From positions 265,267 to 329,266 of the forward strand of contig JASFYN010000001.1 of NCBI GenBank assembly GCA_030055615.1: a stretch of 64,000 nucleotides of DNA, given 5' to 3'. The notes under the pieces were generated by a model. That model ran no database searches, was not told the origin of the DNA, and saw nothing but the letters and a program-made list of their open reading frames with translations. Of this stretch, positions 1 through 64,000 are shown one piece after another. Numbering within the stretch: position 1 is the first letter of the stretch; each line of letters begins with the position of its first letter. Origin of the DNA: Methanothermobacter sp. Its GTDB lineage: Archaea > Methanobacteriota > Methanobacteria > Methanobacteriales > DSM-23052. A program made the position numbers and the translations under genes.

Positions 1-92
1 GTTGGTGTTATTAGGCCTATTTTGTCGCCTTTTATGGCGATTTGTGGCGGTATTTTCTCTTCTATAATTTTTATGAGTTCTGTTAGTTTCAT
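1..92 (-). CDS. hcgD: HcgD, Nif3-like protein of FeGP cofactor synthesis (partial)
   Basis: Only the first 30 codons are inside the window; the gene runs off the left edge. The ATG overlaps the stop of hcgC in an ATGA junction. The N-terminus (MKLTELIKIIEEKIPPQIAI, then a GDKIGL segment) fits the start of Nif3/HcgD proteins, where an acidic helix precedes the D-x-x-GL loop. HcgD is regarded as a dinuclear-iron Nif3 homologue that may supply iron to the guanylylpyridinol cofactor of Hmd. The call rests on this short match and on the position directly after hcgC. Confidence 0.75.
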   Translation of the reverse strand, partial: MKLTELIKIIEEKIPPQIAIKGDKIGLITP

Positions 93-844
93 ATTTCTTT
101 TATTTTGGATTTTATTTTTCTAAGATTTTCTTTTATTGGCGTGTCACAGTCTATTCTTTTGAGGGATGATGCGATTATTGCATTTTCTTTGATGGATTCT
201 GTAAATTTTTCGCAATCTTTTTCCTTGAATAGTATTCTTTCATAGAATCTTAATTGTGATGACGCGTAGAGTACACCATCTGCTTTTAGGATTTTTTCGA
301 GGCTTCTTCTGAGCACTTCTATGGTTAGGGTCATTGTCCCTGATGTTTTCGTATTTAGGCCATTGGTATATAATATGCCTTTTAGCGGGGCTTTGATGGC
401 TTTTATTCTCTTTTCAGTTTCGTCATGGTTTTTTATTATAGGGTCGCTGGCATCTGAAATTGGACTTTCAACTATGAAGGTCTTTGTTTTGATTTTTAGT
501 TTTTTTGGTTTTATGCCTCCGATACCTGTTGTATCCACTACAAGATCCCATGTTCCTCTGATGGTTTTTGGTTTTTTGAATGTTACATTTGGATCGACTA
601 GGCATTTGAGGTGGGGGTATTTATCGACTATTGTAACATTGTATTCTTTGAATTTGTTGGCTATCATGGCACCTGTAAGATAGGCGCCTATTATGAGGGT
701 TTTTTCTGGTTTGATTTTTTTATGGGCTAGCCAATCTATTAAGGCGTTTGTTTTTATCTTGCCTATGGTTTCTATGATATCTTGGATGGTGTGTTCTGAG
801 AAGTAGCTTTTTACTGTGTTTGTTATACCAGTTTCTGTTTTCAT
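89..844 (-). CDS. hcgC: HcgC, SAM-dependent pyridinol methyltransferase for the Hmd cofactor
   Basis: A 251-residue protein of the DUF1188/HcgC family. A Rossmann-like segment appears near residues 45-75 (KTLIIGAYLTGAMIANKF, ending in VTIVDKYPHL), the expected SAM-binding motif. In the family, HcgC methylates the pyridinol ring of the iron-guanylylpyridinol (FeGP) cofactor of [Fe]-hydrogenase. The gene overlaps hcgB upstream by four bases and hcgD downstream by four bases, so the hcgA-B-C-D genes are very probably one translationally coupled operon downstream of hmd. The length is normal for the family and nothing is missing. Confidence 0.9.
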   Translation of the reverse strand: MKTETGITNTVKSYFSEHTIQDIIETIGKIKTNALIDWLAHKKIKPEKTLIIGAYLTGAMIANKFKEYNVTIVDKYPHLKCLVDPNVTFKKPKTIRGTWDLVVDTTGIGGIKPKKLKIKTKTFIVESPISDASDPIIKNHDETEKRIKAIKAPLKGILYTNGLNTKTSGTMTLTIEVLRRSLEKILKADGVLYASSQLRFYERILFKEKDCEKFTESIKENAIIASSLKRIDCDTPIKENLRKIKSKIKEI

Positions 845-1305
845 AATCCTAGCCTTTGGAGGGCTGTTTTCAGTTCTTCTTCTACTGCTTCTTCTAGGCT
901 TTTTCCGTGTATGATGTGTGGTGGTGATATGGCTGCTGAGAGTATTCTGCCTTTGCGGTCCATTATTACTAGCATTGAACCGGAGCCTGGAGCGCCTAGT
1001 CGGCCCCTTGCTATTACAAGGTCTGAGTCTGTTGTGTCTACTGCCATGAGGGCTTTGGTTATGGTTGGCATCCTTGTCAGGTCAGCGGCGTTGGTGTGGA
1101 TTTTTAATCCTTTGGCTTTGGGGAGTCCGAATTCTTTGAGGACCTTGTTTATACTTTTTAGTTTTTTTTGATCCCAATTGGGGATGGTTATGTTCTTTGC
1201 TGAGAGGATGTATTCTTTTATTTTTTCGACTTCTATTTCCTTGTCGCCTGTTCTTTTCCTTTCTGCTGATTCGTTGTATGCTTTTTTTATGTGTTCTTCT
1301 AGCAT
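841..1305 (-). CDS. hcgB: HcgB, FeGP guanylyltransferase
   Basis: A 154-residue protein of the DUF3236/HcgB family. It has the typical conserved centre LKIHTNAADLTRMPTITKAL, followed by a Gly-rich stretch (RGRLGAPGSGSMLVI, about residues 100-115) and a C-terminal HGKSLEEAVEEEL. HcgB joins a GMP moiety from GTP to the pyridinol precursor, giving guanylylpyridinol for [Fe]-hydrogenase. The ATG is preceded by GGTGATAAAAG, which also carries the end of hcgA. Its stop overlaps the start of hcgC in an ATGA-type junction. Confidence 0.9.
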   Translation of the reverse strand: MLEEHIKKAYNESAERKRTGDKEIEVEKIKEYILSAKNITIPNWDQKKLKSINKVLKEFGLPKAKGLKIHTNAADLTRMPTITKALMAVDTTDSDLVIARGRLGAPGSGSMLVIMDRKGRILSAAISPPHIIHGKSLEEAVEEELKTALQRLGL

Positions 1306-1311
1306 CTTTTA

Positions 1312-2334
1312 TCACCATGGGATGGGGGAGGCTAATTTTTTTATTTCGGCTTTTAGGCCCATGTTTTTTATGATTTTAAGTATTTTTTTAAGGTTTCCTA
1401 CGTGTGGTGATCCGACGCCTTTGACGTGTAGGGGATAATTGTCGGGTATTACTGTGGCTATGTTGTCTGCGCCTGCTATGAGGGAGAATTTCACGTTTTC
1501 AGGGCCTATGGTGGGTGCGGGTACTGTTATCCTCAGGTGGGGGTATAATATTCTTGTTATTGCTATGGTCTTCATCTGCTCGTTTAGTGGACATGGCGGA
1601 TGTTTTTCCATTGGAGTGCCCTTGTATGGATTGAATCCCATTATAGGCACTTCTCCAAGGCTTTTAAACCTTTTGAGGAACTTTAGATGTTTTATCCTGT
1701 CCTTGTATGTTTCTCCGATTCCTATTAATAGTCCTGATGAGAGTTCTAGGCCTTCTTCTGATATGAGCTTGCATACTTTTATGCGTTGTTCTAGTGTTTC
1801 TCCTGGTTTGAGGTAATGGAAAAGTTTTTGGTTTATTGTTTCTAGGTTGCAGCATATGGTGTCGGTCCCGTACTTTGCCAGTTTTTGTATGTTTTTCCTT
1901 TTGAGGTCTGAGCCCACATTTATGAGTAATTCTAGGCTAGTATTTTCTTTGACTATCTTAGCTGCTCTGGTGGCGTGTTTTCCATTGTATCCGTGGGCGC
2001 CTGAACAACTGACCCTTGGGATCCCTGCTTTTTCTATTTTTTTCGCTGCTTCTAATATTTCCTCATCTTTTCTTGAAAATTCTTTGTAGTATCCTTGGGG
2101 TGATGTACCGGCGGCAAATCCGCAATATTTACACTTAGGGGTGATTTTACATTTATTGGTCACATGAATAGTTGATGTAAGCTTTATGGGACCCCTATTT
2201 TCTTCTCTAAGTTGCCTTGCAACTTTCATTAGCCTATTAAAGTCTTCTCTGTCATCTATTTTGAACAGTTGGATTATTTCATCGTCTTTTAATTGTTGCA
2301 TGTTTTCTGCTTTTTTAAGGATCCTTTCTATCAA
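1312..2334 (-). CDS. hcgA: HcgA (HmdB), radical SAM enzyme of FeGP cofactor synthesis
   Basis: A 340-residue BioB-like radical SAM protein. The cluster-binding motif is CKITPKCKYC, a CX5CX2C spacing, rather than the common CX3CX2C. This spacing is diagnostic of the HmdB/HcgA family. A conserved PRVSCSGAHGYNGKH stretch follows, and a BATS-like C-terminal region carries VPAPTIGPENVKFSLIAGADN. It is thought to make part of the pyridinol ring or its acyl substituent. The start is TTG with GGGTGTTAAA just upstream. A TATA-like TATATTATA around position 2380 in the 84-base gap after hmd could give an extra promoter. Confidence 0.9.
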   Translation of the reverse strand: MIERILKKAENMQQLKDDEIIQLFKIDDREDFNRLMKVARQLREENRGPIKLTSTIHVTNKCKITPKCKYCGFAAGTSPQGYYKEFSRKDEEILEAAKKIEKAGIPRVSCSGAHGYNGKHATRAAKIVKENTSLELLINVGSDLKRKNIQKLAKYGTDTICCNLETINQKLFHYLKPGETLEQRIKVCKLISEEGLELSSGLLIGIGETYKDRIKHLKFLKRFKSLGEVPIMGFNPYKGTPMEKHPPCPLNEQMKTIAITRILYPHLRITVPAPTIGPENVKFSLIAGADNIATVIPDNYPLHVKGVGSPHVGNLKKILKIIKNMGLKAEIKKLASPIPW

Positions 2335-2418
2335 TTTAACACCCTAAACTAGAAATTAGAATTAGTATTATCTATAATATAGGTGATTTAAATATTTAAA
2401 AAAAATAGGGATGGGAGT

Positions 2419-3453
2419 TTATTTTTTTCTTTTTTCAAGGACTTCGAATGTTGATGGGAGTATTTCCGAAAGGGCTCCGAAGTTCATGGAGTCTGCTGTT
2501 CCAAGGAGTGTTCCAGGGTCTAGGTGATCCTCCATTTTGTCTATTCCAACCTTTTCCATTAATCCGGTTAGTTGTTCGAGGGCTTCTTTGGCCATCATCT
2601 GGGCGAATCCTGCTGGCGCGCCAAGGTTTTTAGTCACAGCATCTCTGTAGGTGAGTATGCCTGCGTAGGTTATTGCGGTGAGTGCGGAGCACATGTCACA
2701 TACTGGGCCTAGGAGTTCTGCTGGTAATTTATAGGCTTTGCTTCTTGCTTTTTCGCCCAATTCTAGGAGGGTGTTTATTGCCTCATTTGAGGCGTATCCT
2801 TCTGCTATGTAAACTTGTCCTTTCATCTCAGGTACTGCGCCTGGGTGGTATGATGATATATTAAGGGTTTCTGGTGATGTTGCGAGGTCTCCATGCCTTT
2901 CTGCGAATATTTCATAGAATTTTGTGGTGGGTATTGTGCAAGCGTGTGTTACGATTGCACCCTTTTTTAGGTTGTCTATGAATTTTTCTATGATACTTGG
3001 TTGGATGTCGCCTTTTGGCAGCCAGGTCATAACCCAATCGGCATCGGCTACGGCTTCCCTGTCATCTGTCGTAACCTCTAATCCTAGTTCTTCGGGGTGT
3101 ACAAAGTGTATAGCACCTTCTGGTGGTTTTGGAAGATCCTTAGCGACTTCATTCACCTTTTCCCTGATTTTTGGCATTATTTTTTCAGGATCTTCTTTGT
3201 GGGCTTCTATAACTTCCTCATAGTCAAAGTCGTCTATTACTGTGAATTTTTTATCGAATACTGGATCTGATACTATAATATCATCTATGTTTGCTAGTTC
3301 TTTTAGTTCTGCTGCCATTGTTATCGTTGAATGGGTCATGGCTATCTCTGGTTTACCCACTTCTTCCGCGACTTCGCATGCCCTTGCAAAGTTTGTTATA
3401 CCAGTTGCGGCATGCGTCCTATAACATCCAGCACCTAATATTGCAACTTTCAT
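2419..3453 (-). CDS. hmd: Hmd, 5,10-methenyl-H4MPT hydrogenase ([Fe]-hydrogenase)
   Basis: A 344-residue cytoplasmic enzyme that uses H2 to reduce methenyl-tetrahydromethanopterin reversibly to methylene-H4MPT without nickel or Fe-S clusters. The N-terminal Rossmann domain starts MKVAILGAGCYRTHAATG, with the catalytic His at residue 14. The iron-ligand cysteine is Cys172 in THACTIPTTKF (Cys176 in M. jannaschii numbering). The C-terminal dimerisation domain has the expected LLGPVCDMCSALTAITYAG segment. The start ATG follows GAGGTGATGGT. It heads the hcg operon and is divergent from hcgG, so cofactor and apoenzyme genes are together. Family members are induced under nickel limitation. Confidence 0.97.
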   Translation of the reverse strand: MKVAILGAGCYRTHAATGITNFARACEVAEEVGKPEIAMTHSTITMAAELKELANIDDIIVSDPVFDKKFTVIDDFDYEEVIEAHKEDPEKIMPKIREKVNEVAKDLPKPPEGAIHFVHPEELGLEVTTDDREAVADADWVMTWLPKGDIQPSIIEKFIDNLKKGAIVTHACTIPTTKFYEIFAERHGDLATSPETLNISSYHPGAVPEMKGQVYIAEGYASNEAINTLLELGEKARSKAYKLPAELLGPVCDMCSALTAITYAGILTYRDAVTKNLGAPAGFAQMMAKEALEQLTGLMEKVGIDKMEDHLDPGTLLGTADSMNFGALSEILPSTFEVLEKRKK

Positions 3454-3476
3454 ACCATCACCTCACAAACTTGTAT

Positions 3477-3496
3477 TACTATCTTTCCAGATAGTA
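3477..3496. promoter_or_regulatory. Perfect inverted repeat at the predicted hmd transcription start
   Basis: The sequence is TACTATCT-TTCC-AGATAGTA, two perfectly complementary 8-base arms with a 4-base spacer. It lies across the predicted start of transcription and within the hmd leader. It could be an operator for a dimeric repressor or a small 5' RNA hairpin. No known regulator binding site is recognised in it. Confidence 0.45.
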
Positions 3497-3510
3497 CTAA
3501 TAACTCATCT

Positions 3511-3521
3511 TTTATTATAAA
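3511..3521 (-). promoter_or_regulatory. Predicted TATA box of hmd
   Basis: On the minus strand the sequence reads TTTATAATAAA inside a longer AT tract. About 25 bases downstream the transcript would start near position 3491, roughly 38 bases before the hmd ATG. Position and sequence fit an archaeal TATA element. This is inferred from sequence only. Confidence 0.5.
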
Positions 3522-3688
3522 TAAACTTTTTGATCATAATAAAATCCAAAATTATATCCAAAGTTTATCCATATAATATAAAAAATTATTAAAACTATTG
3601 TAGGACACTTAAAATGAAAAAATCAATAAAACCAAAATATCATTTTAGAATCATATCATTATCCAGTATTAGATAACATGGTGATATA

Positions 3689-5206
3689 ATGGAAGATCTT
3701 ATCATGGAAGCCGTTCATGACCCAAATGCGGCTTGGGAACTTGCAAAGGCAGAAAGGGACCCAATAAGGGTAGTTGACACTATTTCAGAACTTTCAATGG
3801 AAGAGGCCATTAAACTGGGATACAATTTTAAGAGATTCCCCATTGGATGCGACTTAACTGAGGTTCTAGTGGGTACATGCGCCTCAGACCTTGAAGAAAT
3901 AGACTTTCTGGGCAATTGCATGTTAGCTGATATGATAGGAGCAACTATACATGCTTGTGCATACGCATTCGCAGACATGGCAGAATCCTATGGCATGAAG
4001 GGCGTGGAACTAATGCGCAAAGTCAGACAGATAACAGAAGTTCCCATCGACTTGGACCACTTCGGCGAATATGGGCCAATGAGATTCCCAGAGGATATAA
4101 CACATTGCATCGGCCAATGCTACATGGAGGGACCCCCATTCAAGGGTTGTCCCCGCAACAGGATACACTCAAGGTTATTGGATAAAGAGAAAGAGGCGCT
4201 TCCTGAAAGGGATGAGTGGATTAAACATTCAACATCAATTGCAATTAATTTGACTTCTGCACAAGGGGCTGAAGCCCATGCAGCCCCAATAAAAGAAGCT
4301 AAAAAGGTTGCTAAACTTGCAAGGGAACATGGAAAGGGCTTGGAAGCGATAATGTTCATAGGAGACGGGTATGATGATCTTATAACAGCATTTGAGACCG
4401 CCCTTGAAATTGGCGTGGATGTTTTCGTACTTGAAGGAGGACCATTCAACCTTGCAACTGACCGTCTTGAAGCATTTGCACGAGCAGTTGCCATGGCAAG
4501 GATACTTGCACCGGGCAAGATCGTGGCAACCAATGGAGCCTATGAAGACGAGTGCCGAGTAGGCCTTAGAGCAGGGTTAAACGCTATAATAACAGGTTTT
4601 CCACGGAACCATCACGGTTACATGTGCGGATATTCACCAGGCGCGGCTAGGAGAGGAAACTTCGGACTCCCGCGAATAATCAAAATAATAAAAGATGAAG
4701 TCCCAGAGGGGCTTACAAGGGTCCCCATCCAGAAAAACGAAATGGAAGCCCTTGCAATGGCTGTTAAGGCCGCAGGCAAGGACAATGTCTATCCCGCGAG
4801 TATAGGTCATACTTTCGTGGGTGACGCCCATTGGGCATGCCTGCCCCACACACCATTATACAAGCGAGTTAAAATCCAGAAAACCGTGAACGACATTAAA
4901 AGGATGGCCTCAGAGGGCTTTTTAGGGGATAAAATTGCGATTATAGGTGCAAGGTTTCTGTCGTGGGTTATAAGCAAGGAACTAGAAAATTATGTTGACG
5001 AGATCATAATAAGTGACACTGACAACTGGGTGGAAAATGTAACACTTGATAATTTGAGATCCCAACTGAAGGTTGATTTAAATGGTGCAAATGGTGATGA
5101 TAAAAGAGCATACAACTACGCAGATACTACAATAATATCATCAACAATACCTGGGGTTGTCAATAGGATTTCCAGAAAATTTGAGGGTATTATAACTTTC
5201 ATTTAG
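3689..5206 (+). CDS. hcgG: HcgG (HmdC), FeGP cofactor biosynthesis protein
   Basis: A 505-residue protein of the HmdC/HcgG family, found only with [Fe]-hydrogenase. The N-terminal two thirds have conserved Cys-rich segments (CDLTEVLVGTCASDL, then THCIGQCYMEGPPFKGCPR) and a GFPRNHHGYMCGYSPGAARR block. The last ~110 residues look like a separate Rossmann-type domain (GDKIAIIGARFLSWVISKEL, then DEIIISDTDNW). Its reaction in cofactor synthesis is not established. The ATG follows GGTGATATA. It is transcribed away from hmd across a 235-base divergent promoter region and towards mvhDGAB. HcgE and HcgF are not in this window. Confidence 0.88.
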   Translation: MEDLIMEAVHDPNAAWELAKAERDPIRVVDTISELSMEEAIKLGYNFKRFPIGCDLTEVLVGTCASDLEEIDFLGNCMLADMIGATIHACAYAFADMAESYGMKGVELMRKVRQITEVPIDLDHFGEYGPMRFPEDITHCIGQCYMEGPPFKGCPRNRIHSRLLDKEKEALPERDEWIKHSTSIAINLTSAQGAEAHAAPIKEAKKVAKLAREHGKGLEAIMFIGDGYDDLITAFETALEIGVDVFVLEGGPFNLATDRLEAFARAVAMARILAPGKIVATNGAYEDECRVGLRAGLNAIITGFPRNHHGYMCGYSPGAARRGNFGLPRIIKIIKDEVPEGLTRVPIQKNEMEALAMAVKAAGKDNVYPASIGHTFVGDAHWACLPHTPLYKRVKIQKTVNDIKRMASEGFLGDKIAIIGARFLSWVISKELENYVDEIIISDTDNWVENVTLDNLRSQLKVDLNGANGDDKRAYNYADTTIISSTIPGVVNRISRKFEGIITFI

Positions 5207-5273
5207 TGCGTATTAAAAATACAAAGATTGTTAATCCAGTATATAAAGTTTTCGAAATTGATTCATAAGTAAT

Positions 5274-5320
5274 CTTTATACCTATTCTTTTTCAACCAAT
5301 ATACCAAGTACAATTTGTAC
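5274..5320 (+). promoter_or_regulatory. Predicted mvh promoter with a 13-base palindrome just after the start site
   Basis: The 142-base gap between hcgG and mvhD has a TATA-like CTTTATACC at 5274-5282, which places the start of transcription near 5303. Directly after it, at 5308-5320, is the perfect palindrome GTACAA-T-TTGTAC. The strong ribosome site AGGAGGAG follows at 5336-5343. The palindrome position is that of a repressor operator. The regulator is unknown. A second TATA-like AGTATATAAAG lies upstream near 5238. Confidence 0.5.
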
Positions 5321-5348
5321 AATAAAATAAGAGCAAGGAGGAGACTCT

Positions 5349-5777
5349 ATGGCTGAGGAGGATATAAAGATCGTTATGTTCTGTTGCAACTGGTGTTCCT
5401 ATGGTGGGGCTGACACAGCAGGAACTGCAAGAATGCAATATCCACCAAACGTCCGCGTAATCAGAGTTATGTGCTCTGGAAGAGTTGAACCACAATTCAT
5501 ACTCAAAGCATTCAGAGAAGGCGCCGACGGTGTCGTAGTGGCCGGATGCCACTTCGGTGACTGCCACTATGACGCAGGAAACTACAAAATGGCCAGGAGA
5601 ATGGAACTAGTCTACAGACTCATAGAAGAACTTGGAATAGGCAAAGAAAGACTATACCATGATTACATATCAGCATCAGAAGGTGAAAAATTCGCCGAAA
5701 CAGTAAAGATGATGGTTGACAGGATAAAGGCCCTTGGACCATCACCAGTAAAAGAACAAATAGCAGCTGAAGCCTAA
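5349..5777 (+). CDS. mvhD: MvhD, delta subunit of F420-non-reducing hydrogenase
   Basis: A 142-residue iron-sulfur protein that carries electrons from the Mvh hydrogenase to heterodisulfide reductase HdrABC, the flavin-based electron-bifurcating complex. Conserved cysteines are in [15 protein letters not shown] (residues 10-24), VMCSGRVEP and [15 protein letters not shown], the pattern of MvhD/HdrA-interacting proteins with a [2Fe-2S] cluster. It is the first gene of mvhDGAB, has an AGGAGGAG ribosome site, and is followed after 21 bases by mvhG. The order D-G-A-B is the one known in Methanothermobacter. Confidence 0.96.
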
Positions 5778-5798
5778 ACTTGGAGGAGGGAGAATAAA

Positions 5799-6728
5799 AT
5801 GGCTGAAAAGGCACAGATAGGGACTATGTGGCTTGGAGGATGCTCCGGATGCCACCTATCAATAGTAGACTTCCATGAACAAATATTAGATTTATTAGAA
5901 TTGGCAGAAATTAAATTCAGCCCGGTCTTAATGGACATTAAATATGATGAAATCCCAGAAAAGCTTGACGTCGTCATAATAGAAGGGGGGATAGTGAACG
6001 ACGAAAACAGAGAATTCGCAGAACTACTAAGGGAAAGAGCCGACTTCGTCATATCATATGGTACATGCGCAGCCTATGGAGGCATACCAGGCCTCAGAAA
6101 CCTCTGGCCAAAAGAAGAAGTCATAGAAGAAGCATACATCAATTCAATAAGCACACCAAACCCAGACAAGGTAATACCCTCTGAGGAAGTACCACACCTT
6201 GAAAACAGAGTAAGACCACTCTCAGATGTTATAGATGTGGATCTTGTCGTCCCAGGATGCCCACCAAAATCAGAAGTTGTAGCGGAGGCTGTCATAGCAT
6301 TACTCAAAGGAGAAGAAGTTGAACTACCAAACACAAACCTATGCGAAGTATGCCCAAGAGAAAAACCACCAGAAGGACTTGCAATGGACTTCATAAAAAG
6401 ACAATTCGAAGTAGGTAAACCAGAAGAAGATCTCTGCCTTATACCACAAGGCATAGTATGCATGGGTCCGGCAACAGTATCAATCTGCGGTGCACAATGT
6501 CCAAGCAACGGAGTACACTGCAGAGGATGCTACGGGCCAACAACACGCGTAATAGACCAGGGAGCTAAGATGATAAGTGCCATAGCATCAGACTTTGGAG
6601 TTGAAAGGGATAAGAAAGTAGACCCCGAAGAGGTTGCGGAACAATTAGATGATATCGTCGGAACATTCTACACCTACACGCTCCCAGCCGCCCTTATACC
6701 AATGAAAATCCAAAAGGAGGGGAAATAA
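5799..6728 (+). CDS. mvhG: MvhG, small subunit of F420-non-reducing [NiFe]-hydrogenase
   Basis: A 309-residue small subunit holding the Fe-S relay. Cysteine motifs seen in order are GGCSGCHLS for the proximal cluster, SYGTCAAYGG, VPGCPPKSE, LCEVCPREKP, and the C-terminal group CMGPATVSICGAQCPSNGVHC-RGCYGP for medial and distal clusters. There is no twin-arginine signal, as expected for a cytoplasmic enzyme. A GGAGGAGGG ribosome site precedes the ATG. The stop of mvhG abuts the mvhA start codon directly, suggesting coupled translation of the two hydrogenase subunits. Confidence 0.96.
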   Translation: MAEKAQIGTMWLGGCSGCHLSIVDFHEQILDLLELAEIKFSPVLMDIKYDEIPEKLDVVIIEGGIVNDENREFAELLRERADFVISYGTCAAYGGIPGLRNLWPKEEVIEEAYINSISTPNPDKVIPSEEVPHLENRVRPLSDVIDVDLVVPGCPPKSEVVAEAVIALLKGEEVELPNTNLCEVCPREKPPEGLAMDFIKRQFEVGKPEEDLCLIPQGIVCMGPATVSICGAQCPSNGVHCRGCYGPTTRVIDQGAKMISAIASDFGVERDKKVDPEEVAEQLDDIVGTFYTYTLPAALIPMKIQKEGK

Positions 6729-8147
6729 ATGGTTAAAGTTACAATGGAACCTGTAACACGTATTGAAGGTCACGCCAAGATCACCGTGCACCTTGACGAG
6801 GCAGGTAATGTTGAAGATACAAGATTACATGTTATGGAATTCCGCGGATTCGAAAAATTCTTACAAGGAAGGCCAATAGAGGAAGCACCACGTATAGTCC
6901 CCAGGATCTGTGGTATATGTGACGTCCAACACCACCTCGCCAGTGCAAAAGCAGTTGACGCATGCTTCGGGTTCGAACCAGAGGACATACCAGAAGCAGC
7001 ATACAAAATGAGGGAGATAATGAACTGGGGCTCATACATGCACTCCCATGCACTACACTTCTACTTCCTAGCAGCCCCAGACTTCATAGCAGGAAAAGAC
7101 AGAGCCACAAGAAACGTATTCCAGATAGTGAAAGATTCACCAGACATAGCACTCAAAGCAATAGAACTCCGTAAAAACGCCTTAGACCTTGTAACAGCCA
7201 CTGGCGCAAGACCAATACACCCAACAACATTCACACCAGGCGGTATAACTTCAGAACTCGACGAAGAAACCCAAAAGGACCTACTAGAGAAGGCTAAAAG
7301 GAATGTTGAACTAGCAGAGGAAACACTAGAACTTGCAATACCAATATTTGAGGAGAATATCGACCTTGTAAACTCACTAGGTGTCATTGAAACATACCAC
7401 ACAGGCTTGGTCAAGGATGGTGTCTGGGACGTCTACGATGGTATCGTAAGGATCAAAGACAAGGAAGGCAACCTCTTCAGAGAATTTAAACCAGCAGATT
7501 ACGCTGATACAATGGCAGAGCACGTGAAACCATACTCATGGCTCAAATTCCCATACATAAAAGATCTGGGCTACCCAGAGGGTGTGTACAGAGTCGCTCC
7601 ACTTTCAAGATTAAATGTTGCAGATAAAATGCCAGACGCCGCTCCAAAGGCACAAGATTACTTCAAAGAATTCAGGGATCAGTTTGGATACGCACAACAG
7701 ACACTATTATTCCACTGGGCAAGACTCATAGAATTATTAGCATGTGCTGAATGCGCAGTCGATGCCTTAGAAGGCGACCTCTCAGGAGAAAAAATACCAG
7801 GAGAACTCGAAAGACAGGAGGGTGATGGCGTAGGTATAGTTGAAGCACCAAGGGGAACACTAACACACCACTACACATGTGACGAGAACGGAATAATAAC
7901 AAGAGCCAACATTATAGTCGCCACAATCCAGAACAACCCCGCCATGGAAATGGGCATACAAAAGGTTGCAGAAGATTATATAAAACCAGGCGTCGAGTTA
8001 GATGATAAAATCTTCAACCTAATGGAGATGGTTATCAGAGCATACGACCCATGCCTCTCATGCGCAACCCATACAATTGACAGTCAAATGAGGCTCGCCA
8101 CCCTAGAAATCTATGACAGCGAAGGTAACCTAGTGAAGAAATTTTAA
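6729..8147 (+). CDS. mvhA: MvhA, large subunit of F420-non-reducing [NiFe]-hydrogenase
   Basis: A 472-residue catalytic subunit. The N-terminal nickel ligand motif [11 protein letters not shown] is near residue 58, and the C-terminal motif DPCLSCATH is followed by a 25-residue tail. In the family this tail is cut after the His by a maturation protease once nickel is inserted. The enzyme oxidises H2 and gives electrons through MvhG and MvhD to HdrABC, where CoM-S-S-CoB and ferredoxin are reduced. The ribosome site AAGGAGGGG lies in the last codons of mvhG. Confidence 0.97.
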
Positions 8148-8171
8148 ACCCCACTTTAGAAGGTGGTAGGG

Positions 8172-9413
8172 ATGATAATAGTAAATAAAGAGGACTGTAT
8201 ACGTTGCGGGGCATGTGAAGGAACATGCCCCAGTGAAGCCATTGAAGTCACACCAGAGGATGTAATCTACTGTGACCTTTGTGAGGGCGAGCCTAAATGC
8301 GTTGAAGTCTGTCCAAACCAAGCATTAAGTGTTGGGGATATCACAATCGAGGATGATGGAGAGGTTACACAGGCTAGGATAGTCTATAATCCTGATAAGT
8401 GTCAACAGTGTGGCGACTGTGTGGAGATCTGCCCCCCACAAATACTTAAATTGGAGGAGGGTAAGGTACAGAAGGTCCCATTAAAGGGTTTCTGTGTCAT
8501 GTGCCAGAAGTGTGTGGATATCTGTCCAGTTGGTGTTATCGGAATCGAAGGGGTTAAAGAACCCGAAAGAGTTGAACTAGAGATAACAGAGCCAATATTC
8601 ATCACAGATTGTGTGGGTTGTGGAACTTGTGTAGATGAATGTCCAGTGGAGGCAATAACCCTCGAGGAGATAGGGGGTACAATTGAAATCGACGAAGACC
8701 TCTGCATAAAATGTGGTGTATGCTCCCAAACATGCCCATGGAATGCAGTTTATATTTCAGGTAGAAAACCTGAAAAGAGGACTAGGGAGATCAAAGAATT
8801 TGAAGTGGACGAGGAAACATGCATAGGCTGCAACACTTGCGTTGAAGCATGTCCAGGCGACTTCATAGAGGCGAAAACGTCCAGTTTGACTGTTAAATTA
8901 CCAGAGATTTGCACTGCTTGCGGTTTATGCAAGGAATTATGCCCAGTAGATGCCATAACACTAGATGTTGAATTCGGACCGGCAAAACCCACAACAGAGG
9001 AAGGCGTTGTATGGGATGAAGAAAAATGCAAATTAGACGGTGCCTGCGCCAAGAAATGCCCAAATGAAGCTATAAGAGTCGTTACAGAGAATGGCTTCCA
9101 AATCCCTGGGAAGATAAAAGTGGACGAGGAACCATCATATAACATGTGCACGAGATGCGGTGCATGTACAGTAGTCTGCCCACACGGGGCATTAACACTC
9201 TCTGAAATAGACAAAGAAATCAATGGCCAGATCGTTAAAAGGAATAGGATACAGTACAATCCTATCAAATGCCAGCAGTGTGGTACATGTATAGAAGCAT
9301 GCCCATATGACATGCTCAAACTCACAGAGGAAAAAGTGCCACTTAAGGGCTTCTGCATACTCTGTGACCAGTGCATAGACACTTGTCCAAACAATGCATT
9401 ATCCCTGAAATAA
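8172..9413 (+). CDS. mvhB: MvhB, polyferredoxin
   Basis: A 413-residue protein made of six tandem 2[4Fe-4S] ferredoxin units, with twelve cysteine motifs in all. Eleven look canonical or nearly so (for example [12 protein letters not shown] and [12 protein letters not shown]). The second is expanded ([15 protein letters not shown]), and the ninth reads [12 protein letters not shown], lacking the second cysteine, so that cluster may be a [3Fe-4S] or use another ligand. MvhB is a proposed electron reservoir for the Mvh-Hdr complex. I chose the ATG at 8172, preceded by AAGGTGG; a GTG at 8163 in the same frame lies inside that ribosome site. Confidence 0.93.
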
Positions 9414-9431
9414 TACCCTCTATTCTCTTTT

Positions 9432-10709
9432 TTATTCTTTGGTGTATTTGCTTTTTATATGGATTCCCTTGTTTTTTAAAACTTCACCGTATTCCATTAT
9501 CAGTTCTCCGCGGAGTATTGTCATTATCGGCTCTCCAATATATTCTTTGCCCTCGAATGGGGTGTAATGTGCTTTACTGTAGAATTCGTCAGCTTTTATT
9601 TTACCAGTTTTTTTAGGGTCTATGATTACGAAATCTGCATCCATCCCAATCTTTATCTGGCCTTTATTCTCGAGTCCGAATATGTTTGCTGGTCTTTCTG
9701 AAAGCATCTTTTGGATCCTGGCTAGTTTGAGGCGCTTTTTCTTGTTTAATGTGAGTAGTAGTTTTAGGGCCACTTCTAGGTTAGGTATTCCTGGTGGAGC
9801 GTCCCATATGTTTTCTTTTTTTTCTTGGAGTGTATGTGGGGCATGGTCGGTGGCTATTATATCAATCATTTTAAGGTCTTTGATGTTTATGGCTTCTTTT
9901 TCTGGTCTGAGTGGTGGGTTAGTCTTTGCAGTGGTTCCCCACTTTTTTAAATCTTTTGATCTGAGTAGTAGGTGGTGGGGTGTTATTTCACATGTTACGG
10001 GGGCTTTGATGGATCTTATAAGTTTTAGTGTTTTTTTTGAGCTTACATGGCATATATGGGTTGGGTGGTTGTAGTGGTGGGAGAATGTTATTGCGGTTGC
10101 TGTTGCAAGTTCTTCGGCTATGCTTGGCCTTGCGAGGGAGTATATTTCTGGTCTGGTTTCATCTTTTAGTTGGCTTGTGTAATATTCTATTATGTGGGGG
10201 TCTTCACAATGAAATGTTATTGGGATCTTGGACCCTTTTAGGGTCTGGAATATCCTTGATATTTTGTGGTTTTCTATTTTTTCTGTGAATATTTTGAATG
10301 ATGCTGGTTTTAGCGGTATTATCTTTTCCATTTCTTTTGGTTTGTTCATGCTTGCGTGTAATCCGAAGTCTATTATGCTCTTTTTTGATGCTATTTTAAT
10401 CTTTTTTTTAAATTCTTTTGCAGTGTTTGTTTCTGGTTTTGTATTTGGCATGTCCAGTATTGTTGTGAAGCCTCCATGGGCGGCTGCCATGGAACCTGTT
10501 CTGAAATCTTCTTTATATTCGTAGCCTGGTTCGCGGAGATGTACATGAGCATCTATAAGCCCTGGTAATATAATCTTACCCTTTATGTTTATCTTTTTAT
10601 CAGCCTTTAGGGGTGATTTACTTATCCTGGCTATTTTACCATCCTTGACGCCAATGTTCACTATATTCTGGTTTATACTACAATTTTCAAGTGCTAGGTC
10701 TAACATCAA
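9432..10709 (-). CDS. pyrC: Dihydroorotase
   Basis: A 425-residue class I dihydroorotase of the amidohydrolase family, the third step of de novo pyrimidine synthesis. Metal-binding HVHLREPG is at about residue 54 ([10 protein letters not shown]), followed by [24 protein letters not shown] and the late metal Asp in [11 protein letters not shown] complete the active site. Two start codons are adjacent (TTG 10709, ATG 10706). There is no Shine-Dalgarno, but a TATA-like stretch about 25-30 bases upstream suggests a leaderless message. The 37-base gap to the divergent next gene is therefore a compact two-way promoter. Confidence 0.93.
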
Positions 10710-10746
10710 TAAAAGATATTCACTATCGGTTATTATATTTTATTTT

Positions 10747-11847
10747 ATGGAAGTTGAATATTCATTTGTAGAGGAGATTATCAGGGAGGATTTTCAGCTT
10801 ATAGTAGATGATGCTAAACGCCCCCCATTGTATGGGAGTTCATTGTCTGACAGGCCTATTATAGCTGATTTTACAGAATATTCTCCTTTGCATAAGGGTC
10901 ATAGGCATTGCATGTTCGAGGCCAAGAAGAAGATACCGGACGGTTTATTCGTGGCGGTTATCCCGGGGCCTTTGGAGCGCAGTGGAAGAGGCTTGCCCTA
11001 TATAATGACTAGACATGCCCGTGCAAGGGCTGCTGTAATGGTAGGGGCTGATATTGCAGTTGAGGGACCCCCAATGGGTGTTATGGGCTCTGGACAATAT
11101 TCTCTTTGTCTTGCTAGGATGTTCAAGGCCCTTGACGCTGATTATATCCCGCGGGGTTATAGGCCAATGGAAGGTTTCCAGGAGATCCTGGATAGGATAA
11201 AGAAGGGGCATAGGGTGGTTCCACGCCCTTATAAGATAGTTGACCTTGAAACTGGTGAGACAATATTGGAGGGTAAACTTGAAGAGGATAATTATGTCAT
11301 ACTATCACTTTCAAGAGCCCTTGGGAAGATAGGGTTCGATTTTAGGGATAAGTTCATTTTCGTAGAACGTTTAGAGGGTATAAGTGGCACCTTGATCAGG
11401 AAGGCCACGTCAGAGGGTCGGCTTGACGAAATAAAAGAGATGTTACCCCATGAAACGCTTAAGGTTCTCAGGGATGAAATCAGCCAAGGCAGAGCACCAT
11501 TACATGAAATCCGCCTCGAAGATCGGATAATAGAAAACGCAAACCTCCTAGGACGTGATGAACTGCTAGACCTTAACTTGTTTGATGAAAAAACTGCTAA
11601 CGCCATCATAGAAAATAGACCATTTAATAGTATAGAGAAGATATTGGATTGCATCCCACAAGGTTTTAGTAAACATTATAAGAATCGTATATTATCTGTG
11701 CTAGAGGCAAAAGTTCATAAAGGTCTGATTTCTAAGTATATAGAAAATTATCCTTCCACCGTAAGAATATTAGATTATAAGAATGAAGAAGTTTTAAAAG
11801 AGTTTAAAGATAGAATACCACATAGGAGGCTAGAGATATGGCAGTGA
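10747..11847 (+). CDS. HIGH-type nucleotidyltransferase (TmcAL-like)
   Basis: A 366-residue protein with a cytidylyltransferase-type nucleotide-binding fold. It has [16 protein letters not shown] (HxGH-like motif, about residues 39-54), [25 protein letters not shown], and a second motif region [11 protein letters not shown]. This matches COG1323, the group that includes bacterial tRNA(Met) cytidine acetate ligase, but archaeal members have no proven substrate. The reading frame is open further upstream over pyrC, but the natural start is the ATG at 10747, consistent with a leaderless transcript. The stop overlaps the start of the FKBP gene by ten bases, so the two are probably co-transcribed. 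Confidence 0.75.
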
Positions 11848-12551
11848 AAAAAGGAGATTTTGTAAGATTAGAATTCACAGGACGCGTCAAAGAGACCGGT
11901 GAGGTCTTCGACACCACCATAGAAGATGTTGCCAAAGAGGCCGGTCTTAAAATCAAAAAAGTCTTCGGGCCAGTTCCCGTGATTGTTGGGGGAGGCCATC
12001 TTATCAAGGGTTTGGATGAAGCTCTTCTTGGCATGGAAGAAGGGGAAGAAAAACATGTTGAACTTCACCCAGAAGAAGCTTTCGGTAAAAGGGATCCCAG
12101 CCTTGTAAGGCTTATACCGATGATAGAATTTAAAAGGCAAGGTATTAAGCCAAAGGTTGGTATGAGCATAACCTTAGAGGGTCATGAAGGCAGGATCCAG
12201 AGTATAGATGGTGGCCGTGTCCGTGTAGATTTTAATCATGAACTTGCAGGCAAAACCCTTGAATATGATATTAAAGTTGAGGAGATAATCAAGGATGATA
12301 CTGAGAAGGTTAAGAGTATGATACAATTATATTATCCATTGGATAGGATCAACCTTGATAAGATCCAGGTTGAAATTGATGATGGTACAGTTAAGATTTA
12401 CATGGATGAGTTGAGCCGCTTTGATAGAAGGCCATACATGGATGTTACCCTTTCAAGGTTCAGGATTGCCAGGGATATCTGGGAGAACATGGACATAGAA
12501 AAGGTGGAATTTGTTGACGCGTTCACAAAAAAAGAAAAGGAGGAGAATTAG
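11838..12551 (+). CDS. FKBP-type peptidyl-prolyl cis-trans isomerase (SlyD-like, long form)
   Basis: A 237-residue archaeal FKBP. The FKBP fold (residues about 5-85 and 130-150) contains [22 protein letters not shown] and [17 protein letters not shown]. The insert-in-flap chaperone domain follows at [18 protein letters not shown] further ~85-residue C-terminal domain, starting near [17 protein letters not shown], is typical of the long methanogen form. It assists protein folding in the cytoplasm. The start ATG follows AGGAGG inside the end of the upstream gene. It converges with the GH38 gene, and the two stops overlap by four bases. Confidence 0.92.
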
Positions 12552-15085
12552 AATTCAAGTTTTAATGTGACGATCTCAAAGGGGTTCATATTGAGTTTTA
12601 TGGACTCGCCATCCATGATGATCTCTTTGTCAAATTCTTCATCCTTTTCTTCTAGCATGTTAACAACTTCTACACTTTTAGGTTTTTCGAAGAATCTTAA
12701 ACAAGCTTTCGTATTTTTTCCAGTGGCCTCATAGAATCTTAGTATTACATGGTCTTCTTCTTCTGATCTTTTAAATGCTGTGAGTATGATATTGTCTGGT
12801 CTGATTTCCAGGAATGATTCGCTAGTCTTATATGCTTTGTTATCTAATTGTAGACTGATTAGTCCATAGTTGAATTCGTATCCCATCTTGTAGACTTTTG
12901 ATTTTTTCCAGTTACCATTGTAAGGGTATATTGAGTATTTGAATGTGTATTCTTTGAATTCCATAGCATCTGGTACTGGTATTATGGGTCCTGCTTTTCC
13001 ATCGGTTGATAATAGGTCTACTGATCTTAATAGCGTGAAGTATATGTTTCCATCCCTTATTTCATGTTCTGGGTTGCCAAGGTTTAGGAGTGCGACGCCT
13101 TTCCCATTTTCTTCATAGGCTATCCATCGGAGTGATGGGGACGTTCCTGAGGGTTTTTCCTTCCAATCATCTGCTGTGAAGTAGTATTGGTCTGTTTTCC
13201 TTGTGATGGCCCCGAATTGTGTTTCGGAATTGTAGGTGGGGTTAGTGAAGGGTGTTTCGAAGAGTACTCGTATTCTTGTCCGGGGATGCTTATTTTCTAA
13301 TTTTATTTCGAAATCTATCCTGGGAATGTCCCTGTAGATTATTATTTTTTTGGTGCAGGTTAGAGATTTGTGCCTCCAGATTCGGGGTTTCCATTTTTTT
13401 GTTAGGCGGTAAGGCCATCTTAGTGAATAGTAGTCAACTTTAATTTCTAATACTTTTCTAAGATCTGAACCTCCTATGCGGATGTCTTTGACCTTGAAGG
13501 CACCATATTTTATCCCCTTGCTTGATTCTCTTTTCAAGGCTTCTTTCAATCCTTCTTTGTGATTGTATAGGTCTCCTATTTCTTCTTCGAGTATTATTTC
13601 ATTGCCTTTGAGGATTTCTTCCCCGTCCATTTTAATTTTGATCAGCCCATTTTTTGGTGAATATGACAATTCGAAGAATCTGTTCCTGATAGTATTATCA
13701 AGGACTTCTATACTATCTTTTCCCTTTTTTCGCCCTTTTTCGAGGATTTTATATACTCTGTAACCGAGTGGGGGTGCTTCTGCTGTGAAACCTATCTTAG
13801 CAGATTTTATCGACCCGTCGGCGTGTCTAGTCTCTTTTAATACTTCAATGTCTATTTCTTTTCCTTCACATTCTAGCATGCTAATATTTTTTATTCTGTT
13901 TTCTTCAAAGTTTAAATCGACTTCAACCCAATTTTTGGAATCCCAGGGGAATGGATTATAGACTATTATGTCCCCTTTTTGGCTTCCTTTGGTTGTGATG
14001 GCCTTTAAAACTTTGGGCGTGAGTGTGGTGAGTTGTTGTTTGAGGAATTTTATGTTCTGTTTAACTTCTTCGTATACTTCATCGACTCCCGTGCCTGGGG
14101 CCACGTCATGAAATGCTAAGAATAGAAGTTTTTTCCAGCATTCATAGATTTCTTCTGGATAATGATTATCTAGGAGGAATTTTATGGTCGAGAATCTCTC
14201 GAAGGTGTTTAACCAGTTTTCATATTTTCGCAAGCTCTTTTTTATCCAAATTCTGCTTGATGCAACATCAGGGAATACTTCTGAGTATCGGCCACTGTAC
14301 ATTTCGCCTTTTCTAATTGGGAGGTTCTTGGTGGACTTTTCCAATTTTTTAAAGAAATTTTTTGATGTTGATATTATCATCTTAGAGTTTTTGTGTGTTT
14401 TGTTCCATTTTTTAACGATTTTTTCTGTGTTGGGTTGTGGCATTGTAACGCCGCTGCCTGATGGCATTAATATATGGTTAGTAGCTGCAAGTTCTTTGAG
14501 GGTTTGGAAGTTTTTTTCGAGTTTTTTGAAGTATAGGCCCGCCCTGTAACCTAGTGGCATGAAGTGTGTTAGTATCCTTGTCTTGTCGAGTCCTTCCCAG
14601 AGAAATTCTGATGGTTTATTCTCTGGGGATCCCCTTCTGAAGGCTAGGTACTTATAGCCACATTTTCGGTATATTTGTGGGAGTTGGGCGTTTAACCCGA
14701 AGCTGTCGGCTTGCCACATGACTTCTACGTCTAGGTTGAATTTCTCTTTTAGGTATTTTTTGCCTATGAGTATTTCTCTTATGAGTGTTTCTTCTTGTGG
14801 TAGCATTGTGTCTGCCATTAGGTATTCGCCGTCTGCTATTTCGATCCTCTCTTCTTTGATGTATTTTTTTATTTTATTGAATAATTCAGGGTATCTTCTT
14901 TCGATTTCTTCGAGGAGGTATGTTTGTTCTATTAAGAATTTGTAGTCTTTGGATTTTTCCATGAGTTTTATCACGGCTTTGAGTATCATGTCAATATTTA
15001 TATAGAAATAGTCTTCTTTTGTGAAAACCCATATTGCATCGTAATGTGTATGTGGGACGAGGTGTATAACAAATTTTTCATCCAT
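12548..15085 (-). CDS. GH38 family alpha-mannosidase, possible mannosylglycerate hydrolase
   Basis: An 845-residue glycoside hydrolase of family 38. Zinc-site motifs are visible: [11 protein letters not shown] near residue 10, the nucleophile Asp in [15 protein letters not shown] near residue 118, and [14 protein letters not shown] near residue 330. The C-terminal half is the expected beta-rich domain. There is no signal peptide, so it acts in the cytoplasm. Its start overlaps the end of mpgP by eight bases and it is the last gene of mpgS-mpgP-GH38. I infer that it may recycle mannosylglycerate or a related alpha-mannoside; the substrate is not proven by sequence. Confidence 0.85.
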
Positions 15086-15866
15086 TTTGTTTCACCCTGG
15101 GGATGAATTTTTTTATGGTTTCTGCCCAACCTTTGGGCCCGGCCCCTTTTGCATGGTAGAGGTTTTTCACGTTTAATTTGGCCCATTTGCCATTGTATCC
15201 TTTTACGAGTGCTGGGATGTCTACGGCTTTTAGGAGTGGTTCATCGGTATATGAATCTCCTATGCCTATTGTTTTGATTTTTTCATGTTCTTTTTTGTAG
15301 AATTTTGTGAGGATTTTTATGGCTTTGCCTTTATCAGCCTCTTTGCCGAAGACGTGTATGAATCTGCCCCCTATTTGGACGTTGAATTTTCTTTTTAGTT
15401 TTTCCAATGCTTCTTCGTCGTATTCTGTGATGGTTTCGCTGAATTCTCTGTCCTTGGCGAGTTTGGCATCATGGATGTTTAGCCCTGTAATTTCTGCGAT
15501 TTCTTCTGGGGTCATGTCTTGGTAGCCTTTTATCTTATACCCTTTTTTTTGCAGTTTCTTGATTTCTTTGATTATATTTTCAAGTTTTGTGCCTAGGAGG
15601 ATAATTTCATAGTCGTCTGTCGGTTTGCCTTTCGTTTCTTTGAAATATCCTTTGGGGATGTAGATTGCTGATCCATCCTCTACTATGAATGGGTGGTATA
15701 CTCCCATCTTTTCCCTTATTTTCTCCTGTTCTCTACGGGTTTTGGCAGAACAAAAAATAATGGGTATTTTGGCCTTTTTTAATTTTCTAAGAACTTTTTC
15801 GGCTTCACTATAGGAATATTTCTTGTCTAATAGTGTGTTGTCTAAGTCTGTGAAGATGATGTACAG
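15078..15866 (-). CDS. mpgP: Mannosyl-3-phosphoglycerate phosphatase, apparent CTG start
   Basis: A HAD-superfamily phosphatase of 262 residues. The N-terminal catalytic motif is IIFTDLDNTLLD. IIFCSAKTR (motif II region), GAxY-like VEDGSAIYIP and motif IV GIGDSYTDEPLL follow. It would remove phosphate from mannosyl-3-phosphoglycerate made by MpgS. The first ATG in frame (15707) lies after the catalytic Asp, so it cannot be the start. In-frame TGA closes the frame at 15871. The only codon at the right distance from the strong GAGGTGAT is CTG at 15866-15864. A one-base deletion that put a GTG at the mpgS stop out of frame is the alternative. Confidence 0.88.
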   Translation of the reverse strand: MYIIFTDLDNTLLDKKYSYSEAEKVLRKLKKAKIPIIFCSAKTRREQEKIREKMGVYHPFIVEDGSAIYIPKGYFKETKGKPTDDYEIILLGTKLENIIKEIKKLQKKGYKIKGYQDMTPEEIAEITGLNIHDAKLAKDREFSETITEYDEEALEKLKRKFNVQIGGRFIHVFGKEADKGKAIKILTKFYKKEHEKIKTIGIGDSYTDEPLLKAVDIPALVKGYNGKWAKLNVKNLYHAKGAGPKGWAETIKKFIPRVKQNG

Positions 15867-15870
15867 GATA

Positions 15871-17004
15871 TCACCTCAATTCCATGAAGATATTAGACTC
15901 TCTCTTTATGGAATTTATAAACTTTTTGGCGTTAATGTCTTTGATAGGTGGTATTATAGTATTCTTTGGTGGTCTATCATCCTTTAGGATGTTTTTATCC
16001 TTTAGTTCTTTTATTATTTTTTTTTGTAAGTTCTTGTCAGATAGCCTACTATAATAAATAGTTGATAATGAACTGAGTATCATATCCTTGATATGTTCTC
16101 TGCCTTTGTTTTCATGCATATGTGGGCTTAAAGTTTCTATCTGGAATACTTCAATCTCCTTTTTGAGATTTAGGTCGTCTGCGGATTCTAGCATGTGGAT
16201 CAATTGGTAGGGTTCGAAGGAATAACCAGAAGAATATGCTAATCTTTCGGCCAGTTCCATGCTCATGGCATGCTCTCCTGCATTTCCAGTCTTTATAATA
16301 TCGGTTTCATATCCTAATCGGTTGCTTAAAAGTAAATTCATGTATTTGTTCGTAATCCTTGAAACACGACCCCACTTTTCAAGATGTAATCCATTACCTG
16401 TGGCCTTTGGTTTATACTTCCATAAGAGCCTAACCATTGAATAAGGCGTCTTTGACATTGCAATTCCAATTGCAAAATCTAGAACATACTCATAGATTGA
16501 TGTCGGCATATAATTGTCAGCATCAACAAAACCAACATATTTTCTTCCAAGGCATTTGTTTATTAGAAGGCCGATGATTAGGCCTTCGCCTTTACCATCC
16601 CTTACGATCCCATCACTGAGTATATTTGTATACCCGATATCTTCTAATACTGATCCGATAGTAGGGTCTTTCTGATGCGCGAAGATTATAGGGTCTCCTG
16701 CTATGTTGTGAAAATTCTCCACAACTTTCATCTCTTTTTCGCATTTTTCCTTGTTACTATTCGAAATTACTATTATATGACAATCAGAAGGTATTGAACG
16801 GATCACACTATCAAACAATTTTATATTTTCATTTTTAATGGGTATTATAATAGAGAAATCTTCAAGGATCTGCTTAAGATCTTCTTTTGGAAAATTAAGA
16901 GCAGATAAAGTTGAAGTTCTAGATTCTAATTTGATTATACTCTGTGGATAATATACTTTAATGGGGCCTATATTTTCAACGCCTTTAGGTGACTCGACAA
17001 GCAT
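15871..17004 (-). CDS. mpgS: Mannosyl-3-phosphoglycerate synthase
   Basis: A 377-residue GT55 glycosyltransferase that joins GDP-mannose and 3-phosphoglycerate, the first step to the compatible solute mannosylglycerate. Visible motifs are FSIIIPIKNENIKLFDSVI near residue 50, the metal-binding GFVDADNYMPTSIYEYV near residue 160, and NAGEHAMSMELA further on. The length is normal. The ATG is preceded by GGAGAG. It heads an operon with mpgP (4-base gap) and the GH38 gene. The solute is known from hyperthermophiles such as Methanothermus and Thermococcales, so its presence here is informative about salt or heat adaptation. Confidence 0.92.
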   Translation of the reverse strand: MLVESPKGVENIGPIKVYYPQSIIKLESRTSTLSALNFPKEDLKQILEDFSIIIPIKNENIKLFDSVIRSIPSDCHIIVISNSNKEKCEKEMKVVENFHNIAGDPIIFAHQKDPTIGSVLEDIGYTNILSDGIVRDGKGEGLIIGLLINKCLGRKYVGFVDADNYMPTSIYEYVLDFAIGIAMSKTPYSMVRLLWKYKPKATGNGLHLEKWGRVSRITNKYMNLLLSNRLGYETDIIKTGNAGEHAMSMELAERLAYSSGYSFEPYQLIHMLESADDLNLKKEIEVFQIETLSPHMHENKGREHIKDMILSSLSTIYYSRLSDKNLQKKIIKELKDKNILKDDRPPKNTIIPPIKDINAKKFINSIKRESNIFMELR

Positions 17005-17115
17005 GATAATCTCTCCTTTCTAAATTATTGTTAAAGGGATAGTATAAAATTTTCCTAAAAATTGGGATTTGCACTAAAATATTAGAAGCTCGGTTTATAT
17101 CTTTATCCACAAATA

Positions 17116-17478
17116 ATGGAGGCCGGTGGCTTATATTTGGCAGCGAAGTTCTTATTGGTGGGTGAATATCTGATATGTGAATTTTAGATAACTTTTTTTG
17201 TGTGGTGGGAGTTTAAGGTCAACATATTAATTTTTATTGCTATTACAATTATCATATAAATGTGGTTGCGTTCGGTTGGTTTTAAACTTAAAAAAAAGCT
17301 TAACATTAGTCAGGGTGCAATTTCTCAAGTCTGGATTCATATGTCTCTGGGTATTGTTATGATGATTATTGGACGTTAATATGATTTTTTTGTTGATTTA
17401 ATATGCGGTTCTGGTTTTGAAGGTGTAATAGTCGCAGAGGAGATTTCCTTGAAAATACCCCATAGTGTGGGGGGGGTA
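17116..17478 (+). pseudogene. Possible decayed membrane-protein gene in the mpgS-serS gap
   Basis: The 513-base gap between mpgS and serS has one plus-strand frame that reads protein-like segments separated by three in-frame stops: MEAGGLYLAAKFLLVGEYL, then a hydrophobic NILIFIAITIII, then a 39-codon ORF (17260-17379) with FKLKKKLNISQGAISQ and a hydrophobic end, then LICGSGFEGVIVAEE. All four lie in the same frame. I do not recognise a family. It may be a decayed gene or simply an AT-rich chance frame. Confidence 0.25.
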
Positions 17479-17479
17479 T
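17455..17479 (-). terminator. Hairpin downstream of serS
   Basis: ATACCCC pairs with a later GGGG..GTAT run across a short ATAGTGT loop, about 40 bases after the serS stop on the minus strand. It is a likely transcript end or 3' stabilising hairpin for the pcc1-serS message. Confidence 0.45.
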
Positions 17480-17517
17480 AATCAATTTTGTTGACGGGGC
17501 CTTTCATTTAAAGGGTT

Positions 17518-19053
17518 TCATGGCCAGGTTATTATTGGGGGGATTTCAACTTCTTTTATCTTGTTTTTTATTGCTTTGGGCCAGTTATCGGTTTCGAAAC
17601 CTTTTTGGGCTAAGAATCCGAACACCCATCTTGTGAGGCCTATCCCTGTGCATCCTGTCCATATTTTTTCTCCGTGGGCTTCTTTTATTGAGAATCCTTC
17701 TATGAAGTGTGTTCCGTGCACATTAGCTGATATGACTGCCACTCCTTTTTCTTCTCCGGGAAGTGTTATTCGCATTTCGTATTTTGGTATGTCTGGGAAT
17801 TCTATGCCCCTTTCTTCTATTTTCCGCCCTTCTAGGTAGAATGGGTCGTCTCCGATTTCGGTGTACCATTCAAGTTCGAGTTCATCTGATAGTTTCTGTG
17901 ATAATTCAACGGTTTTGTTTCTTATTTTTTCTGTTTGTTCTGGGGTTCCAAGCCAGACTAGTTCTATTCGTTGGAATTCGTGGACTCTGTCTAGTCCTTT
18001 AGCGCCTCCGGCTTCCCATCGGTAGGTCCATCCGCTGCGGTCATAGAATTTTATTGGTAAATCCTCTTTGTCTACTATTTCGTGTGATAGGAATTGGTAG
18101 AAAGGTTCGCATTGTGCTGGCGCTATAACATAACCCGGATCTTTCAAGCCTTTTTTGAGTAAGTCTATGGGTATCTCTTTTTTTATTATGAGCTCTTTTT
18201 TGAATTTTTCGAAAGTTTCAGGGTCTCTGCGCGGGGCGTTGCAATAGTACATGCCTTCTGGTAATCCTTCGAGGTATCTCATTTTTTGCATTATTGGTAG
18301 TGGTATGAGTTTTGGGAATAGGCATTCTTGGAACTTTAGTGGTTTGACGATCTTTTGGATTACAAGTTCTTCGAGGGCCCTATGGAGGGCTGTGATGGGT
18401 GGTGTGTAGAACCATTGCCCCCTCCCTGGGAATTTTTTAACCCATCCACGCCTTATAGCCTCCTCTGTAGGGTCTCCAGTGAATATTGGCTTGTAAGGTC
18501 TGCTTTTAGCCACTATTTCCCCGGGTTTTGCCTTTGTAACCTTCACTGTTAAGTCTTCTTCAAATTCTATGATGTTTTTGACTTGTTTAACCACACGGTC
18601 AATAACGTGTCTTCTAAGCTCTTTTTCATCTAATGGTTTGAAATGGATTTTTAGGGTGTCTTCTTCAATTTTTAAAGTGTTTACAAAGGGTAATTCTTTG
18701 ATCTCATCTAATTTTTCTTCTGGGACGTCTCTGGATATTTTTGTGTTGAAAGTGTAATCGTCGGCAACCATTTTACGGATCCCGATATGATATTTTGGTC
18801 CTAGTAGTTGGGTTAATGGTTTTTTAAGTCTTAAAAGTCCGTCATGGGCTCTTACTCTCCTACCTGATACTATTGTCAGGTGGATCTCTTTGCCTTTGAC
18901 CTCCCATTGGATTATTTTTGAAGCGTCTTTTTCCTCCTTTGAACCCTTTAACAAGAGATCCTTATTGGCTCTTTCTATGAATTCTTCTATTTCTTCCATT
19001 GCGGGTGATACGTCTTTATTGAAAATTATTCTCCCTTTGAGTTTAAATTTCAT
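17518..19053 (-). CDS. serS: Serine-tRNA ligase, archaeal type 2
   Basis: A 511-residue SerRS of the rare, zinc-dependent type found only in methanogens. It has the idiosyncratic N-terminal tRNA-binding domain (residues 1-165) instead of a coiled coil. The class II core follows, with zinc ligands expected in APAQCEPFYQF, the WEAGG turn and WTGCTGIGLTRWVF. It charges tRNA(Ser) and supplies seryl-tRNA for selenocysteine-independent translation. The ATG follows GGTGATTAA, which is also the end of pcc1, so the two genes are co-transcribed with a 4-base gap. Confidence 0.96.
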   Translation of the reverse strand: MKFKLKGRIIFNKDVSPAMEEIEEFIERANKDLLLKGSKEEKDASKIIQWEVKGKEIHLTIVSGRRVRAHDGLLRLKKPLTQLLGPKYHIGIRKMVADDYTFNTKISRDVPEEKLDEIKELPFVNTLKIEEDTLKIHFKPLDEKELRRHVIDRVVKQVKNIIEFEEDLTVKVTKAKPGEIVAKSRPYKPIFTGDPTEEAIRRGWVKKFPGRGQWFYTPPITALHRALEELVIQKIVKPLKFQECLFPKLIPLPIMQKMRYLEGLPEGMYYCNAPRRDPETFEKFKKELIIKKEIPIDLLKKGLKDPGYVIAPAQCEPFYQFLSHEIVDKEDLPIKFYDRSGWTYRWEAGGAKGLDRVHEFQRIELVWLGTPEQTEKIRNKTVELSQKLSDELELEWYTEIGDDPFYLEGRKIEERGIEFPDIPKYEMRITLPGEEKGVAVISANVHGTHFIEGFSIKEAHGEKIWTGCTGIGLTRWVFGFLAQKGFETDNWPKAIKNKIKEVEIPPIITWP

Positions 19054-19057
19054 TTAA

Positions 19058-19273
19058 TCACCATATTTTTTCGATTATCATTTCAGAGACTAGTAGATCG
19101 TCGATACTTTGACGTATACTACCTATATATTCACTTTCTAACCTGAATATTATACTCTTACCTATTATCTCACCATCTATGAAACCTCGATTGTCTGGTT
19201 CAAGTGCTTTGAAGGTTATCCAAGCAGTTTCATCGTCTTCGTAATCTAATCTGATTTTTGCTTTTATCATCAT
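19058..19273 (-). CDS. pcc1: KEOPS complex subunit Pcc1
   Basis: A small protein of 71 residues (from the ATG at 19273; a second ATG is at 19270). The pattern IKAKIRLDYEDDETAWITFKALEPDN followed by a beta-strand stretch and SIRQSIDDLLVSEMIIEKI matches Pcc1, the dimerisation subunit of KEOPS. KEOPS makes the t6A37 modification of ANN-decoding tRNAs together with Kae1, Bud32 and Cgi121. The frame is open further upstream to 19324, but a longer product would have a non-conserved Cys-rich tail. It lies directly before serS, another tRNA gene, with which it overlaps in translation signals. Confidence 0.8.
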   Translation of the reverse strand: MMIKAKIRLDYEDDETAWITFKALEPDNRGFIDGEIIGKSIIFRLESEYIGSIRQSIDDLLVSEMIIEKIW

Positions 19274-19497
19274 ACTTGCACACATCCCTAACCGACAAGG
19301 AGGGTGGGTAATAATACCCCCCAACTATCTTTTATGCTCTCCTTTGGCGCAGTATACTAAGTATTTTCAAACTTTTCTTTGTAACCTAGGAAATTATTTA
19401 GGTGATCTAGAGATAAAAGTTTATTAAGGGATGTGTAGAAATTCAATTCAATAAGGTGAATATCTTTATCTTCATAGATATAAAGGAGGATTATTTT

Positions 19498-19980
19498 ATG
19501 GTCCGTGCATATACTAGACGAGAATATATTAGGAAAATCCCTGGAATAAAGATAGTCCAGTATGATATGGGCAATTTATCAGCTTCTTTCCCCTTATCTT
19601 TAAGTTTAGCCGTTAAAGCTCCTGCCCAGATCACACATAATGCCCTTGAGGCGGCTAGGATAGCCTCGAACAGGTACATGCAAAGAAAGGCCGGTAGGAT
19701 GGGCTATCATTTGAAGATTAGGGTCTATCCACACCATATCATAAGGGAAAATCCAATGGCCACAGGTGCCGGCGCCGACCGTGTGCAAGATGGTATGAGA
19801 AAAGCCTTCGGCAAGCCAGTGAGTTCTGTTGCATTAGTCAAGAAAAACCAGAGAATAATAACAATTGAAACCAATAAAAGGAATTTTAAGAACGCCAAAG
19901 AAGCTCTTAGGAGAGCAGCGATGAAACTCCCAGTCCCATGCAGGATAATAATCGACCGAGGAGAAGAACTTATCAAATAA
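19498..19980 (+). CDS. rpl10e: 50S ribosomal protein L10e (L16 family)
   Basis: A 160-residue archaeal L10e. It has the N-terminal [16 protein letters not shown] and central [45 protein letters not shown], which surround the loop near the peptidyl-transferase centre. It ends in [15 protein letters not shown]. The start is the ATG at 19498, after the strong AAAGGAGG; the open frame upstream is not coding. The gene is single, with its own ~170-base upstream region. Confidence 0.97.
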
Positions 19981-20010
19981 ACCCCCTCAACATTCTTTTT
20001 CAGTGATAAT

Positions 20011-22293
20011 ATGAAATTCGTGGCATTTTTCGAGGAACTCACCAAGGATGACGTGCCTATAGCTGGAGGTAAAGGGGCTAACCTTGGTGAACTAACCCAT
20101 GCAGGCATACCAGTACCCCCAGGTTTTGTAGTGACATCCAAAACCTATGACAAGTTCATGAAAGACACTGGCTTATTCCCAGAGGTTATGGGCTTGCTCG
20201 AGGACTTGGACGTGAATGATACAAAGGAACTTCAGAGAGTTTCCAAGCAAATAAAAGATATCATACTATCTACTGAGGTGCCTGAGGACATACAAACCAT
20301 CATAATAGAATCCTATAATGCTCTATGCCAGCGCATAGGCCGAGAGAACGTTTATGTTGCTGTACGTTCGTCCGCAACAGCAGAAGACTTGCCAGAGGCG
20401 TCATTCGCGGGCCAACAAGAAACCTTCCTTAACATAAAAGGAGCCGAGGATGTGCTAAAACATGTCCAAAAGTGTTGGGCTTCGTTATTCGAGGCAAGAG
20501 CAATATTTTACAGGGAACAGAACAACTTTGACCATGCAAAGGTCTCCATTGCAGTAGTTGTCCAAGAGATGGTAAACGCCGAAAAGGCTGGTGTAATGTT
20601 CACAGCACACCCATCAACAGGTGAAGACATCTTATTAATAGAGGCTTCATGGGGCTTGGGAGAGGCCGTGGTCTCAGGGGCTGTAACCCCAGACACTTAT
20701 TCAGTTGATAAAGCCACAGGGGAACTCTTAGATTTCAAAATCGGTGAAAAGAATGTGATGTTCAAAAGAGAAGATGGCAAGACAGTTAAAGTCCCAGTAC
20801 CAGATGATATGAGAGAAAAGAGAGTTTTATCAGATGAGGAAATAGCAAAACTCGCAGACCTTGGAAGGAAAATCCATGAACATTATAAGTTCCCCCAGGA
20901 TACAGAATGGGCCATAGAAGAAGGAAAAGTATACATGTTACAGTCAAGACCTGTTACAACATTAATAGAGATGAAAGTCCCGGAAGAAAAAGAAGAAGAA
21001 GAGGAGAAAGAGATCATATTAAAGGGTTTAGGTGCTAGTCCCGGTCTTGCTTCAGGTAAAGTTAAAATAATAAGGGATATAGATGAACTTGACAAAATAC
21101 AGACAGGTGACATACTCGTAACTGTGATGACCACACCAGACATGGTACCCGCGATGAAGAGGGCGAGCGGCATCCTAACAGATGAAGGAGGCGTCACATG
21201 TCATGCTTCCATAGTATCAAGGGAGCTTGGCATCCCCTGTATAGTAGGAACTGGTGATGCAACCCGTAAACTCAAAGACAACCAAGTCATAACCATGGAT
21301 GGTACAAAGGGCATAGTATACAAGGGTGAGATCGCAGCACCCAAAGAAGAGGAGGAAAAGGTTATAAGGGAAATACCACCAGAGGCCCCGTTACTCACTG
21401 TTACAGAGGTTAAGGTTAATGTGAGCATGCCAGAGGCTGCTAAGAAAGCAGCAGCCACTGGAGCTGATGGAGTAGGACTCCTAAGAACTGAGCATATGAT
21501 GTTAACACCTGGAGTCCACCCAAAGAAGTTCATAAAGGATGGGAAAGAAGAAGAATTAGTTAAGATATTAGTTGAGAATATTATGAAGGTTGCGGATGCA
21601 TTCTATCCTAAACCCGTATGGTATAGGACTTTGGATGCTCCCACGGATGAGTTCAAAACATTGAAAGGTGGGGAAGACGAACCATACGAGCACAATCCAA
21701 TGCTAGGCTGGAGAGGTATCAGGAGAGAACTTGATGAGCCGGAAATCTTAAAAGCCGAGTTCAAAGCCATTAAAAAGTTGTGGGAGAAAGGATACACCAA
21801 CATTGGTATAATGATACCCCTTGTACAGCATCCAGACGAATTAAGGAAAGCCAAAGAGATTGCAGAGGAAGTTGGTCTCAAACCACACCGGGATGTTGAG
21901 TTTGGTATAATGGTTGAGACCCCAGCTGCCGCATTAATAATCGAGGATTTCATAGATGTTGGGATAGACTTTGTAAGTTTCGGTACAAACGATTTAACAC
22001 AATATACCCTTGCAATTGATAGGAACAATGAACTAGTCGCTGACCTTTACACAGAGGGGCACCCAGCAGTCATGAAACTCATAGAAAGGGTTATAAAAAA
22101 GTGCAGGGAAGCCGGTGTCAAGACAAGCATATGTGGCCAGGCAGGGAGCATACCATGGATAGTTGAAAGACTCGTCGAACTTGGAATCGACAGCGTATCA
22201 GCTAATACAGATGCAGTTGAGGAAGTCCGCAGGACAGTTGCAAGAGTAGAGCAAAAAATCATGTTAAAAGCGGCGAGGAAACTACTAGAATAA
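20011..22293 (+). CDS. ppsA: Phosphoenolpyruvate synthase
   Basis: A 760-residue enzyme that converts pyruvate, ATP and water to PEP, AMP and phosphate for gluconeogenesis. The ATP-grasp domain starts with IAGGKGANLGEL and RSSATAEDLPEASFAGQQ. A charged linker of glutamates (about 325-333) precedes the swivelling domain with the phosphorylated histidine His398 in DEGGVTCHASIVSRELG. The TIM-barrel PEP domain carries GADGVGLLRTEHM and FGTNDLTQYTLAIDRN, and the C-terminal CGQAGS. The length is as expected. GTGATAAT precedes the ATG. It makes the PEP that feeds 3-phosphoglycerate and sugar synthesis, including mannosylglycerate. Confidence 0.96.
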   Translation: MKFVAFFEELTKDDVPIAGGKGANLGELTHAGIPVPPGFVVTSKTYDKFMKDTGLFPEVMGLLEDLDVNDTKELQRVSKQIKDIILSTEVPEDIQTIIIESYNALCQRIGRENVYVAVRSSATAEDLPEASFAGQQETFLNIKGAEDVLKHVQKCWASLFEARAIFYREQNNFDHAKVSIAVVVQEMVNAEKAGVMFTAHPSTGEDILLIEASWGLGEAVVSGAVTPDTYSVDKATGELLDFKIGEKNVMFKREDGKTVKVPVPDDMREKRVLSDEEIAKLADLGRKIHEHYKFPQDTEWAIEEGKVYMLQSRPVTTLIEMKVPEEKEEEEEKEIILKGLGASPGLASGKVKIIRDIDELDKIQTGDILVTVMTTPDMVPAMKRASGILTDEGGVTCHASIVSRELGIPCIVGTGDATRKLKDNQVITMDGTKGIVYKGEIAAPKEEEEKVIREIPPEAPLLTVTEVKVNVSMPEAAKKAAATGADGVGLLRTEHMMLTPGVHPKKFIKDGKEEELVKILVENIMKVADAFYPKPVWYRTLDAPTDEFKTLKGGEDEPYEHNPMLGWRGIRRELDEPEILKAEFKAIKKLWEKGYTNIGIMIPLVQHPDELRKAKEIAEEVGLKPHRDVEFGIMVETPAAALIIEDFIDVGIDFVSFGTNDLTQYTLAIDRNNELVADLYTEGHPAVMKLIERVIKKCREAGVKTSICGQAGSIPWIVERLVELGIDSVSANTDAVEEVRRTVARVEQKIMLKAARKLLE

Positions 22294-22321
22294 AATAGTC
22301 CTCCTATTTTTCTTTTGGGTT

Positions 22322-23470
22322 ATGGAAATGGACTTCAAAGGCCTCTCTAAGGATAAAATTTTAAAAACTTTAAAAAAGGTTAAAAAGGAAGACTTAACCT
22401 ATGATTCAGGTAGGATACTCGGTTCAATGTGTACTAGCCCCCACCCCCTTGCAAAGGAAGTTTTCTGCGAATTCATAGAGTCTAACCTTGGAGATCCCGG
22501 CCTTTTTAAGGGTACAAGGGCCCTTGAGAAAGACGTGATAAAAATGATCGGGGAGCTCCTTGGTGAACCTAATGTAGTGGGACATGTAGTAACTGGGGGT
22601 ACAGAGGCTAATTTGATGGCAATGCGCGCCGCCCGTAATATTAAAGGTCTTGTGAAGCCGGAGATAATAGTTCCCAAGTCGGCTCATTTCTCTTTTAAAA
22701 AGGCTGCTGAAATTTTAAAGTTAAATTTGAAGGAGGCCGCGCTCGGCCCTGATTATAGAGTGGATGTTGATTCTGTTGGGGAGCTTATATCATCTAATAC
22801 TGTTGCTATTGTGGGCATCGCCGGGACGACCGAACTTGGACTTGTGGATCCCATACCAGAACTTTCAAGATTATGCGAGGATGAAGGGATATATCTACAT
22901 GTTGACGCGGCCCTTGGAGGATTTATAATACCATTCTTGAAAGAAGCTGGTTATGATATTCCTGATTTCGATTTTAGGCTAGAGGGTGTTACTTCTGTTA
23001 CTATAGACCCTCATAAGATGGGTTTAGCCCCTATACCAAGTGGTTGTATAGTTTTCAGAGAGCGAAAGTATCTTGATTCTATGAGTATTGAAACCCCTTA
23101 TCTTACAGAGAAGCAACAATCAACTATAGTCGGGACTCGTAGTGGAGCTTCAGCAGCTGCAACATGGGCTATAATGAAATATATGGGACGCGAGGGGTAT
23201 ATAAGGGTTGTTAGGGATTCTATGAAGATAACACATTTTTTAGCCCGTGAACTTAAAAGGTGTGGGTTCGAGCTTGTGACAGAACCACAGTTAAATATTG
23301 TAGCTTTTAATTCGCCTGATATGCCCCCAGAGGTTCTTGCACATAAACTTGGATTAAAAGGTTGGTCTGTGTCCATTTCATCGTATCCTCCAGCTGTGAG
23401 GATAGTTTTAATGCCTCATATCAAGAAAGAACATATAGAAGCTTTTATGGAGGATCTTACAAGGATATGA
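22322..23470 (+). CDS. mfnA: L-tyrosine/L-aspartate decarboxylase
   Basis: A 382-residue PLP enzyme of the group II decarboxylases. MfnA makes tyramine for methanofuran and, in some archaea, beta-alanine for CoA. Signatures are GSMCTSPHP, VVTGGTEANLMAMRAARN, HVDAALGGFIIPF and the PLP-binding lysine in TSVTIDPHKMGLAPIPSG. A start at the second ATG (22328) is also possible. Its stop overlaps the start codon of the fumarase gene (ATGA), so the two are coupled. Confidence 0.93.
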   Translation: MEMDFKGLSKDKILKTLKKVKKEDLTYDSGRILGSMCTSPHPLAKEVFCEFIESNLGDPGLFKGTRALEKDVIKMIGELLGEPNVVGHVVTGGTEANLMAMRAARNIKGLVKPEIIVPKSAHFSFKKAAEILKLNLKEAALGPDYRVDVDSVGELISSNTVAIVGIAGTTELGLVDPIPELSRLCEDEGIYLHVDAALGGFIIPFLKEAGYDIPDFDFRLEGVTSVTIDPHKMGLAPIPSGCIVFRERKYLDSMSIETPYLTEKQQSTIVGTRSGASAAATWAIMKYMGREGYIRVVRDSMKITHFLARELKRCGFELVTEPQLNIVAFNSPDMPPEVLAHKLGLKGWSVSISSYPPAVRIVLMPHIKKEHIEAFMEDLTRI

Positions 23471-23961
23471 TAGAGATAAGAGTACCGTCCACAGTCACCA
23501 GCTTGAAATCTTTAAAAGTTGGTGATAAGATCCTATTAAATGGTAGGGTTTATACTGGAAGGGATGCTGTTTTGCCTAGGCTAGTAGATGCTGTGAAATC
23601 TGGCAGGTCACCAGTAGATTTGAAGGGCGCGGCTATAATGCACACAGCTGTAAGTGATGCTGGTATCGCCCCAACAAGCAGTAACAAAAAGGATATCGAG
23701 GAAAGCATCCCATTTCTGGCATCTGCGGGTGTTCTCGTACATATTGGGAAGGGAGCCCTCAAAGAGGAGACTATAAAATCATTAGATGAAGCTGGCGCGA
23801 TATTTGTGGTCACGCCTCCTGTGGCAGCGTTACTTACAAGCAGAGTAAAGTCAAAGAAACTTATCGCATATAAAGAGGAGGGTATTGAAGCACTCTATGA
23901 GTTAGAAGTTGAGAAATTTCCTGGTATAGTCGCGGTTGCCCATGGGAAATCCATCATTTGA
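23467..23961 (+). CDS. fumB: Class I fumarate hydratase, beta (C-terminal) subunit
   Basis: A 164-residue protein matching the C-terminal domain of the iron-sulfur fumarases, encoded separately as is usual in methanogens. Motifs seen are GRVYTGRDAVLPRLV, IMHTAVSDAGIAPTSSNKKDIE and VHIGKGALKEETI. With the alpha subunit (not in this window) it hydrates fumarate in the incomplete reductive citrate route to 2-oxoglutarate. The true start is the ATG at 23467, overlapping the end of mfnA; the open frame to its left is not coding. It ends with an 8-base overlap with the convergent upp gene. Confidence 0.9.
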   Translation: MIEIRVPSTVTSLKSLKVGDKILLNGRVYTGRDAVLPRLVDAVKSGRSPVDLKGAAIMHTAVSDAGIAPTSSNKKDIEESIPFLASAGVLVHIGKGALKEETIKSLDEAGAIFVVTPPVAALLTSRVKSKKLIAYKEEGIEALYELEVEKFPGIVAVAHGKSII

Positions 23962-24589
23962 GGTTTATGGTCTTTGACGGTTTCCCGAATGCGAGATCCC
24001 CAGCGTCGCCAAGACCCGGCACAATGTAACCTGAATCGTCAAGTTCTTCTTCGATGGAACAAGTGTAAACTTCTATATCGAACCTTTTTATCCTTTCAAG
24101 TCCTGCTTTTGCTGATATTATGTTGAATATTACAAGTCTTTTAATAGGGAAAGATTTTAGTCTTTCTAGTATTTGTTCCATGGTGTTTCCTGTTGCTAAC
24201 ATCGGATCTGCTATTATCACTATCTTTTCATGAACCTCAGGTATTTTAAAGTAGTCAATGTGAACCTTGAATGGGCTTTTGTCTTCTCTCCATGCTCCGA
24301 TTATCCCGTGTTGGGCTTCTGGGAACACTTTCATTATACCATAACTGAATGGTAATGATGCCCGTAAAACACTTATGATTGCTATCTCATCTGTAATTTT
24401 TAGGGCCTTAGCGACCCCCAATGGGGTTTGAACTTTAGTTTTTTTATAGGATAGTGTGTTAGCGAACTCGTATGCCATGTAACGTCCAATCTCGGTTAAA
24501 CCATGCCTGAAATGTGCCGGGCTGATTCCTTTGCGGCGTATTCTCCCAAGTTTTTCTTGGATTATAAGATTATCAATTAGCTTTATCAT
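23954..24589 (-). CDS. upp: Uracil phosphoribosyltransferase
   Basis: A 211-residue enzyme that makes UMP from uracil and PRPP. Typical motifs are ISVLRASLPFSYGIMKVFPEA (substrate loop), the PRPP motif VIIADPMLATGNTMEQIL, and the C-terminal uracil-binding GYIVPGLGDAGDLAFG. The ATG is preceded by GGGGTGAAAG, formed by the end of trm56, so the two are co-transcribed. The last eight bases overlap the fumarase beta gene tail to tail. Confidence 0.94.
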   Translation of the reverse strand: MIKLIDNLIIQEKLGRIRRKGISPAHFRHGLTEIGRYMAYEFANTLSYKKTKVQTPLGVAKALKITDEIAIISVLRASLPFSYGIMKVFPEAQHGIIGAWREDKSPFKVHIDYFKIPEVHEKIVIIADPMLATGNTMEQILERLKSFPIKRLVIFNIISAKAGLERIKRFDIEVYTCSIEEELDDSGYIVPGLGDAGDLAFGKPSKTINLK

Positions 24590-24592
24590 CTT

Positions 24593-25108
24593 TCACCCCC
24601 CCATGATTTTTTTACCTTTCTTTGAGGGTATTATCCTTATTTTAGGGTTTTCGAATTTTTTTTCTAGTTCTTTTCCCTCGAAGAACATGTGGAGGAATAC
24701 TGCAAGTGCAGAGACTTCTGAATGTGGCTGGTTCGTGACTGCCACATTAAAATCAGCTATCTTAAAAATCTCCCTTGGCACCCTTGGCCCCCCGACGACT
24801 ATTAATTTTTCCTTGTTGCTTTTTTTGATCTTTTTTATAATGTCCTGTATGGGTATACCATACATCGTAAGGTGTATTATTTCACCCTTCCATTCTTTTA
24901 GGATCTTCTTCCAATCTTTTTGATAGGATACTTTGAATGGACCTCCCCATCTTTCGGTGACGTCATTAACATTCTCTATGAGTTTATTGTCTTGTTCCCC
25001 GCTGATGATAACCTCTGAGGCGCCGAATGCCCTGGCAGCTAAGCATACATGGGTTGTGATCCTGGCATCCCTGGCTTTCCTGTGACCTAACCTTAAAACT
25101 TTTATCAT
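24593..25108 (-). CDS. tRNA (cytidine(56)-2'-O)-methyltransferase aTrm56
   Basis: A 171-residue SPOUT-class methyltransferase that makes Cm56 in the T-loop of archaeal tRNAs. It begins MIKVLRLGHRKARDARITTHVCLAARAFGA, and the C-terminal half has the knot region IVVGGPRVPREIF plus VAVTNQPHSEVSALAVFLH. I chose the ATG at 25108, preceded by AGGTGAT; the frame is open seven codons further. It follows cobS and precedes upp on the same strand with very short gaps. Confidence 0.92.
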   Translation of the reverse strand: MIKVLRLGHRKARDARITTHVCLAARAFGASEVIISGEQDNKLIENVNDVTERWGGPFKVSYQKDWKKILKEWKGEIIHLTMYGIPIQDIIKKIKKSNKEKLIVVGGPRVPREIFKIADFNVAVTNQPHSEVSALAVFLHMFFEGKELEKKFENPKIRIIPSKKGKKIMGG

Positions 25109-25115
25109 CCTATTA

Positions 25116-25850
25116 TCACCTACTGCCAATTACTAATATGATTAGTGTTAGCATCCTGTTGAATTCATTGGATGCTCCGAGAACGTCTCCTGTTGTATAT
25201 TTGAAGTTTTTTCTTGCAATTATTCCGATGAATAGGCCTCCAGTTATACTTGCAATTATTCCTATCATGCCTTGGTATTTGAGTAGTGAAAATCCAATGA
25301 TAAATGATAAAATGGATGATAGGAGGAACCTTTTTTTGTCCATTTCTATTATGAAGTGGCATCCTATCCCCTCATTGAATGGCCTTGATATGATGCATGA
25401 ACTTACAAGGCCCATCTTGGCGCCTACTTCCCCGATTATTATCATCGGGAGTAATTGGTATGAGGGTATTGAATAAAGACATGTGAATGTTGTGATGGCG
25501 ACTATAAAGAATAGACCTAGCCCTCCAGTTCCTATGCGTTCGTCCTTCATTATCCTGAGTTTATCTTCTGGGCTTCCATGGGCCATTAGGGCGTCGCCCA
25601 TGTCTATGAGTCCATCTAGATGGTGGAAGCCGGTGAACCAGATTAAAAATCCGTATGTTAAGCTGGCTATTATGATGGATGGTATTCCAAGTACTTGTAA
25701 GAAGGTTGCGAAAATTCCCCCTGTGAGGCCTATGATGGCTCCCATGATTGGGAATAGCCATGTGTATTTTGCGATCTGTGGTATGCTAATGTGTGTTTTT
25801 AGTGGTAGTATTGTTAGGAATGATAGAAGGCCTATTATTTCACGTAGCAT
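25116..25850 (-). CDS. cobS: Adenosylcobinamide-GDP ribazoletransferase
   Basis: A 244-residue integral membrane enzyme with about six hydrophobic segments, the last step but one of cobamide assembly. It joins adenosylcobinamide-GDP with alpha-ribazole (or its phosphate). The conserved block GFHHLDGLIDMGDALMAHG, then DERIGTGGLG and TGDVLGASNEFNR, is diagnostic for CobS. The gene follows the CobZ-like gene after four bases, so both steps of the lower-ligand pathway are together. Methyltransferases of methanogenesis (Mtr) need this cofactor. Confidence 0.93.
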   Translation of the reverse strand: MLREIIGLLSFLTILPLKTHISIPQIAKYTWLFPIMGAIIGLTGGIFATFLQVLGIPSIIIASLTYGFLIWFTGFHHLDGLIDMGDALMAHGSPEDKLRIMKDERIGTGGLGLFFIVAITTFTCLYSIPSYQLLPMIIIGEVGAKMGLVSSCIISRPFNEGIGCHFIIEMDKKRFLLSSILSFIIGFSLLKYQGMIGIIASITGGLFIGIIARKNFKYTTGDVLGASNEFNRMLTLIILVIGSR

Positions 25851-25854
25851 GTTA

Positions 25855-26742
25855 TCATTCTTCGAAGATTTTTGACATGGATCCTGCAATGAGACCTGCG
25901 ATAACATCATCTGTCATTGGACCTAATCTACCTATTATACCTGGTTTTTCTTCATCGTAACGCTTAAAGTTGAATATTGCTTTTGTACCGGCGATTTGGT
26001 TGGCGACTGCCATCCCCAGAACTTCATCAGCGTATAGGTGGGCTGGATCATCATCTATGTTCACGTCTTTTATTCTATGATGTTGGAAGTCTTCTTCGGC
26101 CCTTATAGCGGCTAATATTAGGCTTATAACGTTAATGTCAGATAATGATTTGATCAATCGCCTTTTGAGTTTTTCTTTTAGTTTGTCGTCTATTTCAACT
26201 CCTACGCAAAGTTTGAGACCGGCTTCTGCGAGATCGTCCAAATTTATCCCCTTTTCTTTTAGTTGATCGAATATACTTATATTATTGTTTTTTAGCGTCT
26301 CGAGGAGGCTTGTTTTTATGCAATTTTTTAATTTTTTGGTGTTGCAGTTTCTTGGTGGACCTTCTCTACTTATTATGAGGATTGTCTTGGATTTGTAGAA
26401 TCTGGTTAAAGGTCCTAGTATCTTGTCCTTGGTTTCTATTACTATTTTAAGATATGATAAGAGTTCTTCTAGGCTTTTGTTATCGTCTATGAATATTATA
26501 AGGTCTAGTAGTGAATTTCCAATTCCTATACTGCAAGTCATGTCTTCAAAGTCTCTTAGGAGGAGTTCAAAATTATCTGTGGATATTCCTATTTTATCCT
26601 TGATTGGGTATGTTACCTTTTTTGTTTCATGGAAGCCACTTTTTGTCTCACATACTCCTAGTGTCTTCAGTCCTTGGCTATTTTTTATGGTTAGATTGTT
26701 CTTGTTGTATTGGATGCTGGTTTCGCCTTTTATGATTTGCAT
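25855..26742 (-). CDS. CobZ-like alpha-ribazole phosphatase with an unrecognised N-terminal domain
   Basis: A 295-residue protein. The C-terminal half (after about residue 150) resembles CobZ/phosphatidylglycerophosphatase-A-type phosphatases: [42 protein letters not shown] and [19 protein letters not shown]. Its place beside cobS supports alpha-ribazole-5-phosphate phosphatase activity. The N-terminal ~145 residues have a Ser/Gly-rich [16 protein letters not shown] stretch that I cannot assign; in the related CbiS fusions this place holds a CbiZ amidohydrolase, but that domain is not clearly seen here. The ATG follows GGTGATCCTTG. Confidence 0.72.
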
Positions 26743-26800
26743 CAAGGATCACCAAATGTTTTATTTAATCATCTTCACATATCTAAACTTTGGTGATATT

Positions 26801-27130
26801 ATGAAGGTGCATCTTAGGGTGTTTATTGAAGTTGAAAACCTTGGCAAGGTTATAAATATACTTGCGGAGGAAGGTGTCACAGGATTTTATATAGTGGAAT
26901 ATAAAGGTATTTCCCCTAGTGAGTGGAGTGGTTTCATTGTCAGGGAAGATCCAGAATCTGCCATATCACTTATAAGAAATCATGCAAGGGATGCTATACT
27001 TATCTGTTCTGTTGTCGATGAGGAACAAGTAGAGAACATAATAGAAAGATTCAAGGACGAACTTTCTGATAAACGTTACACCCTTTTAGAAGTTCCTGTA
27101 AAGCGCATAATCGTGAATTCACCACCATAG
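26801..27130 (+). CDS. Small conserved methanogen protein, PII-like, MJ1244-type
   Basis: A 109-residue protein beginning MKVHLRVFIEVENLGKVINI and containing GVTGFYIVEYKGISPSEW. Alternating strands and helices are those of a ferredoxin-like or PII-like alpha/beta fold. It matches, to my recollection, a family of archaeal proteins of unknown function named after MJ1244. The start is the ATG at 26801, preceded by TTGGTGATATT. It is 10 bases before larC, so they are likely co-transcribed and it may have a sensory role in nickel or metal handling. That role is inferred from position only. Confidence 0.6.
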   Translation: MKVHLRVFIEVENLGKVINILAEEGVTGFYIVEYKGISPSEWSGFIVREDPESAISLIRNHARDAILICSVVDEEQVENIIERFKDELSDKRYTLLEVPVKRIIVNSPP

Positions 27131-27140
27131 CTGATCCCCC

Positions 27141-28337
27141 ATGGTAGTGGTTGTAGACCCCCAATTAGCTGGGGTGGCTGGTAACATGATCATAGGGGCT
27201 CTCATAGGCTTGGGAGCCCACCCAGACAAGGTCATAGAGGTTATGGAGTCCGCGGCATCCTATTTTGGCGGTGTTGATGTTAAAGTTTCTGATGTTAAAA
27301 GGGCGGGTATAAAAGCCACCTATGTTGAAGTGAAAAAAGCTTCCATGCCAAATTTTAAGTATCCTGAGTTCTTGGAAAGAATTGAAAGTATTGACCATCC
27401 ACTCATAGATGATAAGGTAATAGCTTTTTCCAAGGCAGTATTCCACACTATAGCACAAGCCGAGGCGAAAATCCATGGGGAATCCCTAGATGATATACAT
27501 TTTCATGAAGTTGGGGCGTCAGATGCTGTTGCAGACGTTTTTGGAGCGGCGTTCGCATATTTCAGCTTAGGACTTGACAAAGAAAAAGTTTATTCGCTCC
27601 CAGTGGCATTAGGGGGAGGTTCAACCACATCAGCCCATGGAAGGATCCCAATACCGGCACCAGCAACCCTTGAGATCCTTAGAGGAGCACCAATCCACGG
27701 AGGACCTGTCGGAATGGAACTTGCAACACCCACAGGGGCCGCATTACTCGTTAACATAGTAGATGAATTTAAAAGCTTCCTCCCACCTATCAGGGTAGTG
27801 GAGATCGGATATGGCGCGGGTAAAATGGATCCAAACTTTCCCAATATACTCAGGATAATAAAGGGCACAAAGAGCCTAGAAGAAGATAAAATAGTATTAT
27901 TAGAGACAAACCTAGACCATTTAAGTGGTGAAATAATAGGAAACCTTTTCGATAATCTAATAGAAGAAGGAGCCCTTGATGTGACAATCACACCCATACT
28001 AATGAAAAAGAACAGACCAGGCCACCTCTTGAGGGTCATATCCAAACCAGAAGACCAAGAAAATATCCTAAGGAGGATATTCAAGGAGACAGGAACCCTT
28101 GGCATCCGAATATTCCCACAAGTACACAGAACAATACTAAAAAGGGATAAAGTACCATTTAAAGTTAATATAAAAGGTGAATGGACAGCAAACTTCAAAG
28201 TAGCCTTCCTAGATTCTGAGATAATAAGCGCACGTATAGAATACGAAGATGCGAAAAAAATATCATCAAAGACAGGACTACCCTTGCGTGAAGTCATGGA
28301 AATGGCAGAAGAACAATTCAAAAATAAGAGATGGTGA
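27141..28337 (+). CDS. larC: LarC family nickel insertion protein
   Basis: A 398-residue protein of the LarC (DUF111) family. It has the N-terminal VVDPQLAGVAGNMIIGALIGLG, EAKIHGESLDDIHFHEVGASDAVADVFG with the His/Glu/Asp group, and a C-terminal LLETNLDHLSGEIIGNLF followed by KKNRPGHLLRVI. LarC inserts nickel into the pincer nucleotide cofactor of lactate racemase-like enzymes using CTP; in methanogens its target is not settled. It sits between the PII-like gene and queC in one plus-strand run, each gap only 6-10 bases. Confidence 0.88.
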   Translation: MVVVVDPQLAGVAGNMIIGALIGLGAHPDKVIEVMESAASYFGGVDVKVSDVKRAGIKATYVEVKKASMPNFKYPEFLERIESIDHPLIDDKVIAFSKAVFHTIAQAEAKIHGESLDDIHFHEVGASDAVADVFGAAFAYFSLGLDKEKVYSLPVALGGGSTTSAHGRIPIPAPATLEILRGAPIHGGPVGMELATPTGAALLVNIVDEFKSFLPPIRVVEIGYGAGKMDPNFPNILRIIKGTKSLEEDKIVLLETNLDHLSGEIIGNLFDNLIEEGALDVTITPILMKKNRPGHLLRVISKPEDQENILRRIFKETGTLGIRIFPQVHRTILKRDKVPFKVNIKGEWTANFKVAFLDSEIISARIEYEDAKKISSKTGLPLREVMEMAEEQFKNKRW

Positions 28338-28343
28338 ACCAAA

Positions 28344-29015
28344 TTGAAGGCTATTAGCATACTTTCAGGAGGCCTTGATTCGACCGTAGCCACAGTAAAA
28401 TTAGCTGAAAAGTATGAAATACATGCAATAACCTTTGATTATGGCCAGAGGAGTGCTATGATGGAAATAGAAGCCTCCAAGATTATAAGCGAATCCTATG
28501 GTTTTAAACATCATGTTATTAGGCTTCCTTGGCTTGGAGAACTTGGAGGTTCAGCCCTCACAACAAAAAATAAAATACCAAAACCTACTATAGATGAGTT
28601 GGAATCTGATGTTGCCAAGGAAACCGCTAGGATGGTTTGGGTTCCAGGTCGCAATCTTGTGTTCGCTTCCATTGGAGCGGCATATGCAGACGCGATAGAT
28701 GCAAGAGCCATAATAGTCGGTTGGGACAAAGAGGAAGCAAGAACGTTCCCTGATAATTCTCAGAGATTCCTCAAGGCATTCAATAGCGTCCTTGAAGTAG
28801 GTGTTCTTGCAGATGTTAAGGTAGAGGCGCCCTTGATAGATTATACTAAAAAGGAGATAGTGGAGGAGGGTTATAGGCTTAAAGTGCCCCTAGAGGTCAC
28901 ATATTCTTGTTATGAGGGTGGGAAGTTACATTGTGGCCTTTGTGAATCTTGTATGAGGAGAAAAAGGGCTTTTAAATTGGCTGGGATAGAGGATCCTACA
29001 GTTTATAAGGTTTGA
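28344..29015 (+). CDS. queC: 7-cyano-7-deazaguanine (preQ0) synthase
   Basis: A 223-residue ATP-dependent QueC. It begins ISILSGGLDSTVATVKLA (PP-loop), continues with ITFDYGQRSAMMEIEA and WVPGRNLVFASIGAAYADA, and ends with the zinc motif CYEGGKLHCGLCESCMRRKRAF. The product preQ0 is the precursor of archaeosine at position 15 of archaeal tRNA. The start codon is TTG at 28344, supported by GGTGA six bases upstream (the end of larC). The stop abuts the convergent pycB gene with no gap. Confidence 0.95.
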   Translation: MKAISILSGGLDSTVATVKLAEKYEIHAITFDYGQRSAMMEIEASKIISESYGFKHHVIRLPWLGELGGSALTTKNKIPKPTIDELESDVAKETARMVWVPGRNLVFASIGAAYADAIDARAIIVGWDKEEARTFPDNSQRFLKAFNSVLEVGVLADVKVEAPLIDYTKKEIVEEGYRLKVPLEVTYSCYEGGKLHCGLCESCMRRKRAFKLAGIEDPTVYKV

Positions 29016-30728
29016 TTATTTTATCACCATGAGTATGTCCCCTGCTTCCACTTTTTCTCCCTCTTGGGTGTATATTTTCTCCACAACCCCAGAATGTGGT
29101 GCTTGTATGTCGTTTTCCATTTTCATAGCTTCTATTACAGCTACAACGTCTCCTTCTTCTACTATGTCACCCTCTTTAACCTTTAATTTCACTATCATCC
29201 CCTGCATTGTGGACTCCACAGCACCTTCCACGGGTTCTTCTGGCCTTTTTGGTTTTTCTTCAACAGTTAAATAACCTGTAGGTATCACTTTAACTTCGAA
29301 TTCGTCCCCGTCTACTTCTACAATGTACTGGGCTGGAACAGCCTCCGCATGTCCTGGTACCGCCTCTTTTGGCGGTTCTAGCGGCTCTTCTTCGATTTCT
29401 CCTCTGAGGAATTTTGGTGCTATAGTTGGATAAAGTGCAAATGTTAGGATGTCTTCCTCTTTTCGGATTATCCCAAGTTTCTCTCCTTCTCTCTTATATT
29501 TTTCGAATTGGGGTTCTAGTATGTCGGCTGGTCTGCAGTCTATAGGTTTCTGGTCTCCTATTACTTTGGCGGCTACTTCTGGGTTTAAAGGTGCTGGCGG
29601 CCTCCCATAGAGGCCTCTGAAGTAGTCTTTGACTTCGTTTGACACCATCTTGTATCTTTCACCTGAGAGCACGTTCATAACAGCTTGTATTCCGACAATT
29701 TGACTTGTGGGCGTTACCAGGGGCGGGTATCCCATGTCTTTTCTCACTTTTGGCATTTCTTTCAAGACGTCATCATAACGGTCGAGGGCATCCTGTTCTT
29801 TGAGTTGGGCTACTAAATTCGATAACATTCCCCCAGGTATCTGATAGATGAGGACATCTGTATCTATACGTTCTGCTATTGGGTCTAGGATTGACTTGTA
29901 CTTTTCCCGGATTTCCTCGAAATATTTTTTTATCTGGGTTAATTTTTTGAGGTTAAGACCAGTATCATATGGTGTGTCCTTAAGGGCGGCTACCACGCTC
30001 TCAGTTGGAGGTTGTGAAGCACCCCATGATAAGGGTGATATTGCAGTGTCTAATATGTCAACACCGGCTTGGCACGCGGCATAATAGCTCATAGGGGTCA
30101 TCCCACTCGTACAATGACAGTGAAGATTCACTAAAAGGTCTGTCTCCTCCTTAAGTGCTTTGACAAGCTCATAGGCATCATGTGGTGATATCAGGCCAGC
30201 CATGTCCTTTATAGCGACTGAATCGCATTCCAGAGCTTCCAGTTCCTTGGCGAATTCTACATATTTGTCGAGGGTATGGTATGGGCTTATTGTATAGCAG
30301 ATGGTGCCCTGGACGTGGGCTCCCTGGTCCTTAGCTACTTTAATAGCATATTTCATATTTCTTATATCGTTTAGGGCGTCAAATATCCTGAAGATGTCAA
30401 CACCATTCTCATAAGCCTTTTCAACAAACTTTTTAACTATGTCGTCAGGGTAATGCTTATATCCTACAAGGTTCTGTCCCCTTAAAAGCATCTGTATAGG
30501 GGTTTTCTTGATCTTTTCATCTAACTTTCTTAGGCGTTCCCATGGGTCTTCGTTAAGGTATCTTATACAAGTATCGAATGTTGCACCACCCCATGCCTCT
30601 AATGAAAAAAAGCCCACTTTGTCCATATCCTCGGCTATGGGTAACATATCTCGTGTCCGCATACGGGTTGCAAGGAGTGATTGATGCGCATCTCTGAATG
30701 CTGTTTCAACAATTTTTATCCTTTTCAT
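29016..30728 (-). CDS. pycB: Pyruvate carboxylase subunit B (biotin carboxyl carrier and carboxyltransferase)
   Basis: A 570-residue subunit that moves CO2 from carboxybiotin to pyruvate to give oxaloacetate. The carboxyltransferase domain starts TAFRDAHQSLLATRMRTRDM and includes EAWGGATFDTCIRYL, LRGQNLVGY and NLHCHCTSGMTPM. The biotin domain at the C-terminus carries VIEAMKMEND with the biotinylated lysine. A proline- and glutamate-rich linker lies between. PycA (biotin carboxylase) is elsewhere. ATG 30728 was chosen because GTGAGG precedes it; a GTG at 30740 is in that ribosome site. Confidence 0.95.
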   Translation of the reverse strand: MKRIKIVETAFRDAHQSLLATRMRTRDMLPIAEDMDKVGFFSLEAWGGATFDTCIRYLNEDPWERLRKLDEKIKKTPIQMLLRGQNLVGYKHYPDDIVKKFVEKAYENGVDIFRIFDALNDIRNMKYAIKVAKDQGAHVQGTICYTISPYHTLDKYVEFAKELEALECDSVAIKDMAGLISPHDAYELVKALKEETDLLVNLHCHCTSGMTPMSYYAACQAGVDILDTAISPLSWGASQPPTESVVAALKDTPYDTGLNLKKLTQIKKYFEEIREKYKSILDPIAERIDTDVLIYQIPGGMLSNLVAQLKEQDALDRYDDVLKEMPKVRKDMGYPPLVTPTSQIVGIQAVMNVLSGERYKMVSNEVKDYFRGLYGRPPAPLNPEVAAKVIGDQKPIDCRPADILEPQFEKYKREGEKLGIIRKEEDILTFALYPTIAPKFLRGEIEEEPLEPPKEAVPGHAEAVPAQYIVEVDGDEFEVKVIPTGYLTVEEKPKRPEEPVEGAVESTMQGMIVKLKVKEGDIVEEGDVVAVIEAMKMENDIQAPHSGVVEKIYTQEGEKVEAGDILMVIK

Positions 30729-30963
30729 GCTGACCCTCACGGCGATTGATCATCTCTATATACAATAGTAAAAACTAATTTAAATACTTCAACAAAAGAA
30801 AGAGAAACTTGCTCATAATATAACAAGACCATATTATTACTATGTGCGTTTTCTTGGCATGATGGTACACTCCAGTCATAGGCTATAAAAGTTTGGGTAG
30901 TTATGGTTATATTATAGTAAAATCTTAAGGGATTATAATTCAAAGAACAGAGGAGAATCAAAG

Positions 30964-31149
30964 ATGGCAAAGATAATTATAGATTATGATAAATGTGATG
31001 CATGTGGAGAATGTGCCGATTTATGCCCAATGGAGATACTCATAATAGTCGATGACAAATTAGAGGTTCAAAATCCTGAAGACTGCAACGAATGTGAGGT
31101 GTGCATGGACGTATGCCCAAATGAAGCCATAAAAGTAGAACCGGAATAA
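30964..31149 (+). CDS. 2[4Fe-4S] ferredoxin
   Basis: A 61-residue ferredoxin with two cluster motifs, CDACGECADLCP and CNECEVCMDVCP, each ending in the usual proline. Its acidic composition suits an electron carrier of low potential in the cytoplasm. It stands alone in front of a G/C-run hairpin terminator and next to a V4R protein. It could accept electrons from bifurcation by MvhADG-HdrABC or serve another oxidoreductase; the sequence does not decide. Confidence 0.93.
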   Translation: MAKIIIDYDKCDACGECADLCPMEILIIVDDKLEVQNPEDCNECEVCMDVCPNEAIKVEPE

Positions 31150-31150
31150 A

Positions 31151-31181
31151 CCCCCCCAATACATAAGAATATTCTGGGGGG
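31151..31181 (+). terminator. Hairpin after the ferredoxin gene
   Basis: A C7 run and a G6 run flank AATACATAAGAATATTCT, followed by TTAAAAATTTTAA. The stem begins two bases after the ferredoxin stop. It is a probable 3' end of this short message. Confidence 0.55.
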
Positions 31182-31235
31182 TTAAAAATTTTAACATTCC
31201 TTTTTGAAGATCACCTTTATTTGGGGGGTTATTTT

Positions 31236-31649
31236 ATGGAATTTGGAAAGATTGAAAGACCCACCATTGGAAGGTTCGTTGATGTTGAATTCTTCCGTAT
31301 GATACGCTTCCTACCAGTGGAAATGTTAGGTGAACGAGTGGATGGTTTAATATACAATGGTGCGAAGGCTGCAACTACCGACATGAAAATAAATTTAGAT
31401 AGAATAGTCGCTTTTTTCAAAGAAAAAAAGATAGGCAGAGTAACGATCTTAAACACGGATCCTGTGAGGGTTAAAGTAGACGAATGTGTCACTTGTTCAG
31501 GGCTCCCAAGTGTTGGAAGGCCATTGTGCCATTTTGAAGGCGGCCTATTAGCGGGTTTGTTCGGATCAGCTCTGGGAGATGATATAGATCTTAAGGAAGT
31601 GAAGTGTTGGGGTCTTGGAGACAAAACCTGTCTCTTTGAAGAGATATGA
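31236..31649 (+). CDS. V4R (4-vinyl reductase) domain protein
   Basis: A 137-residue protein whose middle and end match the V4R domain, a small-molecule binding domain. It has LIYNGAKAATTDMKINLDRIVAFFKEKKIG, VDECVTCSGLPSVGRPLCHFEGGLLAGLFG and the C-terminal VKCWGLGDKTCLFEE, with conserved cysteines typical of methanogen V4R proteins. The domain is linked to hydrocarbon or cofactor sensing, but no partner is known here. The ATG at 31236 follows a run of six Gs that may act as the ribosome site. It converges with ino1, gap three bases. Confidence 0.8.
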   Translation: MEFGKIERPTIGRFVDVEFFRMIRFLPVEMLGERVDGLIYNGAKAATTDMKINLDRIVAFFKEKKIGRVTILNTDPVRVKVDECVTCSGLPSVGRPLCHFEGGLLAGLFGSALGDDIDLKEVKCWGLGDKTCLFEEI

Positions 31650-31652
31650 GAT

Positions 31653-32750
31653 TCATCTTTCAATTTCCCCAGTGATGAATTTATCAACTAACTTGGCTGC
31701 TTTCTCGTCAGGATATTGTATTGGCGGATGTTTCATTGTATAAGCTGATATAGATGTTAAGGGACCTGCAATTCCCCTTTTGAGTGCTAATTTACAACAT
31801 CTTATAGCGTCTATGACGCAACCTGCAGAGTTGGGTGAATCTTCGACACTGAGGCGGAGTTCAAGATTCATAGGGATGTCGCCGAAAATTCTTCCTTCCA
31901 TTCTAAGGTAACAGATTTTGTTGTCTTTCTGCCATGGTACATAATCGCTTGGGCCTATATGTATGTTCTCTGGGTCTAGTCTTTCATCGCCTAGGATGGA
32001 TTGTACGGCCTCTGTCTTTGATTTTTTCTTTGAATGTAGTCGGTCCCGGTTTAGCATGTTTAAGAAATCAGTGTTTCCACCAGTGTTTAACTGATATGTT
32101 CTATCTAATCTAACACCCCTGTTTTTGAATAATTGTGTTAGCGTTCTATGTGTTATGGTGGCCCCTATCTGGGCTTTTATATCATCTCCGATTAGGGGTA
32201 AGCCTGCCTTTTCGAAACGGGATGCCCATTTTGGGTTGCTTGCTATAAATACTGGGATGTTATTTATGAAGGCTGTGCCAGCTTCCAATGCGCATTCAGC
32301 ATAGTAGCGTGTGGCCTTTTCTGAGCCAACTGGCAAGTAATTTAGGAGTATTTCGGCGCCGCTGTCTTCTAGGACTTCCACAACATCTGCTGGTTCCTTG
32401 TCTGCAACTGAGAATGTGTATTTTTCATCATATTCTTTCATATGGGATGCTACACCATCAAGAACCGGACCCATAGAGACTTCGACATCCATCCATGGTA
32501 TGTCTTCACAGAATATTTTCGTGCAATTTGGGGGGGCGAATATTGCCTCGCTCAAGTCTTTCCCCACTTTTCTTTTGTCAACATCAAATGCTGCGACTAC
32601 TTCTATATCCTCTGGCTTGTAACCGCCTATATCCCAGTGCATTAATCCTATGGCATCCTCTTCGTTTTTTCCTGTGTAATAGTATATTCCCTGGATTAAG
32701 GAACTTGCGCAGTTCCCCACGCCTGTGATAGCGATTTTTATCTTACCCAA
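31653..32750 (-). CDS. ino1: myo-Inositol-1-phosphate synthase
   Basis: A 365-residue NAD-dependent synthase converting glucose-6-phosphate to inositol-1-phosphate, used for archaetidylinositol lipids and possibly solutes. Rossmann start [17 protein letters not shown], then [29 protein letters not shown] and the catalytic block [16 protein letters not shown]. The lipid-related ending [16 protein letters not shown] is also typical. The start codon is TTG at 32750, preceded by GGGTGTTCTAA. It is one of several lipid- or solute-related genes in the window. Confidence 0.94.
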
Positions 32751-32853
32751 TTAGAACACCCTTCCAGTATTCCCAGTATTGTAATGGAGTAGAATGATCA
32801 ACTACTATAATCATACCTATCCAGATTATTAAATCTTTCGCTTTTCAAAGGGA

Positions 32854-33138
32854 TTATGGTTTGGTTCTCTGATCCATTTCAGAGCCTCTAGTACAGTAGA
32901 AGTTTCTTGAAATCCCAATGCCTAGTGTGGATGCTACTAGGCATGTGGGGCATAGGCATCCCCTTTCATCTTTTATACATTTTGATTCTCCTAGGATGCA
33001 GAATAGTTTTTCACCGCATTCTTTATAGGATGGACATGATGGGCATGCGCAATCTTCTGACAACTTTTTAACTTCTTCTTGCATTTCTATTTTGTCCATT
33101 GCCATTATCCTTGTATATTCTTCTTGGAAGCGATCCAT
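32854..33138 (-). CDS. Cysteine-rich DUF2769-type protein
   Basis: A 94-residue cytoplasmic protein with ten or more cysteines in pairs: CACPSCPSYKECGEK, LFCILGESKC, GCLCPTCLVASTLG and a final YCTRG. The pattern matches the DUF2769 family of methanogens and suggests metal or Fe-S binding. No function is known. ATG 33138 is placed after GGGGGTTTATC; the frame is open five codons before it. It follows the membrane protein gene with a short gap. Confidence 0.72.
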   Translation of the reverse strand: MDRFQEEYTRIMAMDKIEMQEEVKKLSEDCACPSCPSYKECGEKLFCILGESKCIKDERGCLCPTCLVASTLGIGISRNFYCTRGSEMDQRTKP

Positions 33139-33152
33139 GATAAACCCCCACA

Positions 33153-34004
33153 TTATATTGTTACTCTGAGGAATAGGAAGATTAACCAGAATATCATTAG
33201 GGTTCTGCTGGTCCAGGTTGGCATTTTACCTTGGATTATCTGCTTGTTGAATTTCCAGGTTAGGATTATCGTTACAAGTAATATAATGTTTTGGATGTTA
33301 GCAAGTATATTAACTGGGTTTTGTATGTAGTGGATCCCCCACATTATTGCTGTTAGTATGATACCCGCCCAGTTGATTTTTATAAGATTTTTGTTCTCTG
33401 TGAAGTTTAGGGATATGAATGTGCCCATTGCTAGTATGATTCCTAGGAATTGTAAGAACGATTCAAGTATTGGTATGTTGAAGATGCTCGCTTTTAATAT
33501 TGGTAGAAGTATGATTGCTTTGAGGGCTTCGTCAACTGGGAATGCTTCTATATCACCGACTGCGAGAGAATATTTGCCTTTATTTTGTTCGTTGAATACC
33601 ATTATATAATATTTTCCAGCTGGGAGGGTTTCATTGAATTCGGGCCCCTTAAGGTAATAATCGCCTCCAAATTCTTCGAAGTAAGGTTTCCAGTCCCCTG
33701 GGCCCAGTTCTTTCATGGTTTTGCCTTTATCATCTGTTATCCGGGCATATACGAGTTGATCGGCTCCTGGGTTATCTGGTACTAGGATGGTGACGTATAA
33801 TCTGAACTTTTTGGGGGATTGTATCATGTAGTAGACTGGTTCGCCTTGTAATTGGCCATAAAATGCTTGTGAGATTTCTGGTTTTTCTATGATTATGGGA
33901 TTGTCTATTGGAGCTTTTGATGGTGCGAAGCGTGGTTGATGGGCAACCACAACACTTACGAGACAGATAACAGCTAATATGAGGAATAAGATTTTGGTTT
34001 TCAT
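33153..34004 (-). CDS. Membrane protein of unknown function with a signal peptide
   Basis: A 283-residue protein. An N-terminal hydrophobic segment (residues 4-22, KILFLILAVICLVSVVVA) looks like a signal peptide or anchor, then an outside domain of about 150 residues rich in beta structure and Asp/Tyr/Pro follows. Four or five hydrophobic helices lie near the C-terminus, ending LMIFWLIFLFLRVTI. I do not recognise the family. The layout, outer domain first and helices last, is like several archaeal envelope proteins. The start has no clear Shine-Dalgarno. Confidence 0.7.
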   Translation of the reverse strand: MKTKILFLILAVICLVSVVVAHQPRFAPSKAPIDNPIIIEKPEISQAFYGQLQGEPVYYMIQSPKKFRLYVTILVPDNPGADQLVYARITDDKGKTMKELGPGDWKPYFEEFGGDYYLKGPEFNETLPAGKYYIMVFNEQNKGKYSLAVGDIEAFPVDEALKAIILLPILKASIFNIPILESFLQFLGIILAMGTFISLNFTENKNLIKINWAGIILTAIMWGIHYIQNPVNILANIQNIILLVTIILTWKFNKQIIQGKMPTWTSRTLMIFWLIFLFLRVTI

Positions 34005-34040
34005 AATGATAACTTTTTTATTTTTATTAATTATTAAATT

Positions 34041-34820
34041 TTATCTGATTTTTATTTGGGTTCCTGTATGGAGTGGTTTTATATTGTCTAGGTTTTCATT
34101 GAGTATATTGTATGCTTCCTTTGATGTGCAATGGCCAGTGTAGATTTCTTTTATGTTTTGGAATGGTTCTAGTAGGTTTGGGGCTTCTTTGGCCTTTATA
34201 TGGAAGCCCCCTATGAGGGTTTTTATAGGTTTGTCATATTTTCTTTTTATTGTCTCTAGTATGTTGAGTATGCCGCGGTGGGAGCATCCGGTTAGAACTA
34301 TTAGACTGTCCTCTGATTCTACGATTAGGACTATTTCATCTTTGAAATCATCTTTTACAATCCCATCCTCTGATATTTTATAAAGTTTATGGTTGCCCAT
34401 TGGTTTTGGGAAAAAATCCCAGATATTAACTATTATATCGCAGCCGATGGACAATCTAGTGTCATCTTTCAAGTGTTTTATTCGATGATTATCCGCTAGG
34501 CTACTGTCCAGGCCAACATAACGCCAGGATCCATTATCGGCGTATCGTTTGGAAAATGCGCTATTGCCAATATAAATGTTCGCAGTGTTATTTTCTTTGA
34601 GGAAGTGTGGTAATCCTCCTCCATGGTCATAGTGTCCGTGGGAGATTATAGCATATTCTACTGTGGATATGTTTATGCCAAGTTTTTGGGCATTTTCAAT
34701 GAAGTAGTGGGATTGTCCCATGTCGAATAATAGATCTAGTTGGTCTATGTGTAATGATAGTCCATGTTCAATTTTGAATTGGCTGGGACCGTTATCTTCT
34801 ATGAGACATGTTATCTTCAT
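34041..34820 (-). CDS. MBL-fold metallo-hydrolase
   Basis: A 259-residue metallo-beta-lactamase-fold protein. The metal motif AIISHGHYDHGGGLPHFL is near residue 60. IVLTGCSHRGILNIL and GGFHIKAKEAP follow. The closest group I recognise is the methanogen one that includes the beta-ribofuranosylaminobenzene-5'-phosphate-type hydrolases/synthases named in methanopterin work, but the substrate is not shown. The ATG overlaps the stop of the kinase-like gene (ATGA). Confidence 0.78.
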   Translation of the reverse strand: MKITCLIEDNGPSQFKIEHGLSLHIDQLDLLFDMGQSHYFIENAQKLGINISTVEYAIISHGHYDHGGGLPHFLKENNTANIYIGNSAFSKRYADNGSWRYVGLDSSLADNHRIKHLKDDTRLSIGCDIIVNIWDFFPKPMGNHKLYKISEDGIVKDDFKDEIVLIVESEDSLIVLTGCSHRGILNILETIKRKYDKPIKTLIGGFHIKAKEAPNLLEPFQNIKEIYTGHCTSKEAYNILNENLDNIKPLHTGTQIKIR

Positions 34821-35405
34821 GCTATCCCCTTTTTTTGGTCAAGTTTATCTAGGATTTTGTTAATTTTCTTTTGAACTTGTTTTATGGGCTTTTCAGTGTT
34901 TATAATATGCCAGTCTTTGGCTAATTTGAGGGCTTTCTCGCGGACTCGCTCAAGATCTTCAAAGTTTTCAAACATTTCATGTTCATTCCTTTCCTGAAGA
35001 CGTTTTAACGCTTCTTGGGGGGAAACATCAAGGAAAAACATGTATTCTGTGGTGGGAAAGATAAATGAAAAGATATGATATAATATCCTTGCTAGTGTTG
35101 ATGGTAAGTATGCCACCCCCATAAGGTATCTTACAAATATTATGGTGTCAGCCCCTGGATTTGACCAATAGTATAATCTGAGGGATCTTATAACATCCAA
35201 TGCGTAATATATGCTCGCTTTTAAGTGGTTTATTTTCCCACCTTCAAGCAGGGCTTTTTTTGCTTTTCGACCATATGGATTGTCATCTTCTGGATGCGAC
35301 CTGAATATAACCTTTTCTCCCATGTTCTCGTATCTTTTTTTTTATGAGTTTTCCGTGTGTGTCTTTGCCGGCTCCGTCTAATCCGTCAATAACTATGAAT
35401 CTCAT
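34817..35405 (-). pseudogene. Thymidylate-kinase-like P-loop kinase, broken by a one-base frameshift
   Basis: Two frames together make one protein. The N-terminus (from ATG 35405 with GGGTG upstream) reads MRFIVIDGLDGAGKDTHGKL, a P-loop. It then leaves frame in the run of nine A (plus-strand T, 35335-35343). With eight A it would join directly to the 168-residue second part, which begins MGEKVIFRSHPEDDNPYG and contains FLDVSPQEALKRLQERNEHEMF. The whole would be about 195 residues, a normal size for this kinase group. The second part alone lacks the P-loop. Either the base count in the homopolymer is an assembly error or the gene is slippery or dead. Confidence 0.8.
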
Positions 35406-35415
35406 AGGGCACACC

Positions 35416-36072
35416 CTAGATTAGGAGGTAAACTGCCACTGCCCCCATGCACGCTGTTATGTTGTCAAGTCCCCTTGGTGTGATGCCTTCTATTATCGTG
35501 GCCACGGCTGCTATAACAAATATTATAAGCCATTTTATGGGCTGTAGATAGTAAAGTAAGATTAGTGGTAGTGTTATTAGGAGTGTGATGAACATTGCAA
35601 GGGATCCTTCGATACTTTTAACATCTCCTAGGATGTTGTATTTTCTTCTGCCATATTTTTCGCCGATGAGTGATGCTAGGCCGTCACCATATGACATTGC
35701 CGCGATTCCGATTCCAATAATCCATGGATGATCGAAGAATAGTAGGGCGAGGAGAGTCCAGGAAATGGAATAGTATACGAGTCCAAGGCCATGACCATAG
35801 GATGATACTTTATGTTCCATTTTAAAGGGTGAATAGGGACTTATAAGGAAAGTTAATAGAATAAAAGGTGCTGCTGCAAGGAATGTCATAACCCACCAAC
35901 TTTTAAAGACTGGTAATATAAAGATGATATTACCAACCATTATATGTACAAATTTGCGACTAATATTCAAGTTTTGGAACTTATCTGCTATAAGGAGTAA
36001 GATTGCAACATAACCATATACTAGTGCCAGGCCGAGTATATCATTGATTGTCATATTATCATTAGAGATCAT
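35416..36072 (-). CDS. Polyprenol kinase / diacylglycerol kinase-like membrane protein
   Basis: A 218-residue membrane protein with about six hydrophobic helices. ISRKFVHIMVGNIIF near residue 40, KMEHKVSSYGHGLGLVYY, and GDGLASLIGEKYGRRKYNILGDVKSIEGSLAMF are the conserved blocks of the CTP-dependent dolichol/phytol kinase and CDP-lipid family (SEC59/DGK1 type). A lipid function fits its divergent neighbour, a UbiA prenyltransferase. The start is unsure: ATG 36072 or ATG 36054. Confidence 0.78.
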   Translation of the reverse strand: MISNDNMTINDILGLALVYGYVAILLLIADKFQNLNISRKFVHIMVGNIIFILPVFKSWWVMTFLAAAPFILLTFLISPYSPFKMEHKVSSYGHGLGLVYYSISWTLLALLFFDHPWIIGIGIAAMSYGDGLASLIGEKYGRRKYNILGDVKSIEGSLAMFITLLITLPLILLYYLQPIKWLIIFVIAAVATIIEGITPRGLDNITACMGAVAVYLLI

Positions 36073-36108
36073 ATTGGGTATATTTGACTTTTGGTTGAGG
36101 TGTTGATG

Positions 36109-36954
36109 ATGAAAGCTTATATAGAAATATTAAGGCCAGTTAATGCCTTGATGGCTGTGGTTTCAATCCTTTTAATGGCCCTTATAGGCTGGGAATTCAA
36201 TTTAAGGGTTCTGATAGCGGCTGTTGTTGTTTTCATGGCCACAGGGGCTGGTAATATTATTAATGATTATTTTGATTATGAAATCGATGCAATAAATAGG
36301 CCTGGGAGGCCTATACCGTCTGGTCGTATTAGAAGGGGGGTTGCGGGTGTTTATGCGATAATACTTTTCATTTTAGCTTCTATATTCGGTTTTTATCTGG
36401 GTTTGTTCCCAGGTTTTATAGTGGTTGGAAGTTCGCTGCTTATGATATACTATGCTCATACACTTAAAAGAGAATGTTTCATAGGCAACTTTGTAGTATC
36501 ATTCCTGACAGGATTAAGTTTTGTATTTGGGGGTATAATAGTCGGTGAAACAGTCAAGGCGGCTTATATAGGATTTTATGCTTTCCTCATGAGTATGGCA
36601 AGGGAAATAATCAAGGACATGGAAGATATAGAAGGGGATAGAATGGAAGGAGCTAAGACGTTACCAATAAAGTATGGTCACAAAATTTCAAGTATAATAG
36701 CCGCTATTTTCATCTTCATAGCCAGTCTAACAAGCCCCATACTCTACATAATAAAAATATTCAGCATCCTCTATATTCCAATTTTATCAATGGCGATAAT
36801 AGTATTCTTAGGGGCTGCGTTCAAGATTTTATCGGATCCTAGGAAGGAAACTGCCAGTAGGGTTTCCAAGCAGATAAAAATAGGGATGGGCATAACTTTC
36901 ATAGCCTTCGCACTAGGGAGCGAAACATTAACAAAAATAATATTGGGATTATAG
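36109..36954 (+). CDS. UbiA-type prenyltransferase, likely digeranylgeranylglyceryl phosphate synthase
   Basis: A 281-residue membrane enzyme with eight or nine hydrophobic helices. The first aspartate-rich motif is NIINDYFDYEIDAINRPGRPI near residue 65, and the second is IKDMEDIEGDRMEGAKTLPIKYG near residue 170. In methanogens this subgroup adds the second geranylgeranyl chain to geranylgeranylglyceryl phosphate in archaeal lipid synthesis. The start is one of two adjacent ATGs (36106, 36109) after GAGGTG. It is divergent from the polyprenol-kinase-like gene. Confidence 0.88.
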   Translation: MKAYIEILRPVNALMAVVSILLMALIGWEFNLRVLIAAVVVFMATGAGNIINDYFDYEIDAINRPGRPIPSGRIRRGVAGVYAIILFILASIFGFYLGLFPGFIVVGSSLLMIYYAHTLKRECFIGNFVVSFLTGLSFVFGGIIVGETVKAAYIGFYAFLMSMAREIIKDMEDIEGDRMEGAKTLPIKYGHKISSIIAAIFIFIASLTSPILYIIKIFSILYIPILSMAIIVFLGAAFKILSDPRKETASRVSKQIKIGMGITFIAFALGSETLTKIILGL

Positions 36955-37000
36955 TCACTGGAAAAAATTAATATATGTGAAAATAGGACATTGAGAATGA

Positions 37001-37132
37001 GGGTTTAAGGAGGTAGTATTTTTTCACACCCCCCATTCATCCTCCTTCAACCCGTTAACCATCTAACACCCCCCCTTTAAAAATATTAACTTATCCATAG
37101 ATGCTCCTACATTATAGCACCTATAGGGGGGG
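37001..37132. other. Structured intergenic region between convergent genes
   Basis: The 255-base gap holds two hairpin candidates. GGGTTTAAGGAGG (37001-37013) pairs with CCTCCTTCAACCC (37041-37053) with one mismatch. Then a C7 run (37069-37075) faces a G7 run (37126-37132), and inside these CATAGATGCT can pair with AGCACCTATAG with one A-C mismatch. These are the likely ends of the UbiA and PPOX-fold transcripts, but a small RNA is possible. Confidence 0.4.
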
Positions 37133-37209
37133 TTTCCATTTTTAGGCGACCTCCCCCATTACAAAAGCCAAACTAGGATAAACAGTTAGAAAGCTTAACA
37201 TGTGGTGTT

Positions 37210-37686
37210 TTACTCTCCACTTTTTATACCAGTTATATCAACTACATCTACGAGTTTCCAAACATAGGATCTTTCCATTTTAACAAGACATGCCAGTGGA
37301 TCTTCAGGGGAATGGCCCAAGGCTTTAAGCACCTTCCTAGAAAGGCCTTTTTCCTTGATCAGGTCTGTGAACATTCTTCTAACCCTATTCTTCTCATCCT
37401 GGTCTGTTACTTCGACTATTTGCCCTTGTAGTGTCACGAATTTGTAACTTGAAAGGTCTGGTTCGAATTCTTCTATCTCCACTGCAACATAGGGGTTTTT
37501 CTTTAAGAGTTCGATTTTCCGTCCATATTTAGTTGAAAGGAAGTACAAGTGTTCCCCATCAAACACATAAAGGAATGGTGCTATATAGGGGTATTCTCCA
37601 CTGAAGGCTATTCTACTTATAAAATTCTCGCTTATAAACTCGTCGTATTCTTCCTTTGACATTAAGGGTATTTTAACAATCCCCAT
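37210..37686 (-). CDS. Pyridoxamine 5'-phosphate oxidase-fold flavoprotein
   Basis: A 158-residue split-barrel protein. It has the order IPLMSKEEYDEFISENFISRIAFSG, PYIAPFLYVFDGEHLYFLSTKYGRKIELLKKNPYVAVEIEE, then VTLQGQIVEV, which is the PNPOx-like fold that binds FMN or F420. No clear substrate. The start is ATG 37686, preceded by GGAGGT; a second ATG at 37701 is inside the ribosome site. It follows the MBL-rhodanese gene after 16 bases and probably shares its transcript. Confidence 0.82.
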   Translation of the reverse strand: MGIVKIPLMSKEEYDEFISENFISRIAFSGEYPYIAPFLYVFDGEHLYFLSTKYGRKIELLKKNPYVAVEIEEFEPDLSSYKFVTLQGQIVEVTDQDEKNRVRRMFTDLIKEKGLSRKVLKALGHSPEDPLACLVKMERSYVWKLVDVVDITGIKSGE

Positions 37687-37702
37687 TATTATAACCTCCA
37701 TA

Positions 37703-39048
37703 CTATTTTTTGATGGGATAACCTCTTTTTATCCAAGAAGTTATCCCCCCAAGGAGAGTTCTAACATTCTTGTAACCGTTTATTTTGAGCAGACTCGCTG
37801 CCATGGTCGACTTATAACCTGAATCACAGTAAACAACCAAATTGTCAGGTATGTTGTCCAGGTTTTCTGGGATTTCACCGACCCAGCAATGCTCGGAACC
37901 TTCTATATGATATTTTTCACGATCTGCATGTTTCCTAACATCTAGGATGAAGAAGTCCGCACCTTTGTCAATCTGGGATTTAAGCTGATCTACAGTCCAT
38001 GCTTCCAGTTTGTCACATTTCATCCCATTAATGTACCAATTGGGGAAGCCACCCTGGAGGTAACCATACTTGTTGTCATATCCTAGTCTTATAAGGGATC
38101 TTCTCACAAGCTCGTTGGATCCGTTTTCATCTACTATGATTATCGGATCCTCATAATCTAGGAAGTATCCTGCGAATGCTGGGAAACCATCGCTCCAAAT
38201 GTTCAAACTTCCTGGTATATGACCTCCAGAGAAGCTTGTGGGATTCCTAACATCGACCAATTGGGCCCCTTCTTTGATCATGTCATTGAATTCTTGGACA
38301 TTTAATGGTTCTAGGTAGGGGTTTTCTAATGGCGCTCCTTCTAGGTTGTTTTTTTCCATCCTTTTAAAGTAGGGTGGCATGTAAACTTTTTCATTCCTTT
38401 TATGTTCTATGAAGGTTTCCTTGTCCAATTTTAGCATGGGATTTGTTAACTTTTCATATCCTATGGTTGTAAGGTCTTGGTCTCTTATCTGGGCGCCGCA
38501 GACCGAACCAGCGGTGTGCGCAGGACATACTATAACATGATCACCCAATGGTAATATTTTTTATGCAGGCTTTCGTAGAGCAAGCTTGCAGTTTCTGGTA
38601 TTTTTTCTTCCCCAAAAAAGTCGACCCGGCCAACTTCTCCCGGGAATAGCACATCACCAACAAATACCATCAATGGGGTTTTTCCATCATCTTCTACGAC
38701 TATGGATATGCTCTCATAGGTGTGGCCTGGTGTTTCAAGGATCTCAAGCTCAAGAAGTCCTAGTTTGAAAACGTCACCTTCAATTACACCGGTCCCATAT
38801 TTGAAGTCTAGTTTGTCTCCATGGAGTATTTCGGCATCAACATATTTTGTAAGTTCCAATGATCCTATGGTGTAATCTTCGTTCCTATGTGTTTCGAAGA
38901 TGTAGCGTATGCTCATATCATTTTCTCTTGCAAGGTCAAGGTAGATTTCAACATCTCTACGAGGGTCTATGACCGCAGCTTCCCCATCCGACCCTATAAA
39001 ATAGGAATTATGGGATATTCCTTCCGACTTTACTATCTCAAGTAACAA
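37703..39048 (-). pseudogene. MBL-fold/rhodanese sulfurtransferase, broken by a one-base frameshift
   Basis: The first part (39048 to about 38560) is the metallo-beta-lactamase domain of a persulfide-dioxygenase-like protein, with DPRRDVEIYLDLAREND and ETPGHTYESISIVV. The canonical THxHxDH motif is degenerate here: FETHRNEDYTIG. The second part (38548 to 37703) carries PAHTAGSVCG and two rhodanese domains, the first with VDVRNPTSFSGGHIPG and no active Cys, the second ending in VVYCDSGYKSTMAASLL with the active cysteine. The frame changes at a T6 run (38557-38562); one more base would give LHKKILPLGDHVIVCPAH, the normal join. A single protein of about 448 residues is expected. Confidence 0.82.
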
Positions 39049-39075
39049 TTTTCATCACCTTATTTATAATAGATT

Positions 39076-41072
39076 CTATCTTGTCTTGAGGGTGTTTTGT
39101 GGAAATTTTAACCAGATTTTAACTCCTTTTCCTCCTTTTATTTTTATTTCGCCATTGAGTTGTTTGGTGAGGGCATACATCAGTTTAATGCCTAATGTTT
39201 CACATTCTTCTGGTCTGAAATTTTCTGGGAATCCAACCCCATCGTCTTTGATGATAATATTGATGTGACCGTCTTTTTTGCATGCTTTTATGGTTACACT
39301 CCCTTCACCTTCTGGGAATGCATGTTTCAAGGCATTTGTCAAAGCCTCGTTTATTATGAGTCCAGTGGGGATGGCCTGGTTTATGTCGAGTTTTATATCC
39401 TGGATTTGACATTTAAACTCAACTTTCTGGGTTGGATATGTTGCTTTCAACTCTAATATCATATCCTTTAGGTAATCTTTGAAGTCTATGAATGATAGAT
39501 CCTCTGAATGGTATAGTTTTTCATGGGCTCGTGCTATTGCCTTTATCCTATTGATTATTTCCTGTATTTGCCCTTTATCCTTTGTCATGTGTTTTTTCTG
39601 GAGGTTTATGAGACTTATTATAACCTGGAGGTTGTTTTTAACCCGGTGATGTAACTCTGCAAGCATTGCATTTTTTTCTTTGAGACTTTTTTCGAGGGAT
39701 TTTTCATATTCCTTGATATTGGTTATGTCACGTAATGATATGAGGATACATTCCTCCCCTTCCCAGTATGTTTTGGCTGTTCTTAATTCAGCATACCTTA
39801 TACTCCCATCAGCTGCCAAAATTTCGATTTCCTGGACCATGCTGGGTTTCAATGGTTTTCCTATAATCTTCCCCGATATACCCTCTGTTTCCAAGCCAAA
39901 ATATTCTATAGCTTGTTGGTTGGCATAGTATACCCTACCCTCCTTGTTAATGATGAATATACTCTCTGGACTGTTTTCAACTATGTTAAGGAAGTTTTTC
40001 ATCGACTTCTCTAATTTTTCTTCGAATTTTTTCTTCTCAGTAATATCTGACATGATGACGCCTATACCCTTTTCAGTGGTGGTGGGGATTTCAATTGGAA
40101 ATTTTTGTATGTAATAATGTCGGCCGTTGATTTCCCTCTCAAAGCTAATGTCATCGCCTTTTAATGGTACTTCATCTGAGTATTCTAGGATTGTGGCGGT
40201 TTCTTCATCGAATATCTCATAGGCTGTTTTTCCCAATATCTCTGATCTTCTTTTACCTGCGAATTTGCAAAAGCTATTATTCACGAGAACATACCTTGAA
40301 CTAGAATCCTTAACCACGATAATAAAAGGAGAATGTTCAATGAAACTCTTATAAGTTCTTGTAAACCTAGTGATGAACTCTAGGAAATCTTTTTCACGTT
40401 TCAGGTTCTTGAGCCAATTTTCAACTTCTACTTGAGCCGGATCCTTCTCAAGGAGAGTTTTGGGTGGTATGTAATAAAAGTTTCTATAAACCTTGCCACC
40501 CCATATTATGATAGGATGGGTTAGGATGATGCTTTTGAGGGTTTCTGGTTCAAAGGCAGATTTTTTGTATTGGCATATTGCCACGCACTTGAACTTTGGA
40601 AAGAATTTGTTAAGTTTCGCTTCATATTCTATCAGCCTTTCACTCCCAGGCACTCTTTTCAGAGCCCAGGTCATCTCTCCTGTGACGCGTAAGCCGGTGT
40701 ATCCTTCTTTTATGGCCTTTTCTGTTTCCCTTTTTAGGATTTTTATCATTTTATCAGGGTTGAAGTAGCCTTCTTTGGTGTATGTTTCATCTGCGTATAG
40801 TATTTGGAATTGTTTTAGGTTGTTTGGGTTGATTCCTTGTTCTTTGAGGTGTTTTTTTATTGTGTTGGGTTTGTGTTGGTCTGTTATGTAAATGCATTTT
40901 TCATTGTTTTTGAGCCCGTCTATGATGAATGTATGATGATCTGTTCCCATTCTTCTTCTTTTTCGTAGATTAGGCAAATGTGGTCATGAATTTTTATTGT
41001 TTCATCCAAGTTTTTGTTTCTAATAATCTGGGTTTGTCTTTTAGGGTTGTGAGTTTTTATTGTTTCATTCAA
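39076..41072 (-). pseudogene. MEDS-PAS-PAS histidine kinase, broken by a one-base frameshift
   Basis: A sensor kinase without membrane helices. In order: a MEDS/DcmR-like sensory domain (HDHICLIYEKEEEWEQIIIH, then IIDGLKNNEKCIYITDQH), two PAS domains, the HisKA_2-type phosphoacceptor ELHHRVKNNLQVIISLINLQ and a HATPase with INEALTNALKHAF and KDDGVGFPENF. The MEDS domain is split by a frameshift at 40928-40929; one extra T gives IIHFIIDGL. The start is probably TTG 41072, preceded by AGGTG and overlapping the kaiB stop. It lies in the kaiC-kaiB operon; no response regulator is close by. About 665 residues when repaired. Confidence 0.82.
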
Positions 41073-41331
41073 GGGGGACACCTAGGAATTTTAGTAGGGC
41101 TTTTTCATCGGATAGGTCTCCTATGATTCTCCTCTTGGGTTTGGGTTTTATCCTGTCAAGGGTTGGTATTGCGATAATATGATTTTTCCGGGCCAATTCC
41201 GGGTTTTTGGTGATGTCGATGATTTCAGTGTTGATGTTTATTCTTTTTTTGATCTTTTGCAATTTTTTGATGGCTGCTTCTGCGTGGGGGTTTTTGGGGG
41301 TTATATATAATCTGAGGATTATTTCGTTCAA
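41065..41331 (-). CDS. KaiB-domain protein
   Basis: An 88-residue thioredoxin-like protein beginning NEIILRLYITPKNPHAEAAIKKLQ and ending IIDITKNPELARKNHIIAIPTLDR-IKPKPKRRIIG. This is the KaiB pattern (beta-alpha-beta start, then the I-A-x-P-T-L segment). The best start is TTG 41331, which overlaps the kaiC stop (TTGA) and has GGGGGGTGA seven bases upstream. It lies between kaiC and a MEDS-PAS histidine kinase, all coupled by overlaps. KaiB partners of KaiC act in clocks of cyanobacteria; in archaea the role is unknown. Confidence 0.88.
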   Translation of the reverse strand: MNEIILRLYITPKNPHAEAAIKKLQKIKKRININTEIIDITKNPELARKNHIIAIPTLDRIKPKPKRRIIGDLSDEKALLKFLGVPLE

Positions 41332-42734
41332 ATAGTTTTCACCCCCCATTTTTTTATTTTTATGCCCTTTTTGGTTAGTTGGATTTCGTGAGGTCGTGTG
41401 GAGTGTTCCATGCCACGACTTTTAAGTACTCTTAGGATTTTGAGATATTCTCCACCCCGTTCTGTCTGGTCTAGTATGATCCAGGTGTCTATGAGGGATG
41501 ATAGGCGCATCTCTGTGGTTGTTAATGGCCTGCCACCCATTGTAAGGTATGTTAGGATGGAAGTTATCTTCTTATTCTTCAGAAAGTCTGTGAATCTTAT
41601 GAAAAGGTCTTTCACGGCGAAACCGGCCTCTGTGAGCGCTGATATGGGATCTATTATAACATGGTCTGGTCTGAAATCGCGTACAATATCTTGCATGCTT
41701 GTCAGGTGGGCTTCCAAGCATAGTGTGGTGGGTCTTTCGGCGTGTATAAGGAGTTTTCCTTCTTCAATGAATTTTTTGAGGTTTATCCCAACAGATTTCA
41801 TGTTACGGATTATCTGGTCTGTGGGCTCCTCATTTGCGAAGAAAAGGCATCTTTCACCCCTATTGCAGGCTTCCTGGGCGAATGTGGATACGAAACTAGT
41901 CTTACCAGTACCGGTGGTCCCTGAGATTAATACAGACGACCCTTGGTAAAATCCTCCTCCAAGTATGTTGTCAAGTTCTGGGATGCCACTAGATACGATT
42001 TTGCGACTTACGCTATAATCAAGTTTGAGAGAGGTTATAGGGAACAATGATAAACCCTTAGAATTTATAAGCATTGGATACTCATTCAGACCATGTTCTG
42101 AACCCCTATATTTTCGTATAGTCATATACCTTGTACCTATATAATCCTTGTACTGGTATTTAAGATGGATGACGCAATCTGATATGTAATCTTCAAGTCC
42201 ATGGGTCGCCCCACCATAGGGGTTTTCTCCACTAGTGAATATGCTTGTAAGACCCTTGCTATTTAACCAGTTTATGAGCCTGATGAGCTCCTCTCTCATA
42301 TCTTTTTTAAAGTGGGATAGTAAAGTGTCAACCTTGTCGATCACTATCCTCTTAGCATTTACACGTTTTATAGCATCCTCTAGACGGACTAGAAGAGCAT
42401 CCAAACTATAATCACCACTTTCAACCCCAAAAATGGAAGATAAATCCTCTATAAACATCTTATCTTCCTGGATAAGATCCTCAAGAAGGTTATCCTCTAA
42501 TCTGAAATTTTCTATGAGATTGTCCTTGCTCTCTTCAAAGGTTACCATGACACCAGGCTCATCATAAAGACTGGCACCGTTAATCAAGAATTGCATGGCA
42601 AAGAAAGTTTTACCAGTCCCAGGACCACCATAAACTAGAGTATTACGACCCCGGGGCAGGCCACCCCTTGTTATACTATCAACACCCCAGATACCAGTCG
42701 GGGCCTTCTCAACTGGCCTAAAAGATCCCCTCAT
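41328..42734 (-). CDS. KaiC-like double-domain ATPase
   Basis: A 468-residue protein with two RecA/KaiC domains. Domain I: Walker A GGPGTGKT at 36-43 and paired Glu at 67-68 in TFEES. Domain II: SGTTGTGKT at 271-279 and NEE at 301-303. The segment at 407-417 has TEMRLSSLIDT, so the place of the KaiC phosphosites (Ser-Thr) is occupied by Ser412-Ser413. Both domains look active. The start is ATG 42734 with GGGTGAG upstream. It is the first gene of kaiC-kaiB-histidine kinase, so it may pass a state or signal to the kinase. Confidence 0.9.
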   Translation of the reverse strand: MRGSFRPVEKAPTGIWGVDSITRGGLPRGRNTLVYGGPGTGKTFFAMQFLINGASLYDEPGVMVTFEESKDNLIENFRLEDNLLEDLIQEDKMFIEDLSSIFGVESGDYSLDALLVRLEDAIKRVNAKRIVIDKVDTLLSHFKKDMREELIRLINWLNSKGLTSIFTSGENPYGGATHGLEDYISDCVIHLKYQYKDYIGTRYMTIRKYRGSEHGLNEYPMLINSKGLSLFPITSLKLDYSVSRKIVSSGIPELDNILGGGFYQGSSVLISGTTGTGKTSFVSTFAQEACNRGERCLFFANEEPTDQIIRNMKSVGINLKKFIEEGKLLIHAERPTTLCLEAHLTSMQDIVRDFRPDHVIIDPISALTEAGFAVKDLFIRFTDFLKNKKITSILTYLTMGGRPLTTTEMRLSSLIDTWIILDQTERGGEYLKILRVLKSRGMEHSTRPHEIQLTKKGIKIKKWGVKTI

Positions 42735-42920
42735 AAACTCACCCCCCACCATGGTGAGAATCCAATATTATTATTACTATTAGATTATAATAAATTTTCT
42801 ATAAACAATAAAACCTTGACCAGGATCACATCAAATAGTCAAAAAAAGGCAAAGGATTCGACAAAAAAAGAGAGATTTTGACAAGAAAAAAGCTCCAAAA
42901 AAAATTGGGTGGAAAAGGAC

Positions 42921-43859
42921 ATGGATTACATCATCGAAACAGAAAAAATAACCAAAAAGTATGATGATTTCACAGCAGTAGACAAGGTAGATTTGAAAGT
43001 GCCAGAGGAGGACATCTACGCGATACTAGGACCTAACGGGGCTGGTAAAACAACATTAATATCAATGTTATGCACGATACTCAGGCCAACAAGTGGCACA
43101 GCCAAAGTGAACGGATACGATATCATCAGAGAACCTGAAAAGGTAAGAGCATCCATTGGCATAGTATTCCAATCCAGGGCGCTTGATGACATGCTAACAG
43201 GAAGAGAACACCTAGAAATGCACGCAGCACTATACGGAGTCCCCAAGGAGATAAGAGAGGAAAGGATACAGGAAGTGCTAGAACTCATAGCCCTCGGTGA
43301 AAAAGCCGACGAATATGTCAAAACATATTCAGGTGGCATGAAACGCCGACTAGAAATAGGAAGAGGACTCATACACCACCCCAAGGTTTTATTCCTGGAT
43401 GAGCCAACATTAGGCCTAGACCCCCAGACACGCGAAAGCATCTGGAAATACATAAAACAACTCAACAAAGAAGAAAAAGTAACAGTACTGCTCACAACAC
43501 ATTACATGGAAGAAGCAGACAAACTCTGCGACCAAGTAGCAATAATGAACCGCGGAAAAATCATAAAAGCAGACACACCAACAAAACTCAAAAGAGAACT
43601 AAAAGCAGACACAATAAAAGTAAAAGTAGAAAGACCCAAGGAATTTGCAGAGAAAATCCAAGGATTACCCAGGGTGAAAGAAGCCTATAAAACCCAAGAG
43701 ACAGTAAAATTGTTAGTAGAGAGAGGTGAAAACCTCATACCAGAAATAGTGAACTTCGCAACACAAGAAAACTTCAAAATAAGATCAGTAGAACTAGAAC
43801 ATCCAACACTAGAAGATGTATTCATAAAATACACAGGAAACAAAATAACAGAAACATAA
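42921..43859 (+). CDS. ABC transporter ATP-binding protein, DrrA-like
   Basis: A 312-residue ATPase. Walker A is LGPNGAGKTTL, signature YSGGMKRRLEIGRGL, Walker B VLFLDEPTLGLDP, and the H-loop LLTTHYMEEADK. The C-terminal ~90 residues are the extension seen in DrrA-type and other multidrug/lipid export ATPases. It pairs with the ABC-2 permease that follows. I chose ATG 42921; a GTG at 42909 in frame is also possible. The 5' side is an AT-rich gap of about 185 bases with the divergent kaiC promoter. Confidence 0.9.
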   Translation: MDYIIETEKITKKYDDFTAVDKVDLKVPEEDIYAILGPNGAGKTTLISMLCTILRPTSGTAKVNGYDIIREPEKVRASIGIVFQSRALDDMLTGREHLEMHAALYGVPKEIREERIQEVLELIALGEKADEYVKTYSGGMKRRLEIGRGLIHHPKVLFLDEPTLGLDPQTRESIWKYIKQLNKEEKVTVLLTTHYMEEADKLCDQVAIMNRGKIIKADTPTKLKRELKADTIKVKVERPKEFAEKIQGLPRVKEAYKTQETVKLLVERGENLIPEIVNFATQENFKIRSVELEHPTLEDVFIKYTGNKITET

Positions 43860-43899
43860 AACCCTGAAAAATATTCTGTAAATTATTAGAGGGGAAAAG

Positions 43900-44664
43900 A
43901 TGGGAGAAATAGAAGGAATATACACCATATGGTTAAGAGAAATGAAAAGATTCCTACGCTACAGATCAAGAATAGTCACCTCAATCGTAACACCACTACT
44001 ATGGCTTGTAATATTCGGAACAGGACTCGGAGCATCAATAAGATTCGCAGCGGTCCCAGGAGGCTACAGAGCATTCATCTACCCAGGCATAATAGGCCAA
44101 ACCATACTATTCACAAGCATATTTTCTGGTGTTTCAGTAATAATAGACAGACAATACGGCTTCCTCAAAGAGATTCTAGTGGCACCTATCTCAAGACCAT
44201 CAATAGTCCTTGGAAAAGCCCTAGGTATAAGCACGGCCTCAATGATACAAACAGCCATCCTACTATTATTATCGTTCCTTGTAGGGATTACAATGACACC
44301 AGCTTGTTTCATCGTAACCATGATACTCTCACTCATAATCTCAATGGGTTTTGGAGGGCTGGGACTCATGATAGCAGCCTTCACAGACAGCATGGAAGGA
44401 TTCAACCTCATAATGAGCTTCATAGTATTACCAATATTCCTACTAAGCGGAGCCCTATTCCCCATCACTGGCCTGCCAACATGGTTAAAAAATGCTGTTT
44501 ATATAAACCCTTTAACTTATGGTGTGGACGCACTACGCTATACTATACTTAGAAGGTCTGTGCTCCCTCTTGAGATTAATTTTGTAGTTATCAGTATATT
44601 TGCGGTTATAATGGTTTTATTAGCTGCTTTCATGTTTAACGTGAAAGAACAGAGTTTAATGTAG
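43900..44664 (+). CDS. ABC-2 type transporter permease
   Basis: A 254-residue membrane protein with about six hydrophobic helices. The N-terminal IYTIWLREMKRFLRYRSRIVTSIV-TPLLWLVIFGTGLG and the later FLKEILVAPISRPSIVLGKALG are typical of ABC-2 export permeases such as DrrB. A GGGG-AAAAG site precedes the ATG. The partner ATPase is 40 bases upstream. The exported substrate is not known. After it comes a 352-base AT-rich gap before the cas operon. Confidence 0.88.
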   Translation: MGEIEGIYTIWLREMKRFLRYRSRIVTSIVTPLLWLVIFGTGLGASIRFAAVPGGYRAFIYPGIIGQTILFTSIFSGVSVIIDRQYGFLKEILVAPISRPSIVLGKALGISTASMIQTAILLLLSFLVGITMTPACFIVTMILSLIISMGFGGLGLMIAAFTDSMEGFNLIMSFIVLPIFLLSGALFPITGLPTWLKNAVYINPLTYGVDALRYTILRRSVLPLEINFVVISIFAVIMVLLAAFMFNVKEQSLM

Positions 44665-45016
44665 AAAATATATTCATCTGCTTTCTTATTATGGTTTTTG
44701 TTCAGAATAGGGTGTGATATAAATTGTTTTTCCATACTATAAAGATTTTATCGGATTTGAATACTGTATTTGTAAAATAAAGTGGAAAATTTGAACGGGA
44801 TTAATTTTTAGAAACAATAATTGGACATTTGATATATATTGTAGATAATTGTCTATATTGTTTTTATAAGTGAAATTTTTTTATTACTTGTAGATGGAAA
44901 TTAGTATTATCATATAAATAATTTATGAAGTGAACCTTAAACATAAAACTTATATACAAGAATTCTATGAATCATAATATGAAATTTATAACTAAACTAA
45001 TGTGGAGGCTTGAGAT
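44665..45016 (+). promoter_or_regulatory. AT-rich gap with the predicted cas operon promoter
   Basis: The 352 bases are very AT-rich and hold no gene that I can support. Near the end, CTTATATAC at 44949-44957 is a TATA-like element that would start the cas message near 44980. The strong ribosome site GGAGG at 45004-45008 then leads into cas6. Confidence 0.45.
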
Positions 45017-45748
45017 ATTAGATTACATATTCTACTTAAAAGTGAGGAAAAGCCACTTAAAATACCCTATAATTACAATTACGCTATAAATTCCATGATA
45101 TATTATAAAATAGCCGATAAAGACCTCGCAATGGAATTGCACAAGTCAGATGATTATAAATTTTTCACATTTTCTGAATTCTATGTCATGAAAAGAAGGG
45201 CCCTTAAAGATTATTTATTAGCAGAAAATGGGGAGATAGGACTTTACATATCATCACCAAATGAGGAATTCATAAAAAACCTTGTAGAAGGATTCTTAAC
45301 CAATCCCCATGTAACTTTTTTAAATAAGAAAATGTGGGTAGAAAAAGTCGCACTTTTAAGAAAACCTAAAATAAAGAAGAGAATGAAGTTCAGGACACTT
45401 TCCCCAATCATTGTACGGACACTCAAAGAAAAAAACGGGAAATTGAAGCAGTGGGATCTTAACCCAGCAGATTTGAAATTCTATGAGAATTTGCAAAAGA
45501 ATCTCATCAATAAGTATACAGCATTTCATGGAGAATATAAAGGAGACGAATACATGAAAATATTTCCAGAAACTCGGTCGATAAAGCGGAAGAGGATCAA
45601 AGTACCTAAGGAGGGGGCTGAAACATATCATAGAGCATATCATATGAGATTCGAAATAGAAGCCGATCCTAGGCTTCTTGAGTTTGCATATGATTGTGGA
45701 TTAGGTGAAAAAAACAGTATGGGATTTGGGATGGTGGCGAAGGTATGA
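45017..45748 (+). CDS. cas6: Cas6 CRISPR RNA endonuclease, apparent ATT start
   Basis: A 243-residue RAMP protein that cuts pre-crRNA in the repeat. The C-terminal glycine-rich loop CGLGEKNSMGFGMV is clear, and the N-terminal part reads RLHILLKSEEKPLKIPYNYN-YAINSMIYYKIAD, the normal Cas6 beginning. The first in-frame ATG is at 45095, within NSMIYYK, so starting there would remove the first beta strand. In-frame TGA at 45011 limits the frame. The codon eight bases after GGAGG is ATT at 45017. This is the first gene of a nine-gene type I-B operon; its stop overlaps the start of cas8b. Confidence 0.88.
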   Translation: MRLHILLKSEEKPLKIPYNYNYAINSMIYYKIADKDLAMELHKSDDYKFFTFSEFYVMKRRALKDYLLAENGEIGLYISSPNEEFIKNLVEGFLTNPHVTFLNKKMWVEKVALLRKPKIKKRMKFRTLSPIIVRTLKEKNGKLKQWDLNPADLKFYENLQKNLINKYTAFHGEYKGDEYMKIFPETRSIKRKRIKVPKEGAETYHRAYHMRFEIEADPRLLEFAYDCGLGEKNSMGFGMVAKV

Positions 45749-47586
45749 TAAAAGCTTCTGACAAATTAAAATCAGCAAATGAGCCTGTTTTACAATTTAC
45801 TGGCAATTGGCTTATAGATTTAGGAATTTTAGGATTTGTCAACCTTTTAGAGGAAATCTACAACTGGAATCTCCAAGAAACACAAAAAAGGATAAAAGAA
45901 AATGAAAAAGTCGTATATTATGGGCTCTTCCCATTTGCATATATTTGCTCCGAAATAAAAAGGAAAAATTCAAAAATTCCCAAGGGACTTATCGATGATT
46001 TTGCGAATGAAATTTACAAGAAAGAATTTAAATCAGAAAAGGAAATATTCGACTTTACATGGGAAAATTATATAACTAAAGCGGCTACAGAATTATGGAA
46101 AAAAAAGATAATAGAAAGAGCAATAAATAAAAGAAAAAATGAAAAGTTTGTAAAAGGCACTCCAAAGATTTTAAAAAAGAAAATTGAAAAAGTGGAAATT
46201 CTTGGAAAAAAAATTATTAAAGAAAATAAAGAGGAAATAAAAAAACTCCTTGAAAAATCGGGAAGATTTCAGAAATTAGAATATGAAGACATTAAAAGTA
46301 TTCAGAGCCACTCCAAGAAAGAATTTAAGAAATATGGAGAAAGGTTCCTAGAAAATGCTGTAAAGCTTAAAGAGATAATGGATGACGTTGATGAATATTT
46401 GAGCAATTTGTGGGCTAGAGAAGTCGTGGGTAATAATAATATTCTGGAAGAGCGTCTCAAATTTTATAGGATACCCATTGATAATAAATATTATAAAAAT
46501 TTTTTGTTTTTTAATTATTCAGTAAATCATAAAGGGCAAAAAGAAAAATTCTATTACACAATAGCTTCAGAAATAAACCGAGAAGAAATTCTCATTAATT
46601 TGGACAAAACCATAAACAAGTTTTTAGAATCCTATGACAAAGCATCTAACATTTATTATACACCTTTAAAAACTGAATACCTTATAGATATTGTGCCTTA
46701 TTTATTTGTATATTTATTGTGTTTTGATCGTGCATTTGAAGATTATAAAAATATTGGCCATATTGTATTTTATTCCAATGACGTTTTCATTACATATGAA
46801 ATTAATAAGCGCTTAAAGCTCAGAAAGTCAAAAAGTGAAGAGGATCTAAATAGCATTTTTAGGGACACATGGCAAACGGTTATTGATACTATAATAGAAA
46901 TGGAGTCATGGTGGGTTCTTGAAAACCTTTACCTCATAAAGTATACTGATTTGAAAAGCGACGCTCAACGCTTCATTAATGTTGAATATATGGGTATCTC
47001 CAGATTACAAGCTACTATATTATTAGATGATGATATCAGGAGAAACTTGAATCAAAGAGTCCAAGTAGATAAAAATGAATACAGATGGCTCTTTGAGGAA
47101 TTCATCAAAAATAGGCCTTTAACATCTATCATACTGGATCACTTGATTTTGAGATTGAACCAGAGAACGAAACAACGAAAAGTCCAACCTTTACTTTATG
47201 CTCTTGCATTAGAGGCGGAATTATCGTCAGAACATGATTTTATTCATCTCTTTGAAGATCCGATGTCATTGAAACTTAAATTAGATGATTTAGTTCCAAG
47301 GATAAAAAAGAGCCGTGAAAGAATGGATATGGCTAGAAAAAATATACGAAGATTATTATCTGAGGATATAAGAGAAAATAAAGTACCACACTTATTTTCC
47401 ATTATAAGACGACAAAATAAATATTCATTTGTAAACTCCATTCTAAAGCTTATAATTGCAAATCCAGAAAAAGATAAAAAGCTAATCAAGCATTTAAATG
47501 ATTATATTTTCCATCAGATAGTTCAAAATGATAAGGCATGGATTCATTACGCTCTCGGGCTTTTCACAGGATTTATAGGAGGTTGA
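45745..47586 (+). CDS. cas8b: Cas8b, large subunit of type I-B Cascade
   Basis: A 613-residue lysine- and glutamate-rich protein. It begins with LQFTGNWLIDLGILGFVNLLEEIYN, the Cas8b N-terminal pattern (MTH1090/TM1802 type) with a conserved W-x-x-D-x-G motif. The C-terminal half has mostly helical sequence. It is expected to recognise the PAM and hold the target DNA in Cascade. It starts in an ATGA overlap with cas6. There is no strong sequence motif, so the call rests on the N-terminal pattern, size and position between cas6 and cas7. Confidence 0.85.
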   Translation: MIKASDKLKSANEPVLQFTGNWLIDLGILGFVNLLEEIYNWNLQETQKRIKENEKVVYYGLFPFAYICSEIKRKNSKIPKGLIDDFANEIYKKEFKSEKEIFDFTWENYITKAATELWKKKIIERAINKRKNEKFVKGTPKILKKKIEKVEILGKKIIKENKEEIKKLLEKSGRFQKLEYEDIKSIQSHSKKEFKKYGERFLENAVKLKEIMDDVDEYLSNLWAREVVGNNNILEERLKFYRIPIDNKYYKNFLFFNYSVNHKGQKEKFYYTIASEINREEILINLDKTINKFLESYDKASNIYYTPLKTEYLIDIVPYLFVYLLCFDRAFEDYKNIGHIVFYSNDVFITYEINKRLKLRKSKSEEDLNSIFRDTWQTVIDTIIEMESWWVLENLYLIKYTDLKSDAQRFINVEYMGISRLQATILLDDDIRRNLNQRVQVDKNEYRWLFEEFIKNRPLTSIILDHLILRLNQRTKQRKVQPLLYALALEAELSSEHDFIHLFEDPMSLKLKLDDLVPRIKKSRERMDMARKNIRRLLSEDIRENKVPHLFSIIRRQNKYSFVNSILKLIIANPEKDKKLIKHLNDYIFHQIVQNDKAWIHYALGLFTGFIGG

Positions 47587-47589
47587 AAA

Positions 47590-47904
47590 ATGGAATATGT
47601 TAAAAAACCTATCTTAATGAAGGATTATGATGAAATAAAAATATATACAAAAAAAGCTTTTGAGAATATTGGCTCTGAAAGTTATAGGCAAAGATTAGTT
47701 TATAGGTTACTTAACACAGCTACAGTGAACAATCAAAAAGATTTCTTTTCATCATTGTTGAGAGCTCTGAATTCCCGTAAAGATGATGAGAACGTTAAAA
47801 GACTTTCCAGAAAACTTGAATGGTTGTTCCCTCTTTCACCTGCTAATTTCGAGAAAGTCGCATATTCAATTATAATGGGTATAATGGCCGTACGAGGTGA
47901 ATAA
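47590..47904 (+). CDS. Small helical protein of type I-B Cascade, likely Cas11-like
   Basis: A 104-residue, probably all-helical basic protein (IYTKKAFENIGSESYRQRLV near its start, LEWLFPLSPANFEKVAYSII near its end). It stands between cas8b and cas7. By size and position it is a stand-alone small subunit (Cas11), which in many type I-B systems is instead made from an internal start in cas8. Sequence identity alone would not identify it. The ribosome site GGAGGTTGAAAA precedes the ATG. Confidence 0.6.
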   Translation: MEYVKKPILMKDYDEIKIYTKKAFENIGSESYRQRLVYRLLNTATVNNQKDFFSSLLRALNSRKDDENVKRLSRKLEWLFPLSPANFEKVAYSIIMGIMAVRGE

Positions 47905-47905
47905 A

Positions 47906-49075
47906 ATGGGAAAATATATAGTTTTAGATATAGTATTCCACGGGAATTCTTTGAATTATGATCAAGGGAGTGGAAATTATCAAGAATTAAAAAAGATAAC
48001 AAAATGGGATGGTAGACAGTACACACTAGTGAGTAGGTATGCTTTAAGGTACAGTTTACTTGAAACAGCGCAAAAAGCAAATCTATTCAAGTTAACTGAA
48101 GCAGAAAATCTCATAGAGGCCGGTAAAGGTGAAAATAAAGTTATACAACCTGCAACAGAATTTCTATTAACTGGAGACATATTAAATTATCCCGAATTTG
48201 ACCTTTTTGGGTATTTGATAACGGACACTTCTCCCCAAAATTTCAGAGTCGCCCCTGTTAAAATTTCTCATGCCGTCTCTATGACACCTTTTATGTATGA
48301 TGCACATTTCAATGCCAATATCGGCCTTGCCAATAGAATGCGGAAAATGCACGGTGAAATGAAGCCCAATCCATTCACAATGGAAGAACACGAAACATAC
48401 TACCAGTATACAGTAGTGGTAGACATTGGAAATATTGGAGAAATGGAAGTTTACATAAAACCGAATACAGATGTTACTATTCAAAATGAAAAATTCAAAG
48501 TGAAAAACATAGAGAAAATAAACGCCTTAAACGACGAAGAAAAATTATCAATAAAATTAAAGAAAGGAAGAAATGAAAAAGACCTTATGCAATCAGATAT
48601 CGTGGAATTATCCGAGTTCACAGAATTCAACGACGTTTACTTGGTCAAATATAAACTAAAAGACAATAAAATGATCAAAGAAAGAATATTGAGCCTCATA
48701 AAAGCTTTAATGAATTTAAAACGTAGTATAAAAGGGAGAGAGGAAGATTTATCACCTAAACTCCTCATTGCTGGCGTATATAATGATGGTCCATACAAAA
48801 CGTACAGGGATAAGATAGTCTTGGTCGATGAATATGTAGAAGAAGAATATGATGAAATAGAAGAGACAAAGACAGAAAATGGACGCATATTAAAAGTAAA
48901 ACATAAAAGTAGCAAAACAAGAAAGCCTCTATTCAAAATCAAAGGAATTAAAGCTGAAATAACTTCATTAGATGAAGATAAAGTGTTATCATTTGTAGAG
49001 CGGATATTCCATAAAGAAGATGAATACAAGGACGTGAAAGTTTTCAAAGATGAAAGTATAGAAGTGAAGATTTAA
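47906..49075 (+). CDS. cas7: Cas7, crRNA backbone subunit of type I-B Cascade
   Basis: A 389-residue RAMP protein (Csh2/DevR family). The N-terminal IVLDIVFHGNSLNYDQGSGN and RYALRYSLLETAQKANLF fit Cas7b, as do AVSMTPFMYDAHFNANIGLANRM and the SPKLLIAGVYNDGPYKTYRDK region. In Cascade six or so copies bind the crRNA spacer. I start it at ATG 47906, preceded by GAGGTGAATA, rather than the open ATG at 47897. Its length is above the common ~300-residue size because of a charged insertion near residues 165-250. Confidence 0.9.
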   Translation: MGKYIVLDIVFHGNSLNYDQGSGNYQELKKITKWDGRQYTLVSRYALRYSLLETAQKANLFKLTEAENLIEAGKGENKVIQPATEFLLTGDILNYPEFDLFGYLITDTSPQNFRVAPVKISHAVSMTPFMYDAHFNANIGLANRMRKMHGEMKPNPFTMEEHETYYQYTVVVDIGNIGEMEVYIKPNTDVTIQNEKFKVKNIEKINALNDEEKLSIKLKKGRNEKDLMQSDIVELSEFTEFNDVYLVKYKLKDNKMIKERILSLIKALMNLKRSIKGREEDLSPKLLIAGVYNDGPYKTYRDKIVLVDEYVEEEYDEIEETKTENGRILKVKHKSSKTRKPLFKIKGIKAEITSLDEDKVLSFVERIFHKEDEYKDVKVFKDESIEVKI

Positions 49076-49096
49076 ATTTTAGTCGAGGCGCTTCTA

Positions 49097-49909
49097 ATGG
49101 ATGACATAATAATCTTAGAGATATTCCAACCATTTGCACAATACAGAAACCCTTTTACATTTGATCATGCCCAAAGTTATCCATTACCACCCAAGTCAAC
49201 GATCATTGGAATGCTGCAGAACGCCCTTGGAAGATACTATGATAAAAAATTATACAATTTGAAAGTAAGCATCCATGGTTTATTTGAAACTAAATTCTGG
49301 AATTATCAAAATTTAATAATGGGGGAAGTTTCTCTAAAAAGGTATAATGGGCGTTTAAAATTATGGAACGAAGGATATCCACTTTACAGTGAAAATAAAA
49401 AATCACAGAGGAGGCCAAGATTTCAAGAGGAGCTTTTCAATGGACATTATTACATTTTCATCAAAGGCGAAAAGGATATGCTTTTAGAAATAGAGGAGTC
49501 ACTTTCGAAGCCTTCTAAGCTCCTTTATCTTGGGAGAAGTGAAGACCTCATTTTCATAAGGAAAATACACAAGGACTTTGATTTCGAGGAAAAAAAGGTC
49601 AAAAGGAACATATGGTTCACACAACCTACATATATCAGGTTAAGATATGATGGTAGAAATTTTCCATTGAAAAATATGAAGTTCCCTGTCTATTCGATTC
49701 CTGTAAAAGTTTTATTCAAAAATGATGGTCAGATTATTTCAAACAAGGCTGAATTATCAGATTCTACACAGAGAGTGCCAACTTTCGAAACTGTAATTTA
49801 TACTGGCACAGACCAAGTAATATATTTAAAGGAGGAATTAATCATTGAAAATTATCATATCACTGATGATCTAGTTTTTAAGATACCTAAGGAGTTTGGG
49901 TGGTTGTAA
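49097..49909 (+). CDS. cas5: Cas5, crRNA 5'-handle subunit
   Basis: A 270-residue RAMP protein of the Cas5b/h group. It has IILEIFQPFAQYRNPFTFDHAQSYPLPPKSTIIGMLQNALG, the classical Cas5 start with the P-S-T-I-G-M-L motif, and GRSEDLIFI in the middle. It caps the 5' end of crRNA and holds Cas8b. The ribosome site GAGGCG lies upstream. The stop overlaps the start codon of cas3. Confidence 0.93.
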   Translation: MDDIIILEIFQPFAQYRNPFTFDHAQSYPLPPKSTIIGMLQNALGRYYDKKLYNLKVSIHGLFETKFWNYQNLIMGEVSLKRYNGRLKLWNEGYPLYSENKKSQRRPRFQEELFNGHYYIFIKGEKDMLLEIEESLSKPSKLLYLGRSEDLIFIRKIHKDFDFEEKKVKRNIWFTQPTYIRLRYDGRNFPLKNMKFPVYSIPVKVLFKNDGQIISNKAELSDSTQRVPTFETVIYTGTDQVIYLKEELIIENYHITDDLVFKIPKEFGWL

Positions 49910-52446
49910 TGGAATTAATCGAGACTTTAAGGGCTAAATCCAGCGACCAGGAAAATTATCTTTTAAAGGATCATTTGAAAGAAACTGTAAATAGGATCGT
50001 TGCAATATATAACTTTTTCGAAGAAAATAGGGGGAATTTTACATATGATTTAGACAGGGTTTTATTTGAAAAGCTTGTAGTCGCCGCGATAATCCATGAT
50101 CTTGGAAAGATCGACTATAATTTCCAGAGAAAAGTTTTAAAGTCAGAAGAAATAAAAGAAAAAAATTGGATTGAATTAAAGGAATTTTTCAAACCGTTAA
50201 TGGATCTTCAGAGTCCTCTATCTCTACGTCATGAGATACTTTCAAGTATATGGAGTACTTTCCTTATAGGTAATGATAAATTAGACAAAAAAATTAGGAC
50301 TGCAATCCTTTTACATCATTATAATGAATATTTTGCAACGGAACGAGACTTGATGGAGATCATATACACTTATGAAGACCAAATAAAATCATACCTTGAA
50401 TTTATAATGGAAAGACGCGAATTACTAGAGGATTTTTTAGCCGAATTACTAGGATATATAAAGGGAAGCCTAGAAGATAGCATAGTTTCATCTGCAATTG
50501 ATTATTTGAAGGAACAGGCAGACTTCAAGAAAGCCAAGGTATTATTAGCGAAAATTAAAGGCCATGATGATGATATTTCCGATTTTGCAAGATTTTACAA
50601 CCCTAGGTTGGAAGATCATGACTTTTTAGTTTTATTGGGACTTCTAAGAAGATCAGATTATTCAGCAAGTGCTAATGTACCTATAGAATCATATACTCCA
50701 AGAATATTTCTCGATATTGAAGATAACCTTGAAAAAAGGATTCCAAGAGAAAAATTATGGCAAGAGGTACTCCTAGATAAAATAGATCCAGGAGATTCTT
50801 TGGTTCTTGTGGCTCCAACAGGTTCTGGTAAGACTGAATTTGCCATACTTTGGGCTGCAAAAAACAACAGAAAATTAATATATACTTTACCATTGCGGGT
50901 TGCGTTAAACGATCTCTTCATAAGATTCAGAAACAGAGAAAATGGTTATTTCAACGCTTCTAATGTTGATATTCTCCATTCAACTGCTTTTATAGAATAC
51001 ATGGATGAGGAAAAAAGGGGAAAGAGTATAGATCTTGATAAAATGTTGACTTCCGCAAGGCTACTCGCATCACCCGTATTATTAACGACACCAGATCAAG
51101 TCTTTTTAACTTCACTTAATTATTATGGGTCTGATAAGATAATATCCATTTACCCCTTTTCTTCGTTCATTATCGATGAAGTGCAAACATATAATGAAGA
51201 AATGGCCGCTATCATCATTAAAACAGTTAATATTATCAGGGAGTTGGGTGGTAAAGTTATGATAATGACTGCAACTTTTCCTCCTTATTTTGAAAAATTC
51301 TTTAAAGATTTTAACTTTGTAGATGTTAAAGATCATGGACTCCACGTAAAGAATCTAGATTTAAAGAGGCACAAAATAAGGGTCATAGATAAACCCCTTT
51401 TTGTCGAAGGGGACAATGGTTTAGAAATTTACGAAGAAAGTGAAGATGAAATAAAGAAAATTTTAAAAGCTAACGATAAAAACTTTTTTATAGTAGTTAA
51501 TAATGTTGGAAAGGCCATCCGTTTATATGAGATATTAAATGAAGATTATCCTAATGTATATCTTCTTCATTCGCGGATTCTCGAAGTTGAAAAGGATAGA
51601 AGATTAAAGGAGATAAAAAGGAAAGTGGAAAGTGAAGAAAAGGTAATAGTTGTATCAACACAGATAATAGAAGCTTCTGTTGACCTTGATTTTGACATGA
51701 TGATTACAGAGATATCCACAATTGACAGTCAAATCCAGCGTTGGGGAAGAATCCACAGAAATAGAAACACAGATTATCAAGAAGATGAACCTAACATAGT
51801 AATATTCACAGGAAAAGTAGAAAATGGCGATTTAAAAATCGACAATGGAACTATGCGCATATATGACAAGAAAGTAGTTGAAAAAACAAGAGAAGTACTC
51901 AAAGAACATGAAGGTGAAACATTTGATTATACTTTTGAGAGAAATCTCATATCAGAAGTATTTAAAAGGAAAATTGAAGGCTTAACATTAAAAAAGCATT
52001 ATGAAAACAAAATAGAGAACATACTCAGAGATCTTGAATATTTCACGGTAGAAAAAAAGAGTCAAGCCCAATTATTATTTAGAAAAATTGCAGGAATAAA
52101 AATAATAATACCTGATATCGTAATTCAAGATTCTAATAATAAAATTCAAGAAATTTTTGGAGAATGTATAAAAGAAGGTGTTAAAACTTGGAAAAAAATC
52201 ATAGAAAAAATAGAAGAAAAGACAGGCAAAAAAGTTGACATATGGTCACTTAAAAAATTACTATACGAATATTCGATAAATATGCCGGTCTATTACGAAG
52301 AAAAAAGCGACTTTTGGAGTAAAACGACTGGAGAATTTAAAGGATTTTACATATGGGGCAATATAAACAAAAATGAACTTGATCAGATAAAAGAGCTTGG
52401 CTTAGATAGCATATTTAAAGACACAAACTCCACAAATATATTATAA
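49909..52446 (+). CDS. cas3: Cas3, HD nuclease-helicase
   Basis: An 845-residue single protein with both activities. The HD nuclease domain has AAIIHDLGKIDYNFQ near residue 60 and LRHEILSSIW, ILLHHYNEYF. The SF2 helicase has Walker A APTGSGKTEFA near 305, box II DEVQTYNEE, MTATFPPYF, and motif VI STIDSQIQRWGRIHRN. It degrades DNA after Cascade recognition. The start is ATG 49909, overlapping the cas5 stop (TAATG). No fusion or split is seen; the domains are complete. Confidence 0.95.
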   Translation: MELIETLRAKSSDQENYLLKDHLKETVNRIVAIYNFFEENRGNFTYDLDRVLFEKLVVAAIIHDLGKIDYNFQRKVLKSEEIKEKNWIELKEFFKPLMDLQSPLSLRHEILSSIWSTFLIGNDKLDKKIRTAILLHHYNEYFATERDLMEIIYTYEDQIKSYLEFIMERRELLEDFLAELLGYIKGSLEDSIVSSAIDYLKEQADFKKAKVLLAKIKGHDDDISDFARFYNPRLEDHDFLVLLGLLRRSDYSASANVPIESYTPRIFLDIEDNLEKRIPREKLWQEVLLDKIDPGDSLVLVAPTGSGKTEFAILWAAKNNRKLIYTLPLRVALNDLFIRFRNRENGYFNASNVDILHSTAFIEYMDEEKRGKSIDLDKMLTSARLLASPVLLTTPDQVFLTSLNYYGSDKIISIYPFSSFIIDEVQTYNEEMAAIIIKTVNIIRELGGKVMIMTATFPPYFEKFFKDFNFVDVKDHGLHVKNLDLKRHKIRVIDKPLFVEGDNGLEIYEESEDEIKKILKANDKNFFIVVNNVGKAIRLYEILNEDYPNVYLLHSRILEVEKDRRLKEIKRKVESEEKVIVVSTQIIEASVDLDFDMMITEISTIDSQIQRWGRIHRNRNTDYQEDEPNIVIFTGKVENGDLKIDNGTMRIYDKKVVEKTREVLKEHEGETFDYTFERNLISEVFKRKIEGLTLKKHYENKIENILRDLEYFTVEKKSQAQLLFRKIAGIKIIIPDIVIQDSNNKIQEIFGECIKEGVKTWKKIIEKIEEKTGKKVDIWSLKKLLYEYSINMPVYYEEKSDFWSKTTGEFKGFYIWGNINKNELDQIKELGLDSIFKDTNSTNIL

Positions 52447-52453
52447 AGATTTT

Positions 52454-52987
52454 ATGTGGTCTGAGATGATTTCAGATGCAGAAAAAAAGCTTTTAATACG
52501 TGGAACGCAAGTCAATTACTATTTCGTATGCAGGACTAAACTTTGGCTTTTCTCTCACCATATACAAATGGAGCATGAATCCGACATTGTTGAATTGGGT
52601 AAATTATTACATGATGAAACCTATAAACGGGAGGAAAAGAGTTTAATACTTGATGATCTTATAAGCGCAGACTTTGTGAGAAAAGGAAAACTTCTTGAAG
52701 TGCATGAAGTTAAAAAAAGCGATAAAATTGAGGAAGCTCACTTTTTCCAATTACTCTATTATCTCTATTATTTAAAAAAGGAAAAAGGAATAGAGGAAAT
52801 TAGAGGTTTTATAGATTATCCGAAACTCCGGAAAAAGAAAGAGATAAGATTAACCCCTGATAATGAAAAAAGATTGAAGAAAGTCCTTGAAGATATAGAT
52901 ACGGTAGTCAGGGGCGATTTTCCACGACCTCAAAAGAAGAGTAGGATATGTAGAAGTTGTGCCTATCTTGAATTTTGTTGGGCATAA
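52454..52987 (+). CDS. cas4: Cas4, spacer-processing exonuclease
   Basis: A 177-residue Cas4 of the RecB-nuclease fold. The N-terminal cysteine is in [15 protein letters not shown], the metal and catalytic part covers [40 protein letters not shown], and the three C-terminal cysteines are in [12 protein letters not shown]. These four bind a Fe-S cluster. The start can be ATG 52454 or ATG 52466. It trims prespacers and fixes PAM orientation for Cas1-Cas2. Confidence 0.92.
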
Positions 52988-52998
52988 AAATTTTTACG

Positions 52999-53967
52999 AT
53001 GACTAGGAAGAATTATTATATACTTACAGATGGTATCTTGAAAAGGAAAGAAAACACATTATATTTCATAAACAAGGATGGGAAACGCCCACTCCCAATA
53101 CATTCTATATATTCAATATACGCATATAGCTCGCTTAGCATTTCTTCCCAGGTTGTAAATTTGTTGTCAAAAGAAGGCATACCGATACACTTTTTTAACA
53201 GGTACGGATTTTATTCTGGAAGTTTTTATCCAAGAGAGACACTATTATCTGGAGATCTTGTGATAAAACAAGCAAAACATTTTATAGATAATGAGAAAAG
53301 GTTAAAACTTGCCTCTGATTTTGTTAAAGGCGCCATATTTAACATGAAACGAGTCTTATCCTATTATGGTTTGGATAATAACATGGATACTCTCTTGGAA
53401 GACCTTAAATCATGTAAGAAGATAACTGAGATAATGAACGTTGAAGGAAGAGCTAGAGCAGACTATTATAAATTATTGGATGAAATACTCCCTGAAGGTT
53501 TTAGGATAGGTGAAAGGACTCGTAGACCACCCGAGAATATGGCAAATGCACTACTTAGTTTTGGCAACTCTCTATTATATTCAACTATCATAAGTGAAAT
53601 CTATAATACACAGTTAAATCCTACCATATCATATTTGCATGAACCATTCGAAAGGAGATATTCACTTGCACTTGATATTAGTGAATTATTCAAGCCTATA
53701 ATTGTTGATCGCTTAATTTTGTATTTAATTAAGAAGAATATGATAGATGAAACAGACTTTGAAAAGGATTTAAATTATTCTTTACTCAACGAAAATGGAA
53801 AAAGAAAATTTGTAACAGAGTATGATAAAAGGCTTAAAAAAACGATTAAACACAGGAAAATCGGGAGAAAAGTCTCATATAAACGTTTAATACGATTAGA
53901 ATGCTACAAATTGATAAAACATTTGCTAGGGAAAGAAAAGTATAAACCATTCATAAGCTGGTGGTAA
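52999..53967 (+). CDS. cas1: Cas1, spacer integrase
   Basis: A 322-residue Cas1 of the I-B type. It starts [18 protein letters not shown] and contains [23 protein letters not shown], then [14 protein letters not shown] (catalytic Glu), [43 protein letters not shown] (His and Asp) and the C-terminal KYKPFISWW. The start is probably ATG 52999, as the frame is open to 52975 within cas4. It integrates new spacers into the leader end of the array with Cas2. Confidence 0.95.
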
Positions 53968-54067
53968 TCAAAAAAAACTATATAATTCATGTCCTCATTT
54001 TACTTTTTGTATTCCATGAATTAAAATGAAAAGACATTTTATCTGAATTATGAAAATCTAAAATGAA

Positions 54068-54331
54068 ATGTATGTTATAATAGTTTATGACGTAAATGTA
54101 AAACGTGTTAACAAGGTTAAAGCATATTTGAGAAAACATCTTTTATGGGTTCAAAATTCAGTTTTTGAAGGTGAAATTACAAAAAGTCAACTAGAAAGAA
54201 TAAAAAAAGATCTTAGTACCATCTGTAACGAATCAGAGGATTCCGTGATAATCTATTCATTCAGAACCAAAAAAGCCATGAAAAAAGAAGTTTTAGGCAT
54301 CGAAAAATCATCAATATCTGAAATAATATAA
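54068..54331 (+). CDS. cas2: Cas2
   Basis: An 87-residue Cas2. It begins with YVIIVYDVNVKRVNKVKAYLRKHLLWVQNSVFEGEIT and ends SVIIYSFRTKKAMKKEVLGIEKSSISEII. This is the ferredoxin-like fold that bridges two Cas1 dimers. It is 100 bases after cas1 and the last cas gene, directly before the leader. No Shine-Dalgarno is visible. Confidence 0.95.
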   Translation: MYVIIVYDVNVKRVNKVKAYLRKHLLWVQNSVFEGEITKSQLERIKKDLSTICNESEDSVIIYSFRTKKAMKKEVLGIEKSSISEII

Positions 54332-54684
54332 TAGAATCCTTTATTTTTTATTTTAAAAAATTTTTAGTTTTCTAATTTGCCTTTAACTAAATGTTGCTTT
54401 GTCGTTTATCACCCTCTTTTTTCATTTAATTTTTGTAACATTTTGTTATTTTATTCCCCTTTTAACCTTTACAAAGATATAGCAACTTTTTTATATATTT
54501 ATCCAATTTTAGTTGGCTTTCATGTAATTAAATTCGTTCTACTATTTGAATTTCATTTTTTGACTTTTTTGACAAAGTCGTCTATCTTTATAAATGGGTT
54601 GCATTATTAAGGATCGCCGACACAAACCATTAAATAGAAGCAACAAGAAAAAGAATAAAACAAAAACAAGAAAAAAACCGCCCT
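54332..54684 (+). promoter_or_regulatory. CRISPR leader with predicted promoter
   Basis: A 353-base T-rich leader between cas2 and the first repeat. TTTATAAA at 54587-54594 is a TATA-like element, putting the pre-crRNA start about 70 bases before the array. Upstream at 54562-54579, GACTTT-TTTGAC-AAAGTC is an inverted repeat that could bind a protein. Leader at the cas2 end and a degenerate repeat at the far end both show that the array is read on the plus strand. No gene is supported here. Confidence 0.7.
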
Positions 54685-56128
54685 ATTAAAATCAGACCAA
54701 AATGGGATTGAAATCTCTTTTGAGTATATGAGTTTGAGCGTTCCAGTCCCATTAAAATCAGACCAAAATGGGATTGAAATCAACAATAGAAAGTATGGAG
54801 AGAAGGCTGATATGATAGAATGGATTAAAATCAGACCAAAATGGGATTGAAATGGTGTGTAGCTTATTTTGTCGTCAGGTATGCTGCCAAATTAAAATCA
54901 GACCAAAATGGGATTGAAATTGGAGACCATGATAGCTGCTTCATCGTCCATTAACGATTAAAATCAGACCAAAATGGGATTGAAATCTTGTAGACCTTGC
55001 CAAAGAAGTTCTCGTGAAGATTAATTAAAATCAGACCAAAATGGGATTGAAATTCTAAACTTGATCGACAAGGGTATTGAACTAATATTATATTAAAATC
55101 AGACCAAAATGGGATTGAAATATCATTGACAAGGGAGAACATGGAAGCGTGTACCCATTAAAATCAGACCAAAATGGGATTGAAATACACGCAACATAAT
55201 ATAACTATCATAAGAGTTTTTATTAAAATCAGACCAAAATGGGATTGAAATTTAATCTCCTTGTGGTTTGGGGTGTTAGGTGTCTGTTATTAAAATCAGA
55301 CCAAAATGGGATTGAAATGATAAACTCAAGATACTTGTATAGTGTCCTCTTCTCATTAAAATCAGACCAAAATGGGATTGAAATAAGGACAAACCCCAAC
55401 AGTAAAATGCACGGGAAATATAAATTAAAATCAGACCAAAATGGGATTGAAATATGGAACTCTGAAAAAGGTAAATTCATCACACTATGATTAAAATCAG
55501 ACCAAAATGGGATTGAAATTTTACTTTCTCCCAAGCCCCTTTTAGCCAGTTAACAACGTATTAAAATCAGACCAAAATGGGATTGAAATCAGATTATCGA
55601 CGAGGAACCAGTATTCTCATAAAGGAGATTAAAATCAGACCAAAATGGGATTGAAATCCTGTTATGGCATTCCATGCTCCCTGTGCTGCTCCTTATTAAA
55701 ATCAGACCAAAATGGGATTGAAATTCTATTATAGGCGAAATTGGCTGGCGCTCCACATGCTGATTAAAATCAGACCAAAATGGGATTGAAATCTGCTTAT
55801 GGCTGAGAATGCGCTTGTAGCCCCAGAATTAAAATCAGACCAAAATGGGATTGAAATAAGGTTTAGCATGCGCGCGAAGCAGCCCTCCTCGACTTTGTAT
55901 TAAAATCAGACCAAAATGGGATTGAAATCATAGGATGGGGAGACTATTATACGATAGCGAATCACCATTAAAATCAGACCAAAATGGGATTGAAATTCCC
56001 AGCACTCCCAGCTAGTGCAAACGCTGATCTGAATTAAAATCAGACCAAAATGGGATTGAAATTAGTACAAATGGGCACAGAAGAAACTAGAACGCAAAGT
56101 TAAAATTAGACCAAAATGGGATTTTGAG
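54685..56128 (+). CRISPR. Type I-B CRISPR array, 22 repeats and 21 spacers
   Basis: The 30-base repeat begins ATTAAAATCAGACC, continues AAAATGGG and ends ATTGAAAT. Repeats start at 54685, 54751, 54824, 54891, 54957, 55024, 55092, 55157, 55222, 55289, 55355, 55424, 55490, 55560, 55628, 55695, 55763, 55828, 55899, 55967, 56033 and 56099. Copies 1-21 look identical. The last (56099-56128) is degenerate at both ends, beginning GTTAAAATTAGACC and ending ATTTTGAG, which marks the old end. Spacers are 35-43 bases long. The 3' ATTGAAAT is the likely crRNA 5' handle. Spacer targets could not be searched. Confidence 0.98.
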
Positions 56129-56217
56129 GAAGATCCATTAAACGAATCATTTTAGGCTAAATTGTTGCAAGTTGCACTTTCCAGACGCGCGCGAAAGATA
56201 ATAAATTGTGGTGTTTA

Positions 56218-57315
56218 TTATCTTAATAGGTGGGGATTTCCTAAATACACTCTTTTTAATCCCGTTTCTTTGGCTGCTTTTAAGCATTTTCCTGCTTCTT
56301 CCCATGTTAATAATGGGAGATCTGTCATCATGTGTTGTGGTGAAAAGGCGAGTAAGACATAGGGTATGTTAGGGTTAAGTTTTGCTAGGAAGTTGGCTAT
56401 CTTTTCTACTTCGTCTTTTTCCACATACCCTGGTACCATGAGTGTGCTTGCAACAAGTAGGGGTGGTTCACTCCTCTTATCAAAATAGTTTTTATAAATG
56501 TATTTGAAATTTTTAAGGGTTTGCCGGTTACTTGCACCTGTGAGTATCTTGTGGAGTTTTTCGTCCCATGCTTTAAGGTCGAATTTTATTATACCCCCTG
56601 AGGATAAGCTTATCTTTGCCATTTCATTTATGTATTTGGGGTGGATATTGCCGTTGGTCTCCCAACATATTCTCAGGATCTTATTCTTTTTTTCTTTGAT
56701 TGCACTTTGCGCGGCTGATAGGGCAAATTGCATCTGTGGCGATGGGTCACCACCAAAGAAGCAAATACAGGCACTTTTATCATCCAATATCTGGATTATG
56801 TCATTGATATTAAATAGAGGTTTCCCTGTGAAGGCCATTTCTTTGTAGGAGCTGTTTTGACAGTATAGGCAATCAAATGAACAGGTTCCGAAAAATACGG
56901 CGAGGTTTCTGTATCCATGTTCTGTTTTTGGTGAATAGGCATATTTTGGGTAGCCAGCTCCTGTGGAGGCGGGGCAGACCCAATCTGCCACGCAGTTGGT
57001 GGGTAAGGGATCGAAATAAAAAATACCGACAGCTTCTTGGCTTGTATTTATTTTGGAATATATTTTACCGTTTTTCACTTGGCGCAAGCGGCAGAAACCA
57101 TATTCTCCTTCTTTTATCTTGCAAAGGTTCCCGCAATCTTTACAGGTGATGCCTCCTGGATCCCTTGGGGGGAGAAATGGTGGGTTGATGCGGCTTTTTT
57201 GGTGTGCAGTTTTTATCAGGTTTTTAACGATCTTTTCAGGCGCCTTTTTCAGGCAATTTCCACAAATGTTGTCTAGTATATTAGTGGCGGTTCTGCCGCA
57301 AATTTTGCAGTGGAT
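56218..57315 (-). CDS. COG1313-type radical SAM protein, apparent ATC start
   Basis: A 365-residue protein. The N-terminal zinc-ribbon-like part has HCKICGRTATNILDNICGNC and CKDCGNLCKIKEGEYGFC; the core holds the radical SAM motif GTCSFDCLYCQNSSY, the SAM-binding FFGGDPSP, and the late FDLKAWDEKLHKILTG. The first usual start, TTG 57087, would drop about 76 residues with both Cys clusters. In-frame ATG 57330 is followed four codons later by a TGA. The strong GGAGGTG is six bases before ATC at 57315, which I take as the start. Function unknown; related proteins are pyruvate formate-lyase activase-like enzymes. Confidence 0.82.
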   Translation of the reverse strand: MHCKICGRTATNILDNICGNCLKKAPEKIVKNLIKTAHQKSRINPPFLPPRDPGGITCKDCGNLCKIKEGEYGFCRLRQVKNGKIYSKINTSQEAVGIFYFDPLPTNCVADWVCPASTGAGYPKYAYSPKTEHGYRNLAVFFGTCSFDCLYCQNSSYKEMAFTGKPLFNINDIIQILDDKSACICFFGGDPSPQMQFALSAAQSAIKEKKNKILRICWETNGNIHPKYINEMAKISLSSGGIIKFDLKAWDEKLHKILTGASNRQTLKNFKYIYKNYFDKRSEPPLLVASTLMVPGYVEKDEVEKIANFLAKLNPNIPYVLLAFSPQHMMTDLPLLTWEEAGKCLKAAKETGLKRVYLGNPHLLR

Positions 57316-57426
57316 TCAGTCCACCTCCATATCGTTAAAGTTTTAGCATAATCATCGGGAAACTTTTCTGTTAGGGTTTTTTTATTCAATAAATAAATAT
57401 TGAAAATTTTATCACAAAATTTTTTC

Positions 57427-57561
57427 CTAATAGTCCAATCCAATTGGGTAAAATTTGTCTTTAATGTCTTTTTTAAGCTTATACACCACGGGATTGTCCA
57501 TTAAAATTTTGATATGTTCATGCCCCTTCGGCTGCGCGGTTGCTTTATTTGAACCAGGATA
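57427..57561 (-). pseudogene. Possible 3' remnant of a gene in the gap after the radical SAM gene
   Basis: The 353-base gap 57316-57668 is AT-rich except for a minus-strand frame of 44 codons, open from just after a TAA to TAG at 57427-57429. It reads PGSNKATAQPKGHEHIK, then DNPVVYKLKKDIKDKFYPI, ending GLDY. The G+C-rich patch and protein-like composition suggest the tail of a lost gene, but I recognise no family and there is no start codon with a ribosome site. A small upstream plus-strand ribosome region serves the translin gene. Confidence 0.25.
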
Positions 57562-57668
57562 TTAACAAGAAATATTTTTTTTGTGGGGGGTACATCTTTG
57601 ACAATTTGAAATGTTTTTATCTAGGTTAATAATAAAGTTAAAAATTAAATAGGTATGGGGGTGTGGTC

Positions 57669-58241
57669 ATGGAAGCTATAATACGGGAGATAAAGAGGGT
57701 GCTTGATGAGAAGGATGATTTGAGGGAAAAGGCTCTTAAAATGACCCGGGAGATAATAAGGTTGTCTGGTGAGTGTATAAGGGCTATTCACCGGGGAGAT
57801 TTTGGTTTGGCTGATGAGAGGCTTAGTGAAGCTGAGAAGCTAGTTGGGAGGTTGGGGGGTATGCTTGAGGGGCATCCTGATTTGTATTATAGTGGTTATG
57901 TTAGGGATGCTCATCAGGAGTATGTTGAGGCCTTATTATTTTATAGTTATGTGGAGGGTAGGGAGTTTCCTTTACCAGCGGATGTTGGAGTGCCTGAGTC
58001 TCATTATTTGCTTGGTCTTGGTGATTTGGTGGGGGAGCTTAGAAGATACTTTTTGGAGTTACTGGTTAGGGGTGATTTAGAGGGTGCTGAAAAGCTTTGT
58101 AGGTCTATTAAAAAATTGTATGATGAGTTGTCGATATTAGAGTATCCTAGGAGTCTTGTGAATATAAGGCATAAGCAGGATAACGCCCGGTATATATTGG
58201 AGAGGACTCTTGAGGATCTTATAAGGGCTAAGAGTTCATGA
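57669..58241 (+). CDS. Archaeal translin-family protein
   Basis: A 190-residue, almost all-helical protein. It begins EAIIREIKRVLDEKDDLREKALKMTREIIRLSGECIRAIHRGD and includes LYYSGYVRDAHQEYVEALLFYSYV, with the conserved E-Y-x-E-A pattern of translin/TRAX, and later YLLGLGDLVGELRRYFLELLVRGD. Translin relatives bind nucleic acid and some cut RNA with acidic residues in this helix. The role in methanogens is unknown. The start is ATG 57669 after GGGGTGTGG; a GTG at 57663 is inside it. Confidence 0.85.
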   Translation: MEAIIREIKRVLDEKDDLREKALKMTREIIRLSGECIRAIHRGDFGLADERLSEAEKLVGRLGGMLEGHPDLYYSGYVRDAHQEYVEALLFYSYVEGREFPLPADVGVPESHYLLGLGDLVGELRRYFLELLVRGDLEGAEKLCRSIKKLYDELSILEYPRSLVNIRHKQDNARYILERTLEDLIRAKSS

Positions 58242-58399
58242 AACAAAGGGTGCTAATATAGTTCTCATATTTTTTTGCAATTCAGTCTTCATAAAGATTA
58301 TTTTTTTGACTTTTTTATTATAATGGTTGAAATAGTCATGTTTATATTATATTGTAAACATAATATATGGTGTAATATATTTTTTTGGTGGTGGTTTTA

Positions 58400-59378
58400 T
58401 TGGTTGATGTTGTTTTGGAATATGTTAGAGGTTTTGAGTTTTTGGATGGTCAGGTTTCAGGGTCTATGGAGGTTGTTCCTTTAAGGGCTCCTTTTGATGG
58501 GACTGTTGAATATCTCACATTAGGTGAGGCTATGGGGTCTGGTCTTTTAGAGGTTAGGGAGGTTGGTGAATCTGGTTCGGTGCCTGAGGTTCTTGTGATT
58601 AATAGGGCTTCTTTGCCTGTGTTGGTTATAGATGGTGAGGAACTGGAAGGTGCGAAGCAGGATAGGATAGTTAATGCGACTATTCTTCTTCGTGAGAAGA
58701 ATGAAACTGTTATTCCTGTGAGTTGTGTGGAGGCTGGACGTTGGTACCGTACTTCTGAATTTTTCGAGGATTCTGGTAGGGTTGCTGCTAAGAGTGTGAG
58801 GTTTAAGAAGGTTGTGACTGTAACGGGATCTCTTGAAAGTAGTTCGGAGTATTTATCTGATCAGAGAGTTGTCTGGGATTCTGTTGATAGCTTGCATTCA
58901 ATTGCGGGGTCTCGTCCAGATACGGGTGCGATGGGTGAGGCGTTTAAAAAAACATGAAGATAAACTTGAAGGTTTTATAAAACCATTTAAGGTTTTGGAG
59001 GGTCAGAATGGTGTTTTGGTAGCTATAAATGGGGAAATTGTCGGTCTTGAATTTGTTTCAAGACATTCGAGTTATAAGGTGCTTCACGATAAAATAATTA
59101 GGAGTTATGCGCTTGAAGCATTATTTGAAGAAGGGTCAAATAAATTGGCCGATAGTACTATAAAAGCGTTTATGGATGAGATCATAGGCGCAGATGAGAT
59201 CAGGAGAAAATCTCCAGGTTATGGGTTTGATTATAGATACAGATCAAAGAATTGTATTGGCTCGGCCCTTGTATACAACGGAGAGGTTATACATGGGTTA
59301 TTCTTCAAATTAGAGAAAAGGGAGATGATGCCCTCATGGAAAGATAGGATGATTTACAGATTGGAATCAGAATTGTAG
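58400..59378 (+). pseudogene. ARPP-1/DUF6569-like protein, broken by a one-base frameshift
   Basis: Two frames together give one protein of about 325 residues. The first part (TTG 58400, after GGTGGTGG) contains VPEVLVINRASLPVLVIDGEELEGAKQDRIVNATILL, then PVSCVEAGRWY and the rest up to GAMGEAFKK. The frame changes in a run of seven A (58946-58952); with six A it reads AFKKHEDKLEGFIKPF and goes on to KSPGYGFDYRYRS and the end at 59378. A start at 58833 in the second frame is not real. This family occurs in archaea and bacteria, function unknown. Gene state as for the other frameshifted genes. Confidence 0.75.
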
Positions 59379-59822
59379 ATCACTAAGAATTTTATTTTAG
59401 TAGTGGGGATTTTTTCCTATTTTATATGGGGGGGATGGGTGTTTTGGGCTTGGTGCTCCCTCTTTTTTTGGGGGGGTGCTCGTAGGTTTTTTTGGGTATT
59501 TTACATTTTTAATATAGTAGCGTTTTTTTTGTTATTTTTGTGTTTTGATTTTCTTGTTTGATATTCTCAGCTTTTTTTTGTTCGGAAAATTTTTAATAGG
59601 TGATTTTTAGTGGTTATAAAACTTTTATACTTTTTTTTGTTTTGTTTTGAAGGGAATTAGTATGTTTCTTTTAATGGATGGGTTATGGGATGGTGCGTAT
59701 CTTCTTATATAAAAGTGTGATGTTTAGAGTTCTTTTGGCTGGTGGAATGAAAGGTTTTCCGGTGGCTTATTTTTATTTAAAAAGGTCTTATAGAGTTTTT
59801 TATCGGAGTTTAAACCGTAATA
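59379..59822. other. T-rich intergenic stretch without a supported gene
   Basis: Very T-rich sequence with G-runs near 59426 and 59471. A 63-codon frame (59678-59869) has basic and hydrophobic residues but no ribosome site or family match, so I do not annotate it. A CTAG-GCTTTAGT-CTAG inverted repeat lies just after it, at 59831-59846. The stretch ends in the promoter of the next gene. Confidence 0.5.
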
Positions 59823-59882
59823 TTTATATACTAGGCTTTAGTCTAGTTTTGGTTGTCACAAGAATCTAATGTGACATGGAGG
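59823..59882 (+). promoter_or_regulatory. Promoter of the pseudomurein-binding protein gene, with inverted repeat
   Basis: TTTATATA at 59823-59830 is a TATA-like element placing the start of transcription near 59852. Right there is the inverted repeat TGTCACA-N9-TGTGACA (59854-59876), followed two bases later by the ribosome site GGAGG (59878-59882). The repeat could be an operator or a hairpin that hides the ribosome site in a short leader. Confidence 0.5.
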
Positions 59883-59889
59883 CGGTAAA

Positions 59890-61530
59890 ATTTCGATAAA
59901 AATTGTGTGCATGTTCTTTGCCTGCATGCTCCTACTGAATGTTGGGTTCAGTTATGCAGAAGAAAATGTCACACAAAACATGGACGACCACCAAAACTTG
60001 GATCAAGCAACCAATGTGAATTCGCCCCATAACCAAATGGATAGCCCACCAATAACGAACACTGGAAATAATGTTACCTTTGAGGGATCAAATGGGCTGG
60101 AGGCGGCGGCTGGATCTGCCCTGGACAGTTCAGATATTGAAAATGCGGCAGTTCGACTAGACAATTTCATCAAAAACAATAAAAGACTACCAGCCTATGT
60201 TACAGTTGGCGGAAAACAATTAAACCCTGCGGAGTTCCTCCAACTTTCAACAGCATATCTTACTGGCAAAACTCTCCAGCCTAACAGTGCGGAATTGCCA
60301 AATAAAACAACAGGAACAAGCCTCAAAGGGTCAATAACCCAAAAAGATTACATTAAATTAGCAGAGAAAGTATATAATTTCATTAAATCGAATTCAAGAG
60401 CTCCGAACTACGCGACCTTTAATAATCAGCAGATAAAATTCGAAGCTCTAGTATGGCTATTTGCAAGGATCATAAGCTTCAAAGCAACTAACCAGAGACT
60501 ACCCAACTATGTGAACCTGGAAAACCTCAACAGTATCAAAAACTTACCCTTCAATAACAATTCCACCAATTCTAGTAGCAATTCAGCTACAGACCAAATA
60601 GGGGAAGGCAGTAACAATTCTAGCAGAACTGTTGGCAATTCAAGTATAAGCATTTCTGACATTATTTCAGCGGCCAAAAACCTAAAAAGTTTCATTGAAA
60701 ACAATAAAAGATTACCAGTTCATGTTACAGTCTCTGATCAAAATTTAACTGTTGCCCAATTCCTTGAGTTAATGTCGAGGGTGATAGTCCAGGTAAATTC
60801 TGGTCAGACAAGCCCATTAACCCCAAGAATTGTCACAGAAGCCCCAAATCCCTCAGGTTCCGCTACTGGCCAAATCACAAAATCAGAGTACATAAAATTG
60901 GCAAATAAGCTTTTAAGTTTCATCGGAACCTACGGTAGAGCTCCGAATTATGCCACAGCGAGTATTGGCAGCGTATCATATCCCAAACTTGTCTATGCCA
61001 TGAGCAGAATACTCAGCTTCTACAAGGACAATAAGAGGTTACCCAACTATGTCACTATAACAGATTTTTCCAGTCAAAATAATGAACTTAGCCAGTATCT
61101 TGTGGCCACTGCAAACTGTCAAGTGAACGATCCTAGTATAAAGTCGCTTGCAACCCAACTGACAGCCGGCCTTACTAGTGCATGGGATAAGGCAAGAGCA
61201 ATCTTCAACTGGGTCCGTGACAATATAAGCTACAGTTTCTATTATAATACAAGGTATGGTGCTGTTGGAACCCTTAAATACAGGACTGGTAACTGTTGTG
61301 ACCAGGCACATCTTGTGGTGGCGCTTGCCAGGGCAGCAGGGTTACCTGCGCGTTACGTTCATGGGATCTGCACTTTTTCCACTGGAACTTATGGACATGT
61401 CTGGGCGCAAATCTACATCAATGGTGCATGGTATAACGCGGATGCGACAAGTAGCAAGAACAGCCTCGGTGTGATAAAAAGTTGGAACACAGCTATTATT
61501 AGAGGGGTGTACGCCAGCCTACCCTTCTAA
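59890..61530 (+). CDS. Secreted pseudomurein-binding protein with transglutaminase-like domain, apparent ATT start
   Basis: A 546-residue envelope protein. A signal peptide (SIKIVCMFFACMLLLNVGFSYA) leads to a Asn/Thr/Ser linker, then four pseudomurein-binding repeats in A-B-A-B order (for example NFIKNNKRLPAYVTV and FIKSNSRAPNYATF), and a transglutaminase-like C-terminal domain with Cys in RTGNCCDQAHL, His in YGHVWAQIY and Asp in YNADATS. This is the plan of the pseudomurein endoisopeptidases PeiW/PeiP, so it may remodel the wall; a housekeeping role is likely. The usual first start, GTG 59905, would cut the basic n-region. ATT 59890, seven bases after GGAGG, fits best. Confidence 0.85.
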   Translation: MSIKIVCMFFACMLLLNVGFSYAEENVTQNMDDHQNLDQATNVNSPHNQMDSPPITNTGNNVTFEGSNGLEAAAGSALDSSDIENAAVRLDNFIKNNKRLPAYVTVGGKQLNPAEFLQLSTAYLTGKTLQPNSAELPNKTTGTSLKGSITQKDYIKLAEKVYNFIKSNSRAPNYATFNNQQIKFEALVWLFARIISFKATNQRLPNYVNLENLNSIKNLPFNNNSTNSSSNSATDQIGEGSNNSSRTVGNSSISISDIISAAKNLKSFIENNKRLPVHVTVSDQNLTVAQFLELMSRVIVQVNSGQTSPLTPRIVTEAPNPSGSATGQITKSEYIKLANKLLSFIGTYGRAPNYATASIGSVSYPKLVYAMSRILSFYKDNKRLPNYVTITDFSSQNNELSQYLVATANCQVNDPSIKSLATQLTAGLTSAWDKARAIFNWVRDNISYSFYYNTRYGAVGTLKYRTGNCCDQAHLVVALARAAGLPARYVHGICTFSTGTYGHVWAQIYINGAWYNADATSSKNSLGVIKSWNTAIIRGVYASLPF

Positions 61531-61559
61531 TACCCACATTTTATTCTTTTTTTGTGGGG

Positions 61560-61835
61560 TTAGTAGCGTATTTGGAAGTTTTTGAATTCTCCCTTGTATT
61601 CTTCCCAGTTTATTTCGAGGTCGGTGACCTTTGCCCCGGGTGGGCCTACTTCGCAGAATTTTATTACTTTTTCCACGTTATCTTTTTCGCCTTCAAGGAC
61701 GGCTTCAACTCTGCCATCTGGCAGGTTACGCACCCAACCTTTTACATTATGTGCCATTGCAACATCCTGGGTTCTATACCTGAAAAATACGCCTTGAACT
61801 CTACCATCGATAAATATGTGGGCTCTAACTTTCAT
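61560..61835 (-). CDS. acyP: Acylphosphatase
   Basis: A 91-residue enzyme that hydrolyses acyl phosphates. The N-terminal [23 protein letters not shown] has the substrate-binding Arg in GVFFRY, and [20 protein letters not shown] contains the catalytic Asn. The length is standard. ATG 61835 follows GTGAGGAT; an ATG at 61847 is inside that site. It stands convergent to the cell-wall protein gene. Confidence 0.93.
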
Positions 61836-61943
61836 ATCCTCACCCACATCCTATCATTTTATTGGAAACATAATTATACCATAAACGATAATATTTACCT
61901 AGAGGTTGAATAATTTTTTCGCTGTTGTGTGGGGGTGTCTATT

Positions 61944-62240
61944 TTGGAGATTGGATTGTATGTGACCGGTAAGGTTAGGAGCGATGGAACAGTTGAAATC
62001 CCACAGAATATCAGGGAAACTTTTAAAATGCAAGAGGGCAAGTATGTGAATTATAAGCTTGTCAGGCACGCTAAGATCAGAAAGGGTGGTGTGAAAACTA
62101 GGAGCATCTCTAGGACGATATGGGAGCGTCTCACACCTGATGGGGCTCTTAAGATCCCGGAGGATCAACTTGAACTCTATGACATCAGGGAAGGGGATTT
62201 CGTAAGCATTTACTTACAAGAGTCTACAAGAGAAGGATGA
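61944..62240 (+). CDS. Small protein with two AbrB-like repeats
   Basis: A 98-residue protein containing two related segments, VRSDGTVEIPQNIRETFKMQEGKYVNYKLV and LTPDGALKIPEDQLELYDIREGDFVSIYL. Each resembles the swapped-hairpin SpoVT/AbrB DNA-binding fold, with a basic linker (HAKIRKGGVKTRSIS) between. It may be a DNA-binding or toxin-antitoxin-type regulator; no toxin gene is next to it. TTG 61944 is preceded by GGGGGTG; the open frame further up is in that ribosome site. Family match is moderate only. Confidence 0.65.
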   Translation: MEIGLYVTGKVRSDGTVEIPQNIRETFKMQEGKYVNYKLVRHAKIRKGGVKTRSISRTIWERLTPDGALKIPEDQLELYDIREGDFVSIYLQESTREG

Positions 62241-62359
62241 AAAGATCCCCCCAAAAAAATATCATGGAATACCCTAAAAGTAAGGTGTGGATCCCCCAAT
62301 TTGTGGATATTCTTAATTTTAAATTTTGGGGTTAAATAATCCTTTAAATGTAGGCTTTT

Positions 62360-62677
62360 TTAGCTTTTTTGGGTTTTGTATATGGCACCTGCTATGATAA
62401 GTATTCCTATGATTATCATTATAGAGGGGCCTATGATGTATCCTATGTCTATTTTTAGTATGGCTGAGATTCCTATGATGATTAGGAGTGTTCCGAAGAT
62501 AACGCCTATTATTAACCCACCATGGGGTAGGCCGAAGCATTCTTCTTTATAGCGTTCTTCTGGTTGGCCGAAGCATGTGTCTCCTTTTGGTTTTTGCATT
62601 TGGAGGGGTGCTCCGCAGCCTGAGCAAAATTCTGCATCTTCTTCATTTTTTTTACCACATTTTGGACAATATACCAT
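62360..62677 (-). CDS. Zinc-ribbon membrane protein
   Basis: A 105-residue protein. The N-terminal zinc ribbon YCPKCGKKNEEDAEFCSGCG is followed by a Gln/Lys linker and two hydrophobic helices (GGLIIGVIFGTLLIIIGISAIL and a second ending LIIAGAIY). This is a common type of small archaeal membrane protein with no known role. GTGATGAAAG precedes the ATG. It overlaps the end of the following membrane protein gene by 26 bases. Confidence 0.82.
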   Translation of the reverse strand: MVYCPKCGKKNEEDAEFCSGCGAPLQMQKPKGDTCFGQPEERYKEECFGLPHGGLIIGVIFGTLLIIIGISAILKIDIGYIIGPSIMIIIGILIIAGAIYKTQKS

Positions 62678-63356
62678 CTTTCATCACTCTTTTATTTTTT
62701 TGGCATTTTTTTAGATCGCAATTTTGACATATCCTATTATGTGTTCTTTGGGATGATAGTATCCTGGTTATGATCCAGATGGGGATTAGTATCAAAAGGT
62801 AAAGTTCGGTGAGTAGGCTATTATTTATTTCCTCTACGCCTAGGAGTAGCATGAACGCTCCCAGGACAAAAAAGGCATTTAGAAACAAATTTAAGAAATT
62901 TGTGCGCCATTTAGATAAACTGTTGTATAATAGGCTGGTTAAAGTTCCTGTAAAACCCAACCAAAAAATTATGATCTTGTTTTCACATGGTAGTCTGCCG
63001 AGTAGATATGACAATATTCCGAGGAGGGAGATTATAGCCCCTATAATTAGCCCGGTGCAGCCTGCACAATAAGTTTTGCCCACTAATTGGATGACATGTC
63101 CAGAAAAGTTCCCACAATCGGGATGATGTCCCTTAAATTCCATGATACTAGAATCCTTTTTTTGGAATTTTGATGGGAAAATCCCAACCAACATACCCAA
63201 AAAGCAAATTAGACCAAAAAATGAGAAAATTAAATAGTGAGGCCAATGGGAAGTTGAATTATCCGGGATCTTGAATACCATTATAGGTAAGAAGAACAAG
63301 CCTATCAATGAAACACTTATAAAGTATATGAAGGTAAGATTTTCTGATATTTTCAA
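62652..63356 (-). CDS. Membrane protein of unknown function, DUF2085-like
   Basis: A 234-residue protein with about six hydrophobic helices. Two cysteine groups stand out: HHPDCGNFSGHVIQLVGKTYCAGCTGL in the middle and a C-terminal CQNCDLKKCQKN. The GKTYCAGCTGL pattern is like DUF2085 membrane proteins, with moderate confidence. The start is TTG 63356, overlapping the stop of the radical SAM gene (TTGA) and preceded by GGGGGACTTGTT. It is the second of three coupled minus-strand genes. Confidence 0.62.
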   Translation of the reverse strand: MKISENLTFIYFISVSLIGLFFLPIMVFKIPDNSTSHWPHYLIFSFFGLICFLGMLVGIFPSKFQKKDSSIMEFKGHHPDCGNFSGHVIQLVGKTYCAGCTGLIIGAIISLLGILSYLLGRLPCENKIIIFWLGFTGTLTSLLYNSLSKWRTNFLNLFLNAFFVLGAFMLLLGVEEINNSLLTELYLLILIPIWIITRILSSQRTHNRICQNCDLKKCQKNKRVMKDGILSKMW

Positions 63357-64000
63357 AACAAGTCCCCCAAAGCCTGAAGAACGCCCCTACCTGCCATGTA
63401 CCTGTAGACTTTCCCCTTTAAAATGTTTAATGAGAATAGTCCTTTTAGGCGCCTTTTTATGTTCCCATAGAAGCTCCTGTAACATTCGTATAATTCTTCT
63501 TGTACTTCTTCCCTTGAAAGGTTTTCTGTGGGCATGACTGCATGTATCATATCATAATTGGCCCAATTTTTGTCCTCTATCCATTTATTGGCTTTGGCAA
63601 TATCATAGAGCTTCGTTCCTGGGAATGGTGTTAAAATCATGAAAATTGCAAGGTCAGGGTCTACCATGTTGGCGAATTCTCGCAATTTCTCTATGGATTT
63701 GTGGGAATCTCTTCTTTCTCCTATGATGAAAGTTGCCTGTGCAAATATATCATTCTCCTTTAGGAGGTCCATAGAAACCTTGGCATCGGAAGTTCTAATA
63801 TTCTTATTGAAACCTTTGAGGGTTGGGTTGTCATGCCTTTCTAACCCGGCCATAATCCAATAATTGCCAGCTTTCCTCATTTTAGGCAGTATACGCTTAT
63901 TTTTGATAATATCATCACTTCTGGCCTGGACGAACCACATCAGATCATCTAGGCCCCTTTTTATGAGTTCGTCACATAATCTTTCGATCCTGGCACCTGA
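63353..64000 (-). CDS. BchE/P-methylase-type radical SAM protein (3' part)
   Basis: The C-terminal 215 residues of a larger protein; the frame is open through the right edge. The visible part has SGARIERLCDELIKRGLDDL-MWFVQARSD, YWIMAGLERHDNPTLKGFNKNI, FIIGERRDSHKSIEKLREFANMV, and TPFPGTKLYDIAKANKW. These match the second half of the B12-binding-domain radical SAM enzymes of the oxidative cyclase (BchE-like) group. The B12-binding and CxxxCxxC parts lie beyond the window. Substrate unknown. Confidence 0.82.
   Translation of the reverse strand, partial: SGARIERLCDELIKRGLDDLMWFVQARSDDIIKNKRILPKMRKAGNYWIMAGLERHDNPTLKGFNKNIRTSDAKVSMDLLKENDIFAQATFIIGERRDSHKSIEKLREFANMVDPDLAIFMILTPFPGTKLYDIAKANKWIEDKNWANYDMIHAVMPTENLSREEVQEELYECYRSFYGNIKRRLKGLFSLNILKGKVYRYMAGRGVLQALGDLF

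Follow-up and report, generated by a model that had tools for sequence, protein, structure and literature searches.

Putative near-cognate start codons behind Shine-Dalgarno sequences in conserved genes of the Methanobacteriales

The window, by which we mean the whole stretch of 64,000 nucleotides that was analyzed (G000:C1:265267-329266), belongs to a Methanobacteriales genome (G000) of 1.49 Mb in six contigs. It contains four genes that appear to begin at a codon other than ATG, GTG or TTG (Table 1): mpgP, cas6, a radical SAM gene (rSAM) and a gene for a pseudomurein-binding protein (PMBP). As put forward in a preliminary description of this DNA, each of the four codons lies behind a Shine-Dalgarno (SD) sequence of the GGAGG or GAGGTG type and is preceded by an in-frame stop codon, a TGA located four (mpgP), two (cas6), zero (rSAM) or six (PMBP) codons upstream. 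The spacings (Table 1), for which the fifth base of GGAGG served as the reference point, are typical for SD-led ATG starts in G000, whose spacing peaks at 7–9. The anti-SD sequence was taken as the archaeal consensus, the 16S rRNA of G000 lying outside the sequence examined.

Table 1. Coordinates, within the window, of the putative near-cognate start codons, their SD sequences and the genes that they open.
Feature	Position	Strand	Remarks
mpgP start codon CTG	15864..15866	-	in frame with YIIFTDLDNTLLD
mpgP SD GAGGTGAT	15870..15877	-	spacing 7; holds TGA stop of upstream gene
mpgP, mannosyl-3-phosphoglycerate phosphatase family, 262 aa from CTG	15078..15866	-	TIGR01486
cas6 start codon ATT	45017..45019	+	in frame with RLHILLKSEEK
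cas6 SD GGAGG	45004..45008	+	spacing 8
cas6, 243 aa from ATT	45017..45748	+	TIGR01877, E 4.4e-48; PF01881 and PF21350
rSAM start codon ATC	57313..57315	-	TGA directly upstream; next canonical codon at +76 codons
rSAM SD GGAGGTG	57322..57328	-	spacing 8
rSAM, N-terminal Cys-rich (HCKICG..CGNC) motif, 365 aa from ATC	56218..57315	-	PF04055, E 5.8e-17
PMBP start codon ATT	59890..59892	+	ATT recurs in paralogues and relatives
PMBP SD GGAGG	59878..59882	+	spacing 7
PMBP, pseudomurein-binding-repeat and transglutaminase-like surface protein, 546 aa from ATT	59890..61530	+	PF09373, E 6.4e-48; PF01841, E 2.3e-26

We aligned orthologues from genomes of the same genus and the same order at each proposed start. 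Gene prediction on G000 yielded 1494 genes over 1.457 Mb (19 kb of contig C4 and all of C6 were left out), and 1086 orthologue pairs with a median identity of 85% were formed with the first 1.2 Mb of the related genome G001. Further relatives, including 151 Methanobacteriales genomes, were compared via motif searches around the start.

In mpgP, the stop codon of the preceding gene ends 4 nt ahead of the CTG codon, no ATG, GTG or TTG is present between this codon and the in-frame TGA, and the next canonical codon follows only at +53. Residues 3–255 of the deduced protein match positions 1–257 of TIGR01486 (E = 1.5e-75). The orthologue in G003 carries TTG at the corresponding place; G002 shows ATC-TTA in the alignment, and an in-frame GTG occurs there only within the SD sequence. 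The next canonical codon in cas6 is found at +26, and the position of its ATT codon is occupied by TTA in three f2 genomes, by GTA in a fourth f2 genome, by ACG in G034, and by ATG in G002 and most f3 genomes. In both genes, a non-canonical codon is thus seen at the start position in some relatives, with the identity of the codon differing. The rSAM protein additionally matches TIGR04337 (E = 4.5e-18), although this match falls short of the cut-off of that profile. Its orthologue in G001 (protein 89% identical) keeps the ATC codon behind the SD sequence GGGGGTG, and that in G003 has GTG at the start position.

The claim that no ATG, GTG or TTG can give the conserved N-terminus stands for mpgP, cas6 and rSAM, but not for PMBP, where a GTG codon (59905) is present at +5 codons and an ATG at +7. 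This GTG lacks an SD sequence, and a protein started there would still retain a signal peptide, albeit a charge-poor one. Because the GTG is usable, the case for PMBP is weaker than those for the other three genes. The start context GGAGGCGATAAT-ATT-TCG is found in G000, G001 and G002, and six f2 genomes contain GGAGGCGATAGT-ATA-TCC, with ATA in place of ATT. Within G000, ATT behind GGAGGC...AA(A/T) is repeated across three paralogues; besides PMBP itself, two paralogues carry GGAGGCGGTAAA-ATT, and in one of these the following canonical codon comes only at +55. The G001 orthologue contains an in-frame ATG (−5) overlapping the SD sequence and another ATG downstream, so that use of the near-cognate codon is unproven for that gene alone.

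Near-cognate codons with an SD sequence are present in both G000 and G001 at the putative starts of hemA, cbiG, pyrG and a DUF1512 gene (CTG), of rSAM and a LUD-domain gene (ATC), of metE (ATA) and of the gene for a 158-amino-acid membrane protein (ATT). Conserved near-cognate starts of this kind make up about 1% of the G000/G001 gene pairs, and their recurrence in a second species (ATC in rSAM and LUD; CTG in hemA, cbiG, pyrG and DUF1512; ATA in metE) bears out the suggestion of the preliminary description that this lineage uses near-cognate initiation. The SD spacing is 7–9 at the conserved starts of rSAM, hemA, cbiG, pyrG, DUF1512, metE and LUD, and the pairs with the same codon in rSAM, hemA, cbiG, DUF1512, LUD and metE have no upstream in-frame canonical codon in at least one of the genomes. 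Family profiles open at the near-cognate codons: residue 1 of CbiG corresponds to profile position 1, residue 1 of MetE to position 2, and residue 3 of MpgP to position 1. An RNA ligase gene carries CTA or ATA immediately behind TAA in G000 and G001. Pairs of near-cognate codons at C1-:307940, C1-:7992, C1+:462201, C2-:431441, C3-:221350 and C4-:6023 were removed on manual inspection because they looked internal or because a canonical start was plausible, and the ATA/ATT/ATC codons of metE in genus g5 were excluded because they resemble an internal isoleucine with a start upstream. We regard ACG309, ATA211, and the PH-domain, NTP transferase and cbiB genes as candidates only. With about 1% of the genes concerned and two other families sharing them, near-cognate starts appear to be more widespread than the preliminary description had thought.

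Conservation across the order is seen in pyrG, the gene for the essential CTP synthase. Its residue 1 corresponds to position 2 of the family profile, and at the Met position 48 of 60 Methanobacteriales genomes have the codon CTG, 11 have TTG and one has ATG. The first base of this codon varies and the third is always G, although just 13.5% of the leucine codons of G000 end in G; the constant third base is therefore the pattern of a start codon and not that of an internal leucine. Of 151 genomes, 125 carry a GRDG motif 4–12 nt ahead of this codon. The real start could alternatively be a canonical codon, located either upstream and overlapping the SD sequence (the GTG of GGAGGTG or the TTG of GAGTTG) or downstream, as with GTG 59905 of PMBP, which would make the near-cognate codons internal. 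Consistent with this, a TTG abutting GGAG is found three codons upstream of the pyrG start in G000 and G001, a GTG is present at −3 in metE (G000) and in the NTP transferase gene, and PMBP has the in-frame codons described above. However, most f3 genomes contain no canonical codon in frame before the pyrG start (e.g., GGAGAGGATTTTT-CTG-ACA), most relatives lack the upstream codon and keep NTG at the start, and in G045, G129 and G147 this very position holds ATG. Moreover, no canonical in-frame codon that would give the conserved N-terminus exists for mpgP, cas6, rSAM, hemA, cbiG, DUF1512 and LUD, and we consider displaced canonical starts unlikely. The putative CUG start of pyrG is an old and maintained feature of most of the order; we found no paper on it in the open-access literature.

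ATG, GTG or TTG starts might likewise have been changed into near-cognate codons, either by recent mutation or by mistakes in sequencing or assembly. The preliminary description had argued that single-base errors were unlikely to hit just these codons, and for rSAM and PMBP such errors are ruled out by the recurrence of the codons in independent assemblies or paralogues. The codons of mpgP and cas6 differ among relatives and are identical in no relative of the genus, and the G000 assembly is in six contigs. Against such an origin stands the presence of the same near-cognate codon in independently assembled species for rSAM, pyrG, hemA, cbiG, metE, LUD and DUF1512, which already refutes sequencing error at the conserved sites; the CTG of pyrG, being present across most of the order, is no sequencing slip. 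Errors or fresh mutations are thus quite improbable as the general explanation. Ordinary start codons at the corresponding place in orthologues had been named beforehand as evidence against near-cognate initiation, and they do occur for some of the genes (rSAM and mpgP in G003, cas6 in many genomes, pyrG in three). An ordinary start codon at the same site confirms that position as the start, and the use of near-cognate codons is therefore not refuted by it.

A stop codon directly abuts the near-cognate codon in rSAM (TGA), hemA (TAG) and the RNA ligase gene (TAA), an arrangement that would also suit readthrough or frameshifting over the upstream stop as the source of the N-termini. Yet the stop in front of hemA varies by species (TAG or TAA), several of the upstream frames are short and non-coding, and the SD sequences at the correct spacing would be left unexplained, which makes such an origin scarcely credible.

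Automated searches gave a less distinct picture. Picking starts by the SD sequence without regard to conservation returned many internal false positives. In an unsupervised comparison over the whole genome, near-cognate pairs made up 10 of 28 at spacings of 6–11 versus 13 of 71 at 12–23, a borderline difference (p = 0.06), and an EM start model with the true SD motif assigned 27 near-cognate starts versus 31–41 with scrambled control motifs, i.e., no excess. A strict boundary test and a spacing control were weak or borderline. Four conserved CTG/CTG sites were seen where 0.31 were expected from codon usage (64 sites; P ~3e-4), a set that was chosen after inspection. The case is accordingly built on individual genes and on the depth of conservation, not on automated enrichment.

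Collectively, we estimate the probability at about 0.85 that the window codons and the conserved sites are genuine SD-directed near-cognate starts, a reading derived from comparative sequence data, and such starts most likely occur in roughly 1% of the genes. A strong SD sequence would position the 30S subunit so that its P site holds CUG, AUU, AUC, AUA or, in rare cases, ACG, and the ordinary initiator Met-tRNA would accept this one-mismatch codon, resulting in an N-terminal methionine. This mechanism would extend over the genus of G000 and, for some genes, over all Methanobacteriales. The gene for aIF1 is present and intact, and since both aIF1 and the initiator tRNA of G000 look normal, an SD-held 30S subunit with Met-tRNAi is the simplest mechanism; an altered initiator tRNA or a defective aIF1 was rejected as the cause. 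We infer that these codons would initiate less efficiently than AUG, and that such starts may be retained to keep output low, as the preliminary description had suggested, or regulated.

The five CTG starts all lie near an upstream stop: those of hemA and cbiG at −4 nt, each forming a CTGA overlap that reaches 4 nt into the upstream gene, that of mpgP at +4 nt, and the other two (pyrG and DUF1512) at +5 and +12 nt. This proximity suggests termination-reinitiation as a likely route for the CTG class, in which the start would be delivered by the terminating ribosome. It is suggestive only, because closeness to an upstream stop (8 of 12 near-cognate starts) is not unusual, being common among canonical starts as well (53%). 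The nearest upstream stop on the same strand is 350–1100 nt away from cas6, rSAM and PMBP, and these isolated genes would therefore need de novo initiation. More tentatively, and at somewhat less than even odds, the Methanobacteriales may keep a regulated class of genes with near-cognate starts, exemplified by the order-wide CUG of pyrG, in which the identity of the start codon would be a conserved archaeal control element operating possibly via upstream termination or aIF1 levels.

The pyrG CUG across the order, together with the putative ATT, ATC and ATA starts, provides precise candidates for near-cognate initiation in archaea and a natural system for studying how the stringency of start-codon choice depends on aIF1 and on the strength of the SD sequence. 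For annotation, gene callers restricted to ATG, GTG and TTG would truncate or miss hemA, cas6 and mpgP in these methanogens.

Near-cognate starts are known from the Escherichia coli genes infC (AUU) and pcnB (AUU). A GTC start has been described for sigR of Streptomyces (PMC5472188). These genes resemble ours in SD-led initiation at a codon outside AUG, GUG and UUG, which is conserved there and tied to low or regulated output. They differ in being single regulatory bacterial genes with IF3 control, whereas many enzymes and surface proteins of an archaeal order would be concerned here; the factors are IF3/IF2 in the bacterial cases versus aIF1/aIF2, and regulation is known only for the former. 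When initiation from all 64 codons was assayed in E. coli (Hecht et al., 2017), ATT reached about 0.3% of the best codon, according to the value quoted in PMC10666635; near-cognate codons can start translation weakly there, but from a bacterial reporter and not in native conserved genes. Counting against the near-cognate reading, aIF1 of Sulfolobus reportedly selects against starts at non-canonical codons (PMC6237735). According to a 2021 review, demonstrations of non-canonical translation in archaea had been confined to elongation and termination (PMC8211752). Switches from AUG to CUG or AUU do occur in 36 prokaryote groups, at annotation-based rates of 1e-5 to 1e-4 per start (PMC5622118), whereas about 1% of genes would be involved here. 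Termination-reinitiation in archaea takes place at ATGA overlaps (PMC10666635); hemA and cbiG share the 4-nt overlap, but the sequence is CTGA and not ATGA, GTGA or TTGA. Ribo-seq of Methanosarcina mazei assigned CTG starts to about 5% of small ORFs (PMC11456600), which likewise represents CTG initiation in a methanogen, there in unannotated short ORFs and here, as predicted, in conserved metabolic genes. To the known bacterial near-cognate starts and the small-ORF CTG starts of M. mazei, the comparisons made here would add starts of conserved archaeal genes, for which the sequence evidence is strongly supportive.

The ATG start of cas6 has been lost repeatedly in Methanobacteriales (loci L001-L015), being replaced, according to lineage, by ATT, TTA, GTA or ACG, a recurrence which suggests that low Cas6 output may be under selection. 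A start changes at C3:68094, where the genome studied (G000) reads ACT-TTG versus GGGAGGGATAAAAA-GTA-TTA in the orthologue of the related G001, a switch from canonical TTG to GTA or TTA.

Paralogues of the pseudomurein-binding-repeat surface protein (PMBP) share a nearly identical start context, GGAGGCGRTAAN-ATT, at four sites. The RNA ligase gene lies in one frame with the CBS-domain gene, separated from it by TAA alone; it runs for 17 codons without any canonical start, and its leader, GGAGGGGGGTTAACTAATA, is the same in G000 and G001.

A second copy of the radical SAM gene of the window is broken across two overlapping frames and the orthologue in G002, another congener, is riddled with stop codons, which points to apparent decay of the gene family within the genus.

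Coordinates of the features discussed (genome G000)
Feature	Position	Strand	Remark
RNA ligase with N-terminal zinc ribbon	C1:197158-199239	+	downstream of CBS-domain gene
Second radical SAM copy	C1:201287-202379	-	
Gene with start switch	C3:68094	-	
PMBP paralogue site	C3:104891	+	
PMBP paralogue site	C3:191429	+	
PMBP paralogue site	C2:265523	+	
PMBP paralogue site	window 59878	+

Follow-up and report, generated by a model that had tools for sequence, protein, structure and literature searches.

The kai operons of Rhodopseudomonas palustris and Rhodobacter (Cereibacter) sphaeroides, for which the name 'kaiC-B-PAS/HK operon' is in print (PMC4794148), are the described systems closest to the locus analysed here. 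Their KaiBC system is regarded as an hourglass or proto-clock (PMC10076222, PMC4794148), and for R. sphaeroides its response to ATP:ADP as well as the action of KaiB have been measured (PMC10076222). Homologues of KaiB and KaiC from Methanothermobacter are listed in the available portion of Schmelling et al. 2017, which also reports a KaiB1-like protein in thermophilic Methanothermobacter (PMC5520375); these proteins probably belong to the same family as those presented here, and in that portion of the article we found no mention of a MEDS-kinase operon, its decay or its mosaicism. MEDS (PF14417) is known from histidine kinases of methanogens (PMC5847659, PMC11784639) and, more generally, as a sensor domain widespread among archaeal kinases, which has been called an inactivated KaiC-like domain (PMC5847659). 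We found no literature description of MEDS in combination with a kaiC/kaiB kinase operon.

The present operon lies on the minus strand of a 64,000-nt stretch of a Methanothermobacter sp. contig, referred to as the window, which is part of a 1.49-Mb genome (G000) that contains mcrA, i.e. the host is a methanogen, as a first-pass annotation made from the sequence letters had assumed. The genes follow each other in the order kaiC, kaiB and MEDS-PAS-PAS-HisKA_2 kinase gene (Table 1). The double-domain KaiC claimed in that annotation is borne out by two PF06745 stretches (370 bits in a profile search), a match to NF006799 (584.5 bits), both P-loops (GGPGTGKT, aa 42-49, and SGTTGTGKT, aa 277-285, in the numbering of the 474-aa ORF) and both Glu pairs (in FEES, aa 72-75, and NEEP, aa 307-310), and the KaiB-domain protein by PF07689 (E=1.3e-20, 73.4 bits) and PDB entry 1r5p (E=4.5e-14). 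Both short overlaps were likewise found where they had been placed: the kaiB start TTG 41331 and the kaiC stop share TTGA, and kaiB and the kinase gene, read from TTG 41072, have 8 bp in common. All three starts, ATG 42734, TTG 41331 and TTG 41072, are backed by a preceding GGTGA or AGGTG motif. The kaiC ORF may also be read from ATG 42752, but the better ribosome site belongs to ATG 42734, which sits 5 nt behind GGTGA, so that the kaiC start given earlier is correct. KaiA had been described as absent, and a search of the genome with PF07688 indeed gave no match, the S. elongatus KaiA used as positive control being detected.

Elsewhere in the window a CRISPR array of about 22 repeats (ATTAAAATCAGACCAAAATGGGATTGAAAT) occupies positions 54680-56123, adjoined by a putative Cas gene cluster (45095-53967). 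An ARPP-1 domain gene (58385-59378, plus strand) is split near 58945, where a run of A is one base longer than in the relative G002.

Table 1. Features of the kai locus (window coordinates) with the evidence for each.
Feature	Coordinates	Strand	Evidence
kaiC, tandem ATPase domains CI and CII, Ser-Ser phosphosite, no C-terminal tail	41328..42734	-	PF06745 x2, NF006799, PDB alignments, motifs
kaiB, TTG start, GGTGA upstream	41065..41331	-	PF07689, 1r5p
Kinase gene, 5' fragment, TTG start, 49 codons, first part of MEDS	40926..41072	-	stop codon 40923-40925
Approximate site of 1-bp deletion relative to G002 and G003	40926..40934	-	DNA alignment: ATACCATTC there, ATACATTC here
Main kinase ORF in a different frame: rest of MEDS, PAS, PAS, HisKA_2 (HHRVKNNLQ), HATPase_c	39076..40977	-	profiles, motifs
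Intergenic region between kaiC and divergent ABC-transporter operon	42735..42908	.	
ABC-transporter operon, divergent, neighbour conserved in relatives	42909-44664	+	
Metallo-beta-lactamase/rhodanese gene, downstream of kinase, conserved neighbour	37703..39048	-	split by 1-bp deletion near 38577
Pyridoxamine-phosphate-oxidase-like flavoprotein, conserved neighbour	37210..37701	-	

Among solved structures (PDB) the R. sphaeroides protein comes nearest (400 bits, E 1e-118), ahead of the KaiCs of cyanobacteria with scores near 300 bits. The serines S418 and S419 within LSSLIDTW (aa 417-424 of the 474-aa ORF) align with S413 and S414 of R. sphaeroides KaiC, which are Glu-Glu in the phosphomimetic structure 8FWI, and W419 is conserved in the same alignment. 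The Ser-Ser phosphosite had thus been read correctly, but it is normal rather than unusual, since the R. sphaeroides pair aligns with it (PMC10076222) and two serines are the rule in KaiC2 proteins (PMC5520375). The alignment reaches residue 480 of S. elongatus KaiC and the methanogen protein stops 7 residues later; as the A-loop of S. elongatus comprises residues 488-497 (PMC6378743), KaiC terminates where the A-loop would start. The R. sphaeroides protein carries an extended A-loop and a coiled coil instead (PMC10076222). This C-terminal extension, including the coiled coil that gives dodecamers, is missing in KaiC here, which ends at aa 474, and in G002 and G144. The missing coiled coil may not bar membership in the wider kind of system, as KaiBC systems without it are mentioned (PMC10076222), whereas the kinetics may differ because R. 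sphaeroides KaiC relies on its extended A-loop and coiled coil for exchange and regulation.

The third gene had been presented as a MEDS-PAS-PAS histidine kinase; the domains are all there, but the single intact frame is not, a 1-bp deletion having been overlooked. The frame that starts at TTG 41072 encodes the MEDS residues HICLIYEKEEEWEQIII and meets a stop at 40923-40925 after 49 codons, still inside MEDS, and the remainder of the kinase (TFIIDGL...) is a 633-aa ORF in another frame, which matches only positions 19-161 of the MEDS profile as against the full 1-161 in G002 and G144. According to the DNA alignment one base is missing near 40929 (ATACCATTC in relatives, ATACATTC here), and the kinase region forms a single open frame in G002, G003, G143 and G144. 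Relatives carry the PAS and HWE/HisKA_2 kinase directly downstream of kaiB, whereas the window has these domains in a broken frame, i.e. the operon is real but its kinase gene is not open, and the original observation is partly confirmed. The metallo-beta-lactamase/rhodanese gene also lacks one base near 38577 and is one open frame in G002, G003 and G144. Across 160 kb of this contig of G000 no more than 4 of 138 orthologues are disrupted, so that two frameshifts within 2.4 kb suggest an excess over background. The metallo-beta-lactamase/rhodanese gene is disrupted in G148 and G150, too. A frameshift candidate at 25850 was rejected as it lies outside coding sequence.

It is quite possible that these frameshifts are assembly errors and that this organism has an intact, active operon, as all events concern single bases, the third one lies in an A-run (about 58945), the kinase frame has no stops over the 633 codons beyond the shift, and draft assemblies may carry single-base indel mistakes, the rate elsewhere in G000 being at most 4 of 138 orthologues. 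However, that same rate makes two events in 2.4 kb conspicuous, the kinase event is a change from CC to C with no long homopolymer, and the large deletions in the same operon of relatives are beyond what indel mistakes can explain. Any real mutation must be young, given that the kinase ORF past the shift is free of stops, and with its frame broken the output arm has probably been lost or truncated. We consider it very unlikely that the kinase is read across the shift by programmed frameshifting or internal reinitiation. In-frame starts are nearby in the main ORF (TTG 40977, then ATG), but by eye no slippery heptamer is obvious at the site, the relatives do without a shift, and the MEDS domain of a reinitiation product would miss its first 18 positions.

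Whole or frameshifted kaiC is present in 9 of the 151 genomes of the order, all from two genera (g1 and g19), and KaiB above the cut-off is found in the same two genera, as a full domain in 8 genomes and as a fragment in one. The first-pass annotation had named the lack of a conserved neighbourhood as a refuting outcome; a gene-order survey in relatives did not refute it. Both genera share a neighbourhood that includes ABC transporter, kaiC, kaiB, kinase, lactamase-rhodanese gene, flavoprotein and UbiA, among others, suggesting that the operon is probably older than their split. Another match, on a contig of a 'Bacillota' MAG (L002), probably stems from a mis-binned methanogen contig, as its KaiC is nearly identical to that of G144 and has the same ABC neighbours.

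Within these relatives the operon is eroding. Eleven genomes could be assessed; G001 was left out and a deletion reading for it rejected, because the contig ends within its kinase match, and an apparent internal TGA in kaiC of G003 was discarded, as it lies upstream of the start of an intact gene. All three genes are intact in G002, G003, G143 and G144 (4/11), and the other 7/11 carry frameshifts or deletions. Apart from the kinase frameshift in G000, kaiC has single-base shifts at three different positions in G145, G146 and G147, the operon of G146 being additionally deleted through kaiB and kinase. In G148 a deletion has spared kaiC and kaiB but removed the kinase from residue 70 or so, extending into the following gene, G149 lacks kaiC and most of kaiB and has a stop in the kinase, and G150 lacks kaiC and kaiB and retains a kinase remnant. 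Altogether, 13 of 33 operon genes are disrupted as compared with 3 of 76 flanking genes (Fisher p=7e-6, which is indicative only, as neither genes hit by the same deletion nor related genomes are independent samples). The flanking genes of G148 and G149 differ by a dS of about 0.02 or less, and yet different genes have been lost; that G148 has kaiC and kaiB without the kinase shows that the parts are not strictly co-dependent. Purifying selection is seen in kaiC (dN/dS about 0.1) and in the kinase (0.2-0.3).

Besides being lost, the operon is exchanged. G002 and G003 (L035 and L034) are 95-100% identical over window-equivalent positions of about 43500-38540 and mostly 75-90% identical outside, a tract that reflects a recent homologous replacement spanning the whole operon. 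In the g19 genomes G143, G145 and G147 dS is mostly 0.17-0.40 in the flanks, 0.30-0.44 in kaiC and 0.31-0.66 in the kinase core, whereas it rises to 1.1-2.8 in kaiB, MEDS, PAS1 and PAS2, the change sitting at the border between PAS2 and HisKA_2. Trees of the kinase core and of KaiC place G143 with G145 and G147, in conflict with the kaiB-plus-sensor tree, which places it with G144 (support 0.99). Operon copies are thus repeatedly damaged and swapped piecewise in relatives, which speaks for an only conditional advantage, and the intact, partly deleted and exchanged copies in close relatives constitute a natural deletion series, in which the role and the dispensability of the module are directly testable.

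The mosaic also leads to a specific hypothesis on which proteins touch, namely that KaiB is functionally matched to the sensor half of the kinase. kaiB and MEDS-PAS-PAS would be swapped between species as a matched unit, while KaiC and the kinase core would stay. As the kaiB-sensor block is contiguous, physical linkage alone could explain the joint exchange. We further speculate, and regard this as improbable, that KaiB has both KaiC and the MEDS-PAS half as partners, kaiB-MEDS-PAS-PAS acting as a specificity cassette in which MEDS imitates KaiC and so binds KaiB, an arrangement that mirrors SasA. In comparisons of MEDS with KaiC, hhalign of the profile with KaiC CI returned a probability of 0.1 on a shallow alignment, the match to PF06745 was weak (E=0.004), and a single-sequence AlphaFold (AF2) model (pLDDT 42) was too poor for a structure search.

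Based on the observed gene content, order, motifs, synteny, disruptions and mosaic structure, we think that the locus is probably an archaeal KaiBC 'hourglass' operon, i.e. a dispensable, eroding ATP/ADP energy-state switch that would feed a histidine kinase. R. sphaeroides biochemistry is the model for the autokinase activity, the binding of KaiB, the dependence on ATP:ADP and the coupling to the kinase. KaiC would form a double ring, act as an ATPase and phosphorylate itself on two neighbouring serines of CII, and, as it ends where the A-loop would start, it should load ATP and autophosphorylate without KaiA. KaiB would bind the ADP (post-hydrolysis) form of KaiC and drive dephosphorylation, so that the KaiC/KaiB state would track the ATP:ADP ratio. 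The cytoplasmic MEDS-PAS-PAS-HisKA_2 kinase, whose coupling to KaiC/KaiB we infer from the operon alone, may read this state together with a ligand or redox input of its own and might hand its phosphate to one of the only two receiver proteins of the genome (REC-PAS-GAF and REC-PAS-MetOD1). As Pfam recognises no DNA-binding domain in either of them, the output may be protein-protein. Just 1 bp behind the gene for REC-PAS-MetOD1 (L092:2463-4428, contig 3 of the same genome) lies that of a single-domain KaiC-like ATPase. As a methanogen lives without light, such a module would signal the supply of energy or H2 and not the time of day. The earlier interpretation, a KaiBC module of hourglass or metabolite type with its own kinase output, is therefore partly supported: homology to R. 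sphaeroides KaiC and the shared gene order (PMC4794148) make it the best-supported reading, but the frameshift and the repeated loss had been overlooked.

Alternatively, KaiC/KaiB and the MEDS kinase might be functionally separate, the kinase being an independent ligand sensor that shares the operon by chance. This would agree with G148, which has kaiC-kaiB without the kinase, with G149, which has most of the kinase without kaiC, and with the general abundance of MEDS in archaeal kinases (PMC5847659). We regard it as rather unlikely, because the overlapping gene order is conserved in two genera and recurs with a related type of kinase in alphaproteobacteria, and because kaiB and the sensor half travel together. 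The hourglass reading would mean that the KaiBC-kinase architecture exists in its simplest form in methanogens, anaerobes whose living does not depend on light, and such a light-independent host fits energy-charge sensing as one role of KaiBC.

With the cyanobacterial KaiABC-SasA clock the methanogen operon shares a double-ATPase KaiC, KaiB and an output histidine kinase, but it differs in the absence of KaiA, of a SasA-type KaiB-like sensor and of the A-loop and in its low equivalog scores. The first-pass annotation had drawn an analogy to SasA, which turned out to be loose: a histidine kinase does adjoin the kai genes, but profile searches found no N-terminal KaiB-like domain in it, only MEDS-PAS-PAS-HisKA_2. 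It is extremely unlikely that this methanogen runs a true circadian clock with an output of the SasA type; the adjoining kaiC, kaiB and histidine kinase genes would suit it, yet KaiA and a KaiB-like kinase domain are absent, the proteins score far below the equivalog cut-offs (circ_KaiC, 306 vs 546 bits; circ_KaiB, 55.6 vs 145.3 bits) and the operon is repeatedly lost in relatives. The MEDS histidine kinases of methanogens have the cytoplasmic kinase and the MEDS sensor in common with the present one, which in addition is coupled to kaiC/kaiB. The closest counterpart is the kaiC-kaiB-PAS/HK operon of R. sphaeroides and R. palustris, with the same gene order, Ser-Ser, no KaiA and a HWE/HisKA_2-type kinase with PAS domains, its KaiC core being about 45% and its KaiB about 42% identical. 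The annotations of plasmids from Cereibacter, Falsirhodobacter and Sinorhizobium show an identical kaiC-kaiB-kinase order, as does that of Pararhizobium, which has one more kaiB. The kinases of Cereibacter and Falsirhodobacter are PAS-HWE/HisKA_2 proteins, whereas those of the methanogens are MEDS-PAS-PAS-HisKA_2, i.e. an N-terminal MEDS domain has been added as compared with the R. sphaeroides and R. palustris kinase. Conversely, neither the A-loop tail nor the coiled-coil extension of the 570-aa R. sphaeroides type is present in the methanogen KaiC (474 aa), and, unlike the R. sphaeroides and R. palustris operon, the methanogen operon resides in an anaerobic archaeal host, in which it is eroding.
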